From an uncultured Pirellulaceae bacterium (GTDB lineage: Bacteria > Planctomycetota > Planctomycetia > Pirellulales > Pirellulaceae), in the NCBI GenBank assembly GCA_937928555.1, contig CALFWR010000129.1, positions 1-41,951 on the forward strand: DNA of 41,951 nt, given 5' to 3'. Positions within the stretch are counted from its first letter, which is position 1; each line of letters opens with the position of its first letter. Shown here piece by piece: positions 1 to 41,951 of the stretch. Below the pieces are notes generated by a model, which was not told the origin of the DNA, did no database searches, and saw only the letters and a list, made by a program, of their open reading frames with translations. Position numbers and translations under genes: made by a program.

Positions 1-10
1 CTTACATCAA

Positions 11-197
11 CCCGGATTATTCACGACGACGGGCGTTGATTCTACGTCTGGCCAACAGGAACAAGGGAAAAGCTGAAATTCAACAAGAAATGTAAATCAT
101 CCGGTAGATGAAAACCACAGCGATCGTTTCATCGCATCAGAACCGTGGATCACTATCGGAACTGATTCTGACGCCCACGCCTCGTGAATAATCCGGG
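11..197. mobile_element. MITE-like inverted-repeat element, copy 1
   Basis: This is a 187-bp non-coding element. Its left end begins CCCGGATTATTCACGA and its right end is the imperfect reverse complement, CTCGTGAATAATCCGGG; the terminal inverted repeats extend about 26 bp each, down to GGGCGT/ACGCCC. It is nearly identical over its full length to 3016-3202 and 5332-5518. No open frame in it looks coding, so it would need a transposase in trans. The flanking bases do not show a clean target duplication here, unlike the other two copies, so this copy may be the oldest or may have been rearranged. Confidence 0.85.
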
Positions 198-230
198 GTA
201 AGATTGGCAGTGCTGTAGATTTGCGCTTCC

Positions 231-258
231 GGTTTGTATCTTTCGGTTTGTATCTTTT
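231..258. repeat. 14-bp tandem duplication
   Basis: The unit GGTTTGTATCTTTC is repeated twice back to back (second unit ends in T), just upstream of the first gene. It probably arose by replication slippage. It adds a second in-frame ATG region upstream of the start chosen at 270, which makes the true start of the next gene less certain. Confidence 0.6.
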
Positions 259-269
259 ACGATGAAGCC

Positions 270-695
270 ATGCCATCACCCGTCAATTGCCTGCTGATCC
301 TTTGGACGCTTCCCAATACGCTCATTGGGTTGACCGCCGGAGTTGTGGGATTGCTTACCGGCGGCAAGGCACAGCTTGCAGAAGGTTGCATTGAATTCTA
401 CGGTGGCGCGGTCGAAAAAGGCCTCGAGCGACTGATGGTCAACGGCATGACACTGGGTCATGTTATCCTTGGTCAAACACAAAACGGTCTACGAATCGTC
501 CGCGACCACGAACAAGTCCACGTGCGACAATATGAGCGATGGGGGCCGTTCTTTTTGCCGGCCTACCTAGGCATTTCGGCCTGGCTGTGGTGGATCGGAA
601 AAGACTGTTACCGCGACAACCCATTTGAAATCCAGGCTTACGGGATTGCCGATCCCGCGAACTTCAAGGACGACGATCCAACCCAACAGCCATGA
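270..695 (+). CDS. small membrane protein with HExxH motif, function unknown
   Basis: A 141-residue protein. The N-terminal part has a hydrophobic stretch (LLILWTLPNTLIGL). A central HEQVH motif (in RDHEQVHVRQYERWG) is followed about 35 residues later by NPFEIQA. HExxH plus a downstream Glu is the layout of gluzincin-type zinc peptidases, but the whole protein is far smaller than a classical peptidase. A second hydrophobic segment (FLPAYLGISAWLWWIG) follows the HExxH directly. I recognise this as a conserved hypothetical type and assign no substrate. I chose ATG at 270 because the upstream in-frame ATG at 234 lies inside a short tandem duplication; no strong ribosome site decides it. Its stop overlaps the next gene's start by ATGA, suggesting coupled translation with the membrane glycosyltransferase. 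Confidence 0.7.
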   Translation: MPSPVNCLLILWTLPNTLIGLTAGVVGLLTGGKAQLAEGCIEFYGGAVEKGLERLMVNGMTLGHVILGQTQNGLRIVRDHEQVHVRQYERWGPFFLPAYLGISAWLWWIGKDCYRDNPFEIQAYGIADPANFKDDDPTQQP

Positions 696-2395
696 ACCAG
701 CCTAACGGAAACGAAAACTCCACATCCAGATTCATCTACGGTCTGATTCTCCCGATTGCCGGCGTGTTGATCTTGTGGACCCTTCTGCGGATCGCTGATC
801 TTTCCGATTCTTTCGCGTACGAGACAGAATTCAAAGATCGTCCCGTGGTTCCGATGTTCAAGGAATTCATTTTCGCGTCGGCTGTCTGGATTGCTGCTTC
901 GGCCTGGGTATTTTTCCGACGCAAGGCGCTTTCCACCCTGGACCTGTGGGTGGTGTTTTTGTTTGCCGTTGTTTTTCGCGTGACTCTGATCCCGACCAAT
1001 CCGATTCTTGAAATCGATTTGTATCGCTACATCTGGGACGGAAAAGCCACCATCGCAACAGGCAATCCCTACGAGATTGCTCCGCGAGAATTCGTGCAGT
1101 GGCGATACGCACCGGAACACCAAATGAATTTTGGTCGAACCGAACAGCAGTTGCAGGATATCAAAACGTTTTACGAACTTCAGGGAGAGGGAACCCGTCT
1201 GATTGTGGAAAGGGTTCATTACGGACATTTCACGTCGCCCTACCCGCCGGTTAGCCAGGCCGTTTTCGCGGCCACCGAGCTATTCACGCCGCATGATGCT
1301 TCCCTGCAACGGCAAGTCCAAATCATGAAGGTCGTCCTGGTGTTGTTCGACCTTGGCGTGGGCTTGGGGTTGATGCTTCTGCTCGGACAACTAAAGCTCC
1401 CACGACACCTCGCCATCGGGTGGCTCTGGTGTCCGCTGGTTCTCAAAGAATTCGCAAACGGTGGGCACCTGGATTCGATCGCGATTTTCTTCTGTGTGCT
1501 CGGGTTGTACTTTGCGGTCAGGTATTGGCAACGCAGTGATTCGATCCGCGATGGACTGCTGTCGGCCGTTTGGCTTGGCTGCGGAATCGGTGCCAAGATT
1601 TTTCCTCTGTTCATCGTTCCGCTGTGGGCCTTGCTGGTGCTGAGGAAAAATTTGGGTCAGGGGATCGCTTGCATCGTTGCCTTGATTGTGACCAGCGCCG
1701 CGTTGTTGTATCCCATGATCTCTCAGGTACAAGTTTGGAAAGACGCCGGTAAGGTCAACGCCAAGCCCGGCATTTTGGCTTTTGCCGAAGGCTGGGAGAT
1801 GAACGACATGCTGTTCATGACGGTGGTGGAGAATCTCAAGCCCTATAAAGAAGGCGACAAGCCCGATATCTGGTTTTCGGTTCTCGATCTGGATCGGCGA
1901 AACCAGATTGTGGACTGGTTCATGAAAATCAGCCCTGATCCCGACCGCGATCGCTTGGATATTATGGAGCAAAAGAGGAGGGCCGCGTTCAAGCTGACCC
2001 GGATGCTGGGGCTGGGCATCTTCGCGTTGATTCTGATTGTTTACGGAATCGAACTGCTCCGTTCAGCAACAGAATCGGTGCCGATGGTTTTTCTTAACGC
2101 CTGCTGCGTGTCTCTGGCCTGGTTCTGGTTTTTGTCACCGACGCAAAACCCGTGGTATTGGTGCTGGGCTTTGCCGCTGATCATCTTTGCCCGCTCGAAA
2201 ACATGGTTTTTGGTCTGCGTGCTGGCTTTGGTCTACTACCTTCGTTTCCAGTACGATTATGACGGCAAAGTGGCAGAGTTTGACTTCTACGTACCTTTTT
2301 GGGAGTTTGGTCCGGTCCTTTGGCTGTTGGTTATTGAAAGTGGATTTCGTTTCCTGAACTCGCGAATTCGGCCAGACGCTCCCGAAAACGCATAA
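692..2395 (+). CDS. polytopic membrane glycosyltransferase-like protein (GT-C type)
   Basis: A 567-residue protein with roughly ten or more hydrophobic segments spread over its length. Near residues 105-130 it carries PTNPILEIDLYRYIWDGK followed by GNPYEI. An acidic D/E-x-D-Y-R-Y-x-W-D-G loop after the first transmembrane helices is typical of polyprenyl-phosphate-sugar-dependent GT-C enzymes (GT87/mannosyltransferase-like families), where the acidic residues are catalytic. The likely role is addition of a sugar from a lipid-linked donor to a lipid or glycan on the outer face of the inner membrane. Donor and acceptor cannot be told from sequence. It starts in an ATGA overlap with the HExxH gene, so the two are probably co-transcribed. 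It could alternatively be a general DUF2029-like protein without known activity. Confidence 0.6.
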   Translation: MNQPNGNENSTSRFIYGLILPIAGVLILWTLLRIADLSDSFAYETEFKDRPVVPMFKEFIFASAVWIAASAWVFFRRKALSTLDLWVVFLFAVVFRVTLIPTNPILEIDLYRYIWDGKATIATGNPYEIAPREFVQWRYAPEHQMNFGRTEQQLQDIKTFYELQGEGTRLIVERVHYGHFTSPYPPVSQAVFAATELFTPHDASLQRQVQIMKVVLVLFDLGVGLGLMLLLGQLKLPRHLAIGWLWCPLVLKEFANGGHLDSIAIFFCVLGLYFAVRYWQRSDSIRDGLLSAVWLGCGIGAKIFPLFIVPLWALLVLRKNLGQGIACIVALIVTSAALLYPMISQVQVWKDAGKVNAKPGILAFAEGWEMNDMLFMTVVENLKPYKEGDKPDIWFSVLDLDRRNQIVDWFMKISPDPDRDRLDIMEQKRRAAFKLTRMLGLGIFALILIVYGIELLRSATESVPMVFLNACCVSLAWFWFLSPTQNPWYWCWALPLIIFARSKTWFLVCVLALVYYLRFQYDYDGKVAEFDFYVPFWEFGPVLWLLVIESGFRFLNSRIRPDAPENA

Positions 2396-2449
2396 AAGCT
2401 GGTACGATTCGGCTTCACCAGATTTTACGCCCTCATGATGAGGCAAGCC

Positions 2450-2938
2450 ATGAAGTGCCCGTACTGCCAAGCCGACAACGATCGCGTGATTGATTCGCGA
2501 AGTGGCGAAGAGGGTTTTGCGATTCGTCGCCGCCGTCATTGCGTCTCCTGCGACAAGCGATTCACGACTTATGAGCGTGTCGCGGAACTCGATATCCGGG
2601 TCGTCAAAAAAGACGAAACGCGGGAAGTCTTTCAACCTGAGAAAATTCGAAATGGAATCGAACGTGCGTGCTGGAAACGACCGATCCCGACAAAGGAAGT
2701 CGCTCGCGTGATTGCGACGGTGATCGAAAACGTGCAGCAATGCGGCAGCACCGAAATCTCCAGCCTCGAGATTGGTGCCATGATCATGGACCAGTTGATC
2801 GAACTCGACGACGTGGCTTACATTCGTTTCGCCAGTGTTTATCGCCAGTTCAAGGACATCAATGACTTTGTTCAGGAAGTGCAGCCGATCCTGAATCGCA
2901 ATCAGATTCAGTTGACGCGCGACACAAAGCCTCGTTAG
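2450..2938 (+). CDS. nrdR: transcriptional repressor NrdR
   Basis: A 162-residue protein with an N-terminal zinc ribbon (MKCPYCQ near residue 1 and CVSCDKRF near residue 30) followed by an ATP-cone domain (VVKKDETREVFQPEKI onward). NrdR represses ribonucleotide reductase genes by binding NrdR boxes under control of dATP/ATP. An upstream in-frame ATG exists at 2435, but ATG at 2450 gives the canonical MKCPYC start and is preceded by GAGG with six bases of spacing. No ribonucleotide reductase gene or evident NrdR box is in the window, so it acts elsewhere. It is convergent with the methyltransferase at 3441-4208 across a repeat-rich space of about 500 bp. Confidence 0.95.
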   Translation: MKCPYCQADNDRVIDSRSGEEGFAIRRRRHCVSCDKRFTTYERVAELDIRVVKKDETREVFQPEKIRNGIERACWKRPIPTKEVARVIATVIENVQQCGSTEISSLEIGAMIMDQLIELDDVAYIRFASVYRQFKDINDFVQEVQPILNRNQIQLTRDTKPR

Positions 2939-2993
2939 CCACGGTGGTATTGGGCGGACGGTTCCGTTGTTGGCGAGTGCCCTGTTGCGTCCT

Positions 2994-3263
2994 GGATTCA
3001 GGATTGCGTTCTTAGCCCAGATTATTCACGACGACGGGCGTTGATTTTACGTCTGGCCAACAGAAGCAAAGGAAACGCTGAATTTCAACAAGAAATGTGA
3101 ATCATCCGGTAGATGAAAACCACAGTGATCGTTTCATCGCAACAGAGTCGTGGATCACTGTCGGAACTGATTCTGACGCCCACGCCTCGTGAATAATCCG
3201 GGCTTAAATGGCACGTCTCTCCAAACAGCACGTCTCCTCGAAGCGTCAAAAATCGACGCCGAG
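2994..3263. repeat. second palindromic repeat, interrupted by MITE copy 2
   Basis: Bases 2994-3015 (GGATTCAGGATTGCGTTC...) and 3203-3263 match the two halves of the uninterrupted repeat at 31981-32055, which reads CCCGGATTAAGAATTGCGTT then CTTAAGCACCACGCCTCTCC. The junction falls at CTTAA. The right half ends in a hairpin of the type CTCGAAGCGTC...GACGCCGAG, the counterpart of CCGAGTCG...CGACTCCGAG at the other site. The right half also carries a short internal duplication (GCACGTCTC). Confidence 0.65.
3016..3202. mobile_element. MITE-like inverted-repeat element, copy 2
   Basis: A 187-bp copy of the element at 11-197 with the same terminal inverted repeats (left end CCCAGATTATTCACGA, right end GAATAATCCGGG). 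It is flanked by CTTAG on the left and CTTAA on the right. The uninterrupted form of the host repeat elsewhere in the window reads CTTAA at this point, so a 5-bp target duplication with one later substitution is the simplest explanation. Confidence 0.88.
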
Positions 3264-3330
3264 CGGCCGTGATTTTATTCACCGCCATGCCAATGCCCCC
3301 GTTGGCAATGTCAGACGTGCAAACCTCCCC

Positions 3331-3373
3331 GGCGGTGAGCCGCCGACCCTCCCGGTGTGCCCGGTGGGAGGGT
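3331..3373. repeat. tandem GC-rich hairpins between convergent genes
   Basis: GGCGGtgaGCCGCC is followed by ACCCTCCC...GGGAGGGT (3346-3353 and 3366-3373), giving two adjacent stable hairpins between the convergent nrdR and trmN6-like genes. There is no T tract, so it is not a textbook intrinsic terminator, though a bidirectional transcription block is possible. It could equally be one more dispersed palindromic repeat. Confidence 0.5.
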
Positions 3374-3440
3374 GATCAAACGCGGGAGTTGCCATCGTCT
3401 GGCATTTCGAGACAAACGATTCGCATCACCTTGCGCCACG

Positions 3441-4208
3441 TCAATTGCCCGAAGGATTCGAGTAGCGAAGATAAAAATCGCCAAGAAGCTGTCCGAACTC
3501 TTCTGAATACTGGTGCCGCGAAACCTCAATCACGAATTCCGTTGGCTCGACGCGGGTTGTTGGCACCTGCGGTGTAAATTCAAGCAACACCCGTTTGGGA
3601 TCGCTCCCTGGATTGGGCAGCACATTCACGCGTCGACTCAAATTTAGCTGTGATTGACTCGCGATCTCAATCGAAGAGTTGGCCTGGTCGTGTGGAAGGA
3701 CAACGCAAATGCGTCCAGATTCAGCAAGCAACATTCTGGCTGATTCAAACAGCGCATCGCGAGAAAGAGACTGGTCATGCCTTGCCTGGCTTCGCGTCAT
3801 GGTCCCGGCTGGAAACGACGAATCGAAAAATGGCGGATTGCAAACGATCAAATCAAACGCTCGGTGATGCGGATCGGTGGCATCTACCAACTGCTGTAAC
3901 GAGCCATGGACGCTTTCTGAATCCGTGGGCAATCGGTGTGACCATGGAGAGCCAGCAAAGTTTTCGGCGGCCTGCGCTGAAGCCGATCCATCGATTTCAA
4001 TTGCGAAAATTTCTGAGCCAAAGGCTTCGGTCCGCTGCGCCAACATGAGAGCAATGATTCCGCAACCCGTTCCCGCGTCAAGGATTTTCTTTGCATTGCC
4101 AATCGGTGCCCACGCGCCCAACAGGACTCCATCGGTGCCGACCTTCATCCCGCAGCGGTCATCCCAAACGGCAAACTCTTGAAACTGAAAAGCGGGCTTG
4201 GTGGTCAT
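3441..4208 (-). CDS. trmN6: TrmN6-like tRNA1(Val) adenine-N6 methyltransferase
   Basis: A 255-residue class I SAM-dependent methyltransferase. Motif I is DAGTGCG (residues 44-50), an acidic EID loop lies near residue 71, and the N6-adenine motif NPPF is at residues 124-127. The N-terminal sequence (FQFQEFAVWDDRCGMKVGTD) with a V/K-x-G-T-D-x-V/L-L-L-G pattern is typical of the YfiC/TrmN6 family, which methylates A37 of tRNA1(Val). The start at 4208 is supported by AAAGGA nine to ten bases upstream; the frame stays open further upstream but lacks family sequence. The exact tRNA substrate is inferred from family. It lies 132 bp downstream of the glutaminyl cyclase gene on the same strand. Confidence 0.75.
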   Translation of the reverse strand: MTTKPAFQFQEFAVWDDRCGMKVGTDGVLLGAWAPIGNAKKILDAGTGCGIIALMLAQRTEAFGSEIFAIEIDGSASAQAAENFAGSPWSHRLPTDSESVHGSLQQLVDATDPHHRAFDLIVCNPPFFDSSFPAGTMTRSQARHDQSLSRDALFESARMLLAESGRICVVLPHDQANSSIEIASQSQLNLSRRVNVLPNPGSDPKRVLLEFTPQVPTTRVEPTEFVIEVSRHQYSEEFGQLLGDFYLRYSNPSGN

Positions 4209-4340
4209 CAGGTTTTTCCTTTCGTCAACCAACCCGCCTTCTGCATGCCGCCGCATCAGCAACGGTCGAACCTGCCCAGTAGCAGCCAATGCAAATGCAA
4301 TTCAGCGCTGCGTTCGCCTGCGTCCAATGCTCGGGGCGGT

Positions 4341-5243
4341 TCAGTTGCTTGCCTGTTGTTTCGCCACGATTTCGATTTCGTACATATTCGGGCACAGCTT
4401 TCCGGTCACCCACATTTTGCCGGTGGAGCCCGGTTTGATTGCGATTCCGTTGATTACTGCATCGCGCTGCGGTCGCTCCTTGAACGGCCAGAGCCCGCCC
4501 AGGTCAATGATGGCTTCGACGGATCCCGATTCCGCGTCGATGCGATAAAGTTTGTCGCTGTCGTAGATGTTGGCGTAGATTTTGGATCCAAAGTACTCAA
4601 GTTCGTTAAGTCGCCCAAGGATTCGACGGTCCTTGCGGCGAACGAACAGATGCCCGATTTCTTCAAACGTTTCAGGGTCCAGAAAACGTAACCGCGATGA
4701 GCCGTCGCTGACGATCAGTTTCTGACCGTCGAAGCAGAGGCCCCAGCCTTCGTGGTCGTAATTGAAACGTCGGAGTTCCTTGAACTGATCGTCGTAAACG
4801 ATGCCGATTTTGTTTTTCCAGGTTAGCTGAATAAATTTGCCATCGACCTGTTCGAGTCCTTCGCCAAAAAGTTCTTTGGCAAGGTCATGCTGTTGGAGCA
4901 CTTCGCCGGTCGTCGGGTCGACTTTGCGGATGCTGGATCTTCCTTCCAGCCCGGTCGACTCGTAGAGAAAGCCATCATGGAACAGCAAGCCCTGCGTGTA
5001 GGCGTCTTTGTCGTGGGGATAGATTTTGACGGTGTCCCGGTTGAAAGTGAACTCCGGGATCTGGTTGCGAGGGTTCATCCACACGGCAAGGTACGTGCCT
5101 CCGATGGCGATGACAAAGAACAACACGATCAAGTCCCAGCGTTTTTTTGCACCGCTGAATTCGCCACCGGTGTTGGCCTGTTTCTTTTTCGGTTCCGGCG
5201 TTGGTGGCGGAAAGGACTTTCGTTTCTTTTTGGGTTTTGCCAT
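4341..5243 (-). CDS. membrane-anchored glutaminyl-peptide cyclotransferase (plant type)
   Basis: A 300-residue protein with a Lys/Pro-rich cytoplasmic head (residues 1-35), one transmembrane anchor (about 38-55) and a five-bladed beta-propeller domain. Family signatures are YTQGLLFHDGFLYESTG, GEGLEQVDG, EGWGLCFDG, SDGSSRLRFLDP, LNELEY and INGIAIKPGS. The family (plant/bacterial glutamine cyclotransferase) converts N-terminal Gln to pyroglutamate and releases ammonia. The anchor puts the catalytic domain outside the inner membrane, so substrates are presumably exported proteins. No strong ribosome site precedes the ATG. Before the MITE at 5332-5518 inserted, the reading frame of the upstream gene would have ended 17 bases before this start, so the two were probably an operon. 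Confidence 0.88.
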   Translation of the reverse strand: MAKPKKKRKSFPPPTPEPKKKQANTGGEFSGAKKRWDLIVLFFVIAIGGTYLAVWMNPRNQIPEFTFNRDTVKIYPHDKDAYTQGLLFHDGFLYESTGLEGRSSIRKVDPTTGEVLQQHDLAKELFGEGLEQVDGKFIQLTWKNKIGIVYDDQFKELRRFNYDHEGWGLCFDGQKLIVSDGSSRLRFLDPETFEEIGHLFVRRKDRRILGRLNELEYFGSKIYANIYDSDKLYRIDAESGSVEAIIDLGGLWPFKERPQRDAVINGIAIKPGSTGKMWVTGKLCPNMYEIEIVAKQQASN

Positions 5244-5331
5244 CGTCGTGTTCTGAAAGGTTACTTAAAAGCACCCCTATGATGAACGAATTGGTCCGTT
5301 TGGTTAAGGCGTTGGGCAGAGAAGATTTTAC

Positions 5332-5518
5332 CCCGGATTATTCACGACGACGGGCGTTGATTCTACGTCTGGCCAACAGTGGCAAAGAAAAAGCTGAATC
5401 TCAACAAGAAATGTGAATCATCCGGCAGATGAAAACCACAGCGATCGTTTGATCGCATCAGAGTCGCGGATCACTGTCTCAACTGATTCTGACGCCCACG
5501 CCTCGTGAAAAATCCGGG
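5332..5518. mobile_element. MITE-like inverted-repeat element, copy 3, with 5-bp target duplication
   Basis: A 187-bp copy of the element at 11-197. It is flanked on both sides by TTTAC (5327-5331 and 5519-5523), a perfect 5-bp target duplication. The right end carries a T-to-A change (GAAAAATCCGGG). It sits over the 3' end of the minus-strand gene 5471-6835, whose last 16 or so codons and stop are read from the element. Confidence 0.92.
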
Positions 5519-6835
5519 TTTACCTGACTCGGGACTTGGAGTTGCGGTACAGGGAACCCGTCGCTGCGAAAGCGGACGTGTCAGCATTGTCGGTCTGAAC
5601 AAACTCCCAAAATCCTTGTCTATGGTGGTTGTTCGTTTCTCCAAATCCAGATCGTTCAAATGAAAATTATTTTTCATTAGCATGCTCATTTCATCAACCA
5701 ACTCTCGGGCTTTTTCCGGAACGACTTTTAGCAACTTGTTTTTTCCCGGCTTGGTTTCCTTTTCCATTTCGACGGTGAAGTTCTCTTTGGCTAACCTGGT
5801 TGCCTTTGCGAGCCGCGTGAGCTCGTTATCGCTCAGCCTTAACTCTGCGGCTAATGCTTGAGGCCACTCAAAGGCCGCCAATCCCTGTTGCTTCAGGAAC
5901 ACCTGAACCGAGGCTGCCTTCAGTTCGGAAAGTTGATGTGGAAGCAGAATTTTCTCCACTTCGCGAACACATTTACCAATGAGTCGTTTACTGACGATGT
6001 CGTGTTCACTTGCCAGCTGTTCAATTACGCCACGGTTTGCCAATTCAAGTCGCTCGACAAGGACCATCTCCTCAGAAACTTCTTTCAACAATGGATCTTG
6101 CTGAAAGGAATGAACAATTTGATCCAGTTGCCTGACCTGACTTTCCACAAGATCCAGGGCACCTGCAACTTTTTCCTTTGCCAATAAATCGCAAACAATC
6201 CTGCTTTTCGCATCTTCAATCGAACTGAAGCTGCCATGAATCAGGAATCCTTCATGTACTTCGTTACCAACTAACGACCTGAAAAGTTTGGCTTTGGTTT
6301 CCGGGATCTCGTCCAGAACCTGCGCCAGCATGGAACTCGCGATGGACGAACGCTTCTTTTCCAATTCGGCGATTTGTTTGTCAACTTCCAGCTCCAGATC
6401 ACGCAAACGTTCGCTGTTGATCAATCCAGATGTCGCAACTGACAAGTAGATAATCTTGAACGGGTGAATGGTTTTTCTTTCAGATAGTTGCCTGTTTTCA
6501 ATTGCGAGTTTCAGCGCCAGCAACGACAACTGCCTTTGAGAATTGTCACTCAAGACGTCTCGCAAATCCTTTGCGGCGTCTTCGGCAGAAATGGGTTTCG
6601 AAGCACGCTCGCTACGATAGTCACTGACTTTTGTTCGTTCATCATGTGACAACGCCAAAGTGCTCGAAAGAGAATCATTACAAGCCAAACTCAGGTAAAC
6701 TTCCTTTTCGAAGCTTGACTGAACCGACTGAATTGAAATCGTTTTGACTTGCCGAAATCCATCTTGAGTTGGCTGGTATGTCTCAGGAGGAAGGCCTTGG
6801 AGAAAAGTCAAAAACAGCGTCGAAATAACCAGCAT
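5471..6835 (-). CDS. secreted helical protein of unknown function, C-terminus rewritten by a MITE
   Basis: A 454-residue protein. The start (MLVISTLFLTFLQG) is a short hydrophobic signal-like segment. The rest is charged and mostly helical, with coiled-coil-like stretches (RLRDLELEVDKQIAELEKKRS) and a segment ILLPHQLSELKAASVQVFLK followed by LRLSDNELTRLAKATRLAKE, a layout I associate with secreted planctomycete proteins of no known function. The start is certain: AAGGAG lies seven bases upstream of ATG. The last residues (KPGFFTRRGRQNQLRQ) come from the MITE. Reading across the empty site instead gives GKIFSAQRLNQTDQF..., with TAA at 5261-5263, 17 bp before the glutaminyl cyclase start. Function not recognised. 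Confidence 0.75.
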   Translation of the reverse strand: MLVISTLFLTFLQGLPPETYQPTQDGFRQVKTISIQSVQSSFEKEVYLSLACNDSLSSTLALSHDERTKVSDYRSERASKPISAEDAAKDLRDVLSDNSQRQLSLLALKLAIENRQLSERKTIHPFKIIYLSVATSGLINSERLRDLELEVDKQIAELEKKRSSIASSMLAQVLDEIPETKAKLFRSLVGNEVHEGFLIHGSFSSIEDAKSRIVCDLLAKEKVAGALDLVESQVRQLDQIVHSFQQDPLLKEVSEEMVLVERLELANRGVIEQLASEHDIVSKRLIGKCVREVEKILLPHQLSELKAASVQVFLKQQGLAAFEWPQALAAELRLSDNELTRLAKATRLAKENFTVEMEKETKPGKNKLLKVVPEKARELVDEMSMLMKNNFHLNDLDLEKRTTTIDKDFGSLFRPTMLTRPLSQRRVPCTATPSPESGKPGFFTRRGRQNQLRQ

Positions 6836-6873
6836 AATATCTCCTTTAGAAGGAGACTCCCAAAAAGGGAGCC
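6836..6873 (-). promoter_or_regulatory. Shine-Dalgarno inside a hairpin
   Basis: On the minus strand the leader of the preceding gene reads CTCCTTCTAAAGGAG, then ATATT and the ATG. The ribosome site AAGGAG can pair fully with CTCCTT across a three-base loop. Directly upstream is a second hairpin, CTCCC-TTTTT-GGGAG. The CTCC runs could pair with either purine run, so this could be a small translational switch; equally it may be a chance palindrome. Confidence 0.4.
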
Positions 6874-6996
6874 GTCTTGAAAACCCTCTACCCGCATTTG
6901 CTTGAATTGTGGCGTGAAAAAGCCTTCGACGTCTACGCCGGTTTGGAATGAATGCTCTCTTTGTTTAGGCGAGCGGCAGATGGAAACGTGTCTGTC

Positions 6997-7052
6997 GTAG
7001 TGGGATTCGCCAGAATTCCCCCAAGGCAAAGAAATCTGGTGAATCCCACTAC
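6997..7052. repeat. 20-bp inverted repeat in a divergent intergenic space
   Basis: The left arm GTAGTGGGATTCGCCAGA and right arm TCTGGTGAATCCCACTAC pair over about 20 bp with one mismatch, around a loop of about 16 bases. It lies between divergent genes (minus-strand start at 6835, plus-strand start at 7340), so it is not a terminator for either. It looks like a dispersed palindromic element. In the rest of 6836-7339 I see no convincing gene; one frame (7080-7182) reads through a short hydrophobic stretch but has no start or homology I can defend. Confidence 0.65.
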
Positions 7053-7339
7053 CGGAAATTCTCAACTGCTACTCGGCGTGTGGGCGCACAGCGCGAGCTA
7101 TCTGGTTGGGTTCGTCGGTGGCGCGGTGCTGATCGCGTTCGTATTGCTCGGCAAGCAACGACAACCACTGCAGAGCGGATGATGGATCGGGGCTGGGCGT
7201 TTGGCCTTCCGCCCGCAGGTTCACGGCTCTCATTCGGCAGGTCTGTTCCCGACGCATCAGGCCATTTTTGCCGCGAAATCATAAAAAAACGCGGCAATTA
7301 CAATGGAGTCCCACCAAGACTCTTTTTGCGAGCATAACA

Positions 7340-9079
7340 ATGATTCGAACCGCTTTGATTTTTCTTACAACTTTTGCCTCTGCTGCCATCGCTGGCGGCA
7401 CGCCCGCCGGGGAGACCATTCCCAATCAATCCGGGCAGTACATCAAATTGCTGGGAGCCCAAAAAGGACTTCACGAGGCCGAACACCGAAGTGCGAACCA
7501 ACGTTTGCAAGCACTGGAAGGGCTCAAGGCCGGTGGCCATGCGTCATGGCTGGAGGTTCGTCGGCAAAAGCTGACAACTGACAAGCTCAAAGCAAGAATG
7601 CAGATGTATCAACAGTTTTTTGAACGGGCTCAAATTGCGTTGAACGAATCGGATCTTGAGCTTTACCGTGATCGTGCGTGGAGCCAAGGTCAAATTCACT
7701 TCACCGATATGCATATTCAAATGGAAGGCAATGCTCGTCTGGACCCCGAGCAGGCATTGGGCATGATACGGGAGCTTGAACAGGAACTCGCCGATCACGA
7801 TAACGAAGTCACCAGGTTGGCTTCTGCTGCTCAAAGCATGCAATCGATTGCGGTTCAGAATCGGGCCAGTGAAGCTCGCGCCAGATTGGCAGTCACCCAA
7901 TCGCGAATCGCATGGCTGCAAGAATTGGTTGCTTCAGAAGGCGTCAAAACCACGTTTGAACCCGTTGGCAAAAAAGAACACGGCGATGCCGATTGCACGG
8001 AACTCAAATCCGCTGCGCTGGCTCAGTGTAAGGCACACCAATCGATCATCGAACACATGATATCGATGGAACAGCGGCGGCTTGATAAAGTCCGCGAATT
8101 GAAAGCGATGGCCATGGCGTCGGGAGAAGATGTCACGCTGTTGGAAAATAAAATTTCGCGGTTGAACGCGTTGAAAGAAAGACAGGAGGTGATCTGCGAG
8201 TTTTTGGACGACGCCGAAACGCAGGCAACAGCGGGCGCCGAAAGATCAGCCGTCGCTCAGGTGCGTGGCGAGTTTCAGATGTGCGAGGCCAAGCTTCAAC
8301 TGCAAACCGCGAGTCTGGAAAAAGCGTTCTTCGGCGAAGTGCTTGGCAGGCTTGAGCAGGCTGCAAAAGCTGCGGCCGCGAAACGAAGCTACGCCGGGCC
8401 GGGCAGTTTGTCGACGACGTTGAAAATTGGAGAGCAAAGTGAAATCCGGAACTACCGGGAGCGGGTCGAGTTGGCGAAGCTGAAAGCTGAATTGGCAAAC
8501 CGTCGTCTGGCGGTAATTCAAATGCAAAACCAACAGGGCATGTCGGAGGTCGTTGTCGTGCCGCGTAATAAAGAAGTCAACAACCTCGGTCTGACTTTGA
8601 GTTCGTTGTCGCTCACCGGTTTGCTTACCACCAGCGGATCAGGCAAATTCGCGCTGGAGTCCATGGTCAGCAGAAAACCGATCGGGAGCTTGCCAACGCT
8701 GTTTCGTGACTTTAACAGTAGCTATCGCCCGATTCGGTTGACGGATTCGTTTCGAAATTTCAGTTTCTCCTACCGTCCCAGTTCTAGGAGTCGGGGCAGT
8801 GCGCTGGGCAGCCGCAGTCACGTTTGGAATTATCAACACGGTCGTGGTTTGATTTCGCGGCACAATTACGGCAGCACGTCGCTTTATGGTTTTTCCAGCG
8901 TTCGCTTTGGATCAGGATTTTATTCAAATCGAGGAGGCCTACGGGGTTCAACGCGAGCTTATCAGTTTGGTATTCTTGATAGTCGTCTGCGACCGTTCCA
9001 TCCGGCTGGATTTCCACCGTGGTTCTTTCCGGGTTCGCCGACCAATTTTCGCGGGTCGGCGTTTTCATGGAGTTGGTAG
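7340..9079 (+). CDS. secreted coiled-coil protein with Ser/Arg/Gly/Tyr-rich tail, unknown function
   Basis: A 579-residue protein. Residues 1-19 (MIRTALIFLTTFASAAIAGG) form a clear signal peptide with an AIA cleavage site, which fixes the start at 7340 even though the frame is open to 7268. Residues about 25-400 are almost entirely helical and heptad-like, rich in Ala, Glu, Gln, Arg and Leu. From about residue 440 the character changes to a low-complexity tail with repeated SYRP, SRSR, RFGSGFYS and GG stretches, poor in acidic residues, ending in FSWSW. Two-part proteins of this kind are often envelope or structural proteins in planctomycetes. I do not recognise a family. It stands alone, with palindromic repeats on both sides. 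Confidence 0.8.
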   Translation: MIRTALIFLTTFASAAIAGGTPAGETIPNQSGQYIKLLGAQKGLHEAEHRSANQRLQALEGLKAGGHASWLEVRRQKLTTDKLKARMQMYQQFFERAQIALNESDLELYRDRAWSQGQIHFTDMHIQMEGNARLDPEQALGMIRELEQELADHDNEVTRLASAAQSMQSIAVQNRASEARARLAVTQSRIAWLQELVASEGVKTTFEPVGKKEHGDADCTELKSAALAQCKAHQSIIEHMISMEQRRLDKVRELKAMAMASGEDVTLLENKISRLNALKERQEVICEFLDDAETQATAGAERSAVAQVRGEFQMCEAKLQLQTASLEKAFFGEVLGRLEQAAKAAAAKRSYAGPGSLSTTLKIGEQSEIRNYRERVELAKLKAELANRRLAVIQMQNQQGMSEVVVVPRNKEVNNLGLTLSSLSLTGLLTTSGSGKFALESMVSRKPIGSLPTLFRDFNSSYRPIRLTDSFRNFSFSYRPSSRSRGSALGSRSHVWNYQHGRGLISRHNYGSTSLYGFSSVRFGSGFYSNRGGLRGSTRAYQFGILDSRLRPFHPAGFPPWFFPGSPTNFRGSAFSWSW

Positions 9080-9129
9080 TTGTTCGTGCTCGTGTTCGTG
9101 TTTTGACGATACAAACGTTTGGGATTGAG

Positions 9130-9263
9130 TTCGACTTTCGCAAGTGTTCTTTTTGTTTGTAAGTTTGAAAGAAATCGAAACCCGAATCGCGAGCGAGGCA
9201 CCGTAATTTCCTCGTGTTTTTCCTCGCTCACGCGTTGGGTTACCAAAAATTGCGAAAGTCGAA
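9130..9263. repeat. nested inverted repeats (candidate small mobile element)
   Basis: The outer arms are perfect: TTCGACTTTCGCAA (9130-9143) and TTGCGAAAGTCGAA (9250-9263). Inside lies a second palindrome, AACCCGAATCGCGAGCGAGG (9179-9198) against CCTCGCTCACGCGTTGGGTT (9222-9241). No coding frame fits. This 134-bp nested structure fills most of the space between the coiled-coil gene and the small membrane protein. Confidence 0.65.
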
Positions 9264-9356
9264 TTGGGGTTGCATGCGGTTATGTGACCGTGAAGCGGTG
9301 GCAAGAATGTGGCGAGACATAATCCGGGATAAGTGATTCGGTGGGACGCACGCGAA

Positions 9357-9719
9357 ATGATTACCAACCTGGTTCGTGAATTTGGTCAGCTTTGTCTGGA
9401 CGTTGTAATCTCGCTGATGCTATTCGTGGTTGCGGGCACGTTTGCCAGTGTGATGCAAAAGTTCGTCACGCCGAATCTCAATTGGTTCTATATTTTCTGG
9501 TTCTCGATTGGGATGCTGCCTTGCGCTTTTTACATGCGGTATCGGGGTGTTTTGAAATTCGATCGTTGGGATTTCGTTGCCTTTTCTCCGGTTCCTTTTC
9601 TTCTGTCGCTTCTGCGGATTCTTGTGCCAGGGCCGTTTGTTCAGTTCGTCGGAGGGTTGGCATTGATGGCTGTTGCCGGGTACGTGCGCGGGCTGTTGCC
9701 CAAGGGTGAGCGGGAGTGA
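9357..9719 (+). CDS. small integral membrane protein, unknown function
   Basis: A 120-residue protein with about three to four hydrophobic helices (LCLDVVISLMLFVVAGTFA, FYIFWFSIGMLPCAFY, FSPVPFLLSLLRILVPG, FVGGLALMAVAGYV) and a charged tail ending KGERE. I chose ATG at 9357. An in-frame GTG at 9333 would add eight residues, but it lies next to repeat-derived sequence and lacks a ribosome site. No family recognised; the layout suggests a DUF-type membrane protein. It is a single gene with no obvious operon partner. Confidence 0.6.
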   Translation: MITNLVREFGQLCLDVVISLMLFVVAGTFASVMQKFVTPNLNWFYIFWFSIGMLPCAFYMRYRGVLKFDRWDFVAFSPVPFLLSLLRILVPGPFVQFVGGLALMAVAGYVRGLLPKGERE

Positions 9720-10223
9720 CGTGGTTTTGCAGGAGTTTTCAGGTTTGTCGGACCCGAGGCCGAACCTGAGGCCTTACGGCCAGCGGCTCACGTTGGGCGG
9801 GATGGTGCGCGGTTGCCGGAGCGGCGGGCGTGGGAGAAGTGGTTGAGTTTTGACAGCTTTGGTGACGTGTTTTGGTGGTGAGTTTTTTTGGGCGCCCTTG
9901 ATCCGGCCTACTGAGTTTCGGGCCTGATTGAGCTGTTTTCAACTGTTTCCGCACGCGAGGTCATCCAGAATTTGGACAGCTTCGATGTCGCCCGCGCAAG
10001 CCGCCATTCCCGATAGCATGAACCTTTTTTGTTCAAGGTTGACCGTGGAAAGGCGAGTGAGAATGGGTGAGATTGGGTGAGCGAAAAGGGCAGGGGAGTT
10101 CCCACCGGATTTCGGATTCTTGGAGCTCGATCATTTTTTGTGGCTTGAGATACGCTCGCTATTGGGTGGCTGACAATTGGGTTAGAATGTGTCGCTTGAT
10201 AATCGGATCTTGCGGAGATAATA
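9720..10223. other. gene-free stretch with a short dispersed repeat
   Basis: No frame here looks coding. At 9766-9790 there is CTGAGGCCTTACGGCCAGCG followed by GCTCA, a variant of the repeat found twice at 11740-11801. At about 10020-10041 AACCTTTTTTGTTCAAGGTT forms a small palindrome. The last bases (GGAGATAATA) hold the ribosome site of the next gene, so its promoter must lie within this stretch, but I cannot pick -10 and -35 boxes with confidence. Confidence 0.55.
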
Positions 10224-11663
10224 ATGCGACGTCGTGAATTCCTGAAGTCTACTGCGGCTTCTTCTGTTGTGCTTGCCGGGATTACGCCTGAGTTCGTGTT
10301 CGCGGACGATGACAAGCCGGCTTGTTGTGATCGGACGTATGCGACGCCAGCGGACGCGATGAAGGCTCCTGCGGAAACGTTGGCGTACGTGCCTGCGATC
10401 TATGCGGGAACCAAAATCGACAAACCGGATTATCTTGCGACGGTGGACCTTGATCCGGATTCCAAGACTTATTCACAAGTCATATCGCGGTTGCCCATGC
10501 CGAATGTCGGCGATGAGTTGCATCACTTTGGCTGGAACGCGTGCAGTAGCTGTCACGGTGAAGACGGAAAGCACCGACGGTATGTGGTGCTGCCAGGAAT
10601 TTCTTCGGGACGAATTCACATTGTGGACACCGAAGATGCTCGCAATCCGAAAATTCACAAGGTCATCGAGGGAAGCGAGATCGCTGAAAAGACGAATATG
10701 TCGGCGCCTCATACCGTACACTGCCTTGCTGACGGCAACATCATGATTTCCATGTTGGGAAATGCCAAAGGTGAAGCGCCTGGCGGGTTCCTGTTGTTGG
10801 ATGACGAATTCAACATCAAGGGCCACTGGGAAAATGACCTTGCCGGGATGAACTACAACTATGACTTCTGGTATCAGCCTCGGCACAACGTGATGATCTC
10901 CAGCGAGTGGGCGGCGCCGAACACGGTTTCCCAGGGCTTCAAACTGGAGGACGTTCAGGCCGGGAAATACGGGCGGAAGCTGCATTTCTGGGACTGGAAG
11001 GAAAAGAAGATCAACCAGTCACTGGATTTGGGTGAAGACGGAATGATTCCGTTGGAAGTTCGCTTTCACCATGACCCCGATAGCACGCACGGGTTTGTCG
11101 GAGCGGCGCTCAGCAGCACAATCTGGCACTGGAATAAAGTCGGCGACCAGTGGAAGGCTGATTCGGTGGTGGCGGTGGAACCTGTCGAAACCAAGGGCTG
11201 GCCTTTTCCTGTGCCGGGTTTGGTGACCGACATTGTGTTGTCGTTGGATGACCGCTGGTTGTATTTTTCAAACTGGCTTCACGGTGATATCCGGCAGTAC
11301 GATGTGAGCGATCCTGCGAACCCGAAATTGACCGGCCAGGTGTGGCTTGGTGGTGTGATCGGCAAGGCCGAGCCGGTTCGAGGCGAGAAGCTTGGCGGTG
11401 GCCCACAGATGTTGCAATTGAGCCTAGACGGAAAGCGGCTTTACGTGACCAGTTCGCTTTACAGTCCCTGGGACAACCAGTTCTACCCGGAGATGGCGGA
11501 GAAGGGCTGCTACATGCTGCAGGTGGATTGCGATACCGACAAAGGCGGTTTGGCTGTGAACGAAAAGTTCATGGTTGATTTTGGCAAAGAGCCAGGCGGT
11601 GCCGCGCGGGCGCACGAGATCCGTTTTCCGGGTGGAGATTGCACGTCGGATATTTGGGTTTAG
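10224..11663 (+). CDS. mtoX: methanethiol oxidase / selenium-binding protein (SBP56 family)
   Basis: A 479-residue protein beginning MRRREFLKSTAASSVVLAG, a Tat-type signal, so the enzyme is exported folded, presumably with metal bound. The body matches the SBP56 propeller family: WNACSSCHG (about residue 106), RIHIVDTEDARNPK, APHTVHCLADGNIMIS, FVGAALSSTIWHW, SLDDRWLYFSNWLHGDIRQYD and HEIRFPGGDCTSDIW. Bacterial members oxidise methanethiol to formaldehyde, hydrogen sulfide and peroxide using copper. GGAG six bases before ATG supports the start. The copper-chaperone and MauG-like genes that accompany mtoX in known methylotrophs are not adjacent here, so activity is a family inference. Confidence 0.88.
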   Translation: MRRREFLKSTAASSVVLAGITPEFVFADDDKPACCDRTYATPADAMKAPAETLAYVPAIYAGTKIDKPDYLATVDLDPDSKTYSQVISRLPMPNVGDELHHFGWNACSSCHGEDGKHRRYVVLPGISSGRIHIVDTEDARNPKIHKVIEGSEIAEKTNMSAPHTVHCLADGNIMISMLGNAKGEAPGGFLLLDDEFNIKGHWENDLAGMNYNYDFWYQPRHNVMISSEWAAPNTVSQGFKLEDVQAGKYGRKLHFWDWKEKKINQSLDLGEDGMIPLEVRFHHDPDSTHGFVGAALSSTIWHWNKVGDQWKADSVVAVEPVETKGWPFPVPGLVTDIVLSLDDRWLYFSNWLHGDIRQYDVSDPANPKLTGQVWLGGVIGKAEPVRGEKLGGGPQMLQLSLDGKRLYVTSSLYSPWDNQFYPEMAEKGCYMLQVDCDTDKGGLAVNEKFMVDFGKEPGGAARAHEIRFPGGDCTSDIWV

Positions 11664-11739
11664 CACGACGAAGGTTTGGTGCGGTTAGTTGCAAGGTGTT
11701 TTTTTGAGGCCTCGTGGGTTGCGATTCGGAAAGTGGATA

Positions 11740-11801
11740 CCCGAGGCCTCACTGCCAGCGGCTCGCTGGGGCGACACTCGAGGCCTCACGGCCAGCGGCT
11801 C
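11740..11801. repeat. two direct copies of a GAGGCCTCACGGCCAGCGGCTC repeat
   Basis: Copies at about 11742-11764 and 11779-11801 are separated by a short spacer, and a third diverged copy is at 9766-9790. Each contains the palindrome AGGCCT and can form a small hairpin with GGCC. They lie between the convergent mtoX and ABC permease genes and could hinder read-through, but they lack T tracts. Confidence 0.6.
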
Positions 11802-11818
11802 TGTGGCGGCGGGTATTG

Positions 11819-13537
11819 CTAGACCGTTGCGGGAATGTCCTGACTGACGTCCATGTTGGTGAACAGGCGAGCACATAGTTTGAGTGTGCACCAGGCGGCG
11901 GTGCTGAGCGCCAGCCAAACGCCGCCGCCGAAAAGCAACGGGCCGGTGAGGGCGCGGAAGGGCAGGTACTTGGCGATGTGCAACGACAGAAGTGCCCAAC
12001 CGATCGCCAGAGCCAATCCCAGGGCGAACAGAACGCCTTTCCCCGTAAAGGTAAGAATCGTCCGCAGGAAAACTTCGATGCCTTCTTGGTTGCGGCGCAT
12101 CGGATGCATGAGAAAGATCGCGTTTTCCATTCCGATAATGAAAACGTTCATTGGAAGGAAAAGAGGCAGAGCCCAGAGCATTGTCAGCGGATAGCCGCCA
12201 AGAGAAACGGCAACGGCCAGAACGATCGCCTGAAAGAGGCTCATCAGCGCCACCGGCACCGCGACCTGCCCAATGGTCAGGGACATCGGATTAGTGGGGA
12301 AGCTCTTCCAAAGAATCAGTTTGCGGGCGTCGCGACGAAAGTCCAGCATGAGCGCCGCTGGCAGCAGCACGAATGAGTAGAAGACGATGCTGCCGAGGAT
12401 GTTCAGGTAAGAGTTGAGGATCTGGTGGCCGGCGAGCATGGGAATGCAGCACAGGAAGACCGGAATGCCCAATGAGAACATGAGTGCCGAAGTGTGGTTT
12501 TTTGCGCCAAGGGTCTGGTACCACAGGATGGCCCTGGCACCGCCGAGTCCTGTGGGGATTTTCGTATGGCCGGCGCTCGCGTTTGAGGGAGCGGAGGTTT
12601 TGGCGGTTGCGGCGTACTTGGGATTTCGAAATTGGCGTCGGGACATGTCCTCCAGCCAGCGCTGTCCTTTGCTGTCAACGCGATAAACAAACGCGCCCAG
12701 CAGCAAGGTCGCAGCGGTGATGCAAATCAGCTTAAGCAGGGTTGGCGTCTGCAAACCCGTCGAAAGAGCAACATCAATGATGGCGTGCCACGGAATCATG
12801 AAAGTCGCAATGACCGGCAGGCTTGAGATTTCTCCCACGCGAGCGAGAAAGAAACTGATCATCGTCATCGGATTGCTTGACGATGCCGCCTGACCGAAGC
12901 CTTCTGCGTAAAAGGTTTTGAAAAACGCAAAGACCAGCAGGCCGCCGGCGGGCACCAGCATCAGGGCACGTGCGACGAACCAGTGACGTCGCGAGCTTTG
13001 CGACGTCAGCCATGCGACTTGCTCAAGAAGGATCCGGAACAGGTCGATCAGAGTCAGCCCCAAAAACATTCCGATAAAGCCGGTAACAAAGCTCGGCAGA
13101 TCGGGAATCATCACGATTGCAAAACAGAGTGCTTTGGCGGCGATGGCACCGACGTAGCTGATAAACCGGAAGGTGACCAGTTGGGCGCGGGTAATGGGCG
13201 CAGACAAAAGGAGCTGTTTTTCGGCCGGCGTCCAGTCAAAGGGTTCGATCGGCTGTCGCGAACCGATTTTGAGGCAGTGAAAAACGCAGTACAGGAAAAG
13301 GCTGACCGGAAGCCAGACTTTCAGTTTGTCGGGGTCCGCTGGTTCGCGGAGCAGCACTGAAAGGACCGTTTGGCCAATCCAGATGATGCCCAGGAAAACA
13401 GCGGTCACGGCGATAACCAACTTTCGGCGGGAGCGAAACGCGCTCAGCATACGATGGATTTTGCCGCGAGTCTGTTGTCGAAGCAGTTTCCAGAGAGCCG
13501 GGTGAAAAAAGCTGCCTAAGGCGTTGGATTCAGGCAT
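11819..13537 (-). CDS. ABC-2-type transporter permease-like membrane protein
   Basis: A 572-residue protein with about twelve to fourteen hydrophobic segments, in two halves separated by a hydrophilic loop (about residues 330-360, rich in Ala, Ser, Thr and Lys). A conserved-looking EPFDWTPAEKQLLLSAPI segment lies after the second helix. The start at 13537 (MPESNALGSFF) overlaps the end of the ATPase gene by eight bases; the frame is open further upstream, but only as the complement of ATPase coding sequence. Translational coupling with the ATPase marks the pair as one ABC exporter or efflux system. The substrate cannot be read from sequence. Confidence 0.8.
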   Translation of the reverse strand: MPESNALGSFFHPALWKLLRQQTRGKIHRMLSAFRSRRKLVIAVTAVFLGIIWIGQTVLSVLLREPADPDKLKVWLPVSLFLYCVFHCLKIGSRQPIEPFDWTPAEKQLLLSAPITRAQLVTFRFISYVGAIAAKALCFAIVMIPDLPSFVTGFIGMFLGLTLIDLFRILLEQVAWLTSQSSRRHWFVARALMLVPAGGLLVFAFFKTFYAEGFGQAASSSNPMTMISFFLARVGEISSLPVIATFMIPWHAIIDVALSTGLQTPTLLKLICITAATLLLGAFVYRVDSKGQRWLEDMSRRQFRNPKYAATAKTSAPSNASAGHTKIPTGLGGARAILWYQTLGAKNHTSALMFSLGIPVFLCCIPMLAGHQILNSYLNILGSIVFYSFVLLPAALMLDFRRDARKLILWKSFPTNPMSLTIGQVAVPVALMSLFQAIVLAVAVSLGGYPLTMLWALPLFLPMNVFIIGMENAIFLMHPMRRNQEGIEVFLRTILTFTGKGVLFALGLALAIGWALLSLHIAKYLPFRALTGPLLFGGGVWLALSTAAWCTLKLCARLFTNMDVSQDIPATV

Positions 13538-14315
13538 TGGCCGACGCTTCCTTTGTTTGTGGGCTGTGGGTTTGGTCCAATTGGTCCTGGATGCCGATGG
13601 TGGCAAAGTAAATTTCTTCCAGCGTGCGGCTTTCGTCTGCCGATGAGTCACTGAAAGATTGCTTAAGCTCTTCGAGTGAGCCAAAGAACTGTTTTTGGCC
13701 CTTTTCCAGAATCAGAACATGTGTGCAGATGTCCTCGACCATGGCGAGGAGGTGCGAAGAAATGATCACTGCGGCACCCGCGTTGGCTTTTTCCGTGATG
13801 GTGTTTTTGAGTTTGCGAATGCCTTGGGGATCAAGGCCGGTCATCGGTTCATCAAGCAACAGAGCGGCGGGCTGTTGCAGGTAGGCGCAAATGATCGCCA
13901 GCTTTTGACGCATGCCACGAGAAAGACCCGAGGCAGGAGTGTGACGTTTGTCAGTCAGTTCAAACGTCTCAAGGAGAATGTCAATTGCGTCAAAAGGCGT
14001 GGCGACTGCGTAGATTCCGGCGGTAAACAATAGATGCTGTTCGACCGAAAGGTCATGAAACAGTTCCGGGTCATCGGGCACGTAAGCCGAATTCCGCTTG
14101 ATTTCCAGAAGGTTGGATTGGAGGTCGTGGCCGGCGACGTTGACGGTGCCGCTGCTGGCCGGGATCAAGCCGGCGATGGTTTTGAGGGTTGTCGTTTTGC
14201 CTGCACCGTTGCGGCCAACCAGCCCAAGAACCTGTCCCGGTTGGACTGAAAAACTCAGGTCGCAAACGGCGTCTGCGTTTTGGTAGGTCTTGAATAGGGA
14301 ATGAATGTTGATCAT
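13530..14315 (-). CDS. ABC transporter ATP-binding protein
   Basis: A 261-residue nucleotide-binding subunit with Walker A GRNGAGKTT (about residue 35), signature LSRGMRQKL, Walker B ALLLDEPMTGLDP and H-loop SSH. The type resembles the CcmA/NatA-like subunits of ABC-2 exporters. It is followed by an overlapping permease gene and preceded by a GGDEF gene 26 bp upstream on the same strand. The C-terminal tail after the H-loop (about 60 residues) is short and hydrophilic. Confidence 0.93.
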   Translation of the reverse strand: MINIHSLFKTYQNADAVCDLSFSVQPGQVLGLVGRNGAGKTTTLKTIAGLIPASSGTVNVAGHDLQSNLLEIKRNSAYVPDDPELFHDLSVEQHLLFTAGIYAVATPFDAIDILLETFELTDKRHTPASGLSRGMRQKLAIICAYLQQPAALLLDEPMTGLDPQGIRKLKNTITEKANAGAAVIISSHLLAMVEDICTHVLILEKGQKQFFGSLEELKQSFSDSSADESRTLEEIYFATIGIQDQLDQTHSPQTKEASANA

Positions 14316-14341
14316 GTTTTTGTTCCAGCAGTCAGCGTCGA

Positions 14342-15331
14342 CTATTCGTCGAATGATGCTTTAAATTCTTCGTAGGATGCGAACGGCGAGTTGTCAGGTT
14401 TGTCCGGTTCGGATTTTCCTTCGTCCTCAATCATGGTGTACAACTGGTTGCGGCCAAGTTCCTTGGAGCGGTAAAGTGCTGCGTCTGCCCGTTTATAGAG
14501 GGTCTTGAGGTCATCGCCGGCACTGATGACAGCCAGCCCCATGCTCAACGTGACCACGGTCGATTCGCCTTTGTTGCCAACGCTAAAGTTGTACAACTCG
14601 ATCGTGGAACGAATTCGGGAACCAACTGCGACGGCGTTGCTTCCGGTTAGGCCTTCGAGCATCAGGACGAACTCGTCGCCGCCGAGTCTTCCGACAAAGT
14701 CTTCTGGGCGAACGCATTCTTTGAGAGCACGGCCAACATTGACCAGGACTTCGTCGCCCGATTCGTGGCCAAAGGTGTCATTGATTCGTTTGAAGTGGTC
14801 GATGTCGATAAGCATCAGACCGAATGGCTTCTTTTTGGATTGGTAACGCGAGACCAGGTACTGAAGTGTTTCGTCGACGGCTTTGCGGTTTCCAATATTG
14901 CAAAGGGCGTCGGTGCGAGCTTCTTTCTTGCTTCGGTCAAGTTCCTGGGCTGTGGCTTCGAGCTGATATTGCGAAACAACCAGGTCGTTTTCCATCTTCT
15001 GGTTGGCCTGGACGATCGTACGAATGGTACTGATGACCGATTCTTGGAGGTCTTCGAATTCGCCGACAGTGCTGGATACGTTCTGGATTTCGGTTTCAGC
15101 GGACTGGAGTGCGGTTTTGTGCTGCGAGACGTCAGCGTTGAACTGATGGGCGCTGTTAAGCACACTCACGAGGGCTTCGAGAGTTTTCTCACGGTCACGA
15201 CGAAGCTTTTTTGGCTGATTGGAAACCGCATAAACTCTGCCAATGAAGAATCCACATATCAAACCGATACCCACCGCTGCGAGCGACCAGATGATTGGCA
15301 GAAGTAATGATGAAACGTCAGTGAACAACAT
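14342..15331 (-). CDS. membrane-anchored diguanylate cyclase (GGDEF)
   Basis: A 329-residue protein with one N-terminal transmembrane helix (residues about 10-32), a coiled-coil linker (about 45-150) and a C-terminal GGDEF domain. The active loop is GGDEF at 217-221, preceded by the inhibitory-site motif RPED at 208-211 with the standard five-residue spacing. It should therefore be an active, product-inhibited c-di-GMP synthase with no sensory domain other than the coiled coil. It sits 26 bp upstream of the ABC transporter pair on the same strand and may be co-transcribed with it. It lies 2.6 kb from the surface-glycan locus, a common target of c-di-GMP control, but no direct link is seen. 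Confidence 0.93.
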   Translation of the reverse strand: MLFTDVSSLLLPIIWSLAAVGIGLICGFFIGRVYAVSNQPKKLRRDREKTLEALVSVLNSAHQFNADVSQHKTALQSAETEIQNVSSTVGEFEDLQESVISTIRTIVQANQKMENDLVVSQYQLEATAQELDRSKKEARTDALCNIGNRKAVDETLQYLVSRYQSKKKPFGLMLIDIDHFKRINDTFGHESGDEVLVNVGRALKECVRPEDFVGRLGGDEFVLMLEGLTGSNAVAVGSRIRSTIELYNFSVGNKGESTVVTLSMGLAVISAGDDLKTLYKRADAALYRSKELGRNQLYTMIEDEGKSEPDKPDNSPFASYEEFKASFDE

Positions 15332-15538
15332 CGAGCTTATCGAGTTTTTTGTCGCCTGAGGGGAAAGGGATCGTTGCCGAAAGTTAGGTTGAGGTTTTGG
15401 CTGTCGATTTGATTGTGGGGGAATTGTGAAGAAAAATTAGTTGCTTGGTGGGGTCACAGGCGTCAAAGTCCTTCACGGCATGAAGGCGACAGGGTATGGT
15501 CATACGGATTGTGAGGAACAGTTGACTGGCGTGGCGTG

Positions 15539-16615
15539 ATGCGTTTTGAAAATGTGGCTTTGGCGAGTATCGGGTACGTGCTGCCCGAGGAGATTTGGAC
15601 GACGTCGGATGTCGAATCAAAACTGGCTCCGCTCTATCAGCGATTGAAGCTTCCCGAAGGTCGGCTTGAATTGATGACCGGCATTCGCGAACGGCGATTT
15701 TGGCGTCCCGGCGTGACGTCGGGAGAGCTTAGCGTGAAAAGCTGCACTCACGCGCTGCGGGCCGCGGGGGTTGATGCAACTGAAGTCGGTTGCCTGATCC
15801 ATGGCTCGGTGTGTCGCGATTTTCTTGAACCGGCGACTGCCTGTTCGGTTCATCATCGCGTGGGACTGCCAAGGAACTGTTTTATCTATGACGTTTCCAA
15901 CGCCTGCCTGGGAATCCTGTCGGGAATGTTGCAGGTCGCCAACATGATCGAGTTGGGGCAGATCCGTGCAGGGCTTGTGGTGGGCAGTGAAGGCGGGCGG
16001 CAGTTGGTTGAAAACACGATCCGTACGCTTAACGCCGATACTTCACTGACGCGAAAGACGGTCAAGAATGCGATCGCCAGCCTGACGATCGGATCAGCCA
16101 GTTGTGCGGCACTGCTGACTCACCGCGAGGTTGCGTCGTCGGCATCTCGCTTCTTGGGCGGTGCGGTTGGTGCCAACACCGCACATCATGAGCTTTGTCA
16201 GAGCCATGAAGACCAGGTTGGTGCTTCAATGCAACCGCTGATGGCGACCGATTCCGAAGCACTGATGAAGGCCGGGGTGGCAACCGGTGTCGAGACGTTT
16301 GGGCCTTTCCTGGACGCCGTTGGCTGGAAGAAAGAGGATATCGATCGCAGCGTTTGTCACCAGGTGGGAACAGCTCATCAAAAGCTGATGCTGGAATCGT
16401 TGGGGATGGATCCGGAAGTTGACTATGCGACCTTTGACTGGCTTGGGAACACCGGTTCTGCGGCGCTACCATCTGCGTTGGCGTTGGCTTGCGAGAAGAA
16501 CTTTGTCGCATCCGGACACAAGGTCGGGCTGTTGGGAATCGGGTCAGGAATCAATTGCACCATGCTGGGCGTAGAATGGGGCGAGACTTCGGTCAGCGGT
16601 TCCATTGGGTTTTAG
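15539..16615 (+). CDS. oleA: OleA-like 3-oxoacyl synthase III family thiolase
   Basis: A 358-residue FabH-superfamily enzyme. The nucleophile is in DVSNACLGI (about residue 121), the His in CHQVG (about 276) and the Asn in WLGNTGSAA (about 306). Features closer to OleA than to FabH are the opening RFENVALASIG, the LEPATACSVHHRVG stretch, and the C-terminal LLGIGSGINCTMLGVEW. OleA condenses two acyl-CoAs to a beta-keto acid, the first step to long-chain olefins or ketones. The oleBCD genes are not adjacent. I chose ATG at 15539 over GTG at 15536; no clear ribosome site separates them. The next gene starts three bases after its stop. OleA rather than FabH activity is inference from sequence resemblance. 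Confidence 0.78.
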   Translation: MRFENVALASIGYVLPEEIWTTSDVESKLAPLYQRLKLPEGRLELMTGIRERRFWRPGVTSGELSVKSCTHALRAAGVDATEVGCLIHGSVCRDFLEPATACSVHHRVGLPRNCFIYDVSNACLGILSGMLQVANMIELGQIRAGLVVGSEGGRQLVENTIRTLNADTSLTRKTVKNAIASLTIGSASCAALLTHREVASSASRFLGGAVGANTAHHELCQSHEDQVGASMQPLMATDSEALMKAGVATGVETFGPFLDAVGWKKEDIDRSVCHQVGTAHQKLMLESLGMDPEVDYATFDWLGNTGSAALPSALALACEKNFVASGHKVGLLGIGSGINCTMLGVEWGETSVSGSIGF

Positions 16616-16618
16616 ACC

Positions 16619-17629
16619 GTGCCGGGGAATTTGGGGGCGGGTGTGAAATCCGGGGGAGCGAGTGAAAAGCAGACGATCATTGGCACTGACGAAGCCGGGT
16701 ACGGTCCAAATCTTGGCCCGTTGGTGATCGCCGGGACCGCTTGGGATTCGGACGACCCAAGCCAGATGATGCCGGATTTTGTGGTGCGAGAAAAAAGCGA
16801 TTTCAGTTCGCTGAACAAGAAAGAAAAGACCTGCCATCTGTTGGTCGCCGATTCAAAGCAGGTTTACCAGTCGGGAAAGATCCAGCTGCTGGAACGTGGC
16901 GTGTTGGCGTTCGTTTTTTCTTTGACAGGAGAGTTGCCACGGAATCTTGGGCAGCTTGCCAGATTGCTGGGGGTGAGCGATGAAGCGTTCACGATGCCGG
17001 GTTACGGAGGCGATCTGGAGTTGAGAGAGTTGCAGATACCGATTGCTGCTGACTGCGACGTCGTCGCTGAACTTGGCTCAAGATTGCGAGATCGTCCGGA
17101 CGGTCCGAAGCTGACCGCGATCGGTTGTCGGGCGATTTTTGCAGAACAGTTCAACTTGCAGTGCGAAAGTTTTGGCAACAAAGCCAACTTGCTTTCGGCG
17201 CAGACGATGAGACTGGTCAATGAACTTTCTGAAGGGGCCGGTAGAAATCTGGAAGTTTTCTGCGACAAGCATGGGGGACGCAGCCGATACGCAGGGTTGC
17301 TTCAGCAGGAGCTGTCGTTTTGCGATCGCCTGGTCCAGATCGTCGAAGAAGGTCGGGCGGTGAGTCGATATCGGGTGGGCAGTGAATCGGTCGAGGTGAC
17401 GTTTTGTGCTCGCGGGGAATCGCATCTGCCGATTGCCTTGGCTTCGATGACGGCCAAGTATCTCAGAGAGTTGTTCATGAACGGCTGGAATCGTTACTGG
17501 ATATCGCTTGTGCCAGACTTGCGGCCGACTCGCGGCTACCCTGTCGATGCCAAGCGATTCTGGTGTGAAATCGAAGAGGCCGTCAAATCATTGGGCATGA
17601 AACGATCGTCGATTTGGCGACATAGGTAA
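16619..17629 (+). CDS. divergent RNase HII-like protein
   Basis: A 336-residue protein, against about 200 for standard RNase HII. Recognisable elements are GTDEAGYGPNLGPLVIAG (about residues 22-39, equivalent to the DEAGRGPLAGP motif), ADSKQV, CDKHGGRSRYAG, RGESHLPIALASMTAKYLRE (equivalent to the D-x-x-x-P-S/A-I-A-A-A-S-x-x-A-K motif) and RGYPVD near the end. About 130 residues sit between the first and later motifs beyond what the classical enzyme has. In the first motif, Tyr replaces the usual Arg of GRG, which contacts the RNA-DNA junction. The family normally removes ribonucleotides from DNA. Start is GTG at 16619; GTG at 16643 after a G-rich run is an alternative. Probably coupled to the oleA-like gene. 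Confidence 0.7.
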   Translation: MPGNLGAGVKSGGASEKQTIIGTDEAGYGPNLGPLVIAGTAWDSDDPSQMMPDFVVREKSDFSSLNKKEKTCHLLVADSKQVYQSGKIQLLERGVLAFVFSLTGELPRNLGQLARLLGVSDEAFTMPGYGGDLELRELQIPIAADCDVVAELGSRLRDRPDGPKLTAIGCRAIFAEQFNLQCESFGNKANLLSAQTMRLVNELSEGAGRNLEVFCDKHGGRSRYAGLLQQELSFCDRLVQIVEEGRAVSRYRVGSESVEVTFCARGESHLPIALASMTAKYLRELFMNGWNRYWISLVPDLRPTRGYPVDAKRFWCEIEEAVKSLGMKRSSIWRHR

Positions 17630-17650
17630 GCCCTGACGCTGAACGTCACG

Positions 17651-17666
17651 TTAACTGGACAGTTAA
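17651..17666. promoter_or_regulatory. operator-like palindrome upstream of the glycan operon
   Basis: TTAACTggacAGTTAA is a perfect 6-4-6 inverted repeat about 300 bp upstream of the first glycan gene. Its size and position suit a dimeric regulator's operator. No regulator gene is adjacent, and no promoter boxes can be assigned with confidence. Confidence 0.3.
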
Positions 17667-17866
17667 GTTAGCGGCTGAATGTGATTTTCATGGAGCCCCT
17701 ACAGACGGACCGTTGGCTCGATTTTGTCCGTGTGATTTTGGAAAATTGGGGTGCAACGTGGGAGCGTAAGTATAGTGGGGACGGCATTTTGGGTGTTGAT
17801 TTTCACGATCCGACGGTCACATTTACTGCTTGGACGACGTTCCGATATGCCTCCCCTCCTCGCATA

Positions 17867-17935
17867 GGCGGCACCGCAAAACCGGTGTCACCCAAAGGGA
17901 CGGAGTCCGCGACGATCTCTGTCGTTGATCCCGCC
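17867..17935 (+). ncRNA. candidate structured leader RNA of the glycan operon
   Basis: Within 69 bases there is a closing pair GGCG(G)/(C)CGCC at 17867-17871 and 17931-17935. Inside it lie a 7-bp stem GGCACCG/CGGTGTC (17870-17876, 17883-17889) with a CAAAAC loop, a small CCC-AAA-GGG hairpin, GGAC-GGA-GTCC, and CGAC...GTCG. These overlap slightly, so alternatives compete. It ends 28 bases before the start codon at 17964, where a riboswitch or attenuator would act. It has a GCAAAACC...GGGACG pattern faintly like c-di-GMP-I aptamers but does not match that consensus. Called by eye only. In the rest of 17630-17963 I see no gene. Confidence 0.35.
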
Positions 17936-17963
17936 TTCCCATTCCCACACCTTACCTCGCACC

Positions 17964-20003
17964 ATGAGCCAAGCTTCCAAAGATAGTCCCGTGGCCAAAT
18001 TTTCGGGCGCGTCGATCTCTGCCGCAGATGACCTTTCGGTTGAACAGATTTCGACTTTTCAGCGCGTCCGCGATTGGCTGATCGGACACCGGCTACCGAT
18101 TCTGGTGATCGCGCACTGCGTGCTGTTCGCGTGCCTTTACTGGTTCGCGTTCATGATGCGTTTCTATTTGCAGACAGAGGAGCTTTTTGGAGGAACGGGA
18201 TTCCTCGGCGTGCCGTCAACGTACGTGAACGTCTTTTTGCAGGGAGCACCGTGGCTGGTGCTGATCAAGCTGACTGTCTTCTACGGTCTGCGAAGCTTTC
18301 ACGGTTGGTGGCGACATGTGAACTTTTCCGATTTTATCTCGTTGGTGAAAAGCGCCCTTGTGGCGACGTTTGTCATCCTGTTGGTTGACTACTTTGTGTT
18401 CCAGAACTGGACCGCTCGCGTGCCGCGAATGGTGCTGATCAACGATTTCTTTCTGACAATCGTGGTCATCGGCGGACTGAGATCCTGCTGGCGGCTGTGG
18501 GATGAGAGAATTGCTCCGCTGGACCGAAGCCGTGACAACGAAAGGTCTCTACTGGTCGGTGCGAATTTTAAAGAAGCTCGGATGGCCCATCTGATCAACG
18601 GCCAACACCAACTCAAAACCCGGATCGTGGGTTTGGTTTCGCCCAAGGACTATCCGCGCGGACGTCGCTTCAGCGACCTGAGAATTGTCGGAAGGCTCGA
18701 CAACCTAGGTGAACTCATGAAAGCCCATCGGGCCAAGACTCTGTTTGTGATCACCGGCAAGCTAAAAGGCAAGCAGTTGAGAGACCTGCTGGAATCGGCT
18801 TCGAACGAGGGATTCCGGATCAAGATTTTGCCTCCGCTGGAAGACCAGTTGCGTGGCCTCGATCGCGTACCGATTCGTGACGTGTCCTTTGATGACCTTC
18901 TTCGCCGCAAGCCCGCGTCACTGGATTTTGAAGAGATCGGAAAGATCACCGAAGGAAAAACGATCCTCGTAACGGGCGCTGGTGGCTCGATCGGATCGGA
19001 GCTTTGCCGGCAGCTTTGCAAATTCAATCCTGCCAAAATGGTGTTGCTGGGGCGTGGAGAGAATCGCATCTATCAGATATCCCGCGAGCTGGTCGAAGCC
19101 GAGCCACATATCGAATTCACACGCGTGATCGCCAATATCACCGACCAGGGCCGCATTCGGGCTGCGTTCGATCAACATCGACCGCATCTGGTGTTCCATG
19201 CCGCGGCCCACAAGCATGTACCGCTGGTGGAAGAAAACATCGGCGAGAGCATCATTAACAACATTCACGGCACGCGAGTGGTCGCTGACATGGCGGACCA
19301 GTTTGGCGTTGAGCGATTCGTGATGGTGTCGACCGACAAAGCCGTCAACCCGACCAGCATCATGGGGTGCACCAAACATATGGCCGAGCGCTACTGCCAG
19401 GCGTTGGGCGAAAAGTCATCGACCGCTTTCATTTCAACACGGTTCGGCAATGTGCTTGGTTCAGCCGGAAGCGTCGTTCCTCTGTTCCAGGAACAGATTC
19501 GCAAAGGCGGCCCGATCACGATTACCGACGAAAGAATGACCCGTTATTTCATGACGATACCCGAAGCGTCGCAGTTGGTTTTGCAGGCAGCTTCGATGGG
19601 TCGCGGCGGTGAGATTTTTGTGTTGGAAATGGGTCAGCCGGTAAAGATCATTGACTTGGCACACGACCTGATTCGTCTGGCTGGTCATTCGCCCGGATCG
19701 ATCGACATCGAAGTCCGCGGGATGCGGCCCGGCGAGAAGCTCTACGAAGAGCTTTACTACGGCGACGAAGAGCCAATCCCGACGTCGCACAGCCAGATTC
19801 TTTCGGCGCACAGTCGCGTGTTCCGGTTCGAAGAAGTCGAACATCAAGTGCAACGTTTGATCGAAGCAGCCTACGAACCGTCAGAAAAGATTCGATCGAT
19901 ATTGAATGAAATGATTCCGGAATTCATCTGCGAAACCGAACCGCCAGAAACCACGCCGGAAAGTGTTGCACTGAAATTGCCCGGCCCGAGGTCCGTTTCC
20001 TAG
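17964..20003 (+). CDS. pglF: PglF/WbpM/CapD-type UDP-GlcNAc 4,6-dehydratase, membrane-bound
   Basis: A 679-residue protein. The N-terminal third holds four transmembrane helices (IVIAHCVLFACLYWFAFMM onward) and a CoA-binding-like Rossmann domain (ERSLLVGANFKEARMA). The C-terminal half is an extended SDR with TGAGGSIGSEL (about residue 333), FHAAAHKHVPL and the active-site stretch STDKAVNPTSIMGCTK, in which Met replaces Tyr as usual for this family. It converts UDP-GlcNAc to UDP-2-acetamido-2,6-dideoxy-4-hexulose, the first step to N,N'-diacetylbacillosamine, at the inner membrane. PglE, PglD and PglC homologues follow in the same gene run. Start chosen at MSQASKD. It leads the operon, directly behind the structured leader. 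Confidence 0.9.
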   Translation: MSQASKDSPVAKFSGASISAADDLSVEQISTFQRVRDWLIGHRLPILVIAHCVLFACLYWFAFMMRFYLQTEELFGGTGFLGVPSTYVNVFLQGAPWLVLIKLTVFYGLRSFHGWWRHVNFSDFISLVKSALVATFVILLVDYFVFQNWTARVPRMVLINDFFLTIVVIGGLRSCWRLWDERIAPLDRSRDNERSLLVGANFKEARMAHLINGQHQLKTRIVGLVSPKDYPRGRRFSDLRIVGRLDNLGELMKAHRAKTLFVITGKLKGKQLRDLLESASNEGFRIKILPPLEDQLRGLDRVPIRDVSFDDLLRRKPASLDFEEIGKITEGKTILVTGAGGSIGSELCRQLCKFNPAKMVLLGRGENRIYQISRELVEAEPHIEFTRVIANITDQGRIRAAFDQHRPHLVFHAAAHKHVPLVEENIGESIINNIHGTRVVADMADQFGVERFVMVSTDKAVNPTSIMGCTKHMAERYCQALGEKSSTAFISTRFGNVLGSAGSVVPLFQEQIRKGGPITITDERMTRYFMTIPEASQLVLQAASMGRGGEIFVLEMGQPVKIIDLAHDLIRLAGHSPGSIDIEVRGMRPGEKLYEELYYGDEEPIPTSHSQILSAHSRVFRFEEVEHQVQRLIEAAYEPSEKIRSILNEMIPEFICETEPPETTPESVALKLPGPRSVS

Positions 20004-20024
20004 CCGTCGAACCTTAAGAGCCCG

Positions 20025-20945
20025 TTGATCCATCCAGTCAGTATCTTGAATCTGCCAAGCTTTCTCGTCATTGGAGCCATGAAGTGTGCGACGACAACGC
20101 TTCATCAGGATCTCGTCAAGCACCCCGATATCTTTTGTGGTGTCAAAGAGTTGAATGCGTTGACGCACCGGTCGGTTGATAAACAAAGTCAGGCCACCGA
20201 AATATACAAACACAATTTTCGAAAAGCCGACAGCAAACAGATTCTTGGAGATGTCTCAACCCACTATTCGATGTTGCCGGACTATCCCGGGGTAGCGGAT
20301 GTTGCTGCCGAGCTACTTGGTTCTGACCTGAAAATCATCTACCTCGTTCGGGAGCCAATCAGACGTTGCCTGAGTCATCACCAGCACATGATGAACGAAT
20401 CGACGGACCAAAAAATGGGCCCGGATGTCAATTTCGAAATTCGAAACAACCCCGCACCCATCGCCTACAGTCGATACGCAATGCAACTCGAACCATGGGT
20501 CGAAAAGTTCGGCATCGACCAGATCAAAGTTGTTAAATTTGAAGAGTACGTTGCCGATCGAGTTGACGTTGTCGCAGAAATCTTTGATTTCCTGGACGTA
20601 AATCCGGTAGAAATCGAAGCCGACCCGGCAGGTGCGAATCGCGGCCACAGCCGGTTGGTTGCCGGCAAGCTGATGACAAGTCTTTGGCATTCGAAAGTGT
20701 TTCAACGAATTCTTAAACCTGTGTCGCCTTCGTTTGTCCGAACTGCCGCTCGCAGTGTCCTGTTAAAAAAAGCAACTCAGGCAAGCATTCCGCCAACGGC
20801 GGATACGATTGACCTGATTTTCGAAAGCGTCAGGCAGGATGCGGAGAAATTGCAACAGATGACCGGGCGTAGCAAGCCGTACTGGGATCTGGAAAAGACC
20901 AGATCAGAATTCATAACGCAGCTTGGCGAACAATCCAACAATTGA
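20025..20945 (+). CDS. PAPS-dependent sulfotransferase 1
   Basis: A 306-residue cytoplasmic sulfotransferase. The 5'-phosphosulfate loop is LVIGAMKCATTTLHQDL (about residues 13-29) and the 3'-phosphate-binding segment is YLVREPIRRCLSHH (about 105-118), with a downstream KFEEY. Its pattern resembles the heparan/N-deacetylase-type sulfotransferases more than the aryl type. It transfers sulfate from PAPS to a sugar hydroxyl or amine; the glycan context makes a saccharide acceptor likely. The start appears to be TTG at 20025, with AAGAG just upstream; a second TTG at 20046 is possible. It follows pglF by 21 bp and overlaps the next gene. Confidence 0.85.
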   Translation: MIHPVSILNLPSFLVIGAMKCATTTLHQDLVKHPDIFCGVKELNALTHRSVDKQSQATEIYKHNFRKADSKQILGDVSTHYSMLPDYPGVADVAAELLGSDLKIIYLVREPIRRCLSHHQHMMNESTDQKMGPDVNFEIRNNPAPIAYSRYAMQLEPWVEKFGIDQIKVVKFEEYVADRVDVVAEIFDFLDVNPVEIEADPAGANRGHSRLVAGKLMTSLWHSKVFQRILKPVSPSFVRTAARSVLLKKATQASIPPTADTIDLIFESVRQDAEKLQQMTGRSKPYWDLEKTRSEFITQLGEQSNN

Positions 20946-21846
20946 CGGAGCCTTTCGCAGTTCAGTGACAACCAAGAAAGACATTGTCAACTCCAGTCTC
21001 TCTGATCGAGTCAGTTGGACAGGACAGTCCCAGGCTCGTGTTCGCAAGTACGGACGTGTGATTGCTGTTGCCAAACGATTTTCAATCTTCTTTGGCAAAA
21101 CGTTCCCCAATGCATTCCCGCTTGTTTTCGTATTGGGGCATCCCAAGAGTGGCACCACGTGGATGTGCCAATTGCTGGCGGACTATTTTCGCCTGCCGTT
21201 CCCGCAACATTCGATTATGCCCATTGGATGTTCCGCGGTTGTGCACAGCTTCGAAGCTCCCTCAAAGAAATATCGCAAGGGTGTGTATATGATCCGGGAC
21301 GGACGGGACACCGTTGTATCGACCTACTTTCATGTGCGTGGTCGATTGTTGGCTGGTGGAAAGGAACGTCACAACAGGACGTTGTTCGCGGGCTTGGACC
21401 CGAATGCAGAACCGTCTGCCAACATTGCGACATTTTTGCGTCGACTGCACGCCAATCCAACCGGTGGGCTTTCAAAGCTTCCAAGTTGGGGGCAGCATGT
21501 TAACGCATACTTCGAAAAGGGACACGAGAACCTGCAGATCGTGAAGTACGAGGACCTTCTTGATGACGGATGTCGCGCATTCGGGGAAGTCGTCAGCAAA
21601 ATGGCTGGCTGCGAGGCAGACGTGGAGCGAGTTGCTGATACGGTTCGACGATACTCGTTCAAAAACCAGACTGGAAGAAAGCAAGGCCAGGAAAATCGCG
21701 GCTCGTATCTTCGCAAAGGGGAAGCGGGAGACTGGAAAAACCATTTTTCCAAGGAAGCCGCTGAGGTCTTTCACCAGTACTATGGAACTGCATTGATCCG
21801 CGCGGGCTACGTGGCAGATGCGAACTGGATCAATCAGGTCCAATGA
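20923..21846 (+). CDS. PAPS-dependent sulfotransferase 2 (SULT-like)
   Basis: A 307-residue sulfotransferase of the Sulfotransfer_1 kind. The P-loop-like 5' site is HPKSGTTWMCQLL (about residue 73), the 3'-phosphate site is MIRDGRDTVVSTYFH, and near the C-terminus it has RKGEAGDWKNHFS, the hallmark loop of cytosolic SULTs. It is clearly a different subfamily from the preceding sulfotransferase, so the two probably act on different positions or sugars. Start is uncertain: TTG at 20923 overlaps the previous gene by 23 bases, and GTG at 20965 is an alternative. The stop overlaps the start of the deacetylase gene. Confidence 0.88.
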   Translation: MANNPTIDGAFRSSVTTKKDIVNSSLSDRVSWTGQSQARVRKYGRVIAVAKRFSIFFGKTFPNAFPLVFVLGHPKSGTTWMCQLLADYFRLPFPQHSIMPIGCSAVVHSFEAPSKKYRKGVYMIRDGRDTVVSTYFHVRGRLLAGGKERHNRTLFAGLDPNAEPSANIATFLRRLHANPTGGLSKLPSWGQHVNAYFEKGHENLQIVKYEDLLDDGCRAFGEVVSKMAGCEADVERVADTVRRYSFKNQTGRKQGQENRGSYLRKGEAGDWKNHFSKEAAEVFHQYYGTALIRAGYVADANWINQVQ

Positions 21847-22724
21847 TGATGTCGCTTAGAGAGACGCTACGCCATTGTGTGTTGAACGGCTTCGCCGCGG
21901 TTGACGTGATGAGAAATCGCGAAAGTCTGCTGGCGTCAAGCAAAATTGTTCAGGTGGTCAATTTTCACCACATGTACCCGTACGAAGAAACAGCATTCGG
22001 CGAGTTTCTGGACTGGTTTGCGAGTCGTTACAAAGTGATCTCCTACAGCGAGGCAGTAGAGCGGGTGCGCAGCGGGAATATCGACGCTGCTTACGGAGCG
22101 ATCACTTTTGATGACGGCCTCAAAAGCGTCCTCAGTGCCGGACGCATTCTTCAGGATCGCGGCTATTCGGCTACGTTCTTTGTCTGCTCGGGAGTCCTTG
22201 GCGAGACCTGCCCAACAAAACGAAGAGCTTTCTATGAAGGCGCTCTGATGGATTACGAGTCTGACGAATTCCTTTCGTGGGAAGACGTTGAGTTGCTTCA
22301 AAGCCAAGGTCACGAAATCGGCAATCACACCGTCAGTCATCCAAAAATAAGTCAGCTTGCGGATCGGCAGGCTCAACAAGAGATTGACCTTGCTCGCGAA
22401 TCACTTTCGCGACGCTTGGGAGACATCAATCACTTTGCCTGGCCATTCGGATCGTTTGAACTGTTGGGGCAGTCCGTGATCGAGCATTTGTGGAGTGCTG
22501 GTTACACTTCGATTGCATCAGGCGTTCGTGGTGCACACGCACCTCACACCGAGGTGACTCAAGACCTGCCGGTTGTATGCATGCGACGCGACAACGTCGA
22601 AGCACGTTGGCCCTTGGGGCACATCAAGCATTTCCTGATCAATAATGCCCAGCAGCCGGTTGGCCATCAACAATGGTGGCCGCAGGACTGGCGTATTGAA
22701 TCGCATTATTCAAATTCGAACTGA
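21843..22724 (+). CDS. polysaccharide deacetylase (NodB domain)
   Basis: A 293-residue carbohydrate esterase family 4-like protein. The metal/catalytic motif TFDDG is at about residue 89 and the His pair in GNHTVSHP at about 161-166. WPFGSF matches the later motif with a catalytic-side Pro. These enzymes remove N- or O-acetyl groups from GlcNAc-type residues of glycans or glycolipids. No signal peptide or anchor is visible, so it may act on a cytoplasmic lipid-linked intermediate, for example exposing an amine for N-sulfation; that is inference. It starts in an ATGATG overlap with the preceding sulfotransferase and ends 7 bp before the methyltransferase. Confidence 0.85.
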   Translation: MMMSLRETLRHCVLNGFAAVDVMRNRESLLASSKIVQVVNFHHMYPYEETAFGEFLDWFASRYKVISYSEAVERVRSGNIDAAYGAITFDDGLKSVLSAGRILQDRGYSATFFVCSGVLGETCPTKRRAFYEGALMDYESDEFLSWEDVELLQSQGHEIGNHTVSHPKISQLADRQAQQEIDLARESLSRRLGDINHFAWPFGSFELLGQSVIEHLWSAGYTSIASGVRGAHAPHTEVTQDLPVVCMRRDNVEARWPLGHIKHFLINNAQQPVGHQQWWPQDWRIESHYSNSN

Positions 22725-22731
22725 CATAAAA

Positions 22732-23547
22732 ATGAACGCGGATCAGGCAATCAAAGAAGTAGAGCAGGAGTTTCCGTTTGCGAACTACATGAGCGGTATC
22801 GATGACTCTCACGAGCACATTGCTGCCACCGTGAAAAAATGGGTTGCTGCTGAAGGAAAGGTTCTCGATTTTGCTTCGGGGCCATGTGACAAGGCAGTTG
22901 TGTTGCAGAAAATGGGATACCAGTGCAGCGCCTATGATGACCTTTCAGATCACTGGCACAACTTGCCGGGCAATCAGGAAACAATCATCAAATTTGCTCG
23001 CGATGCAGGCGTCGATTTCCATGTCGTCAAAGATCGAACGTTTCCGTTTCAGGAGAACACGTTTGACATGGTGATGGCCCATGCGGTGTTGGATCATCTG
23101 CACGATTCGCCGCGTGAGTTGTTGAATCAGTTGGTCAGTTTTATCAAGCCCGGCGGGTATCTGTTTGTGACCTTGCCCAATGCGGTCAACATCCGGAAAA
23201 GACTTGCCGTGATGCGAGGCCAAACGAACATGCCCGCTTACGAAAGTTACTACTGGTATCCGGGCAGTTGGCGGGGCCATGTGCGCGAATATGTGAAAGA
23301 CGACTTGAGCAAGATGTCAAATTATCTTGGGCTGGAAGTCGTGGACCTTCGTGGTTGCCATTTGTTCTCGCGTCGAGTCGGGCCGGTATTCCGACCGCTG
23401 TACCTTGCAATGTCGGCGGTCTTTACCGGTTGGCGGGATTCGTGGACGCTGGTCGCACGCAAGCCTGAAAATTGGCAACCCAAACTCGATCTCGAGAAAA
23501 ACGAATTGGACAAGATTATCACGTTGGAAGCGTTTCAACAAAAATGA
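22732..23547 (+). CDS. SAM-dependent methyltransferase (type 11)
   Basis: A 271-residue class I methyltransferase. Motif I is VLDFASGPCDKAV (about residue 44), AYDDL is the acidic motif II, and FDMVMAHAVLDHLHD is the family's post-II region, followed by LLNQLVSFIKPGGYLFVTLPN. A C-terminal hydrophobic segment (FRPLYLAMSAVFTGW) could attach it to the membrane. In this locus a sugar O-methylation or a lipid-linked step is likely, but the substrate is unknown. The start at 22732 (MNADQAI) is chosen because the longer frame overlaps the deacetylase coding sequence. The stop overlaps the next gene's ATG. Confidence 0.8.
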   Translation: MNADQAIKEVEQEFPFANYMSGIDDSHEHIAATVKKWVAAEGKVLDFASGPCDKAVVLQKMGYQCSAYDDLSDHWHNLPGNQETIIKFARDAGVDFHVVKDRTFPFQENTFDMVMAHAVLDHLHDSPRELLNQLVSFIKPGGYLFVTLPNAVNIRKRLAVMRGQTNMPAYESYYWYPGSWRGHVREYVKDDLSKMSNYLGLEVVDLRGCHLFSRRVGPVFRPLYLAMSAVFTGWRDSWTLVARKPENWQPKLDLEKNELDKIITLEAFQQK

Positions 23548-24869
23548 GTCAGCCAATACACATCAATGCGAATCAGCTTCCGCAAGGTGGTTTTGCGGGG
23601 GTGCGGGAAGCAGGCCCCGGCACCATCGCGTACGAACGACTGATTATTTTTCTATTCACCTCCCTCATCGCATCGCTTCCCTTTTTCTCAGTCAGGAACC
23701 CTTTGTTGGGTTTTTCGATTCCGCTTTTGGTGTTGCTGGCGATTGCAGCACTGGTTGGCCTGAAGTCAATGCTCACAATGCGAATGCCAATGTCAATTTC
23801 ACTGCTGGACATTGGAATTATTTGCTATTTCGGGGTTATTGTTGCGAGCGTGTCGCTGTTTCAAAATGCAGAAGGCGCCAAGCTGGCGATGGTGAAGACG
23901 GGCATCTACATCGGCATCTATGCGTGTCTAAAAATGACACTCAGAGAAATCACGGTCGAACAAATAGGTATCGCAGCTCGAAACGGCGTGATGACAGGAA
24001 CGATTTTGTTTTTTGTGGTCGCGTTGGGGTGTCTTCTGGCTACAGGGAAATTGCAACTGCTCCTGCAGGGCTTTAACTACCATGCCGTAACACGTAACAC
24101 GTTCCTTGCGATCGATTCGATTTTGGGAAGCGGTCAGCCGGACGATTTCGAAGGGCGGGACGTAATGCGAAACGCTGTCGCGGAAGCGTTCACGTTCTAC
24201 TTTCTGTGTACAACAGTGTTTCAGTTCAGAAATCCAATGACCAACATTTTCCTGTTGGCGATGAACGTGATTTTCGTGGTCTGCACCTTTTCCAGACGGG
24301 CATTTTATGCAATTGCCATCGTGGTGTTTGGAGGCTCTTCCCGCGATTTAATAGGGTTCAAGCGAGCGATTTCCCTGTTGCTTTTGGTTGGAAGCGTTGT
24401 CGTAACTGCATTGTTCCTTGAAGAGAACGCGAGTGATAGTCGATTGGGCGATTTTTCTGACGGCGGCCGTTATCAGCAGTATTACGATGCAATCGAACAG
24501 TTCGATAGCTCTCCAATTTTTGGGATTGGATTTGGGGCAAAGCTGGATCGGGGCTCTTACGTTCACAACTTCGTGTTCGGCAGCGCCGCGATGATGGGTA
24601 TATTCGGTCTGCTGGTAGCTCTGTTCATCTATTCTTCGACAATCATTTTGTTCCTAGCAGGCTTGCTTCGACCGCGACCGTACAACACCGCCGTATTCTT
24701 GGTCATTCCGATTCTGGGAATGACCGTTGGAGCTACATTTGAAGGATTGTTCACAGTCACCAGTTGGGTTGCGATCGCGGTGTTTTTGGTATGTGAAGAG
24801 AAGCAAACCGAGTCCGGTGAAGGCGACGATTCTCATATGACTGCTGCGTCAGGTAGCTTCAATGCATAA
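23544..24869 (+). CDS. wzy: O-antigen ligase/polymerase-like membrane protein (Wzy-type)
   Basis: A 441-residue protein with about ten to twelve hydrophobic helices. A large periplasmic-type loop (about residues 300-350) contains GRYQQYYDAIEQFDSSPIFGIGFG and SYVHNFVFG, the R-x-x-x-x-x-A...P-x-x-G-x-G and H-N-x-x-x pattern of the Wzy/WaaL superfamily, in which Arg and His act in glycan transfer. It is the probable polymerase for lipid-linked repeat units made by this locus. Ligase and polymerase roles cannot be split from sequence alone; the adjacent Wzx-like flippase favours polymerase. It overlaps the preceding gene by ATGA and the next by eight bases. Confidence 0.78.
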   Translation: MSQPIHINANQLPQGGFAGVREAGPGTIAYERLIIFLFTSLIASLPFFSVRNPLLGFSIPLLVLLAIAALVGLKSMLTMRMPMSISLLDIGIICYFGVIVASVSLFQNAEGAKLAMVKTGIYIGIYACLKMTLREITVEQIGIAARNGVMTGTILFFVVALGCLLATGKLQLLLQGFNYHAVTRNTFLAIDSILGSGQPDDFEGRDVMRNAVAEAFTFYFLCTTVFQFRNPMTNIFLLAMNVIFVVCTFSRRAFYAIAIVVFGGSSRDLIGFKRAISLLLLVGSVVVTALFLEENASDSRLGDFSDGGRYQQYYDAIEQFDSSPIFGIGFGAKLDRGSYVHNFVFGSAAMMGIFGLLVALFIYSSTIILFLAGLLRPRPYNTAVFLVIPILGMTVGATFEGLFTVTSWVAIAVFLVCEEKQTESGEGDDSHMTAASGSFNA

Positions 24870-26175
24870 ACAGTACGGTTCGATGCTGTTGATCAAAGCG
24901 TCTGCGGCAGTTTTGATGTTTGCCTCGCAGGTCATGCCGGCATGGTGTTTGGGAATCGATCAGTTCGGCGATTTTCAGTATCTTTGCTCTGTGCTTGTCG
25001 TCCTTGGCTTTGTCGTCGCTTGGGGAACTGACCGCTACTGTTTGAAGGAATTTTCACTCGGCAGACGCGAGCAAACAACATCCAAAGTCGCGGACAATTC
25101 CTCAGACCATAAATCGGGAAACATACTGTTCGCAGCCTACGCCATTATCGTCATCAATACAGTTTTGGCCTGCGTCGCGCTGCCCCTTTACCTCCATTAC
25201 AATATGGAAGGCGGCATGACGAAATCACTGTTGGCTGTGTGCCTGTTTCTGCTGTTCTTCAGGACGATTGCACAAGTCACCGCTTCGATCACAAAAGGTC
25301 TGGACAGGGTTATTGAGTCAGAATTGGTGTTTAGTGTTTTACGGCCTTTGCTGTTCGTTTTTCCAATGGCAGTTTTCTATCTTACGGCTACGAGTATTTC
25401 GCTTGACGCGGTAATGCTCCTTTTTGCATTTTCTTTCCTGGTGGTCTCTGTTGTTCTTTGGATCGTCAATGCAAAAACGAATCCGGATCTGAAACTCAAG
25501 CCTCAGCTGAAGGAAATTCCCGTCGTCTACAAGCTGTCGTTTTTCTTTTTCCTTGTGGGCGTCGGTTTGCCATTGATGGCCAACATCAACACAATTGAGC
25601 TTGGTAATATTCGCTCTTCGAAAGAAGTCGCGTTGTTTGCGGCTGCCGCCAAATTGGTGGGGCTGGTTCTGTTGGCGCTGGTGTCCGCAAATCTGCTGAT
25701 CGCACCCAAGTTATCGCCACTGTTTTACAATGGAGAAATCTCCGAAATGCGAAACCTGATTCGCAGTAACAACGCGTTTGTGCTAACGCTGACCGGCATT
25801 CCCGTGGTGTTAATTGTGCTGTGCGCCGAGCAGGCACTGGGGGTGTTTGGCGCGAAGTACATTGCAGCCGCTCCCCTGTTGCGAACGCTGGTCATCGGGC
25901 AAGCGTTCAGCGTCCTGTGCGGGCCGGTAATTTTGACCGCCACGATGATCGGTCTGCAGAAGCACACGGCTGCTGTTGTGCTGGGAAGCTGTGCCGTCAA
26001 CTGGTTGCTTTGCGCATGGTTGATACCGGAGTACGGTTCCATGGGAGCCGTATATGCGAGCGTCATCGGCAACATCCTGATCAACGGTGTGTTGGCAATC
26101 ATTATCTACGTTCGAGTTGGTTTGAATGTCACAATGTCCAATCTATTGATCGCTACCGAGCAGAGCGTTGGATAA
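24862..26175 (+). CDS. wzx: Wzx-type polysaccharide flippase
   Basis: A 437-residue protein with about twelve hydrophobic helices and few long loops, in the MATE-like polysaccharide transporter pattern. Typical elements are the early FGDFQYLCSVLVVLGFVVAWG segment, NINTIELGNIRSSKEVALFAAAAKLV in the middle helices, and VFGAKYIAAAPLLRTLVIGQAF near helix 9-10. Wzx proteins move undecaprenyl-PP-linked oligosaccharides to the outer face of the inner membrane. Its position directly after the polymerase and before glycosyltransferases fits. Start overlaps the wzy-like stop by eight bases. Confidence 0.83.
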   Translation: MHKQYGSMLLIKASAAVLMFASQVMPAWCLGIDQFGDFQYLCSVLVVLGFVVAWGTDRYCLKEFSLGRREQTTSKVADNSSDHKSGNILFAAYAIIVINTVLACVALPLYLHYNMEGGMTKSLLAVCLFLLFFRTIAQVTASITKGLDRVIESELVFSVLRPLLFVFPMAVFYLTATSISLDAVMLLFAFSFLVVSVVLWIVNAKTNPDLKLKPQLKEIPVVYKLSFFFFLVGVGLPLMANINTIELGNIRSSKEVALFAAAAKLVGLVLLALVSANLLIAPKLSPLFYNGEISEMRNLIRSNNAFVLTLTGIPVVLIVLCAEQALGVFGAKYIAAAPLLRTLVIGQAFSVLCGPVILTATMIGLQKHTAAVVLGSCAVNWLLCAWLIPEYGSMGAVYASVIGNILINGVLAIIIYVRVGLNVTMSNLLIATEQSVG

Positions 26176-27136
26176 TTTGACAAAAATCGAAAACAGGCTG
26201 TTCCTGATTGTTGGCTGCGGACGATCCGGCACCACGTTGTTAAAGACAATATTCAATGCTCATCCTGAAATTTCAATTCCGCATGAGACTTTCTTTTTCA
26301 ATGGAATCGCGCGAGACGAATCGAAGTGCCAACTGAATTGCGAACAAAGGATTTCACTGATCTCAAGAAAGTGGTGGATTCGGTCAATGGGTGTTGGCCA
26401 AGATCAACTCAAGCAAAATCTTGGAGCCCGTGCACCATCTTGGCGAAATCTGTTTTTGTCTCTACTTGAATCAGCGTCTGACAAGGAAGCTCCGAGGTAT
26501 TTTGGCGAAAAAACCGTTGCCAACATTCGGTTTGCAGAGCAGCTTTTGGAGGAGTATCCGAAGTGTCGCGTCGTGCAGATTGTTCGCGATCCTCGTGCTG
26601 CATTTTTATCGTTCAGGTCAGCCAAAGTTGGCACGAATTGTGTGGCTCCACTGATTCGCGACTGGCAATTTGCAATATCTGTGGATCGGCGTCTGGACGG
26701 CCATCCGCGGTATCAATCGATCAGGTTCGAGGACCTAATCACCGATACCGAGCCAACGATGAGGAAAGTTTGTGGTCGACTCGAGATCCCATTTCACCCT
26801 CATATGTTGAAGTTTTATGAACGCGCCGAAAAAGGTTTTTCGTCCGTGCAGGAGCATCACGCCAATACGACGAAACCTATCTTTACGTCTGGTCTTTCCA
26901 AGTGGAAATCAGAGTTATCTGCGAATCATATTGGCATGATTGAACACTTCCTTGGCCCAGTGATGGTAGAAAATGGCTATGAGTTGACCGGTGCGAGGGT
27001 TTCGTGGCCGCAATTCAGGTTGCTGCTGTCTTCGTTCGCTGATGGCGTCTGGAAATGGTGTGTCGGTCGGCCTCGCGCACAAATTAAAAGGTTCAGGGCA
27101 CTGCGAAAGCTGAAAGCTGTCAACGTGAATCCATGA
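26168..27136 (+). CDS. PAPS-dependent sulfotransferase 3
   Basis: A 322-residue sulfotransferase. The 5'-phosphosulfate loop is LIVGCGRSGTTLLKTIF (about residues 13-29) and the 3'-phosphate site is QIVRDPRAAFLSFRS (about 139-153). The RSGTT-type loop followed by HPEISIPHE is common in the Sulfotransfer_3-like subgroup. It differs from the two sulfotransferases upstream, which have MKCATTT and PKSGTTW loops. The C-terminal 50 residues are basic. Start is TTG at 26168, overlapping the flippase stop by eight bases; the stop overlaps the next gene by ATGA. Substrate inferred to be the same glycan. Confidence 0.85.
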   Translation: MDNLTKIENRLFLIVGCGRSGTTLLKTIFNAHPEISIPHETFFFNGIARDESKCQLNCEQRISLISRKWWIRSMGVGQDQLKQNLGARAPSWRNLFLSLLESASDKEAPRYFGEKTVANIRFAEQLLEEYPKCRVVQIVRDPRAAFLSFRSAKVGTNCVAPLIRDWQFAISVDRRLDGHPRYQSIRFEDLITDTEPTMRKVCGRLEIPFHPHMLKFYERAEKGFSSVQEHHANTTKPIFTSGLSKWKSELSANHIGMIEHFLGPVMVENGYELTGARVSWPQFRLLLSSFADGVWKWCVGRPRAQIKRFRALRKLKAVNVNP

Positions 27137-28281
27137 ATCGGGTGTCACGCAAAAAATCAGGAATACATGTCGTTTTCAATGCCGTTTCAACGCATCCCGG
27201 AGGTGGGTTGACGGTGTTGTTGGGAATGTTGAAAGGGCTCGCTTCCCAGGACCAGGTTGACATTCGTGCGACGGTTATCTGTTCAGCCGAAGCAACGCGG
27301 AAAGCTATCGCGGATCAGGGAATTGCAGAAGTTAAGCAACCGCTTGTCAACGGGTCGGCGATCAAGCGACAACTATGGGTCAATACGAAACTTGCCGGCT
27401 GTGTCCACGATCTGAAAGCGGACATTGTTCTGTCCATCAATCAGTTTGTGAGCAAGATCAAGTGTCCGCAAATTGTCTACCACTTAAACGTGCTGCGATT
27501 CATGCCGGTTCAGCCTGACGGGTCGATGCTGCAAAAAGCTGCGGAATACCTGAGAAACTACAGCGCTGTTCAAGCTTTGAAAAAAGCCGATGCGAACGTT
27601 TTCGAATCTGCCTTTATCAAGACCTGTGCCGATTCCATCCATGATCGACAAAATCCTCTGGATCAGGTTATTTACATCGGCTTGCCGGATGATTTAGTTA
27701 CTGCCGAGCAGAAAGAAACCAATTTCAACCCCGGGCAGTTGTTCACAATTACCAGCCCTTGCCCGCACAAAGACAATACGACTTTGATACGCATGGTTGC
27801 CGAGCTGGTGAAGATTCGACCTGACGTCAATTGGCAGCTCAAGATCGCTGCTGGCTTTGGCGATTGGTGGGCTCCCTACAAGGAACTGGCAAAATCTCTT
27901 GACGTGTTCGATCGAATCGAGTGGCTGGGCTTTATCGATCAACAGCAACTTACGAATCATCTTAGTGAGTCGCTTTGTTTAGTCTCAACGAGCAGGATTG
28001 AATCCTTTTGCATGGTTGCAATGGAATCGATGGCTCGAGCCTGCCCGCCCATCGTCGCAGATTGCTCGTCGATGCCTGAAAGCGTCGGTGATGCAGGACT
28101 GCTGGCAGTTGCCGGTAGTCACAAAGATTTTGCCGATCGCGTTATTGGGCTGCACGACTCTCCCGAATTACGCAAGCAGTACGTGACGCGGGGGTTTGAG
28201 CGTATCAAGCTTTTTCGGTGGAACACCTGCGGCGAACAGTTCGCAACGCTTTTCTCCCACCTGTGTCATGTTGAGTCCTGA
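27133..28281 (+). CDS. family 4 glycosyltransferase
   Basis: A 382-residue GT-B glycosyltransferase. The N-terminal domain begins IHVVFNAVSTHPGGGLTVLLG, with the glycine-rich acceptor-side loop. The C-terminal nucleotide-sugar domain ends with STSRIESFCMVAMESMARACPPIVADCSSMPESVGDAGLL, where ESFCMVAME is the E-x7-E motif of GT4. It probably adds one sugar of the repeat unit on undecaprenyl-PP. Donor not determinable. It overlaps the sulfotransferase upstream by ATGA. Confidence 0.87.
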   Translation: MNRVSRKKSGIHVVFNAVSTHPGGGLTVLLGMLKGLASQDQVDIRATVICSAEATRKAIADQGIAEVKQPLVNGSAIKRQLWVNTKLAGCVHDLKADIVLSINQFVSKIKCPQIVYHLNVLRFMPVQPDGSMLQKAAEYLRNYSAVQALKKADANVFESAFIKTCADSIHDRQNPLDQVIYIGLPDDLVTAEQKETNFNPGQLFTITSPCPHKDNTTLIRMVAELVKIRPDVNWQLKIAAGFGDWWAPYKELAKSLDVFDRIEWLGFIDQQQLTNHLSESLCLVSTSRIESFCMVAMESMARACPPIVADCSSMPESVGDAGLLAVAGSHKDFADRVIGLHDSPELRKQYVTRGFERIKLFRWNTCGEQFATLFSHLCHVES

Positions 28282-28306
28282 AACCTTTTATCCGGAATCT
28301 GTCGCG

Positions 28307-29458
28307 ATGCCCAACAGCCCGACCCAAAAAAGAATCTTTCTGTCGCCGCCTCACATGTCAGGCACTGAACTTGAGTATGTCAAACAGGCATTTGAAAGCA
28401 ACTATATCGCCCCAGTAGGCCCGCAGCTAAAACAGTTCGAGCACGTCTTCAGAGAAATCACCGGTTTCGAACATTGCCTTGCCGTTTGCAACGGTACCAG
28501 CGCGATCCATCTTGCAATGCGTTCACTTGGTGTTGAGGCGGGTGACAAAGTGCTTGCCTCGACTCTCACTTTTGTTGGAAGTGTTAGCCCTGTAATTTTC
28601 CAAAATGCTGAAATTGTGTTTATCGACAGTGACCGACACACCTGGAATATGGACCCCAATATTCTGGAAGAGGAGTTAAAACGTCTGGCTGTTGCCGGAG
28701 ACCTTCCCAAAGCAGTTCTTCCAACAGAACTCTACGGTCAGGCCTGTGACCTAGACCAAATCGTAAAAATCTGTGACCAGTACGAAGTCCCAGTCGTGTG
28801 TGACAGTGCCGAATCACTGGGAGCTCACTACAGGGGGCGTTCGGTCGGGAGAGACGCACAGGCGGCAGTGTTCTCTTTCAATGGAAATAAAATCATTACC
28901 ACGTCCAGTGGAGGAATGTTGGCAAGTGACGATGCAGACTTGATCGAACACTGTCGCTACCTTGCGACTCAGGCACGCCAACCCGTTCGCCACTATGAAC
29001 ACCATGACGTTGGTTACAACTACCGGATGAGCAATGTGCTGGCTGCAATTGGCATCGGGCAAATGGAGGCTCTCGCTGATCGCGTTAATCGGAAGCGAGA
29101 AGTGTTTGCGGAGTATCAGCAAAGAATCGGTGATCTGCCCGGCTGGACGTTTATGGCGGAAGCGAAGTATGGTCGGTGTAACCGGTGGCTTACCGTGGCG
29201 ACGATCGATCCGGAATTATTCGGTGCCACACACGAGGACGTGATCGTGGCTTTGGAAGCGGAAAATATCGAATCCCGACCCGTTTGGAAGCCACTGCATT
29301 TGCAAAAGGCATTTTCCCAATTCCGTGTTGTCGGCGGGGAAGTATCGACAAGCCTGTTTGATTGCGGCATCTGTTTGCCCAGCGGCACGGCGATGGACTC
29401 TGCGGATCTGGACCGCGTTTGCAAGACAATTCGATCTGTTGGAAACACCAGCCGATAA
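28307..29458 (+). CDS. pglE: PglE-type UDP-4-keto-sugar aminotransferase
   Basis: A 383-residue DegT/DnrJ/EryC1 aminotransferase. The opening KRIFLSPPHMSGTELEYV...NYIAP and the PLP-lysine stretch SFNGNKIITTSSGGML match PglE, which aminates C4 of the PglF product using glutamate. GTSAIHLAMRSLGVEAGDKVL and CDSAESLGAHYRG hold further cofactor contacts. ATG at 28307 gives the usual family N-terminus 26 bp after the preceding stop. ATG at 28268 would overlap the previous gene and add 13 residues. Together with PglF, PglD and PglC it forms a full diacetylbacillosamine set. Confidence 0.9.
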   Translation: MPNSPTQKRIFLSPPHMSGTELEYVKQAFESNYIAPVGPQLKQFEHVFREITGFEHCLAVCNGTSAIHLAMRSLGVEAGDKVLASTLTFVGSVSPVIFQNAEIVFIDSDRHTWNMDPNILEEELKRLAVAGDLPKAVLPTELYGQACDLDQIVKICDQYEVPVVCDSAESLGAHYRGRSVGRDAQAAVFSFNGNKIITTSSGGMLASDDADLIEHCRYLATQARQPVRHYEHHDVGYNYRMSNVLAAIGIGQMEALADRVNRKREVFAEYQQRIGDLPGWTFMAEAKYGRCNRWLTVATIDPELFGATHEDVIVALEAENIESRPVWKPLHLQKAFSQFRVVGGEVSTSLFDCGICLPSGTAMDSADLDRVCKTIRSVGNTSR

Positions 29459-29483
29459 TATTTCTCCAACGGTCGCAGTAAAA

Positions 29484-30746
29484 ATGAATATTCTCTTCGT
29501 CATGCTCATTTACGATGACCCTAAAAGCGGTCGAGGATTTTACACAGACCTCGTGCAGAAGATCAATTCGACCGAACACGATGTGACCGTGATCGCGCCG
29601 AGCGTTGATGGATTTGTTGGCATGCGACAGGAAAACGGCGTAACTGTTATTCGGGCAAAAACCGGAAAACTGTTTGAAGTTCACAAAGTTGTCAAAGGGA
29701 TCAACAACCTGCTTCTGCCGTCTGCTTTTCAGAAAGCCCTAGACAAACACATTAAAGACACGTCTTTTGACTGGATCGTGTCTCCGACGCCGCCGATCAC
29801 GTTGGCTCCATTGATCGCGAAATTGAAAAAGCGATATCGCTGCCGGTCGTATTTGATATTGCGAGACATCTTTCCGCAAAATGCACGCGACCTTGGTTTG
29901 ATCAACAATTCAATGATATTCAATTTCTTTCGGCGCAAAGAGAAACGAATGTATGGAATCTCGGACATTATTGGATGTATGTCGCAGGGCAATGTTGATT
30001 ATGTCCGAAATCACAACCCGGAACTCGATCCCGGGAAAGTTACGATTCTTTACAACTGGATCGGATTTGAGCAAAGCGAGCCTGAGCTCACAGAGACTCG
30101 TCAGCAGTTGCGAACGCGATTTGAAATCCAGGACAAATTCGTTGCCTTATTCGGTGGAAACCTTGGAAAGCCCCAGGGGATCGATGCCATTTTGGATTTG
30201 GCTGATACCGTCAAGAAAACTCACCCCGACATTCTGTTCATGTTGATGGGAAACGGCACGGAGCGCAATCACATCCAGAACGTCATCAAACAAAAGTGTT
30301 TGGACAATGTGCAACTTCGTCCCTTTCTTCCTCGAAACGATTACCTGAAACTTGCATCGGTGTGTGACCTTGGTTTAGTGAACCTGAGCAAAGTTTCTAC
30401 AACTCCCAATATTCCATTGCGGACATTTGCGTATTGGGCCAGCGAACTTCCCGTGCTTGCTTCACTCGATGCAGCGACAGATATTGGAAAAATTATCGAC
30501 CGAGCCAAGGGAGGCCTGTGGTCGTTGACTGGCGATTTGGAATCCTATCGTGCAAACTTGCTGGCGTTGTACGACAACGATGAAGGTCGTGTGCAGATGG
30601 GAAAAAATGGAAAACAGGCTGTGGTGACACATTATGAAACTAAAATTATTGCTGGCCGGTTTATTGATCAGCTAATGGAGTTCGACGAAACAGGATCGGT
30701 AACCACAATTCAAAGCCAACCCGCAGGTAAACCTGTCGATGTCTGA
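29484..30746 (+). CDS. WbuB-like family 4 glycosyltransferase
   Basis: A 420-residue GT-B enzyme. It begins MNILFVMLIYDDPKSGRGFYTDLVQ and has the pattern SYLILRDIFPQNARDLGLI typical of WbuB-like aminodeoxy-sugar transferases. The C-terminal domain has FVALFGGNLGKPQGIDAIL and NIPLRTFAYWASELPVLASLD in place of the usual E-x7-E region. WbuB homologues transfer L-FucNAc. A UDP-L-aminodeoxysugar pathway (32190-34166 and 35483-36610) follows in the same locus, so this is the likely consumer. The start at 29484 is chosen since the longer frame overlaps pglE. It overlaps pglD by eight bases. Confidence 0.8.
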   Translation: MNILFVMLIYDDPKSGRGFYTDLVQKINSTEHDVTVIAPSVDGFVGMRQENGVTVIRAKTGKLFEVHKVVKGINNLLLPSAFQKALDKHIKDTSFDWIVSPTPPITLAPLIAKLKKRYRCRSYLILRDIFPQNARDLGLINNSMIFNFFRRKEKRMYGISDIIGCMSQGNVDYVRNHNPELDPGKVTILYNWIGFEQSEPELTETRQQLRTRFEIQDKFVALFGGNLGKPQGIDAILDLADTVKKTHPDILFMLMGNGTERNHIQNVIKQKCLDNVQLRPFLPRNDYLKLASVCDLGLVNLSKVSTTPNIPLRTFAYWASELPVLASLDAATDIGKIIDRAKGGLWSLTGDLESYRANLLALYDNDEGRVQMGKNGKQAVVTHYETKIIAGRFIDQLMEFDETGSVTTIQSQPAGKPVDV

Positions 30747-31362
30747 TGGAATCTGGATCTATGGTGCCGCCGGGCATGCCAAGGTGATCATTCAGGCGAT
30801 CCTTTCGTCGGGTCAGTCCGTTGGTGGAGTCGTCGACGACAACCCGGATCTGATGGGTGCCAGAATAATCGGGTTTGAAATTCAACCTGTTTCGAGTATT
30901 CCAGATTCGGTTCCGCTGGTGATTGCGATTGGGAACAATCAGGTTCGAAAGCAAATTGTTGATCGCTTTGACTCTCAGCAGGGCAAGCAAAGATGGCCAA
31001 CGATCGTGCATCCCACCGCTATCGTTGACTCAACGGTAAAGCTTGGTGCAGGAACTGTCGTCATGGCGGGTGCCGTGCTTCAAGCAGACACGGTCATTGG
31101 TGACCACTCCATCGTGAACACTCGTTCATCGGTAGACCACGATGTTTGTGTCGGCGATTTTTGTCATGTTTGTCCTGGTGCCACGATTGCTGGCCATGTG
31201 TCCATAAACCAACTGGTGATGATTGGAACCGGTGCTAACGTGGTGCCATGCGTGACCATTGACGAAATGGCCATCATTGGAGCCGGAGCTTGTGTTGTTT
31301 CGGATGTACCCGCCAGTTGTGTCGCCATCGGTGTGCCGGCGAGAATAAAAACCAATGGTTAA
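30739..31362 (+). CDS. pglD: PglD/NeuD-type sugar O/N-acetyltransferase
   Basis: A 207-residue protein with an N-terminal Rossmann-like nucleotide-sugar domain (WIYGAAGHAKVI) and a C-terminal left-handed beta-helix made of hexapeptide repeats (from about residue 88: HPTAIVDSTVKLGAGTVVMA). The proposed catalytic His is in SSVDHDVCVG. PglD acetylates the 4-amino group of the PglE product to give UDP-N,N'-diacetylbacillosamine. It overlaps the neighbours on both sides by eight bases, so the Pgl genes are translationally coupled. Confidence 0.9.
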   Translation: MSDGIWIYGAAGHAKVIIQAILSSGQSVGGVVDDNPDLMGARIIGFEIQPVSSIPDSVPLVIAIGNNQVRKQIVDRFDSQQGKQRWPTIVHPTAIVDSTVKLGAGTVVMAGAVLQADTVIGDHSIVNTRSSVDHDVCVGDFCHVCPGATIAGHVSINQLVMIGTGANVVPCVTIDEMAIIGAGACVVSDVPASCVAIGVPARIKTNG

Positions 31363-31966
31363 GCGGATTTTCGACATTATTGTTTCGTCAGCCGTGCTGG
31401 TGCTGGCCTTTCCCGTTATCGTTCTGGTCGCGTTGTCAGTTCGAATTTTCCTCGGAAGTCCGGTACTTTTTCGGCAGCAGCGTCCCGGCTTGCAAGGCAA
31501 GCCGTTCGAGCTTTTGAAGTTTCGATCGATGCGTGACGCGATGGCTCCTGACGGCAGCCCGCTTCCAGATAGCAAACGCTTAACAGACTTTGGAAAATTT
31601 CTACGCAAGTCCAGTCTTGATGAACTGCCAAGCCTGTTGAACATTCTCAAAGGAGAGATGAGTCTTGTCGGTCCGCGTCCGCTGTTGATGCAGTATATGG
31701 AGCTATATTCGCCGGAACAGAACCGTCGGCATGACGTTCGCCCGGGACTGACAGGATGGGCGCAGGTAAACGGCAGGAACGATATTGACTGGCAGGAGAA
31801 GTTTCGCCTGGACGTTGAATACGTAAACAAAAAATCCTTTTGGTTTGATTGCAAAATTCTGTTGTTGACCGTCAAGAAAATGCTCACTGCCGAGGGCGTT
31901 TCCAAAGCGGGCCACTGTACGACCGACGTTTTTACAGGCAATGATTCGAAAAATACAAACATCTAG
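31355..31966 (+). CDS. pglC: PglC-type initiating phosphoglycosyltransferase
   Basis: A 203-residue small monotopic phosphoglycosyltransferase. It has an N-terminal reentrant membrane helix (FDIIVSSAVLVLAFPVIVLV), a KFRSM segment, the catalytic Asp-Glu in KSSLDELPSLLN, and MSLVGPRPL and RPGLTGWAQVNGR. This is the compact PglC form without the large N-terminal part of WbaP. It transfers diNAcBac-1-phosphate to undecaprenyl phosphate, committing the repeat unit. The following 223 bp hold a palindromic repeat and no gene. Confidence 0.93.
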   Translation: MVKRIFDIIVSSAVLVLAFPVIVLVALSVRIFLGSPVLFRQQRPGLQGKPFELLKFRSMRDAMAPDGSPLPDSKRLTDFGKFLRKSSLDELPSLLNILKGEMSLVGPRPLLMQYMELYSPEQNRRHDVRPGLTGWAQVNGRNDIDWQEKFRLDVEYVNKKSFWFDCKILLLTVKKMLTAEGVSKAGHCTTDVFTGNDSKNTNI

Positions 31967-31980
31967 CGCCCTTGTTCTGT

Positions 31981-32055
31981 CCCGGATTAAGAATTGCGTT
32001 CTTAAGCACCACGCCTCTCCGAGTCGTGAAAATTCGACTCCGAGAGTCAAGCTGC
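31981..32055. repeat. second palindromic repeat, uninterrupted copy
   Basis: CCCGGATTAAGAATTGCGTT is followed by CTTAAGCACCACGCCTCTCC and the hairpin CCGAGTCG...CGACTCCGAG. TTAAGAA...TTCTTAA forms a further short palindrome. It matches 2994-3015 joined to 3203-3263, which is split by a MITE copy, and so shows the empty site. Its first nine bases match the MITE terminus (CCCGGATTA), hinting that the two families share ends. It lies between pglC and the fnlA-like gene and could end or attenuate transcription. Confidence 0.65.
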
Positions 32056-32189
32056 GTAACTGACAACCCCAACTCTTGGCTGTATCGGTGCGTTAGACCG
32101 ATATCAAATCACTGGAACTTGAATAGTCACGTTCCTTGCACAACCTTTCAATTTCACTTCCTTCCTTCCTTCAGTTTCGTACGACATTC

Positions 32190-33248
32190 ATGTCCAAAAC
32201 ATTTGATCCCACTGACAAGACCGTTCTGATTACCGGTGGTACCGGCTCGTTTGGTAAAACGATGGTTATGCACCTGCTGAAAAAGGGATTTTCACAAATC
32301 CGAATTTTCAGCCGCGACGAATGGAAGCAGGAAGACTTGCGAGTGCGAATGGCAGAACCGCGTTTGAAGTTTTACATTGGCGACGTTCGCAGTCGTCCGA
32401 GCGTTGACGCGGCAATGGAAGGTGTCGATCTTGTTTTTCATGCTGCAGCTCTCAAACAGGTTCCGTCTTGCGAATTTTTCCCGATGCAGGCAGTCGAAAC
32501 CAACATCATCGGTAGCAACAACGTGATCGAATCAGCAGTTGCCCATGGTGTGGAATGCCTTGTTGTTCTCGGGACCGATAAAGCAGTCTATCCTGTCAAC
32601 GCGATGGGAATGACCAAAGCCGTTATGGAAAAAGTGGCTCAGTCGGTAGCCCGCCGGTTGGGAGAAAGTGAAAATGGCGGCACGCGAGTCTGTTCGGTCC
32701 GCTACGGAAACGTGATGTATTCTCGCGGGTCTGTGATCCCATTGTTTGTAAGGCAGATCCGGGAAGGCAACCCCATTACCGTCACGTCCAAAGAGATGTC
32801 ACGATTCATGATGCCGTTGAGTGATTCGGTGCGACTGGTTGAGTTTGCGTTTCAAAATGCGCGACAGGGTGACATTTTCGTCAAAAAAGCAGCTGCCTGC
32901 ACAATCGGAATGCTGGCTCAGGCGATCAAGGAACTATTCAAGTCCGATGTGCCAATCAACACGATTGGGATTCGCCACGGTGAGAAAATGTTCGAAGCCC
33001 TGGCAAGCTGCGCTGAAGTTCAGAGGTCCGAGGATATGGGTGATTTTCTCAGAATTCCGATGGACGAGCGAGATCTGAACTATAGTAGATTTTTCACCGA
33101 AGGCGACGACAACGACGGACAGTTTCAGGACTACGACTCGCATACCACTAGGCAATTAGGCATGGATGAAGTGAAAGAATTACTGCTGCAATTGCCGGAA
33201 ATTCAGCAAGATTTGATAGATGCTGGCATCACGCCCGCTGCGAAATAA
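32190..33248 (+). CDS. fnlA: FnlA/WbjB-type UDP-GlcNAc 4,6-dehydratase/5-epimerase
   Basis: A 352-residue extended SDR without membrane segments. Motifs are TGGTGSFGKTM (NAD binding), FHAAALKQVPSCEFFPMQAV, and the active-site stretch GTDKAVYPVNAMGMTKAVMEK with Met at the Tyr position. IGIRHGEKMFE and MGDFLRIPMDERDLNYSRF are typical of the WbjB group. It converts UDP-GlcNAc to UDP-2-acetamido-2,6-dideoxy-L-arabino-4-hexulose by C4,C6 dehydration and C5 epimerisation. Start at MSKTFDP. It begins a second sub-block of the locus (dehydratase, reductase, aminotransferase, 2-epimerase). Confidence 0.88.
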   Translation: MSKTFDPTDKTVLITGGTGSFGKTMVMHLLKKGFSQIRIFSRDEWKQEDLRVRMAEPRLKFYIGDVRSRPSVDAAMEGVDLVFHAAALKQVPSCEFFPMQAVETNIIGSNNVIESAVAHGVECLVVLGTDKAVYPVNAMGMTKAVMEKVAQSVARRLGESENGGTRVCSVRYGNVMYSRGSVIPLFVRQIREGNPITVTSKEMSRFMMPLSDSVRLVEFAFQNARQGDIFVKKAAACTIGMLAQAIKELFKSDVPINTIGIRHGEKMFEALASCAEVQRSEDMGDFLRIPMDERDLNYSRFFTEGDDNDGQFQDYDSHTTRQLGMDEVKELLLQLPEIQQDLIDAGITPAAK

Positions 33249-33299
33249 CACCTTTCGGTTTTTCTCACCTCTTCGTTCTCTCCTACTGTTAAACCTCCC

Positions 33300-34166
33300 A
33301 TGAAAATCGTGGTTTTGGGTGCGTCTGGACTTATCGGACACAAACTGTTTCAGATCATCGGTGCTTCGGAGCACGAGTCTGTTGGACTTGTTCATGGATC
33401 CAAAACGCGGTTCAGCGAACATTCTTTTCTGCAATCACCTGCGATTGAAGATGGGCTCGATGTGCTGGATTTCGACCGTCTGACATCTGATCTGGAACGT
33501 TTGCAACCTGACGTTGTGCTTAATTGCGTCGGCATTACAAAACGCAAGCCGGAAGTGAGCGTGCCTCTGTTGGCCATTGGAGTCAATTCCATGTTCCCAC
33601 ACAGGTTGGCAGAACTTGCCGGTGAGCGCAACTTTCGCGTGATCCATTTTAGTACGGATTGCGTTTTCAATGGCCTACTGGGCAATTACAACGAGCAAAG
33701 TGTGACGACGGGCGAAGATGCCTACGGCCAGACGAAGGCGCTTGGTGAAATTCGGTATCCACATACGTTGACGATTCGGTCATCGTTTATCGGCAGAGAG
33801 CTGGCTGGGCGTACCGAGTTGCTCGAATGGTTGATCGGTCAAAACGGAAAAACGATCAAGGGCTTTACGAAAGCAATGTACTCCGGTGTTTCGACACACT
33901 GCATGTCGCGGGTTGTTCTGGATATCATCGAAAACCATCCGCAGATCTCTCACCTGCACCAGCTTTCAACTGTCGAGCCGATTTCCAAATACGACTTGCT
34001 TTGCCTTGCCAGAGACGCATTCAACTTGGACATCGAAATCATTCCCGACGACAGTTTTGAGATCAAGCCTACTCTTGACGGCTCAAAACTTCGCGGCGCC
34101 ATGGATGTCAAAGTCCCTGGCTGGGAAGAAATGATGGCGGAAATTGCCGCAGATCCCACCTACTAG
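33300..34166 (+). CDS. RmlD-like UDP-4-keto-sugar reductase (WbvR-like)
   Basis: A 288-residue RmlD-family reductase with GASGLIGHKLF at the N-terminus, NCVGITKRKP, FSTDCVFNGLLGNYNE and AYGQTKALGEI (the Y-x-x-x-K pair). It lacks the C-terminal cupin domain of WbjC/FnlB (about 370 residues). It is therefore more like WbvR of the UDP-L-QuiNAc pathway than like the L-FucNAc enzyme. The expected reaction is 4-keto reduction of the FnlA-type product. It follows fnlA by 51 bp and precedes the aminotransferase by 15 bp. Confidence 0.78.
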   Translation: MKIVVLGASGLIGHKLFQIIGASEHESVGLVHGSKTRFSEHSFLQSPAIEDGLDVLDFDRLTSDLERLQPDVVLNCVGITKRKPEVSVPLLAIGVNSMFPHRLAELAGERNFRVIHFSTDCVFNGLLGNYNEQSVTTGEDAYGQTKALGEIRYPHTLTIRSSFIGRELAGRTELLEWLIGQNGKTIKGFTKAMYSGVSTHCMSRVVLDIIENHPQISHLHQLSTVEPISKYDLLCLARDAFNLDIEIIPDDSFEIKPTLDGSKLRGAMDVKVPGWEEMMAEIAADPTY

Positions 34167-34181
34167 CGTTACTAGGAAAAC

Positions 34182-35264
34182 ATGAAAGTTCCTCAATTCA
34201 AATCTTACGTCGACAAAACGGACTACGCCCATCTCGAAGCAGTCTTTGAGAACAATTACATCGCTGAAGGCCCGTTTGCTCGCGAGTTTTCTGACAAGCT
34301 GTTGGAAATAATCGGTTCTCCCTACGGCGTGTTCGCCAGCAATGGAACCGTCGCCCTGTATTTGGCGATGCGTGCCCTTGAGCTTGGTCCCGGCGATGAT
34401 GTCTTTGTCCAGAACTCAACATTTATCGCGTCGGCCAATGGCGTGGAGATGGCAGGTGCCAACCCTGTGTTTGTTGATGTCGTCCGATATGACGACCTTT
34501 CGATTGACCTTAACAAGGTACACCTGACAGACAAAAGCAAAGCGATGGTGATCGCGCCGCTGTTCGGAACGGCCTACTCCAACATTGCCGAAGTGCAGCA
34601 GTTTTGCCGCGACAACAATCTGTTCCTGATTGAAGACGCCGCGCAGGCACTTGCCATTACAGACGGCGTGAACCATTGCGGCACGTTTGGAGATGTGGCG
34701 ACGTTTTCTTTCTACGCTGACAAAACGATCACAACCGCAGAAGGTGGATACGTTGTGACGCGACACGAGGATGTCTATGAGAGGATGCGTTTTTTGCGCA
34801 ATCAGGGACGCAAGCAAAGCGGAACATTTTTGCATCCGGAAATTGGATACAACTTTCGGATCACCGACATGCAGGCCGCCCTTGGGCTTTCCCAGTTGAA
34901 AAAACTGGACACGATTAAACGCGAGAAAGCCAAAATCTACGACCTGTACTACAAGCATCTTGGCGGGCACGTCGAGTTTCTGAGGCTGGCCGACGGGTTT
35001 AACCACATTCCGTTTCGAGTTGTCGTTTTCGTTGACAGCGCTGAAAAGAGCGCGCAATACATGGCGGAAAAGGAAATTGAACCCCGTTCTGTTTTCTATC
35101 CTTTGCATAGACAACCGTGCTATCAGCATCTTGGTTATGGCGACGAGTCGTTTGAGCAATCGATTGCCTGTTACGAGAAAGGTATTTGCTTGCCTACCTG
35201 GATTGGGCTGACTGAAGAGCACATTGAGCATGTCTCCAATGCGCTGCTGGAATCGATTTCCTAG
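34182..35264 (+). CDS. second DegT/DnrJ/EryC1 aminotransferase
   Basis: A 360-residue PLP-dependent sugar aminotransferase. It has NYIAEGPFAREF, SNGTVALYLAMRALELGPGDDV, EDAAQAL, and the PLP-lysine in FYADKTITTAEGG, the pattern of perosamine/4-amino-4-deoxysugar transaminases. It is not the PglE homologue, which is at 28307. It may aminate a second 4-keto sugar, for instance the FnlA-type product, diverting part of the flux to a 4-amino sugar. The stop TAG lies in CTAG, which is also the duplicated target of the fold-back element that follows; the empty site gives the same stop. Confidence 0.87.
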   Translation: MKVPQFKSYVDKTDYAHLEAVFENNYIAEGPFAREFSDKLLEIIGSPYGVFASNGTVALYLAMRALELGPGDDVFVQNSTFIASANGVEMAGANPVFVDVVRYDDLSIDLNKVHLTDKSKAMVIAPLFGTAYSNIAEVQQFCRDNNLFLIEDAAQALAITDGVNHCGTFGDVATFSFYADKTITTAEGGYVVTRHEDVYERMRFLRNQGRKQSGTFLHPEIGYNFRITDMQAALGLSQLKKLDTIKREKAKIYDLYYKHLGGHVEFLRLADGFNHIPFRVVVFVDSAEKSAQYMAEKEIEPRSVFYPLHRQPCYQHLGYGDESFEQSIACYEKGICLPTWIGLTEEHIEHVSNALLESIS

Positions 35265-35394
35265 TGGTCTGTCAGCATTAAAAATTAGGATTGTTCAGAT
35301 CAGCCGTTTGGGCGTTAGCCCCGGTTTTTCGTTTCGGAACCGTGGCTATCGCCAAAACGGCTAACCCTAAAATCCAATGCTGACACTCCACTAG
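35261..35394. mobile_element. fold-back/MITE-like element flanked by CTAG
   Basis: Between two CTAG tetranucleotides (35261-35264 and 35391-35394) lies a 126-bp near-palindrome. Its ends are TGGTCTGTCAGCATT and AATGCTGACACTCCA (13 of 15 paired). The inner arms (CCGTTTGGGCGTTAGCC against GGCTATCGCCAAAACGG) also pair, closing on GGTT...AACC. CTAG fits the YTAR target of IS5-type elements, so it may be a non-autonomous relative of one. It separates the aminotransferase from the 2-epimerase. A small CTGTTTT-TG-AAAACAG hairpin follows at 35425-35440. Confidence 0.75.
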
Positions 35395-35482
35395 CCGCCT
35401 GAGCAATTTAAAGCATTGAGTGGCCTGTTTTTGAAAACAGCGCATTCACCTAGAACACTTCGAAAGATCTGGAATCAATCAC

Positions 35483-36610
35483 ATGAAAGTTTTGACCCTT
35501 GTTGGAACCCGTCCCGAAATCATCAAACTCAGCCGGGTAATGGCGGAAGTTGAAAAGTACTGTGAACATGTTCTGGTGCATACGGGCCAAAATTATGACT
35601 ACGAGTTGAACGAGATTTTCTTTGAAGACCTTGGCGTCAAGAAACCCGACTACTTTCTGGAAGTCGTGGGGAAATCGGTCGCACACACGATCGGGAACGT
35701 TATCGCCAAAGCGGACGATGTGTTTGAGAAAGAGCAGCCTGACGCGGTTCTTCTTTATGGCGACACCAACAGTTGCCTTGCGGTGATCGCTGCGAAACGT
35801 CGGAAAATTCCGGTGTTTCATTTCGAAGCGGGAAACCGGTGCTTTGATCAGCGCGTCCCGGAAGAGCTTAATCGAAAAGTTCTTGACCACCTGAGCGACA
35901 TCAATATGCCGTTAACCGAACACGCTCGGCGATATTTGATCGCCGAAGGAATCGATCCTGCGAGAGTGATCAAGACCGGTTCTCCGATGAAAGAGATTCT
36001 TGAACACAACATGGAGGGGATTAAGAATTCAGATGTTCTTGAAAAGTTGAACCTGACCAAGGGTCAGTACTTTATTGTTAGCGCGCATCGGGAAGAGAAC
36101 GTGGATTCTGAGCAGAACTTCAACGACCTGCTTGATTCGCTAAATAGTATTGCAGAGAAATACCAGTATCCGGTGATTGTCGCTACTCACCCGCGAACGT
36201 TGAAACGGTTAAAGGAACTTGGTCGCGATGACAAAAATCCACTGGTGCAGTTTTTGAAGCCAATGGGTTTCTTTGACTATGTGAAAATGCAGTTGGATTC
36301 ATGTTGCGTCATTTCTGACAGCGGCACGATCACCGAAGAGTCTTCGATCCTCAACTTCCCCGCGATCACAATTCGGCAGGCACACGAGCGGCCTGAGGGA
36401 ATGGATGAGGGCACGTTGATCATGACGGGTCTCAAAAGCGAAGCGATTCTGCGTTCCATTGATGTTGTTACGACTCAGTCGAAGGAAGCGGCTCGGGCGT
36501 TCAAGACCGTTGCTGACTACGATGTGGACAACTTTTCGAAGAAAGTGCTTCGGATTATTCTTAGCTATACCGACTATGTTAATCGCACCGTTTGGAAAAA
36601 GACTCTGTAG
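35483..36610 (+). CDS. WecB/FnlC-type UDP-HexNAc 2-epimerase
   Basis: A 375-residue GT-B-fold epimerase. It has VGTRPEIIKLSRVM, HTGQNYDYELNEIFF, LYGDTNSCLAVIAAKRRKIPVFHFEAGNR, RVPEELNRKVLDHLSD, SAHREENVDSEQNF and ISDSGTITEESSILNFPAI. The H-F-E-A-G-N-R-C-F-D-x-R-V-P-E-E-x-N-R-K-x-x-D stretch is closer to FnlC/WbjD than to classical WecB. It would invert C2 of the reduced L-sugar nucleotide to UDP-L-FucNAc or UDP-L-QuiNAc. It is the last gene of the plus-strand locus and converges with moaE. Confidence 0.88.
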   Translation: MKVLTLVGTRPEIIKLSRVMAEVEKYCEHVLVHTGQNYDYELNEIFFEDLGVKKPDYFLEVVGKSVAHTIGNVIAKADDVFEKEQPDAVLLYGDTNSCLAVIAAKRRKIPVFHFEAGNRCFDQRVPEELNRKVLDHLSDINMPLTEHARRYLIAEGIDPARVIKTGSPMKEILEHNMEGIKNSDVLEKLNLTKGQYFIVSAHREENVDSEQNFNDLLDSLNSIAEKYQYPVIVATHPRTLKRLKELGRDDKNPLVQFLKPMGFFDYVKMQLDSCCVISDSGTITEESSILNFPAITIRQAHERPEGMDEGTLIMTGLKSEAILRSIDVVTTQSKEAARAFKTVADYDVDNFSKKVLRIILSYTDYVNRTVWKKTL

Positions 36611-36709
36611 CGGGTAACGTAACGTGGTTGTGGCTGTCAGCGATTCCGCGGCGATCATTTATTTTGAACGTGCTGAGTACTGAATGCGGAATGCTCCCAT
36701 GGAAACTGG

Positions 36710-37120
36710 CTACTCGGGATGCACCCATTCGGTTTCTCCGTCGGCCCACTGCTCTTTTTTCCAAATCGGAACCTTCTTTTTGAGCGTGTCCATGATCCAC
36801 TGGGCGGCCTCAAAGGCGTCTTTGCGGTGCGGCGACGCGACTCCAACGGCGATGCTCGCTTCGCCGATGTCGACAACGCCGATGCGGTGAACGATGGCGC
36901 AGGCTTGCAGCGGCCAGCGCGATGTGGCCTGGTCCCGAAGTTTCTCCAGTTCGGCAATCGCCATCGGCTGGTAACAATCGTACTCCAGTCGTAGCGTCGT
37001 GCGGTCGCCGGTGGTGCGGCGCGTGGTGCCGGTGAAGACAACCTGGGCGCCGCAGTCGGCGTTCGCAAGGCTGCGGTGGACCGAGGCGATGTCGATTGCG
37101 TTGTCGGTGATCTCAATCAT
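36710..37120 (-). CDS. moaE: molybdopterin synthase catalytic subunit MoaE
   Basis: A 136-residue protein with VVFTGTTRRT near residue 30, RLEYDCYQPMAIAEL, HRIGVVDIGEASIAVGVASPHRKDAFEAA and the C-terminal VPIWKKEQW...WVHP holding the active-site lysine. It joins with MoaD to convert precursor Z to molybdopterin. The start ATG at 37120 gives the standard length; the frame is open far upstream without family sequence. It follows moaD by 35 bp. No moaA or moaC is nearby. Confidence 0.93.
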   Translation of the reverse strand: MIEITDNAIDIASVHRSLANADCGAQVVFTGTTRRTTGDRTTLRLEYDCYQPMAIAELEKLRDQATSRWPLQACAIVHRIGVVDIGEASIAVGVASPHRKDAFEAAQWIMDTLKKKVPIWKKEQWADGETEWVHPE

Positions 37121-37155
37121 GATTGAACGTAGGCAAGGTCTGCGAGCACAGGCTG

Positions 37156-37401
37156 CTAGCCGCCGCTGACTGGCGGAATCAAGGCGATTTCCGCTCCCGA
37201 CGGGATGACGTCGGTGTCGATGGCGTACTGGTGCTGAACGGAAAAACTGGAACGTGAAACCAGTGCCGCCAGATCGGGGAACTGTTGAGCAACCGCGTGG
37301 CGAAGTTCGCCAACGGTAGACTCGTTTTTCATTTCGATCGAAACGCTGTCTGCGTCGGCGATCTGACGCGCTTGGGCGAAAAGCAATACTTTGACCTGCA
37401 C
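37156..37401 (-). CDS. moaD: molybdopterin synthase sulfur carrier subunit MoaD
   Basis: An 81-residue ubiquitin-like protein ending in PPVSGG, the C-terminal Gly-Gly that is thiocarboxylated. It begins QVKVLLFAQARQIADAD after a GTG at 37401, which gives exactly the usual MoaD length. An ATG at 37464 would add 21 residues unlike the family. It lies between the YdiJ-like gene (about 90 bp upstream) and moaE in one minus-strand run. Confidence 0.9.
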   Translation of the reverse strand: MQVKVLLFAQARQIADADSVSIEMKNESTVGELRHAVAQQFPDLAALVSRSSFSVQHQYAIDTDVIPSGAEIALIPPVSGG

Positions 37402-37494
37402 GTGAATGCTCGGGGAAAATCGGTGTGGAGTTGGAAGCTTCGATCGGGCGTCGTGAAAAGTCAAGCCGAAAATCTGATCCGTGACAAACCCGTG

Positions 37495-40400
37495 TCACGA
37501 CACAACGAGTTCTTCGCTTCGTCGTTGCAGCAAATCCTGTAGCTCGGGCATGTTTCCGTATGCCAGAGCGAGGATTTTGATCGGATGAACGGTGGCTTTG
37601 AAAGTCCCCTGTTCCATCTGCATCTTGCAGGAGCTGCACTCGGTGGTGCCGGCAACAATTTGGGTTTGCCGCACTGACTGAATCAGGCCCAGTCCGATGC
37701 GCAGCGACCGGCGATAGTTGCGTCGCTTCAGCCCAAACGTTCCCGCCATTCCACTGCAGCCTTTGTCGAGCAATTCGACCTGAAGACCCGGAATCAGGTC
37801 CAGCAATCCAATCGCCGGGATGTCCTGCGCGCTGCCCGTTTTAAGCAGGGCGCGTTGGTGGCAGGGAAGGTGGTATCCTACGAGCGCGTTGATGGGATTA
37901 AAGTCCAACGCAAGTTCGCCGCAGCGATGAAGTTCACTCAGGTACGAGCAGGCGTCGGTCGTGTTTTCTGCGACACGCTGGGCGTCATCGTCATCGATCA
38001 GCGAAAGGTATTCGTGTTTGATCGCCAGTGCAGCCGAAGGCTCCGTCGTGACGACCTGATAGCCCTGCCGGACCCAGTCGACGAGCATTTCGACATTGCG
38101 TTCGGCAATCTTTTTCGCCTGCCCGATGGCTCCTTCGGAAATCATGGACATTCCCGAAACTCCTTGATTGGGCGGGACAAAGACTTCCACGTTGTTGTGG
38201 TTGAGGACTTCCACGAACGCTCTGCCGAGTTCTGGGTCGTTCCAGTTGACCCACGCGTCGACAAAGTAAACGACCTTGCGGGACTGCTGCCGTGAAGGCC
38301 GTGTCAGTTGATTTCGTGCCGCCCAACGAGTGAACGTGCGAGACGAAAATCTGGGAAGCTTTCGGCCCTGGGCGATTCCAAATCCGCGGTCAAGCAACCA
38401 TCGCCAAAACGGACTGGTGATCATCCAGTTGATCACGCCGGGGAAATTTCCGGCGATCGAATAAAGCCAATCCAGTCGCGTGAGCAACCAGTCGGAAACG
38501 CGCAAGCCGTTGGTGGCATAGTACTGTGCTTTGGCTTCGACCATGAGCTTGGGAATGTCAACCGAGGCGGGGCATTCGAAGCGACATTGGTGGCAGTTGA
38601 AACAGAGTTCGGCGATCTCGCGGAATTCGTCTTTCTCCATGGCTTCCGGGGGCAGGCTTCCGCCAACAACGCCGCGGACAAGATTGGCTTTCGCTCGCGG
38701 AGACGCTTCTTCGGTTTGCGTCACGCGAAAGACCGGGCACATCCGTTCGTTCGGTGACTGAGACCGGCACCGACCGCAGCCATTGCAGCTTCTGGCAGCA
38801 AGGCCCAGCTGGGTTGCCGACCACTGGAGTTGGGGCTGGATGACAGGAAGTGATCGGCGCGTGACCGACTGGGCGTCGGGATTCTTTTTGCTTCTCAGCC
38901 AACGGCGTGGCGTTTTTGGCGAAACGGACTCGTCGTTTTCTTCTGCTGGCGGCGGGTCTTCTGCCTGAAACGTACGCAGGTTGTCTGTCAGGTCGGAGTA
39001 GGGCAGACCGACGATCTTTCCCGGATTGAGAACATTGTGCGGGTCAAAGATGCTTTTGACTTCAGAAAAGACAGGATGCAGTTTGCCGTACTGTGAACGC
39101 AGGAACCACGTTCGCCCCAGCCCATCGCCCTGGCTCCCGCTGATCGAGCCGTTCATTTCGAGCGTCAAACCAAAGACAGCTTTTGCCAGTGGCTTCATTC
39201 TGGCGATGTCTTTTTCGTCGGCAAGGTTCAGGAAGGGTCGAATGTGAACCATCCCCTGGGGCGTGTGAGAAAAGATCGACGCGGTGATGTCGTGTTCGTT
39301 GAAGACATCGTGGAGTCGTTTGAAAAACTCGGGCAGCCTCTCGGGGGCGACGGCGATGTCTTCGATGAACGGCACGGCACGCCGAAGTCCACGCAGGCGG
39401 TAGAGCGAAGGTACAACGCGGCGAACGAGGTGCCAGTAAAAGTCCCGTTCTTGCTGTTGGGTGGTGACGCGGACTTCAAAGGCCAACTTTTTTCGGCGCT
39501 GGATGCGTCTTTGGACGAGGTCAAGTTTCTCTCGAAGCGAAGAATCGTCTTTGGCTGAAAATTCGACCAGCAGCATTGCTTCTGCGTCGCCGGGAATCAG
39601 CCGCCGGTAGCCAGCGTCGGTCTCGCGGGCCATCGTGAGTAGCCGTCGATCAACAAGATCACACGCCGATGCACTTAGCGACCCGATTTCAACAGAAGCC
39701 ATTGCAGCGGATTGAAGCGAGTGAAAAAACAGCAGGGCCACGCCGCGGTGTTTGGGTATTGGATCGGTCCGGACGAGGGCTTCGGTGATGATACCAAGGG
39801 TGCCTTCGCTGCCGACAAGGATCCGCGTCAGGTCGGCTTTGCCCTGCTGGTTAACGCTCTGCAAATGGTAGCCTGCCTGGTTGAGTTTTGTGTCAGGAGT
39901 CGATTTGGCAATCAGTTCGGCATTGTCATTGACGGTGCGGAACAATCGCTGATGGAGCTCAATGTTGCGATCGGATTCGGCTTCGGCCATCTCTGCCGAA
40001 TCCGCCCAGGGCTTGTTGGCGACTGAGTCAAGCTTGATCACCGATCCGTCGGCCATCACGATCTGAAGCTGGACGACTTTGTCGCGCGGCGTGCCGGATT
40101 CGATCCAATGGCTTCCCGTTCGGTTCATTGAAAGGGCTCCGCCAATCGACGTGACCGAGCGGGTCGCCGGGTCCGGGGAGAAAAAGCGACGGTGGGGCAG
40201 CAGCACGCGGTTGAGTTCTCGGATTGAAACACCAGGCTGGACACGGACTGTCTCTCGATTCACAGAAAGAATCTGCCGCATGCCCAACGAAAAGTCCAAC
40301 ACGATTCCGTTGCCGATCGCCGCGCCGACGACATTGCTTCCCGACCCACGTGGAATCACGGCGTGTTGGTTTTCAGCCGCGTACTTGACGACCGTGACGA

Positions 40401-40557
40401 CGTCTTCGGTGGAGACAGGCCGGACGACGGCAAGTGGCTTGATCTCGTAGAGGCTCGCGTCGGAGGCAAACATTTGCAGAAACAGATCGTCACAACGAAT
40501 CTCACCACCGACCGAGCCGCTGAGGTCTGCAAGAATTCGTGCTCGATCGGGATCCAT
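37495..40557 (-). CDS. ydiJ: YdiJ-type FAD/Fe-S D-2-hydroxyglutarate dehydrogenase
   Basis: A 1020-residue fusion with an FAD_binding_4 domain at the N-terminus (PRGSGSNVVGAAIG at about residue 70; VGSEGTLGIITEAL at about 248), an FAD-oxidase C domain to about residue 520, then two Fe-S motifs (CNGCGRC at about 590, CFNCHQC...CP at about 646) and cysteine-rich CCG segments (GYHLPCH, LLDKGCSGMAGTFGL, TTECSSCKMQMEQGT). The domain order and size match E. coli YdiJ, which oxidises D-2-hydroxyglutarate to 2-oxoglutarate. The neighbouring upstream gene makes that substrate (40831-41951). No good ribosome site precedes the ATG, which directly abuts a tandem hairpin repeat. Confidence 0.88.
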   Translation of the reverse strand: MDPDRARILADLSGSVGGEIRCDDLFLQMFASDASLYEIKPLAVVRPVSTEDVVTVVKYAAENQHAVIPRGSGSNVVGAAIGNGIVLDFSLGMRQILSVNRETVRVQPGVSIRELNRVLLPHRRFFSPDPATRSVTSIGGALSMNRTGSHWIESGTPRDKVVQLQIVMADGSVIKLDSVANKPWADSAEMAEAESDRNIELHQRLFRTVNDNAELIAKSTPDTKLNQAGYHLQSVNQQGKADLTRILVGSEGTLGIITEALVRTDPIPKHRGVALLFFHSLQSAAMASVEIGSLSASACDLVDRRLLTMARETDAGYRRLIPGDAEAMLLVEFSAKDDSSLREKLDLVQRRIQRRKKLAFEVRVTTQQQERDFYWHLVRRVVPSLYRLRGLRRAVPFIEDIAVAPERLPEFFKRLHDVFNEHDITASIFSHTPQGMVHIRPFLNLADEKDIARMKPLAKAVFGLTLEMNGSISGSQGDGLGRTWFLRSQYGKLHPVFSEVKSIFDPHNVLNPGKIVGLPYSDLTDNLRTFQAEDPPPAEENDESVSPKTPRRWLRSKKNPDAQSVTRRSLPVIQPQLQWSATQLGLAARSCNGCGRCRSQSPNERMCPVFRVTQTEEASPRAKANLVRGVVGGSLPPEAMEKDEFREIAELCFNCHQCRFECPASVDIPKLMVEAKAQYYATNGLRVSDWLLTRLDWLYSIAGNFPGVINWMITSPFWRWLLDRGFGIAQGRKLPRFSSRTFTRWAARNQLTRPSRQQSRKVVYFVDAWVNWNDPELGRAFVEVLNHNNVEVFVPPNQGVSGMSMISEGAIGQAKKIAERNVEMLVDWVRQGYQVVTTEPSAALAIKHEYLSLIDDDDAQRVAENTTDACSYLSELHRCGELALDFNPINALVGYHLPCHQRALLKTGSAQDIPAIGLLDLIPGLQVELLDKGCSGMAGTFGLKRRNYRRSLRIGLGLIQSVRQTQIVAGTTECSSCKMQMEQGTFKATVHPIKILALAYGNMPELQDLLQRRSEELVVS

Positions 40558-40689
40558 AAGGTAGTAGGCACACTCCGTGTACCGTTGAATAAGGTAGTAG
40601 GCACACTCCGTGTGCCGTTGAATAAAGTAGTAGGCACACTCCGTGTGCCGTTGAGTAAGGTGGCAGACACGCGACGTGCGCCGTCAAAT
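40558..40689. repeat. four 33-bp tandem repeats, each with a hairpin
   Basis: The unit is AAGGTAGTAGGCACACTCCG followed by TGTGCCGTTGAAT. Three near-perfect copies are at 40558-40590, 40591-40623 and 40624-40656, and a fourth, diverged copy at 40657-40689. Each unit holds the perfect palindrome GGCACAC-TCC-GTGTGCC. The array starts at the base next to the ATG of the ydiJ-like gene, on the transcript between the hglS- and ydiJ-like genes. Frames through it are open in several phases because the unit is 11 codons, which is not evidence of coding. The rest of 40690-40830 holds no gene. Confidence 0.9.
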
Positions 40690-40830
40690 TAAATCTCCGG
40701 CACTCTGAACGCCGTTTTGGTTGCCAAACAAATGGGCCGCGTTTTGTCCGTCCCGAACCGCAGCGAGCGCCAACGGCTGATTAGCCGGATCGTCGTTTCC
40801 CTAAAGCCGGACTGAGCTCTCTGCTGCCCA

Positions 40831-41951
40831 TTATAGACCAAGTTTCTCGCAGGCGGAGTGGCGGGAGTTTGCTTCGATTTGGTCGTAGTAATCGTACATG
40901 TCGATCACGTTTCGCCCCAATTGGCTTTCGAAGTCCGCGAGGGAGTTGGGTTTGGCAACGCCTACGTTGGAGACGCCTTGCAGACCGATATTGGAGTTGA
41001 AAATGTTGGTCGCCGCAGGACCAAAGAAATCTTCATACTTTTGCGGGACCAGTTCAACGTCGCCACGCTCAACAGCATCTGCAAAAGAGTCTGCTTGCGA
41101 GTCGCTATTGGTGACTTTGTATTCGAAGTAGGCAAGTCCTTCCTGCCACAACGTTAACGAGTCGTCAGGGAACGCAGACAAGGCATCTTGCATCGTCTGG
41201 TAGTAGTGCTCTTGGTACCCCGGATCACTTTCAGGCAAGGCAAGCCTTCCTTTGCCTTCGGCGAAAAGAGCTTCGAATTTCACACGACCGGGTCGGGTAA
41301 GTGCCTGAAGCCGTTCCTCGAATTCGACAAATGTCTCCTGGTATTCGGATTCGACAAATGTTCCGTCGCCGGTGGGGAACTTCAGGATCACCGGGGGAGC
41401 GAGGCAGGATGTTTGCCGCAGGATGACGTCTTTCCCGACAGGGCCTTGCCACACCGGAATTGTTTTGATGCCACGGTCGAGCATTTCCTGGTGTGCTTTG
41501 GGGACCGAAGCAACCGACGGCGTGAGGTGGTTGAACGCCAGGGAGTTGCTGATCAGGACTTGTGCGGCAACCTTGTTGATGTCGCGGAGTTTTTCGTATT
41601 CCTCGCGGCTGACAAGCGCGACTTCGGGGCGGGTGAAAAGGTCCACGCATTTTTCCACAAACCGTGTGGCCTGGGATTCTTCGAAACCGCCTTGCTGTTT
41701 TCCGGTGTTGATCAAGTCCATCAGTTCGTCGTCGAAAAGATTGCGGCGTTCGATGATGGACTGCACAAACGGGTGATGCTCTGCCGGGATGCAATCCATC
41801 GAAAGCATCGAGCAAAAAATGCGGAATCCGTTGTGATTGATTTCGTCCGTTGTCACGGGGCGGAAAGCGGTGCTTTGGACAGATACCCGTTCGCGGAGGT
41901 CGTAGTAGTTGACCGGCTCGTTGTTCATCAACGCAAAAATGTCGCGGATCA
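40831..41951 (-). CDS. hglS: HglS/YdcJ (DUF1338) 2-oxoadipate dioxygenase/decarboxylase, 5' end cut by window
   Basis: A partial gene. The frame is open to the window end and the visible part corresponds to YdcJ from about residue 90 on. Shared landmarks are VNYYDLRERVSVQSTAFRP, the QQGGF-ES/NE-xQA stretch, FNHLTPS (metal-binding His), GIKTIPVWQGP, ILRQTSCLA, the FEERLQALT Glu stretch and FPDDSLTLWQEGLAYFEY. HglS uses Fe(II) and O2 to convert 2-oxoadipate to D-2-hydroxyglutarate in the D-lysine catabolic route. The first metal His of the family (RHGAIR motif) lies beyond the window. The true start is not in the window. The gene runs into the YdiJ-like gene, the next enzyme of the route. Confidence 0.9.
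   Translation of the reverse strand, partial: IRDIFALMNNEPVNYYDLRERVSVQSTAFRPVTTDEINHNGFRIFCSMLSMDCIPAEHHPFVQSIIERRNLFDDELMDLINTGKQQGGFEESQATRFVEKCVDLFTRPEVALVSREEYEKLRDINKVAAQVLISNSLAFNHLTPSVASVPKAHQEMLDRGIKTIPVWQGPVGKDVILRQTSCLAPPVILKFPTGDGTFVESEYQETFVEFEERLQALTRPGRVKFEALFAEGKGRLALPESDPGYQEHYYQTMQDALSAFPDDSLTLWQEGLAYFEYKVTNSDSQADSFADAVERGDVELVPQKYEDFFGPAATNIFNSNIGLQGVSNVGVAKPNSLADFESQLGRNVIDMYDYYDQIEANSRHSACEKLGL

Follow-up and report, generated by a model that had tools for sequence, protein, structure and literature searches.

Sulfated bacterial polysaccharides with clustered sulfotransferase genes have been published for several organisms (PMC8205485, PMC11641403, PMC11766843 and PMC7356697, in the parts of these papers available to us). 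The synechan (xss) cluster of Synechocystis 6803 is a Wzx/Wzy polysaccharide cluster with eight glycosyltransferases and two sulfotransferases of distinct subfamilies, and its outer-membrane export gene is located elsewhere in the genome; the available part of that report mentions neither a bacillosamine-type set nor a deacetylase (PMC8205485). The wps-1 cluster of the Gram-positive bacterium Actinoplanes missouriensis combines Wzx/Wzy genes, a methyltransferase and two sulfotransferases from separate families, one of which contains a heparan sulfate (HS) sulfotransferase domain; sulfation of its product is predicted, and no Pgl or FnlA cassette is mentioned in the text at hand (PMC13390465). 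The glycan cluster of the giant virus Moumouvirus australiensis contains genes for UDP-diNAcBac (4,6-dehydratase, aminotransferase, acetyltransferase) and UDP-L-QuiNAc (4,6-dehydratase/5-epimerase, 4-reductase, 2-epimerase), one sulfotransferase and its own SAT/APS kinase; diNAcBac and Qui2N were detected chemically, sulfation is putative, and the accessible portion of the report does not mention PglC, Wzx/Wzy or a deacetylase (PMC10117803). For the GAG-like exopolymers of Pontiella, a member of the PVC superphylum, N-sulfation of 75% and 80% was reported, and a sulfotransferase gene is clustered with potential hexosaminyltransferases and an aminotransferase; the sections available describe no deacetylase, Pgl set or mutant-based link between genes and product (PMC7356697). 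In Vibrio KMM 8419 and Cobetia marina KMM 1449, sulfated capsules with NMR structures and rhamnose-containing repeats are encoded by clusters of the ABC-transporter type that include sulfotransferase and PAPS genes, according to the parts seen (PMC11641403, PMC11766843).

Here, we analyzed a run of 17 genes from an uncultured planctomycete, all on the + strand at positions 17964-36610 of the window, i.e. the whole 41,951-nt stretch of DNA (Table 1). Like synechan-kind clusters, it carries PAPS-type sulfotransferases inside an assembly cluster, and its putative ST1 resembles the HS-type enzyme of wps-1, the sulfation of the product being predicted in both. Unlike synechan, it belongs to another phylum and has two recognized glycosyltransferases; unlike the viral cluster, it encodes three sulfotransferases together with PglC, Wzx, Wzy and a deacetylase.

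Table 1. Predicted genes of the locus, with positions in the window and the matches on which each assignment is based
Feature	Position	Strand	Evidence
PglF-like membrane UDP-GlcNAc 4,6-dehydratase, 679 aa	17964..20003	+	PF02719 + CoA_binding_3; best solved relative 'WlaL protein' 5bju, 284 bits
ST1, sulfotransferase, heparan-sulfate-sulfotransferase fold	20025..20945	+	PF13469/PF00685; 3rnl and HS 3-OST by sequence; Foldseek
ST2, cytosolic-SULT-like sulfotransferase (PKSGTTW)	20923..21846	+	PF00685; SULT2-type chains best
CE4 (NodB-type) polysaccharide deacetylase	21843..22724	+	PF01522; best solved matches are peptidoglycan GlcNAc deacetylases; no hydrophobic segment (Kyte-Doolittle)
SAM methyltransferase	22732..23547	+	PF13489/PF08241, scanned from upstream start 22645
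Wzy-type polymerase (or ligase), 13 hydrophobic segments	23544..24869	+	PF04932 Wzy_C 33.3 bits (cut-off 31.7, weak match); hydropathy
Wzx flippase, 13 hydrophobic segments	24862..26175	+	PF01943 Polysacc_synt 31.1 bits (cut-off 28.2, narrow); Wzx of L061 50% identical; hydropathy
ST3, sulfotransferase, tyrosylprotein-sulfotransferase fold	26168..27136	+	PF13469 92 bits; TPST1 39 bits; Foldseek
GTa, GT4 glycosyltransferase	27133..28281	+	PF00534; 58% identity in G004, 54% in L061
PglE-like UDP-4-keto-sugar aminotransferase	28307..29458	+	PF01041; 1o61/4ztc 316/313 bits
GTb, GT4 glycosyltransferase (WcaI-like)	29484..30746	+	PF00534/PF13439; WcaI subfamily 97 bits, below cut-off
PglD/NeuD-type acetyltransferase	30739..31362	+	PF17836 PglD_N + Hexapep; TIGR03570 204 bits, above cut-off
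PglC-like phosphoglycosyltransferase (initiating enzyme)	31355..31966	+	PF02397; diNAcBac-1-phosphate transferase 8g1n 208 bits vs WbaP 130 bits
FnlA/CapE-like UDP-GlcNAc 4,6-dehydratase/5-epimerase	32190..33248	+	4j2o/CapE 3vvb 380/371 bits vs 2gn4 193
RmlD-like reductase, 288 aa	33300..34166	+	PF04321; RmlD-type models and chains only
AT2, second DegT-type sugar aminotransferase	34182..35264	+	PF01041; perosamine-synthetase-like
WecB/FnlC-type non-hydrolysing UDP-GlcNAc 2-epimerase	35483..36610	+	PF02350; TIGR00236 244 bits, above cut-off

The earlier note had described one gene run in which three sulfotransferases accompany Wzx, Wzy, two glycosyltransferases, a deacetylase, a methyltransferase and PglF/E/D/C homologues, and the ORFs, Pfam matches and spacing bear this out. 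Every gene that it named is a + strand ORF with at least one Pfam match above the curated cut-off. The matches include PF13469/PF00685 for the three sulfotransferases, Polysacc_deac_1, a methyltransferase family, Wzy_C and Polysacc_synt, as well as two GT4s, PglD_N with Hexapep, Bac_transf, two Polysacc_synt_2, two DegT and Epimerase_2. The first 13 genes, from PglF-like to PglC-like, overlap (8 of 12 junctions) or are separated by at most 25 nt. Longer gaps precede FnlA (223 nt after PglC; ATG at 32190) and FnlC (218 nt after AT2). Promoter hits (10 vs 14.4 in shuffles) and terminator hits (25 vs 25.3) in the region 17500-37000 showed no excess over shuffled sequences and so do not bear on whether a transcript of the first 13 genes extends into the last four. 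These four genes had not been named previously.

We propose, at a probability of roughly 0.7, that the run encodes a Wzx/Wzy surface polysaccharide (capsule, exopolysaccharide or O-antigen), whose diNAcBac-initiated repeat unit would be sulfated in the cytoplasm and then flipped and polymerised. Judging by homology, PglF, PglE and PglD would make UDP-diNAcBac, and PglC would transfer diNAcBac-phosphate onto undecaprenyl phosphate; further sugars would be added by GTa and GTb, of which one, L-QuiNAc or L-FucNAc, is probably supplied by the FnlA-type cassette, and AT2 may provide another 4-amino sugar. Because the deacetylase, the methyltransferase and the sulfotransferases are without hydrophobic segments, they are predicted to modify the lipid-linked repeat unit as soluble enzymes on the cytoplasmic face, the site of PAPS synthesis, each sulfotransferase family probably at a different position. 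Wzx would then flip the repeat unit for polymerisation by Wzy, and Wza/Wzz-type partners would be encoded elsewhere in the genome. Homology supports the sulfated, bacillosamine-initiated polysaccharide suggested earlier, through the sulfotransferase and Pgl matches, the recurring loci and the synteny described below.

The best matches of PglF, PglE and PglC are solved structures of the Pgl pathway, the organism of which we take to be Campylobacter; the 'WlaL protein' is presumably C. jejuni PglF, and 1o61 and 4ztc presumably C. jejuni PglE. PglD was assigned from PglD_N and TIGR03570 only, and homologues of all four proteins for diNAcBac initiation are present. The Campylobacter Pgl pathway uses PglK and PglB, whereas the locus has Wzx/Wzy instead, with sulfotransferases added. 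No STT3/PglB match (0) was found in the 91%-complete genome, and N-linked glycosylation was rejected as the main reading on this ground. The initiating phosphoglycosyltransferase, Wzx and Wzy occur together in the locus, as in Wzx/Wzy pathways, the latter two narrowly over their cut-offs. Poly_export (Wza) had no match on the locus contig and matches on other contigs, and Wzz was not found among the scanned window proteins, which are part of the window ORFs; absences carry little weight in this draft of 168 contigs. Contig C102 carries another run, which comprises GT, ST, Wzx, PGT, Wza-type, Wzy_C, Wzz and GT genes.

The last four genes resemble, by sequence, a UDP-L-QuiNAc/L-FucNAc cassette with a second aminotransferase. 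Homologues of CapE/FnlA and CapG/FnlC are present. A CapF/WbjC-type bifunctional reductase was not found, as none of the NCBIfam models matched by the 288-aa RmlD-like protein is of the WbjC type. Several NCBIfam models scored under their cut-offs in the run, FnlA (407 vs 730) and LegC (355 vs 420) among them, which weighs against the proposed reading. In the part of the Moumouvirus report available, the proposed UDP-L-QuiNAc route includes a 4-reductase of 270 aa (PMC10117803). Since the lengths are similar and a WbjC-type match is missing, L-QuiNAc is the likelier product than L-FucNAc.

The MKCATTT, PKSGTTW and GRSGTTL loops are all present in the translations, and the three sulfotransferases do represent three subtypes, as had been noted: ST1 of the HS type, SULT-like ST2 and tyrosylprotein-sulfotransferase-like ST3, by sequence for all and also by Foldseek for ST1 (ranks 1-19 are 3rnl, HS 3-OSTs and NDST1) and ST3 (ranks 1-13 are tyrosylprotein sulfotransferases). 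ST1 residues K20 (the PAPS-loop Lys), K41-E42, R109 and S117 are invariant in 12 aligned rows, the short L069 fragment being left out. APS kinase is encoded at two places in the genome, and in L064 ATP sulfurylase and APS kinase genes adjoin the ST1/ST2 relatives. ST1 is scarce among close relatives, of which 6 of 117 (its own genome included) have it at E 1e-20. A single-sequence search of genome_contigs with ST1 gave no relatives, and the ST2 alignment did find them. A viral source of ST1 was discarded after one search of viral_contigs that gave no relative.

PglF, an aminotransferase, PglC and a sulfotransferase were found together, at the thresholds used, in six other loci from four phyla (L104 weakly). 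Nocardioides jejuensis (L088), a cultured relative, carries Pgl-like genes and a sulfotransferase; neither ST1 nor the deacetylase was seen in L088. The near-syntenic L061 keeps the order PglF-ST2-Wzx-ST3-GTa-PglE at 41-66% identity, and its FnlA is 86% identical over the 170 residues available; with PglC at just 38% identity, relatives may not all use the same initiating sugar. In G004, from the same genus, ST1, ST2, the deacetylase and GTa likewise lie in a single run, alongside a different Wzx and a Wzy-like protein. GTa matches of at least 100 bits occur in L059/L015, L061, L133 and L047, and ST3 adjoins Wzx and GTa in L061 and Wzx in Neptuniibacter (L133). Within the stretches covered, four of the eight other order-level ST2 matches have a recognisable assembly gene and six have an assembly or sugar-nucleotide gene, and PglC occurs in one of four ST1-anchored relatives (L017-L020). 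Of the loci around the best 80 of the 517 ST2 relatives in genome_contigs, just 24 contain a PglC, Wzx or Wzy assembly gene that could be recognised by comparison with this locus or G004, and 44 show no gene for assembly or for sugar nucleotides. Association with assembly loci is therefore not general for the ST2 family (duplicate DNA, L015 = L059 and L049 = L102, is counted inside the tallies of 80 and 9).

Heparan-like N-deacetylation and N-sulfation, as proposed earlier, is a possible activity. As in NDST, an enzyme with the HS-sulfotransferase fold is encoded alongside a deacetylase; unlike in NDST, the two are separate soluble proteins, N-sulfation is a candidate activity, and the acceptor is likely a lipid-linked oligosaccharide. 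The CE4 enzyme is motif-complete, its FDDG and HTxxH motifs being conserved with G004. We lean towards the view that all sulfates are O-linked, with no heparan-like N-sulfation, and that the deacetylase only frees an amine or serves some other purpose in removing an acetyl, a view that concerns one step inside the proposed pathway and not the whole of it. Many 3-O-sulfotransferases are among the closest sequence and fold relatives of ST1; NDST1 is among its top folds as well, so the fold does not tell N- from O-sulfation. Most ST1 relatives are without such a deacetylase in the DNA covered: it occurs in 2 of 16 distinct ST1+ST2 loci and in 0 of 13 further ST1 stretches (one overlapping a locus already counted; some short, e.g. 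L071 and L077 of about 7 kb). On the other side, those ST1 genes whose run also contains a CE4 gene (3 of 26 rows, for the DNA covered around each) form a single clade, as expected of coupled enzymes, with support of 93/94, or 91/80 with 26 rows; L067 and L173 are identical rows in this set, and the placement of L175, a very long branch, is not trusted. As an iterated profile drew in proteins without the metal motif, a strict CE4 profile was built from the window, L059, L068 and L086. On 89 stretches, the one motif-complete match besides its own members was in L015, whose DNA is that of L059; two weaker matches (L137 and a second L015 protein) lack FDDG. Bacterial N-sulfation is not unheard of, the Pontiella exopolymers being described as mainly N-sulfated in the part of the report available (PMC7356697). 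It is possible but doubtful, in our estimate, that ST1 and the adjoining CE4 enzyme constitute a natural two-protein N-deacetylase/N-sulfotransferase whose cytoplasmic substrate is an undecaprenyl-linked oligosaccharide and which gives an N-sulfated bacillosamine-initiated polymer.

As for the whole locus, it is unlikely that the glycan serves protein O-glycosylation, the Wzy_C protein being an O-oligosaccharyltransferase that would transfer the sulfated oligosaccharide onto proteins. The best-known role of diNAcBac is in protein glycosylation, the weakly matched Wzy_C family (Pfam name O-Antigen ligase) spans ligases and polymerases, and the contig is without a Wza gene; but an FnlA-type cassette, two glycosyltransferases and Wzx are typical of O-antigen and capsule loci, and the Wzy-like protein varies among relatives while the sulfotransferases and GTa stay. 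That any of the sulfotransferases has a protein, lipid or small-metabolite acceptor and lies in the run by coincidence is very improbable: ST3 is similar to tyrosylprotein sulfotransferases and ST2 to steroid-type SULTs, and of the genome's seven other PF00685 places, six (L021-L025, L027; neighbours of C3 and C96 covered as well) have no such assembly or sugar gene nearby, but genes overlap inside the run, ST3 keeps its Wzx and GTa neighbours in L061 and its Wzx neighbour in L133, and the clustering is improbable by chance. The 4.87-Mb genome has 10 PF00685 matches, three of them within the run, and 10 random points would place three within 7.1 kb with P ~8e-4, in a test picked after the cluster was seen; chance clustering was thus considered unlikely.

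For the sulfated Wzx/Wzy polysaccharide, the suggestion that the combination is undescribed did not hold, given the six other loci, the giant-virus cluster (PMC10117803) and the published bacterial polymers with clustered sulfotransferases, as far as these sources were available. Sulfated bacterial polymers are already known, and the locus is a rich variant and not a new kind of system. Sets of PglF, aminotransferase and PglC beside sulfotransferases occur in several phyla. The locus offers soluble bacterial enzymes of the HS-sulfotransferase fold with an operon-predicted acceptor and a candidate deacetylase partner; the active expression of NDST in bacteria has been called a bottleneck for heparin biosynthesis, in the part of the paper available (PMC13353177). 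If the doubtful N-sulfation activity were true, the ST1 and CE4 pair would be a prokaryotic counterpart of the first heparan sulfate modification step. Marine planctomycetes are known for their many sulfatases (PMC7356697, part available); the present locus and those related to it suggest that sulfated polymers are also made by some planctomycetes.

The run is a real and well-formed locus. From PglF to PglC, its first 13 genes overlap at 8 of 12 junctions, with a largest gap of 25 nt. A gap of 223 nt after PglC precedes a CapE/FnlA-like gene, which is followed by genes for an RmlD-like reductase and for a second aminotransferase (AT2); another 218 nt separate AT2 from a WecB/FnlC-like epimerase. 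All assignments in the run were backed by Pfam, with Wzy and Wzx exceeding the cut-off narrowly. The G+C content of the run is 0.504, compared to 0.532 in the preceding and 0.566 in the following sequence; lower G+C is often shown by exchanged surface-glycan loci. The window is one entire contig (C129) of a 4.87 Mb genome (168 contigs, 91% complete). A gene for a GGDEF diguanylate cyclase is located a few genes upstream of the run, and a c-di-GMP link between this gene and the polymer is possible.

Coordinates of the features; the four frames (453-620 aa) have no Pfam match at E 0.001
Feature	Stretch	Coordinates	Strand
Run of 17 genes	window	17964-36610	+
AT2	window	34182-35264	+
GGDEF diguanylate cyclase gene	window	14342-15331	-
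Frame	window	692-2395	
Frame	window	5471-6835	
Frame	window	7268-9079	
Frame	window	11819-13684	
ST2-ST1 pair with ATP sulfurylase and APS kinase	L064	7779-11697	
Second polysaccharide run	C102 (L026)	1-14000	

The bacillosamine initiation proposed in the earlier note is well supported by homology as a prediction, because PglC, PglF and PglE match Pgl structures best and PglD exceeds its NCBIfam cut-off. PglC scored 208 bits against the diNAcBac-1-phosphate transferase 8g1n versus 130 bits against WbaP; the closest solved relatives of PglF and PglE are 5bju and 1o61/4ztc, the respective Campylobacter enzymes.

Three sulfotransferases of different kinds do share the run, as judged by sequence and, for ST1 and ST3, by fold: the heparan-sulfate-type ST1, the SULT-type ST2 and the tyrosylprotein-type ST3. 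ST1 matched 3rnl (78 bits) ahead of heparan-sulfate 3-O-sulfotransferases (at most 38 bits) and NDST (at most 20 bits), and 3rnl, 3-OSTs and NDST1 occupied Foldseek ranks 1-19 for its predicted model (mean pLDDT 84.5). The PAPS-loop residue K20, the pair K41-E42, and residues R109 and S117 do not vary across a 12-row ST1 alignment; such a K-E pair is catalytic in heparan-sulfate sulfotransferases. ST2 matched cytosolic SULTs by sequence, and ST3 matched tyrosylprotein sulfotransferases by sequence and fold (model pLDDT 77). Since a Kyte-Doolittle scan detected a hydrophobic segment in none of ST1, ST2, ST3 and the deacetylase, these proteins should act in the cytoplasm. PAPS as the donor is supported by a Planctomycetota MAG locus (L064), where an ST2-ST1 pair adjoins ATP sulfurylase and APS kinase. 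Near this pair lie genes for methyltransferases, for a GT4 and for two proteins that carry a prokaryotic N-methylation motif, and gene spacing is similar in another stretch, L066. In the own genome, APS kinase is encoded at two sites.

The own genome contains 10 PF00685 matches, three of them in the run; the chance of three lying within 7.1 kb is about 8e-4 by a test chosen after the cluster was seen. At six of the seven remaining places, no assembly gene (PglC, Wzx or Wzy) or sugar gene of the run's kind was found within the stretch examined, and similarity to the window locus or to that of G004, a genome of the same genus, revealed such genes in 0 of 10 own-genome stretches (L021-L025, L027, L055-L058). 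The seventh place, on C102, carries GT, ST, Wzx, PGT, Wza-type (opposite strand), Wzy_C, Wzz and GT genes, a second polysaccharide run bearing a sulfotransferase, with an initiating transferase of 485 aa.

ST1 and ST2, each scoring at least 90 bits, co-occur in 16 distinct loci and abut or overlap (as stop-to-stop frames) in nine of them. Two of the 16 (3/17 counting the window) encode a CE4 deacetylase whose motifs are intact; within the DNA examined, this is the case for none of 13 further ST1 stretches, the strongest not yet included from 392 genomes of the phylum (16 with matches) and 397 of the class (17 with matches); one of these stretches, L173, overlaps L067. The three ST1 proteins with a linked deacetylase form a single clade (support 93/94 with 12 rows and 91/80 with 26 rows), which fits coupling inside one lineage and inherited gene order equally well. 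The heparan-like N-sulfation by ST1 and CE4 suggested earlier is a candidate activity, with co-occurrence and clade agreeing alike with its presence and its absence. For bacterial N-sulfation with a polysaccharide deacetylase and a sulfotransferase, only an engineered enzyme was found in the partially covered literature.

The G004 locus (L015), whose DNA also appears as L059, keeps ST1 (57%) and ST2 (46%) as well as the deacetylase (37%) and GTa (58%). It further encodes a hexapeptide acyltransferase, a methyltransferase of the FkbM type, a different Wzx and a membrane protein that resembles Wzy but has no Pfam match; no Pgl genes were detected among the 40 kb searched. ST1 is rare among close kin (6/117 relatives, own genome included). 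In 396 genomes of the order, the ST2 profile had nine matches including the window; within the stretches examined, four of the other eight have an assembly gene and six an assembly or sugar-nucleotide gene. One of these eight, in the congener G020, shows the order PglF-ST-aminotransferase-PglC-Wzx-Wzy-ST2-acyltransferase-GT. Searched against genome contigs, the profile matched 517 relatives; among the best 80 of the 517 loci, with gene calls resting solely on similarity to the window locus and G004, assembly genes are seen in 24 and sugar-nucleotide genes in 26 (14 loci have both, 44 neither), and 32 have two or more sulfotransferases. Many ST2 loci of Phycisphaerales show no assembly gene of the run's kind. 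At the set thresholds, PglF, aminotransferase, PglC and sulfotransferase occur together in four of the best 80 of 517, from Pirellulaceae (L061), Nocardioides jejuensis (L088), Saprospiraceae (L104, with a PglF-like piece of only 27% identity) and Neptuniibacter (L133), and in two (L051, L053) of nine further stretches. The L061 order is PglF (60%)-ST2 (41%)-Wzy-Wzx (50%)-ST3 (51%)-GTa (54%)-PglE (66%)-another sulfotransferase-PglC (38%)-GTb (23%)-FnlA, the last with 86% identity across 170 residues up to where the stretch ends. By sequence similarity, these loci indicate that the window-type arrangement recurs in relatives.

Wzx/Wzy clusters with two sulfotransferases are known for synechan (distinct subfamilies; PMC8205485) and Actinoplanes wps-1 (PMC13390465). 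Sulfated capsules of Vibrio and Cobetia have solved structures; their clusters, which include sulfotransferase genes, are of the ABC type (PMC11641403, PMC11766843), in contrast to the Wzx/Wzy-type run. N-sulfation of 75% and 80% has been reported for Pontiella exopolymers (PMC7356697). Among the Planctomycetes MAGs from Shark Bay mats, some have a sulfotransferase gene, which most orders there lack (PMC9723792). For bacillosamine with sulfotransferase, the partially covered literature gave no bacterial locus of the run's make-up, and it contained nothing on "sulfated bacillosamine" or on sulfotransferase, Planctomycetota and capsular polysaccharide together. The combination, considered undescribed in the earlier note, is thus without a bacterial match there, but it recurs in relatives and has a giant-virus precedent: a Moumouvirus cluster likewise unites diNAcBac, L-QuiNAc-type and sulfotransferase genes (PMC10117803).

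The cassette after PglC, unnamed previously, is of the L-QuiNAc/L-FucNAc type. Its FnlA is CapE-like (380 bits versus 193 for 2gn4), the 2-epimerase exceeds the WecB cut-off, the short reductase resembles RmlD, and the perosamine-synthetase-like AT2 is an extra gene between the reductase and the 2-epimerase. L-QuiNAc seems a likelier product than L-FucNAc, because the enzymes correspond to the UDP-L-QuiNAc route proposed for Moumouvirus (dehydratase/5-epimerase, 4-reductase and 2-epimerase; PMC10117803). Together, PglC and the two glycosyltransferases suggest a repeat unit of about three sugars.
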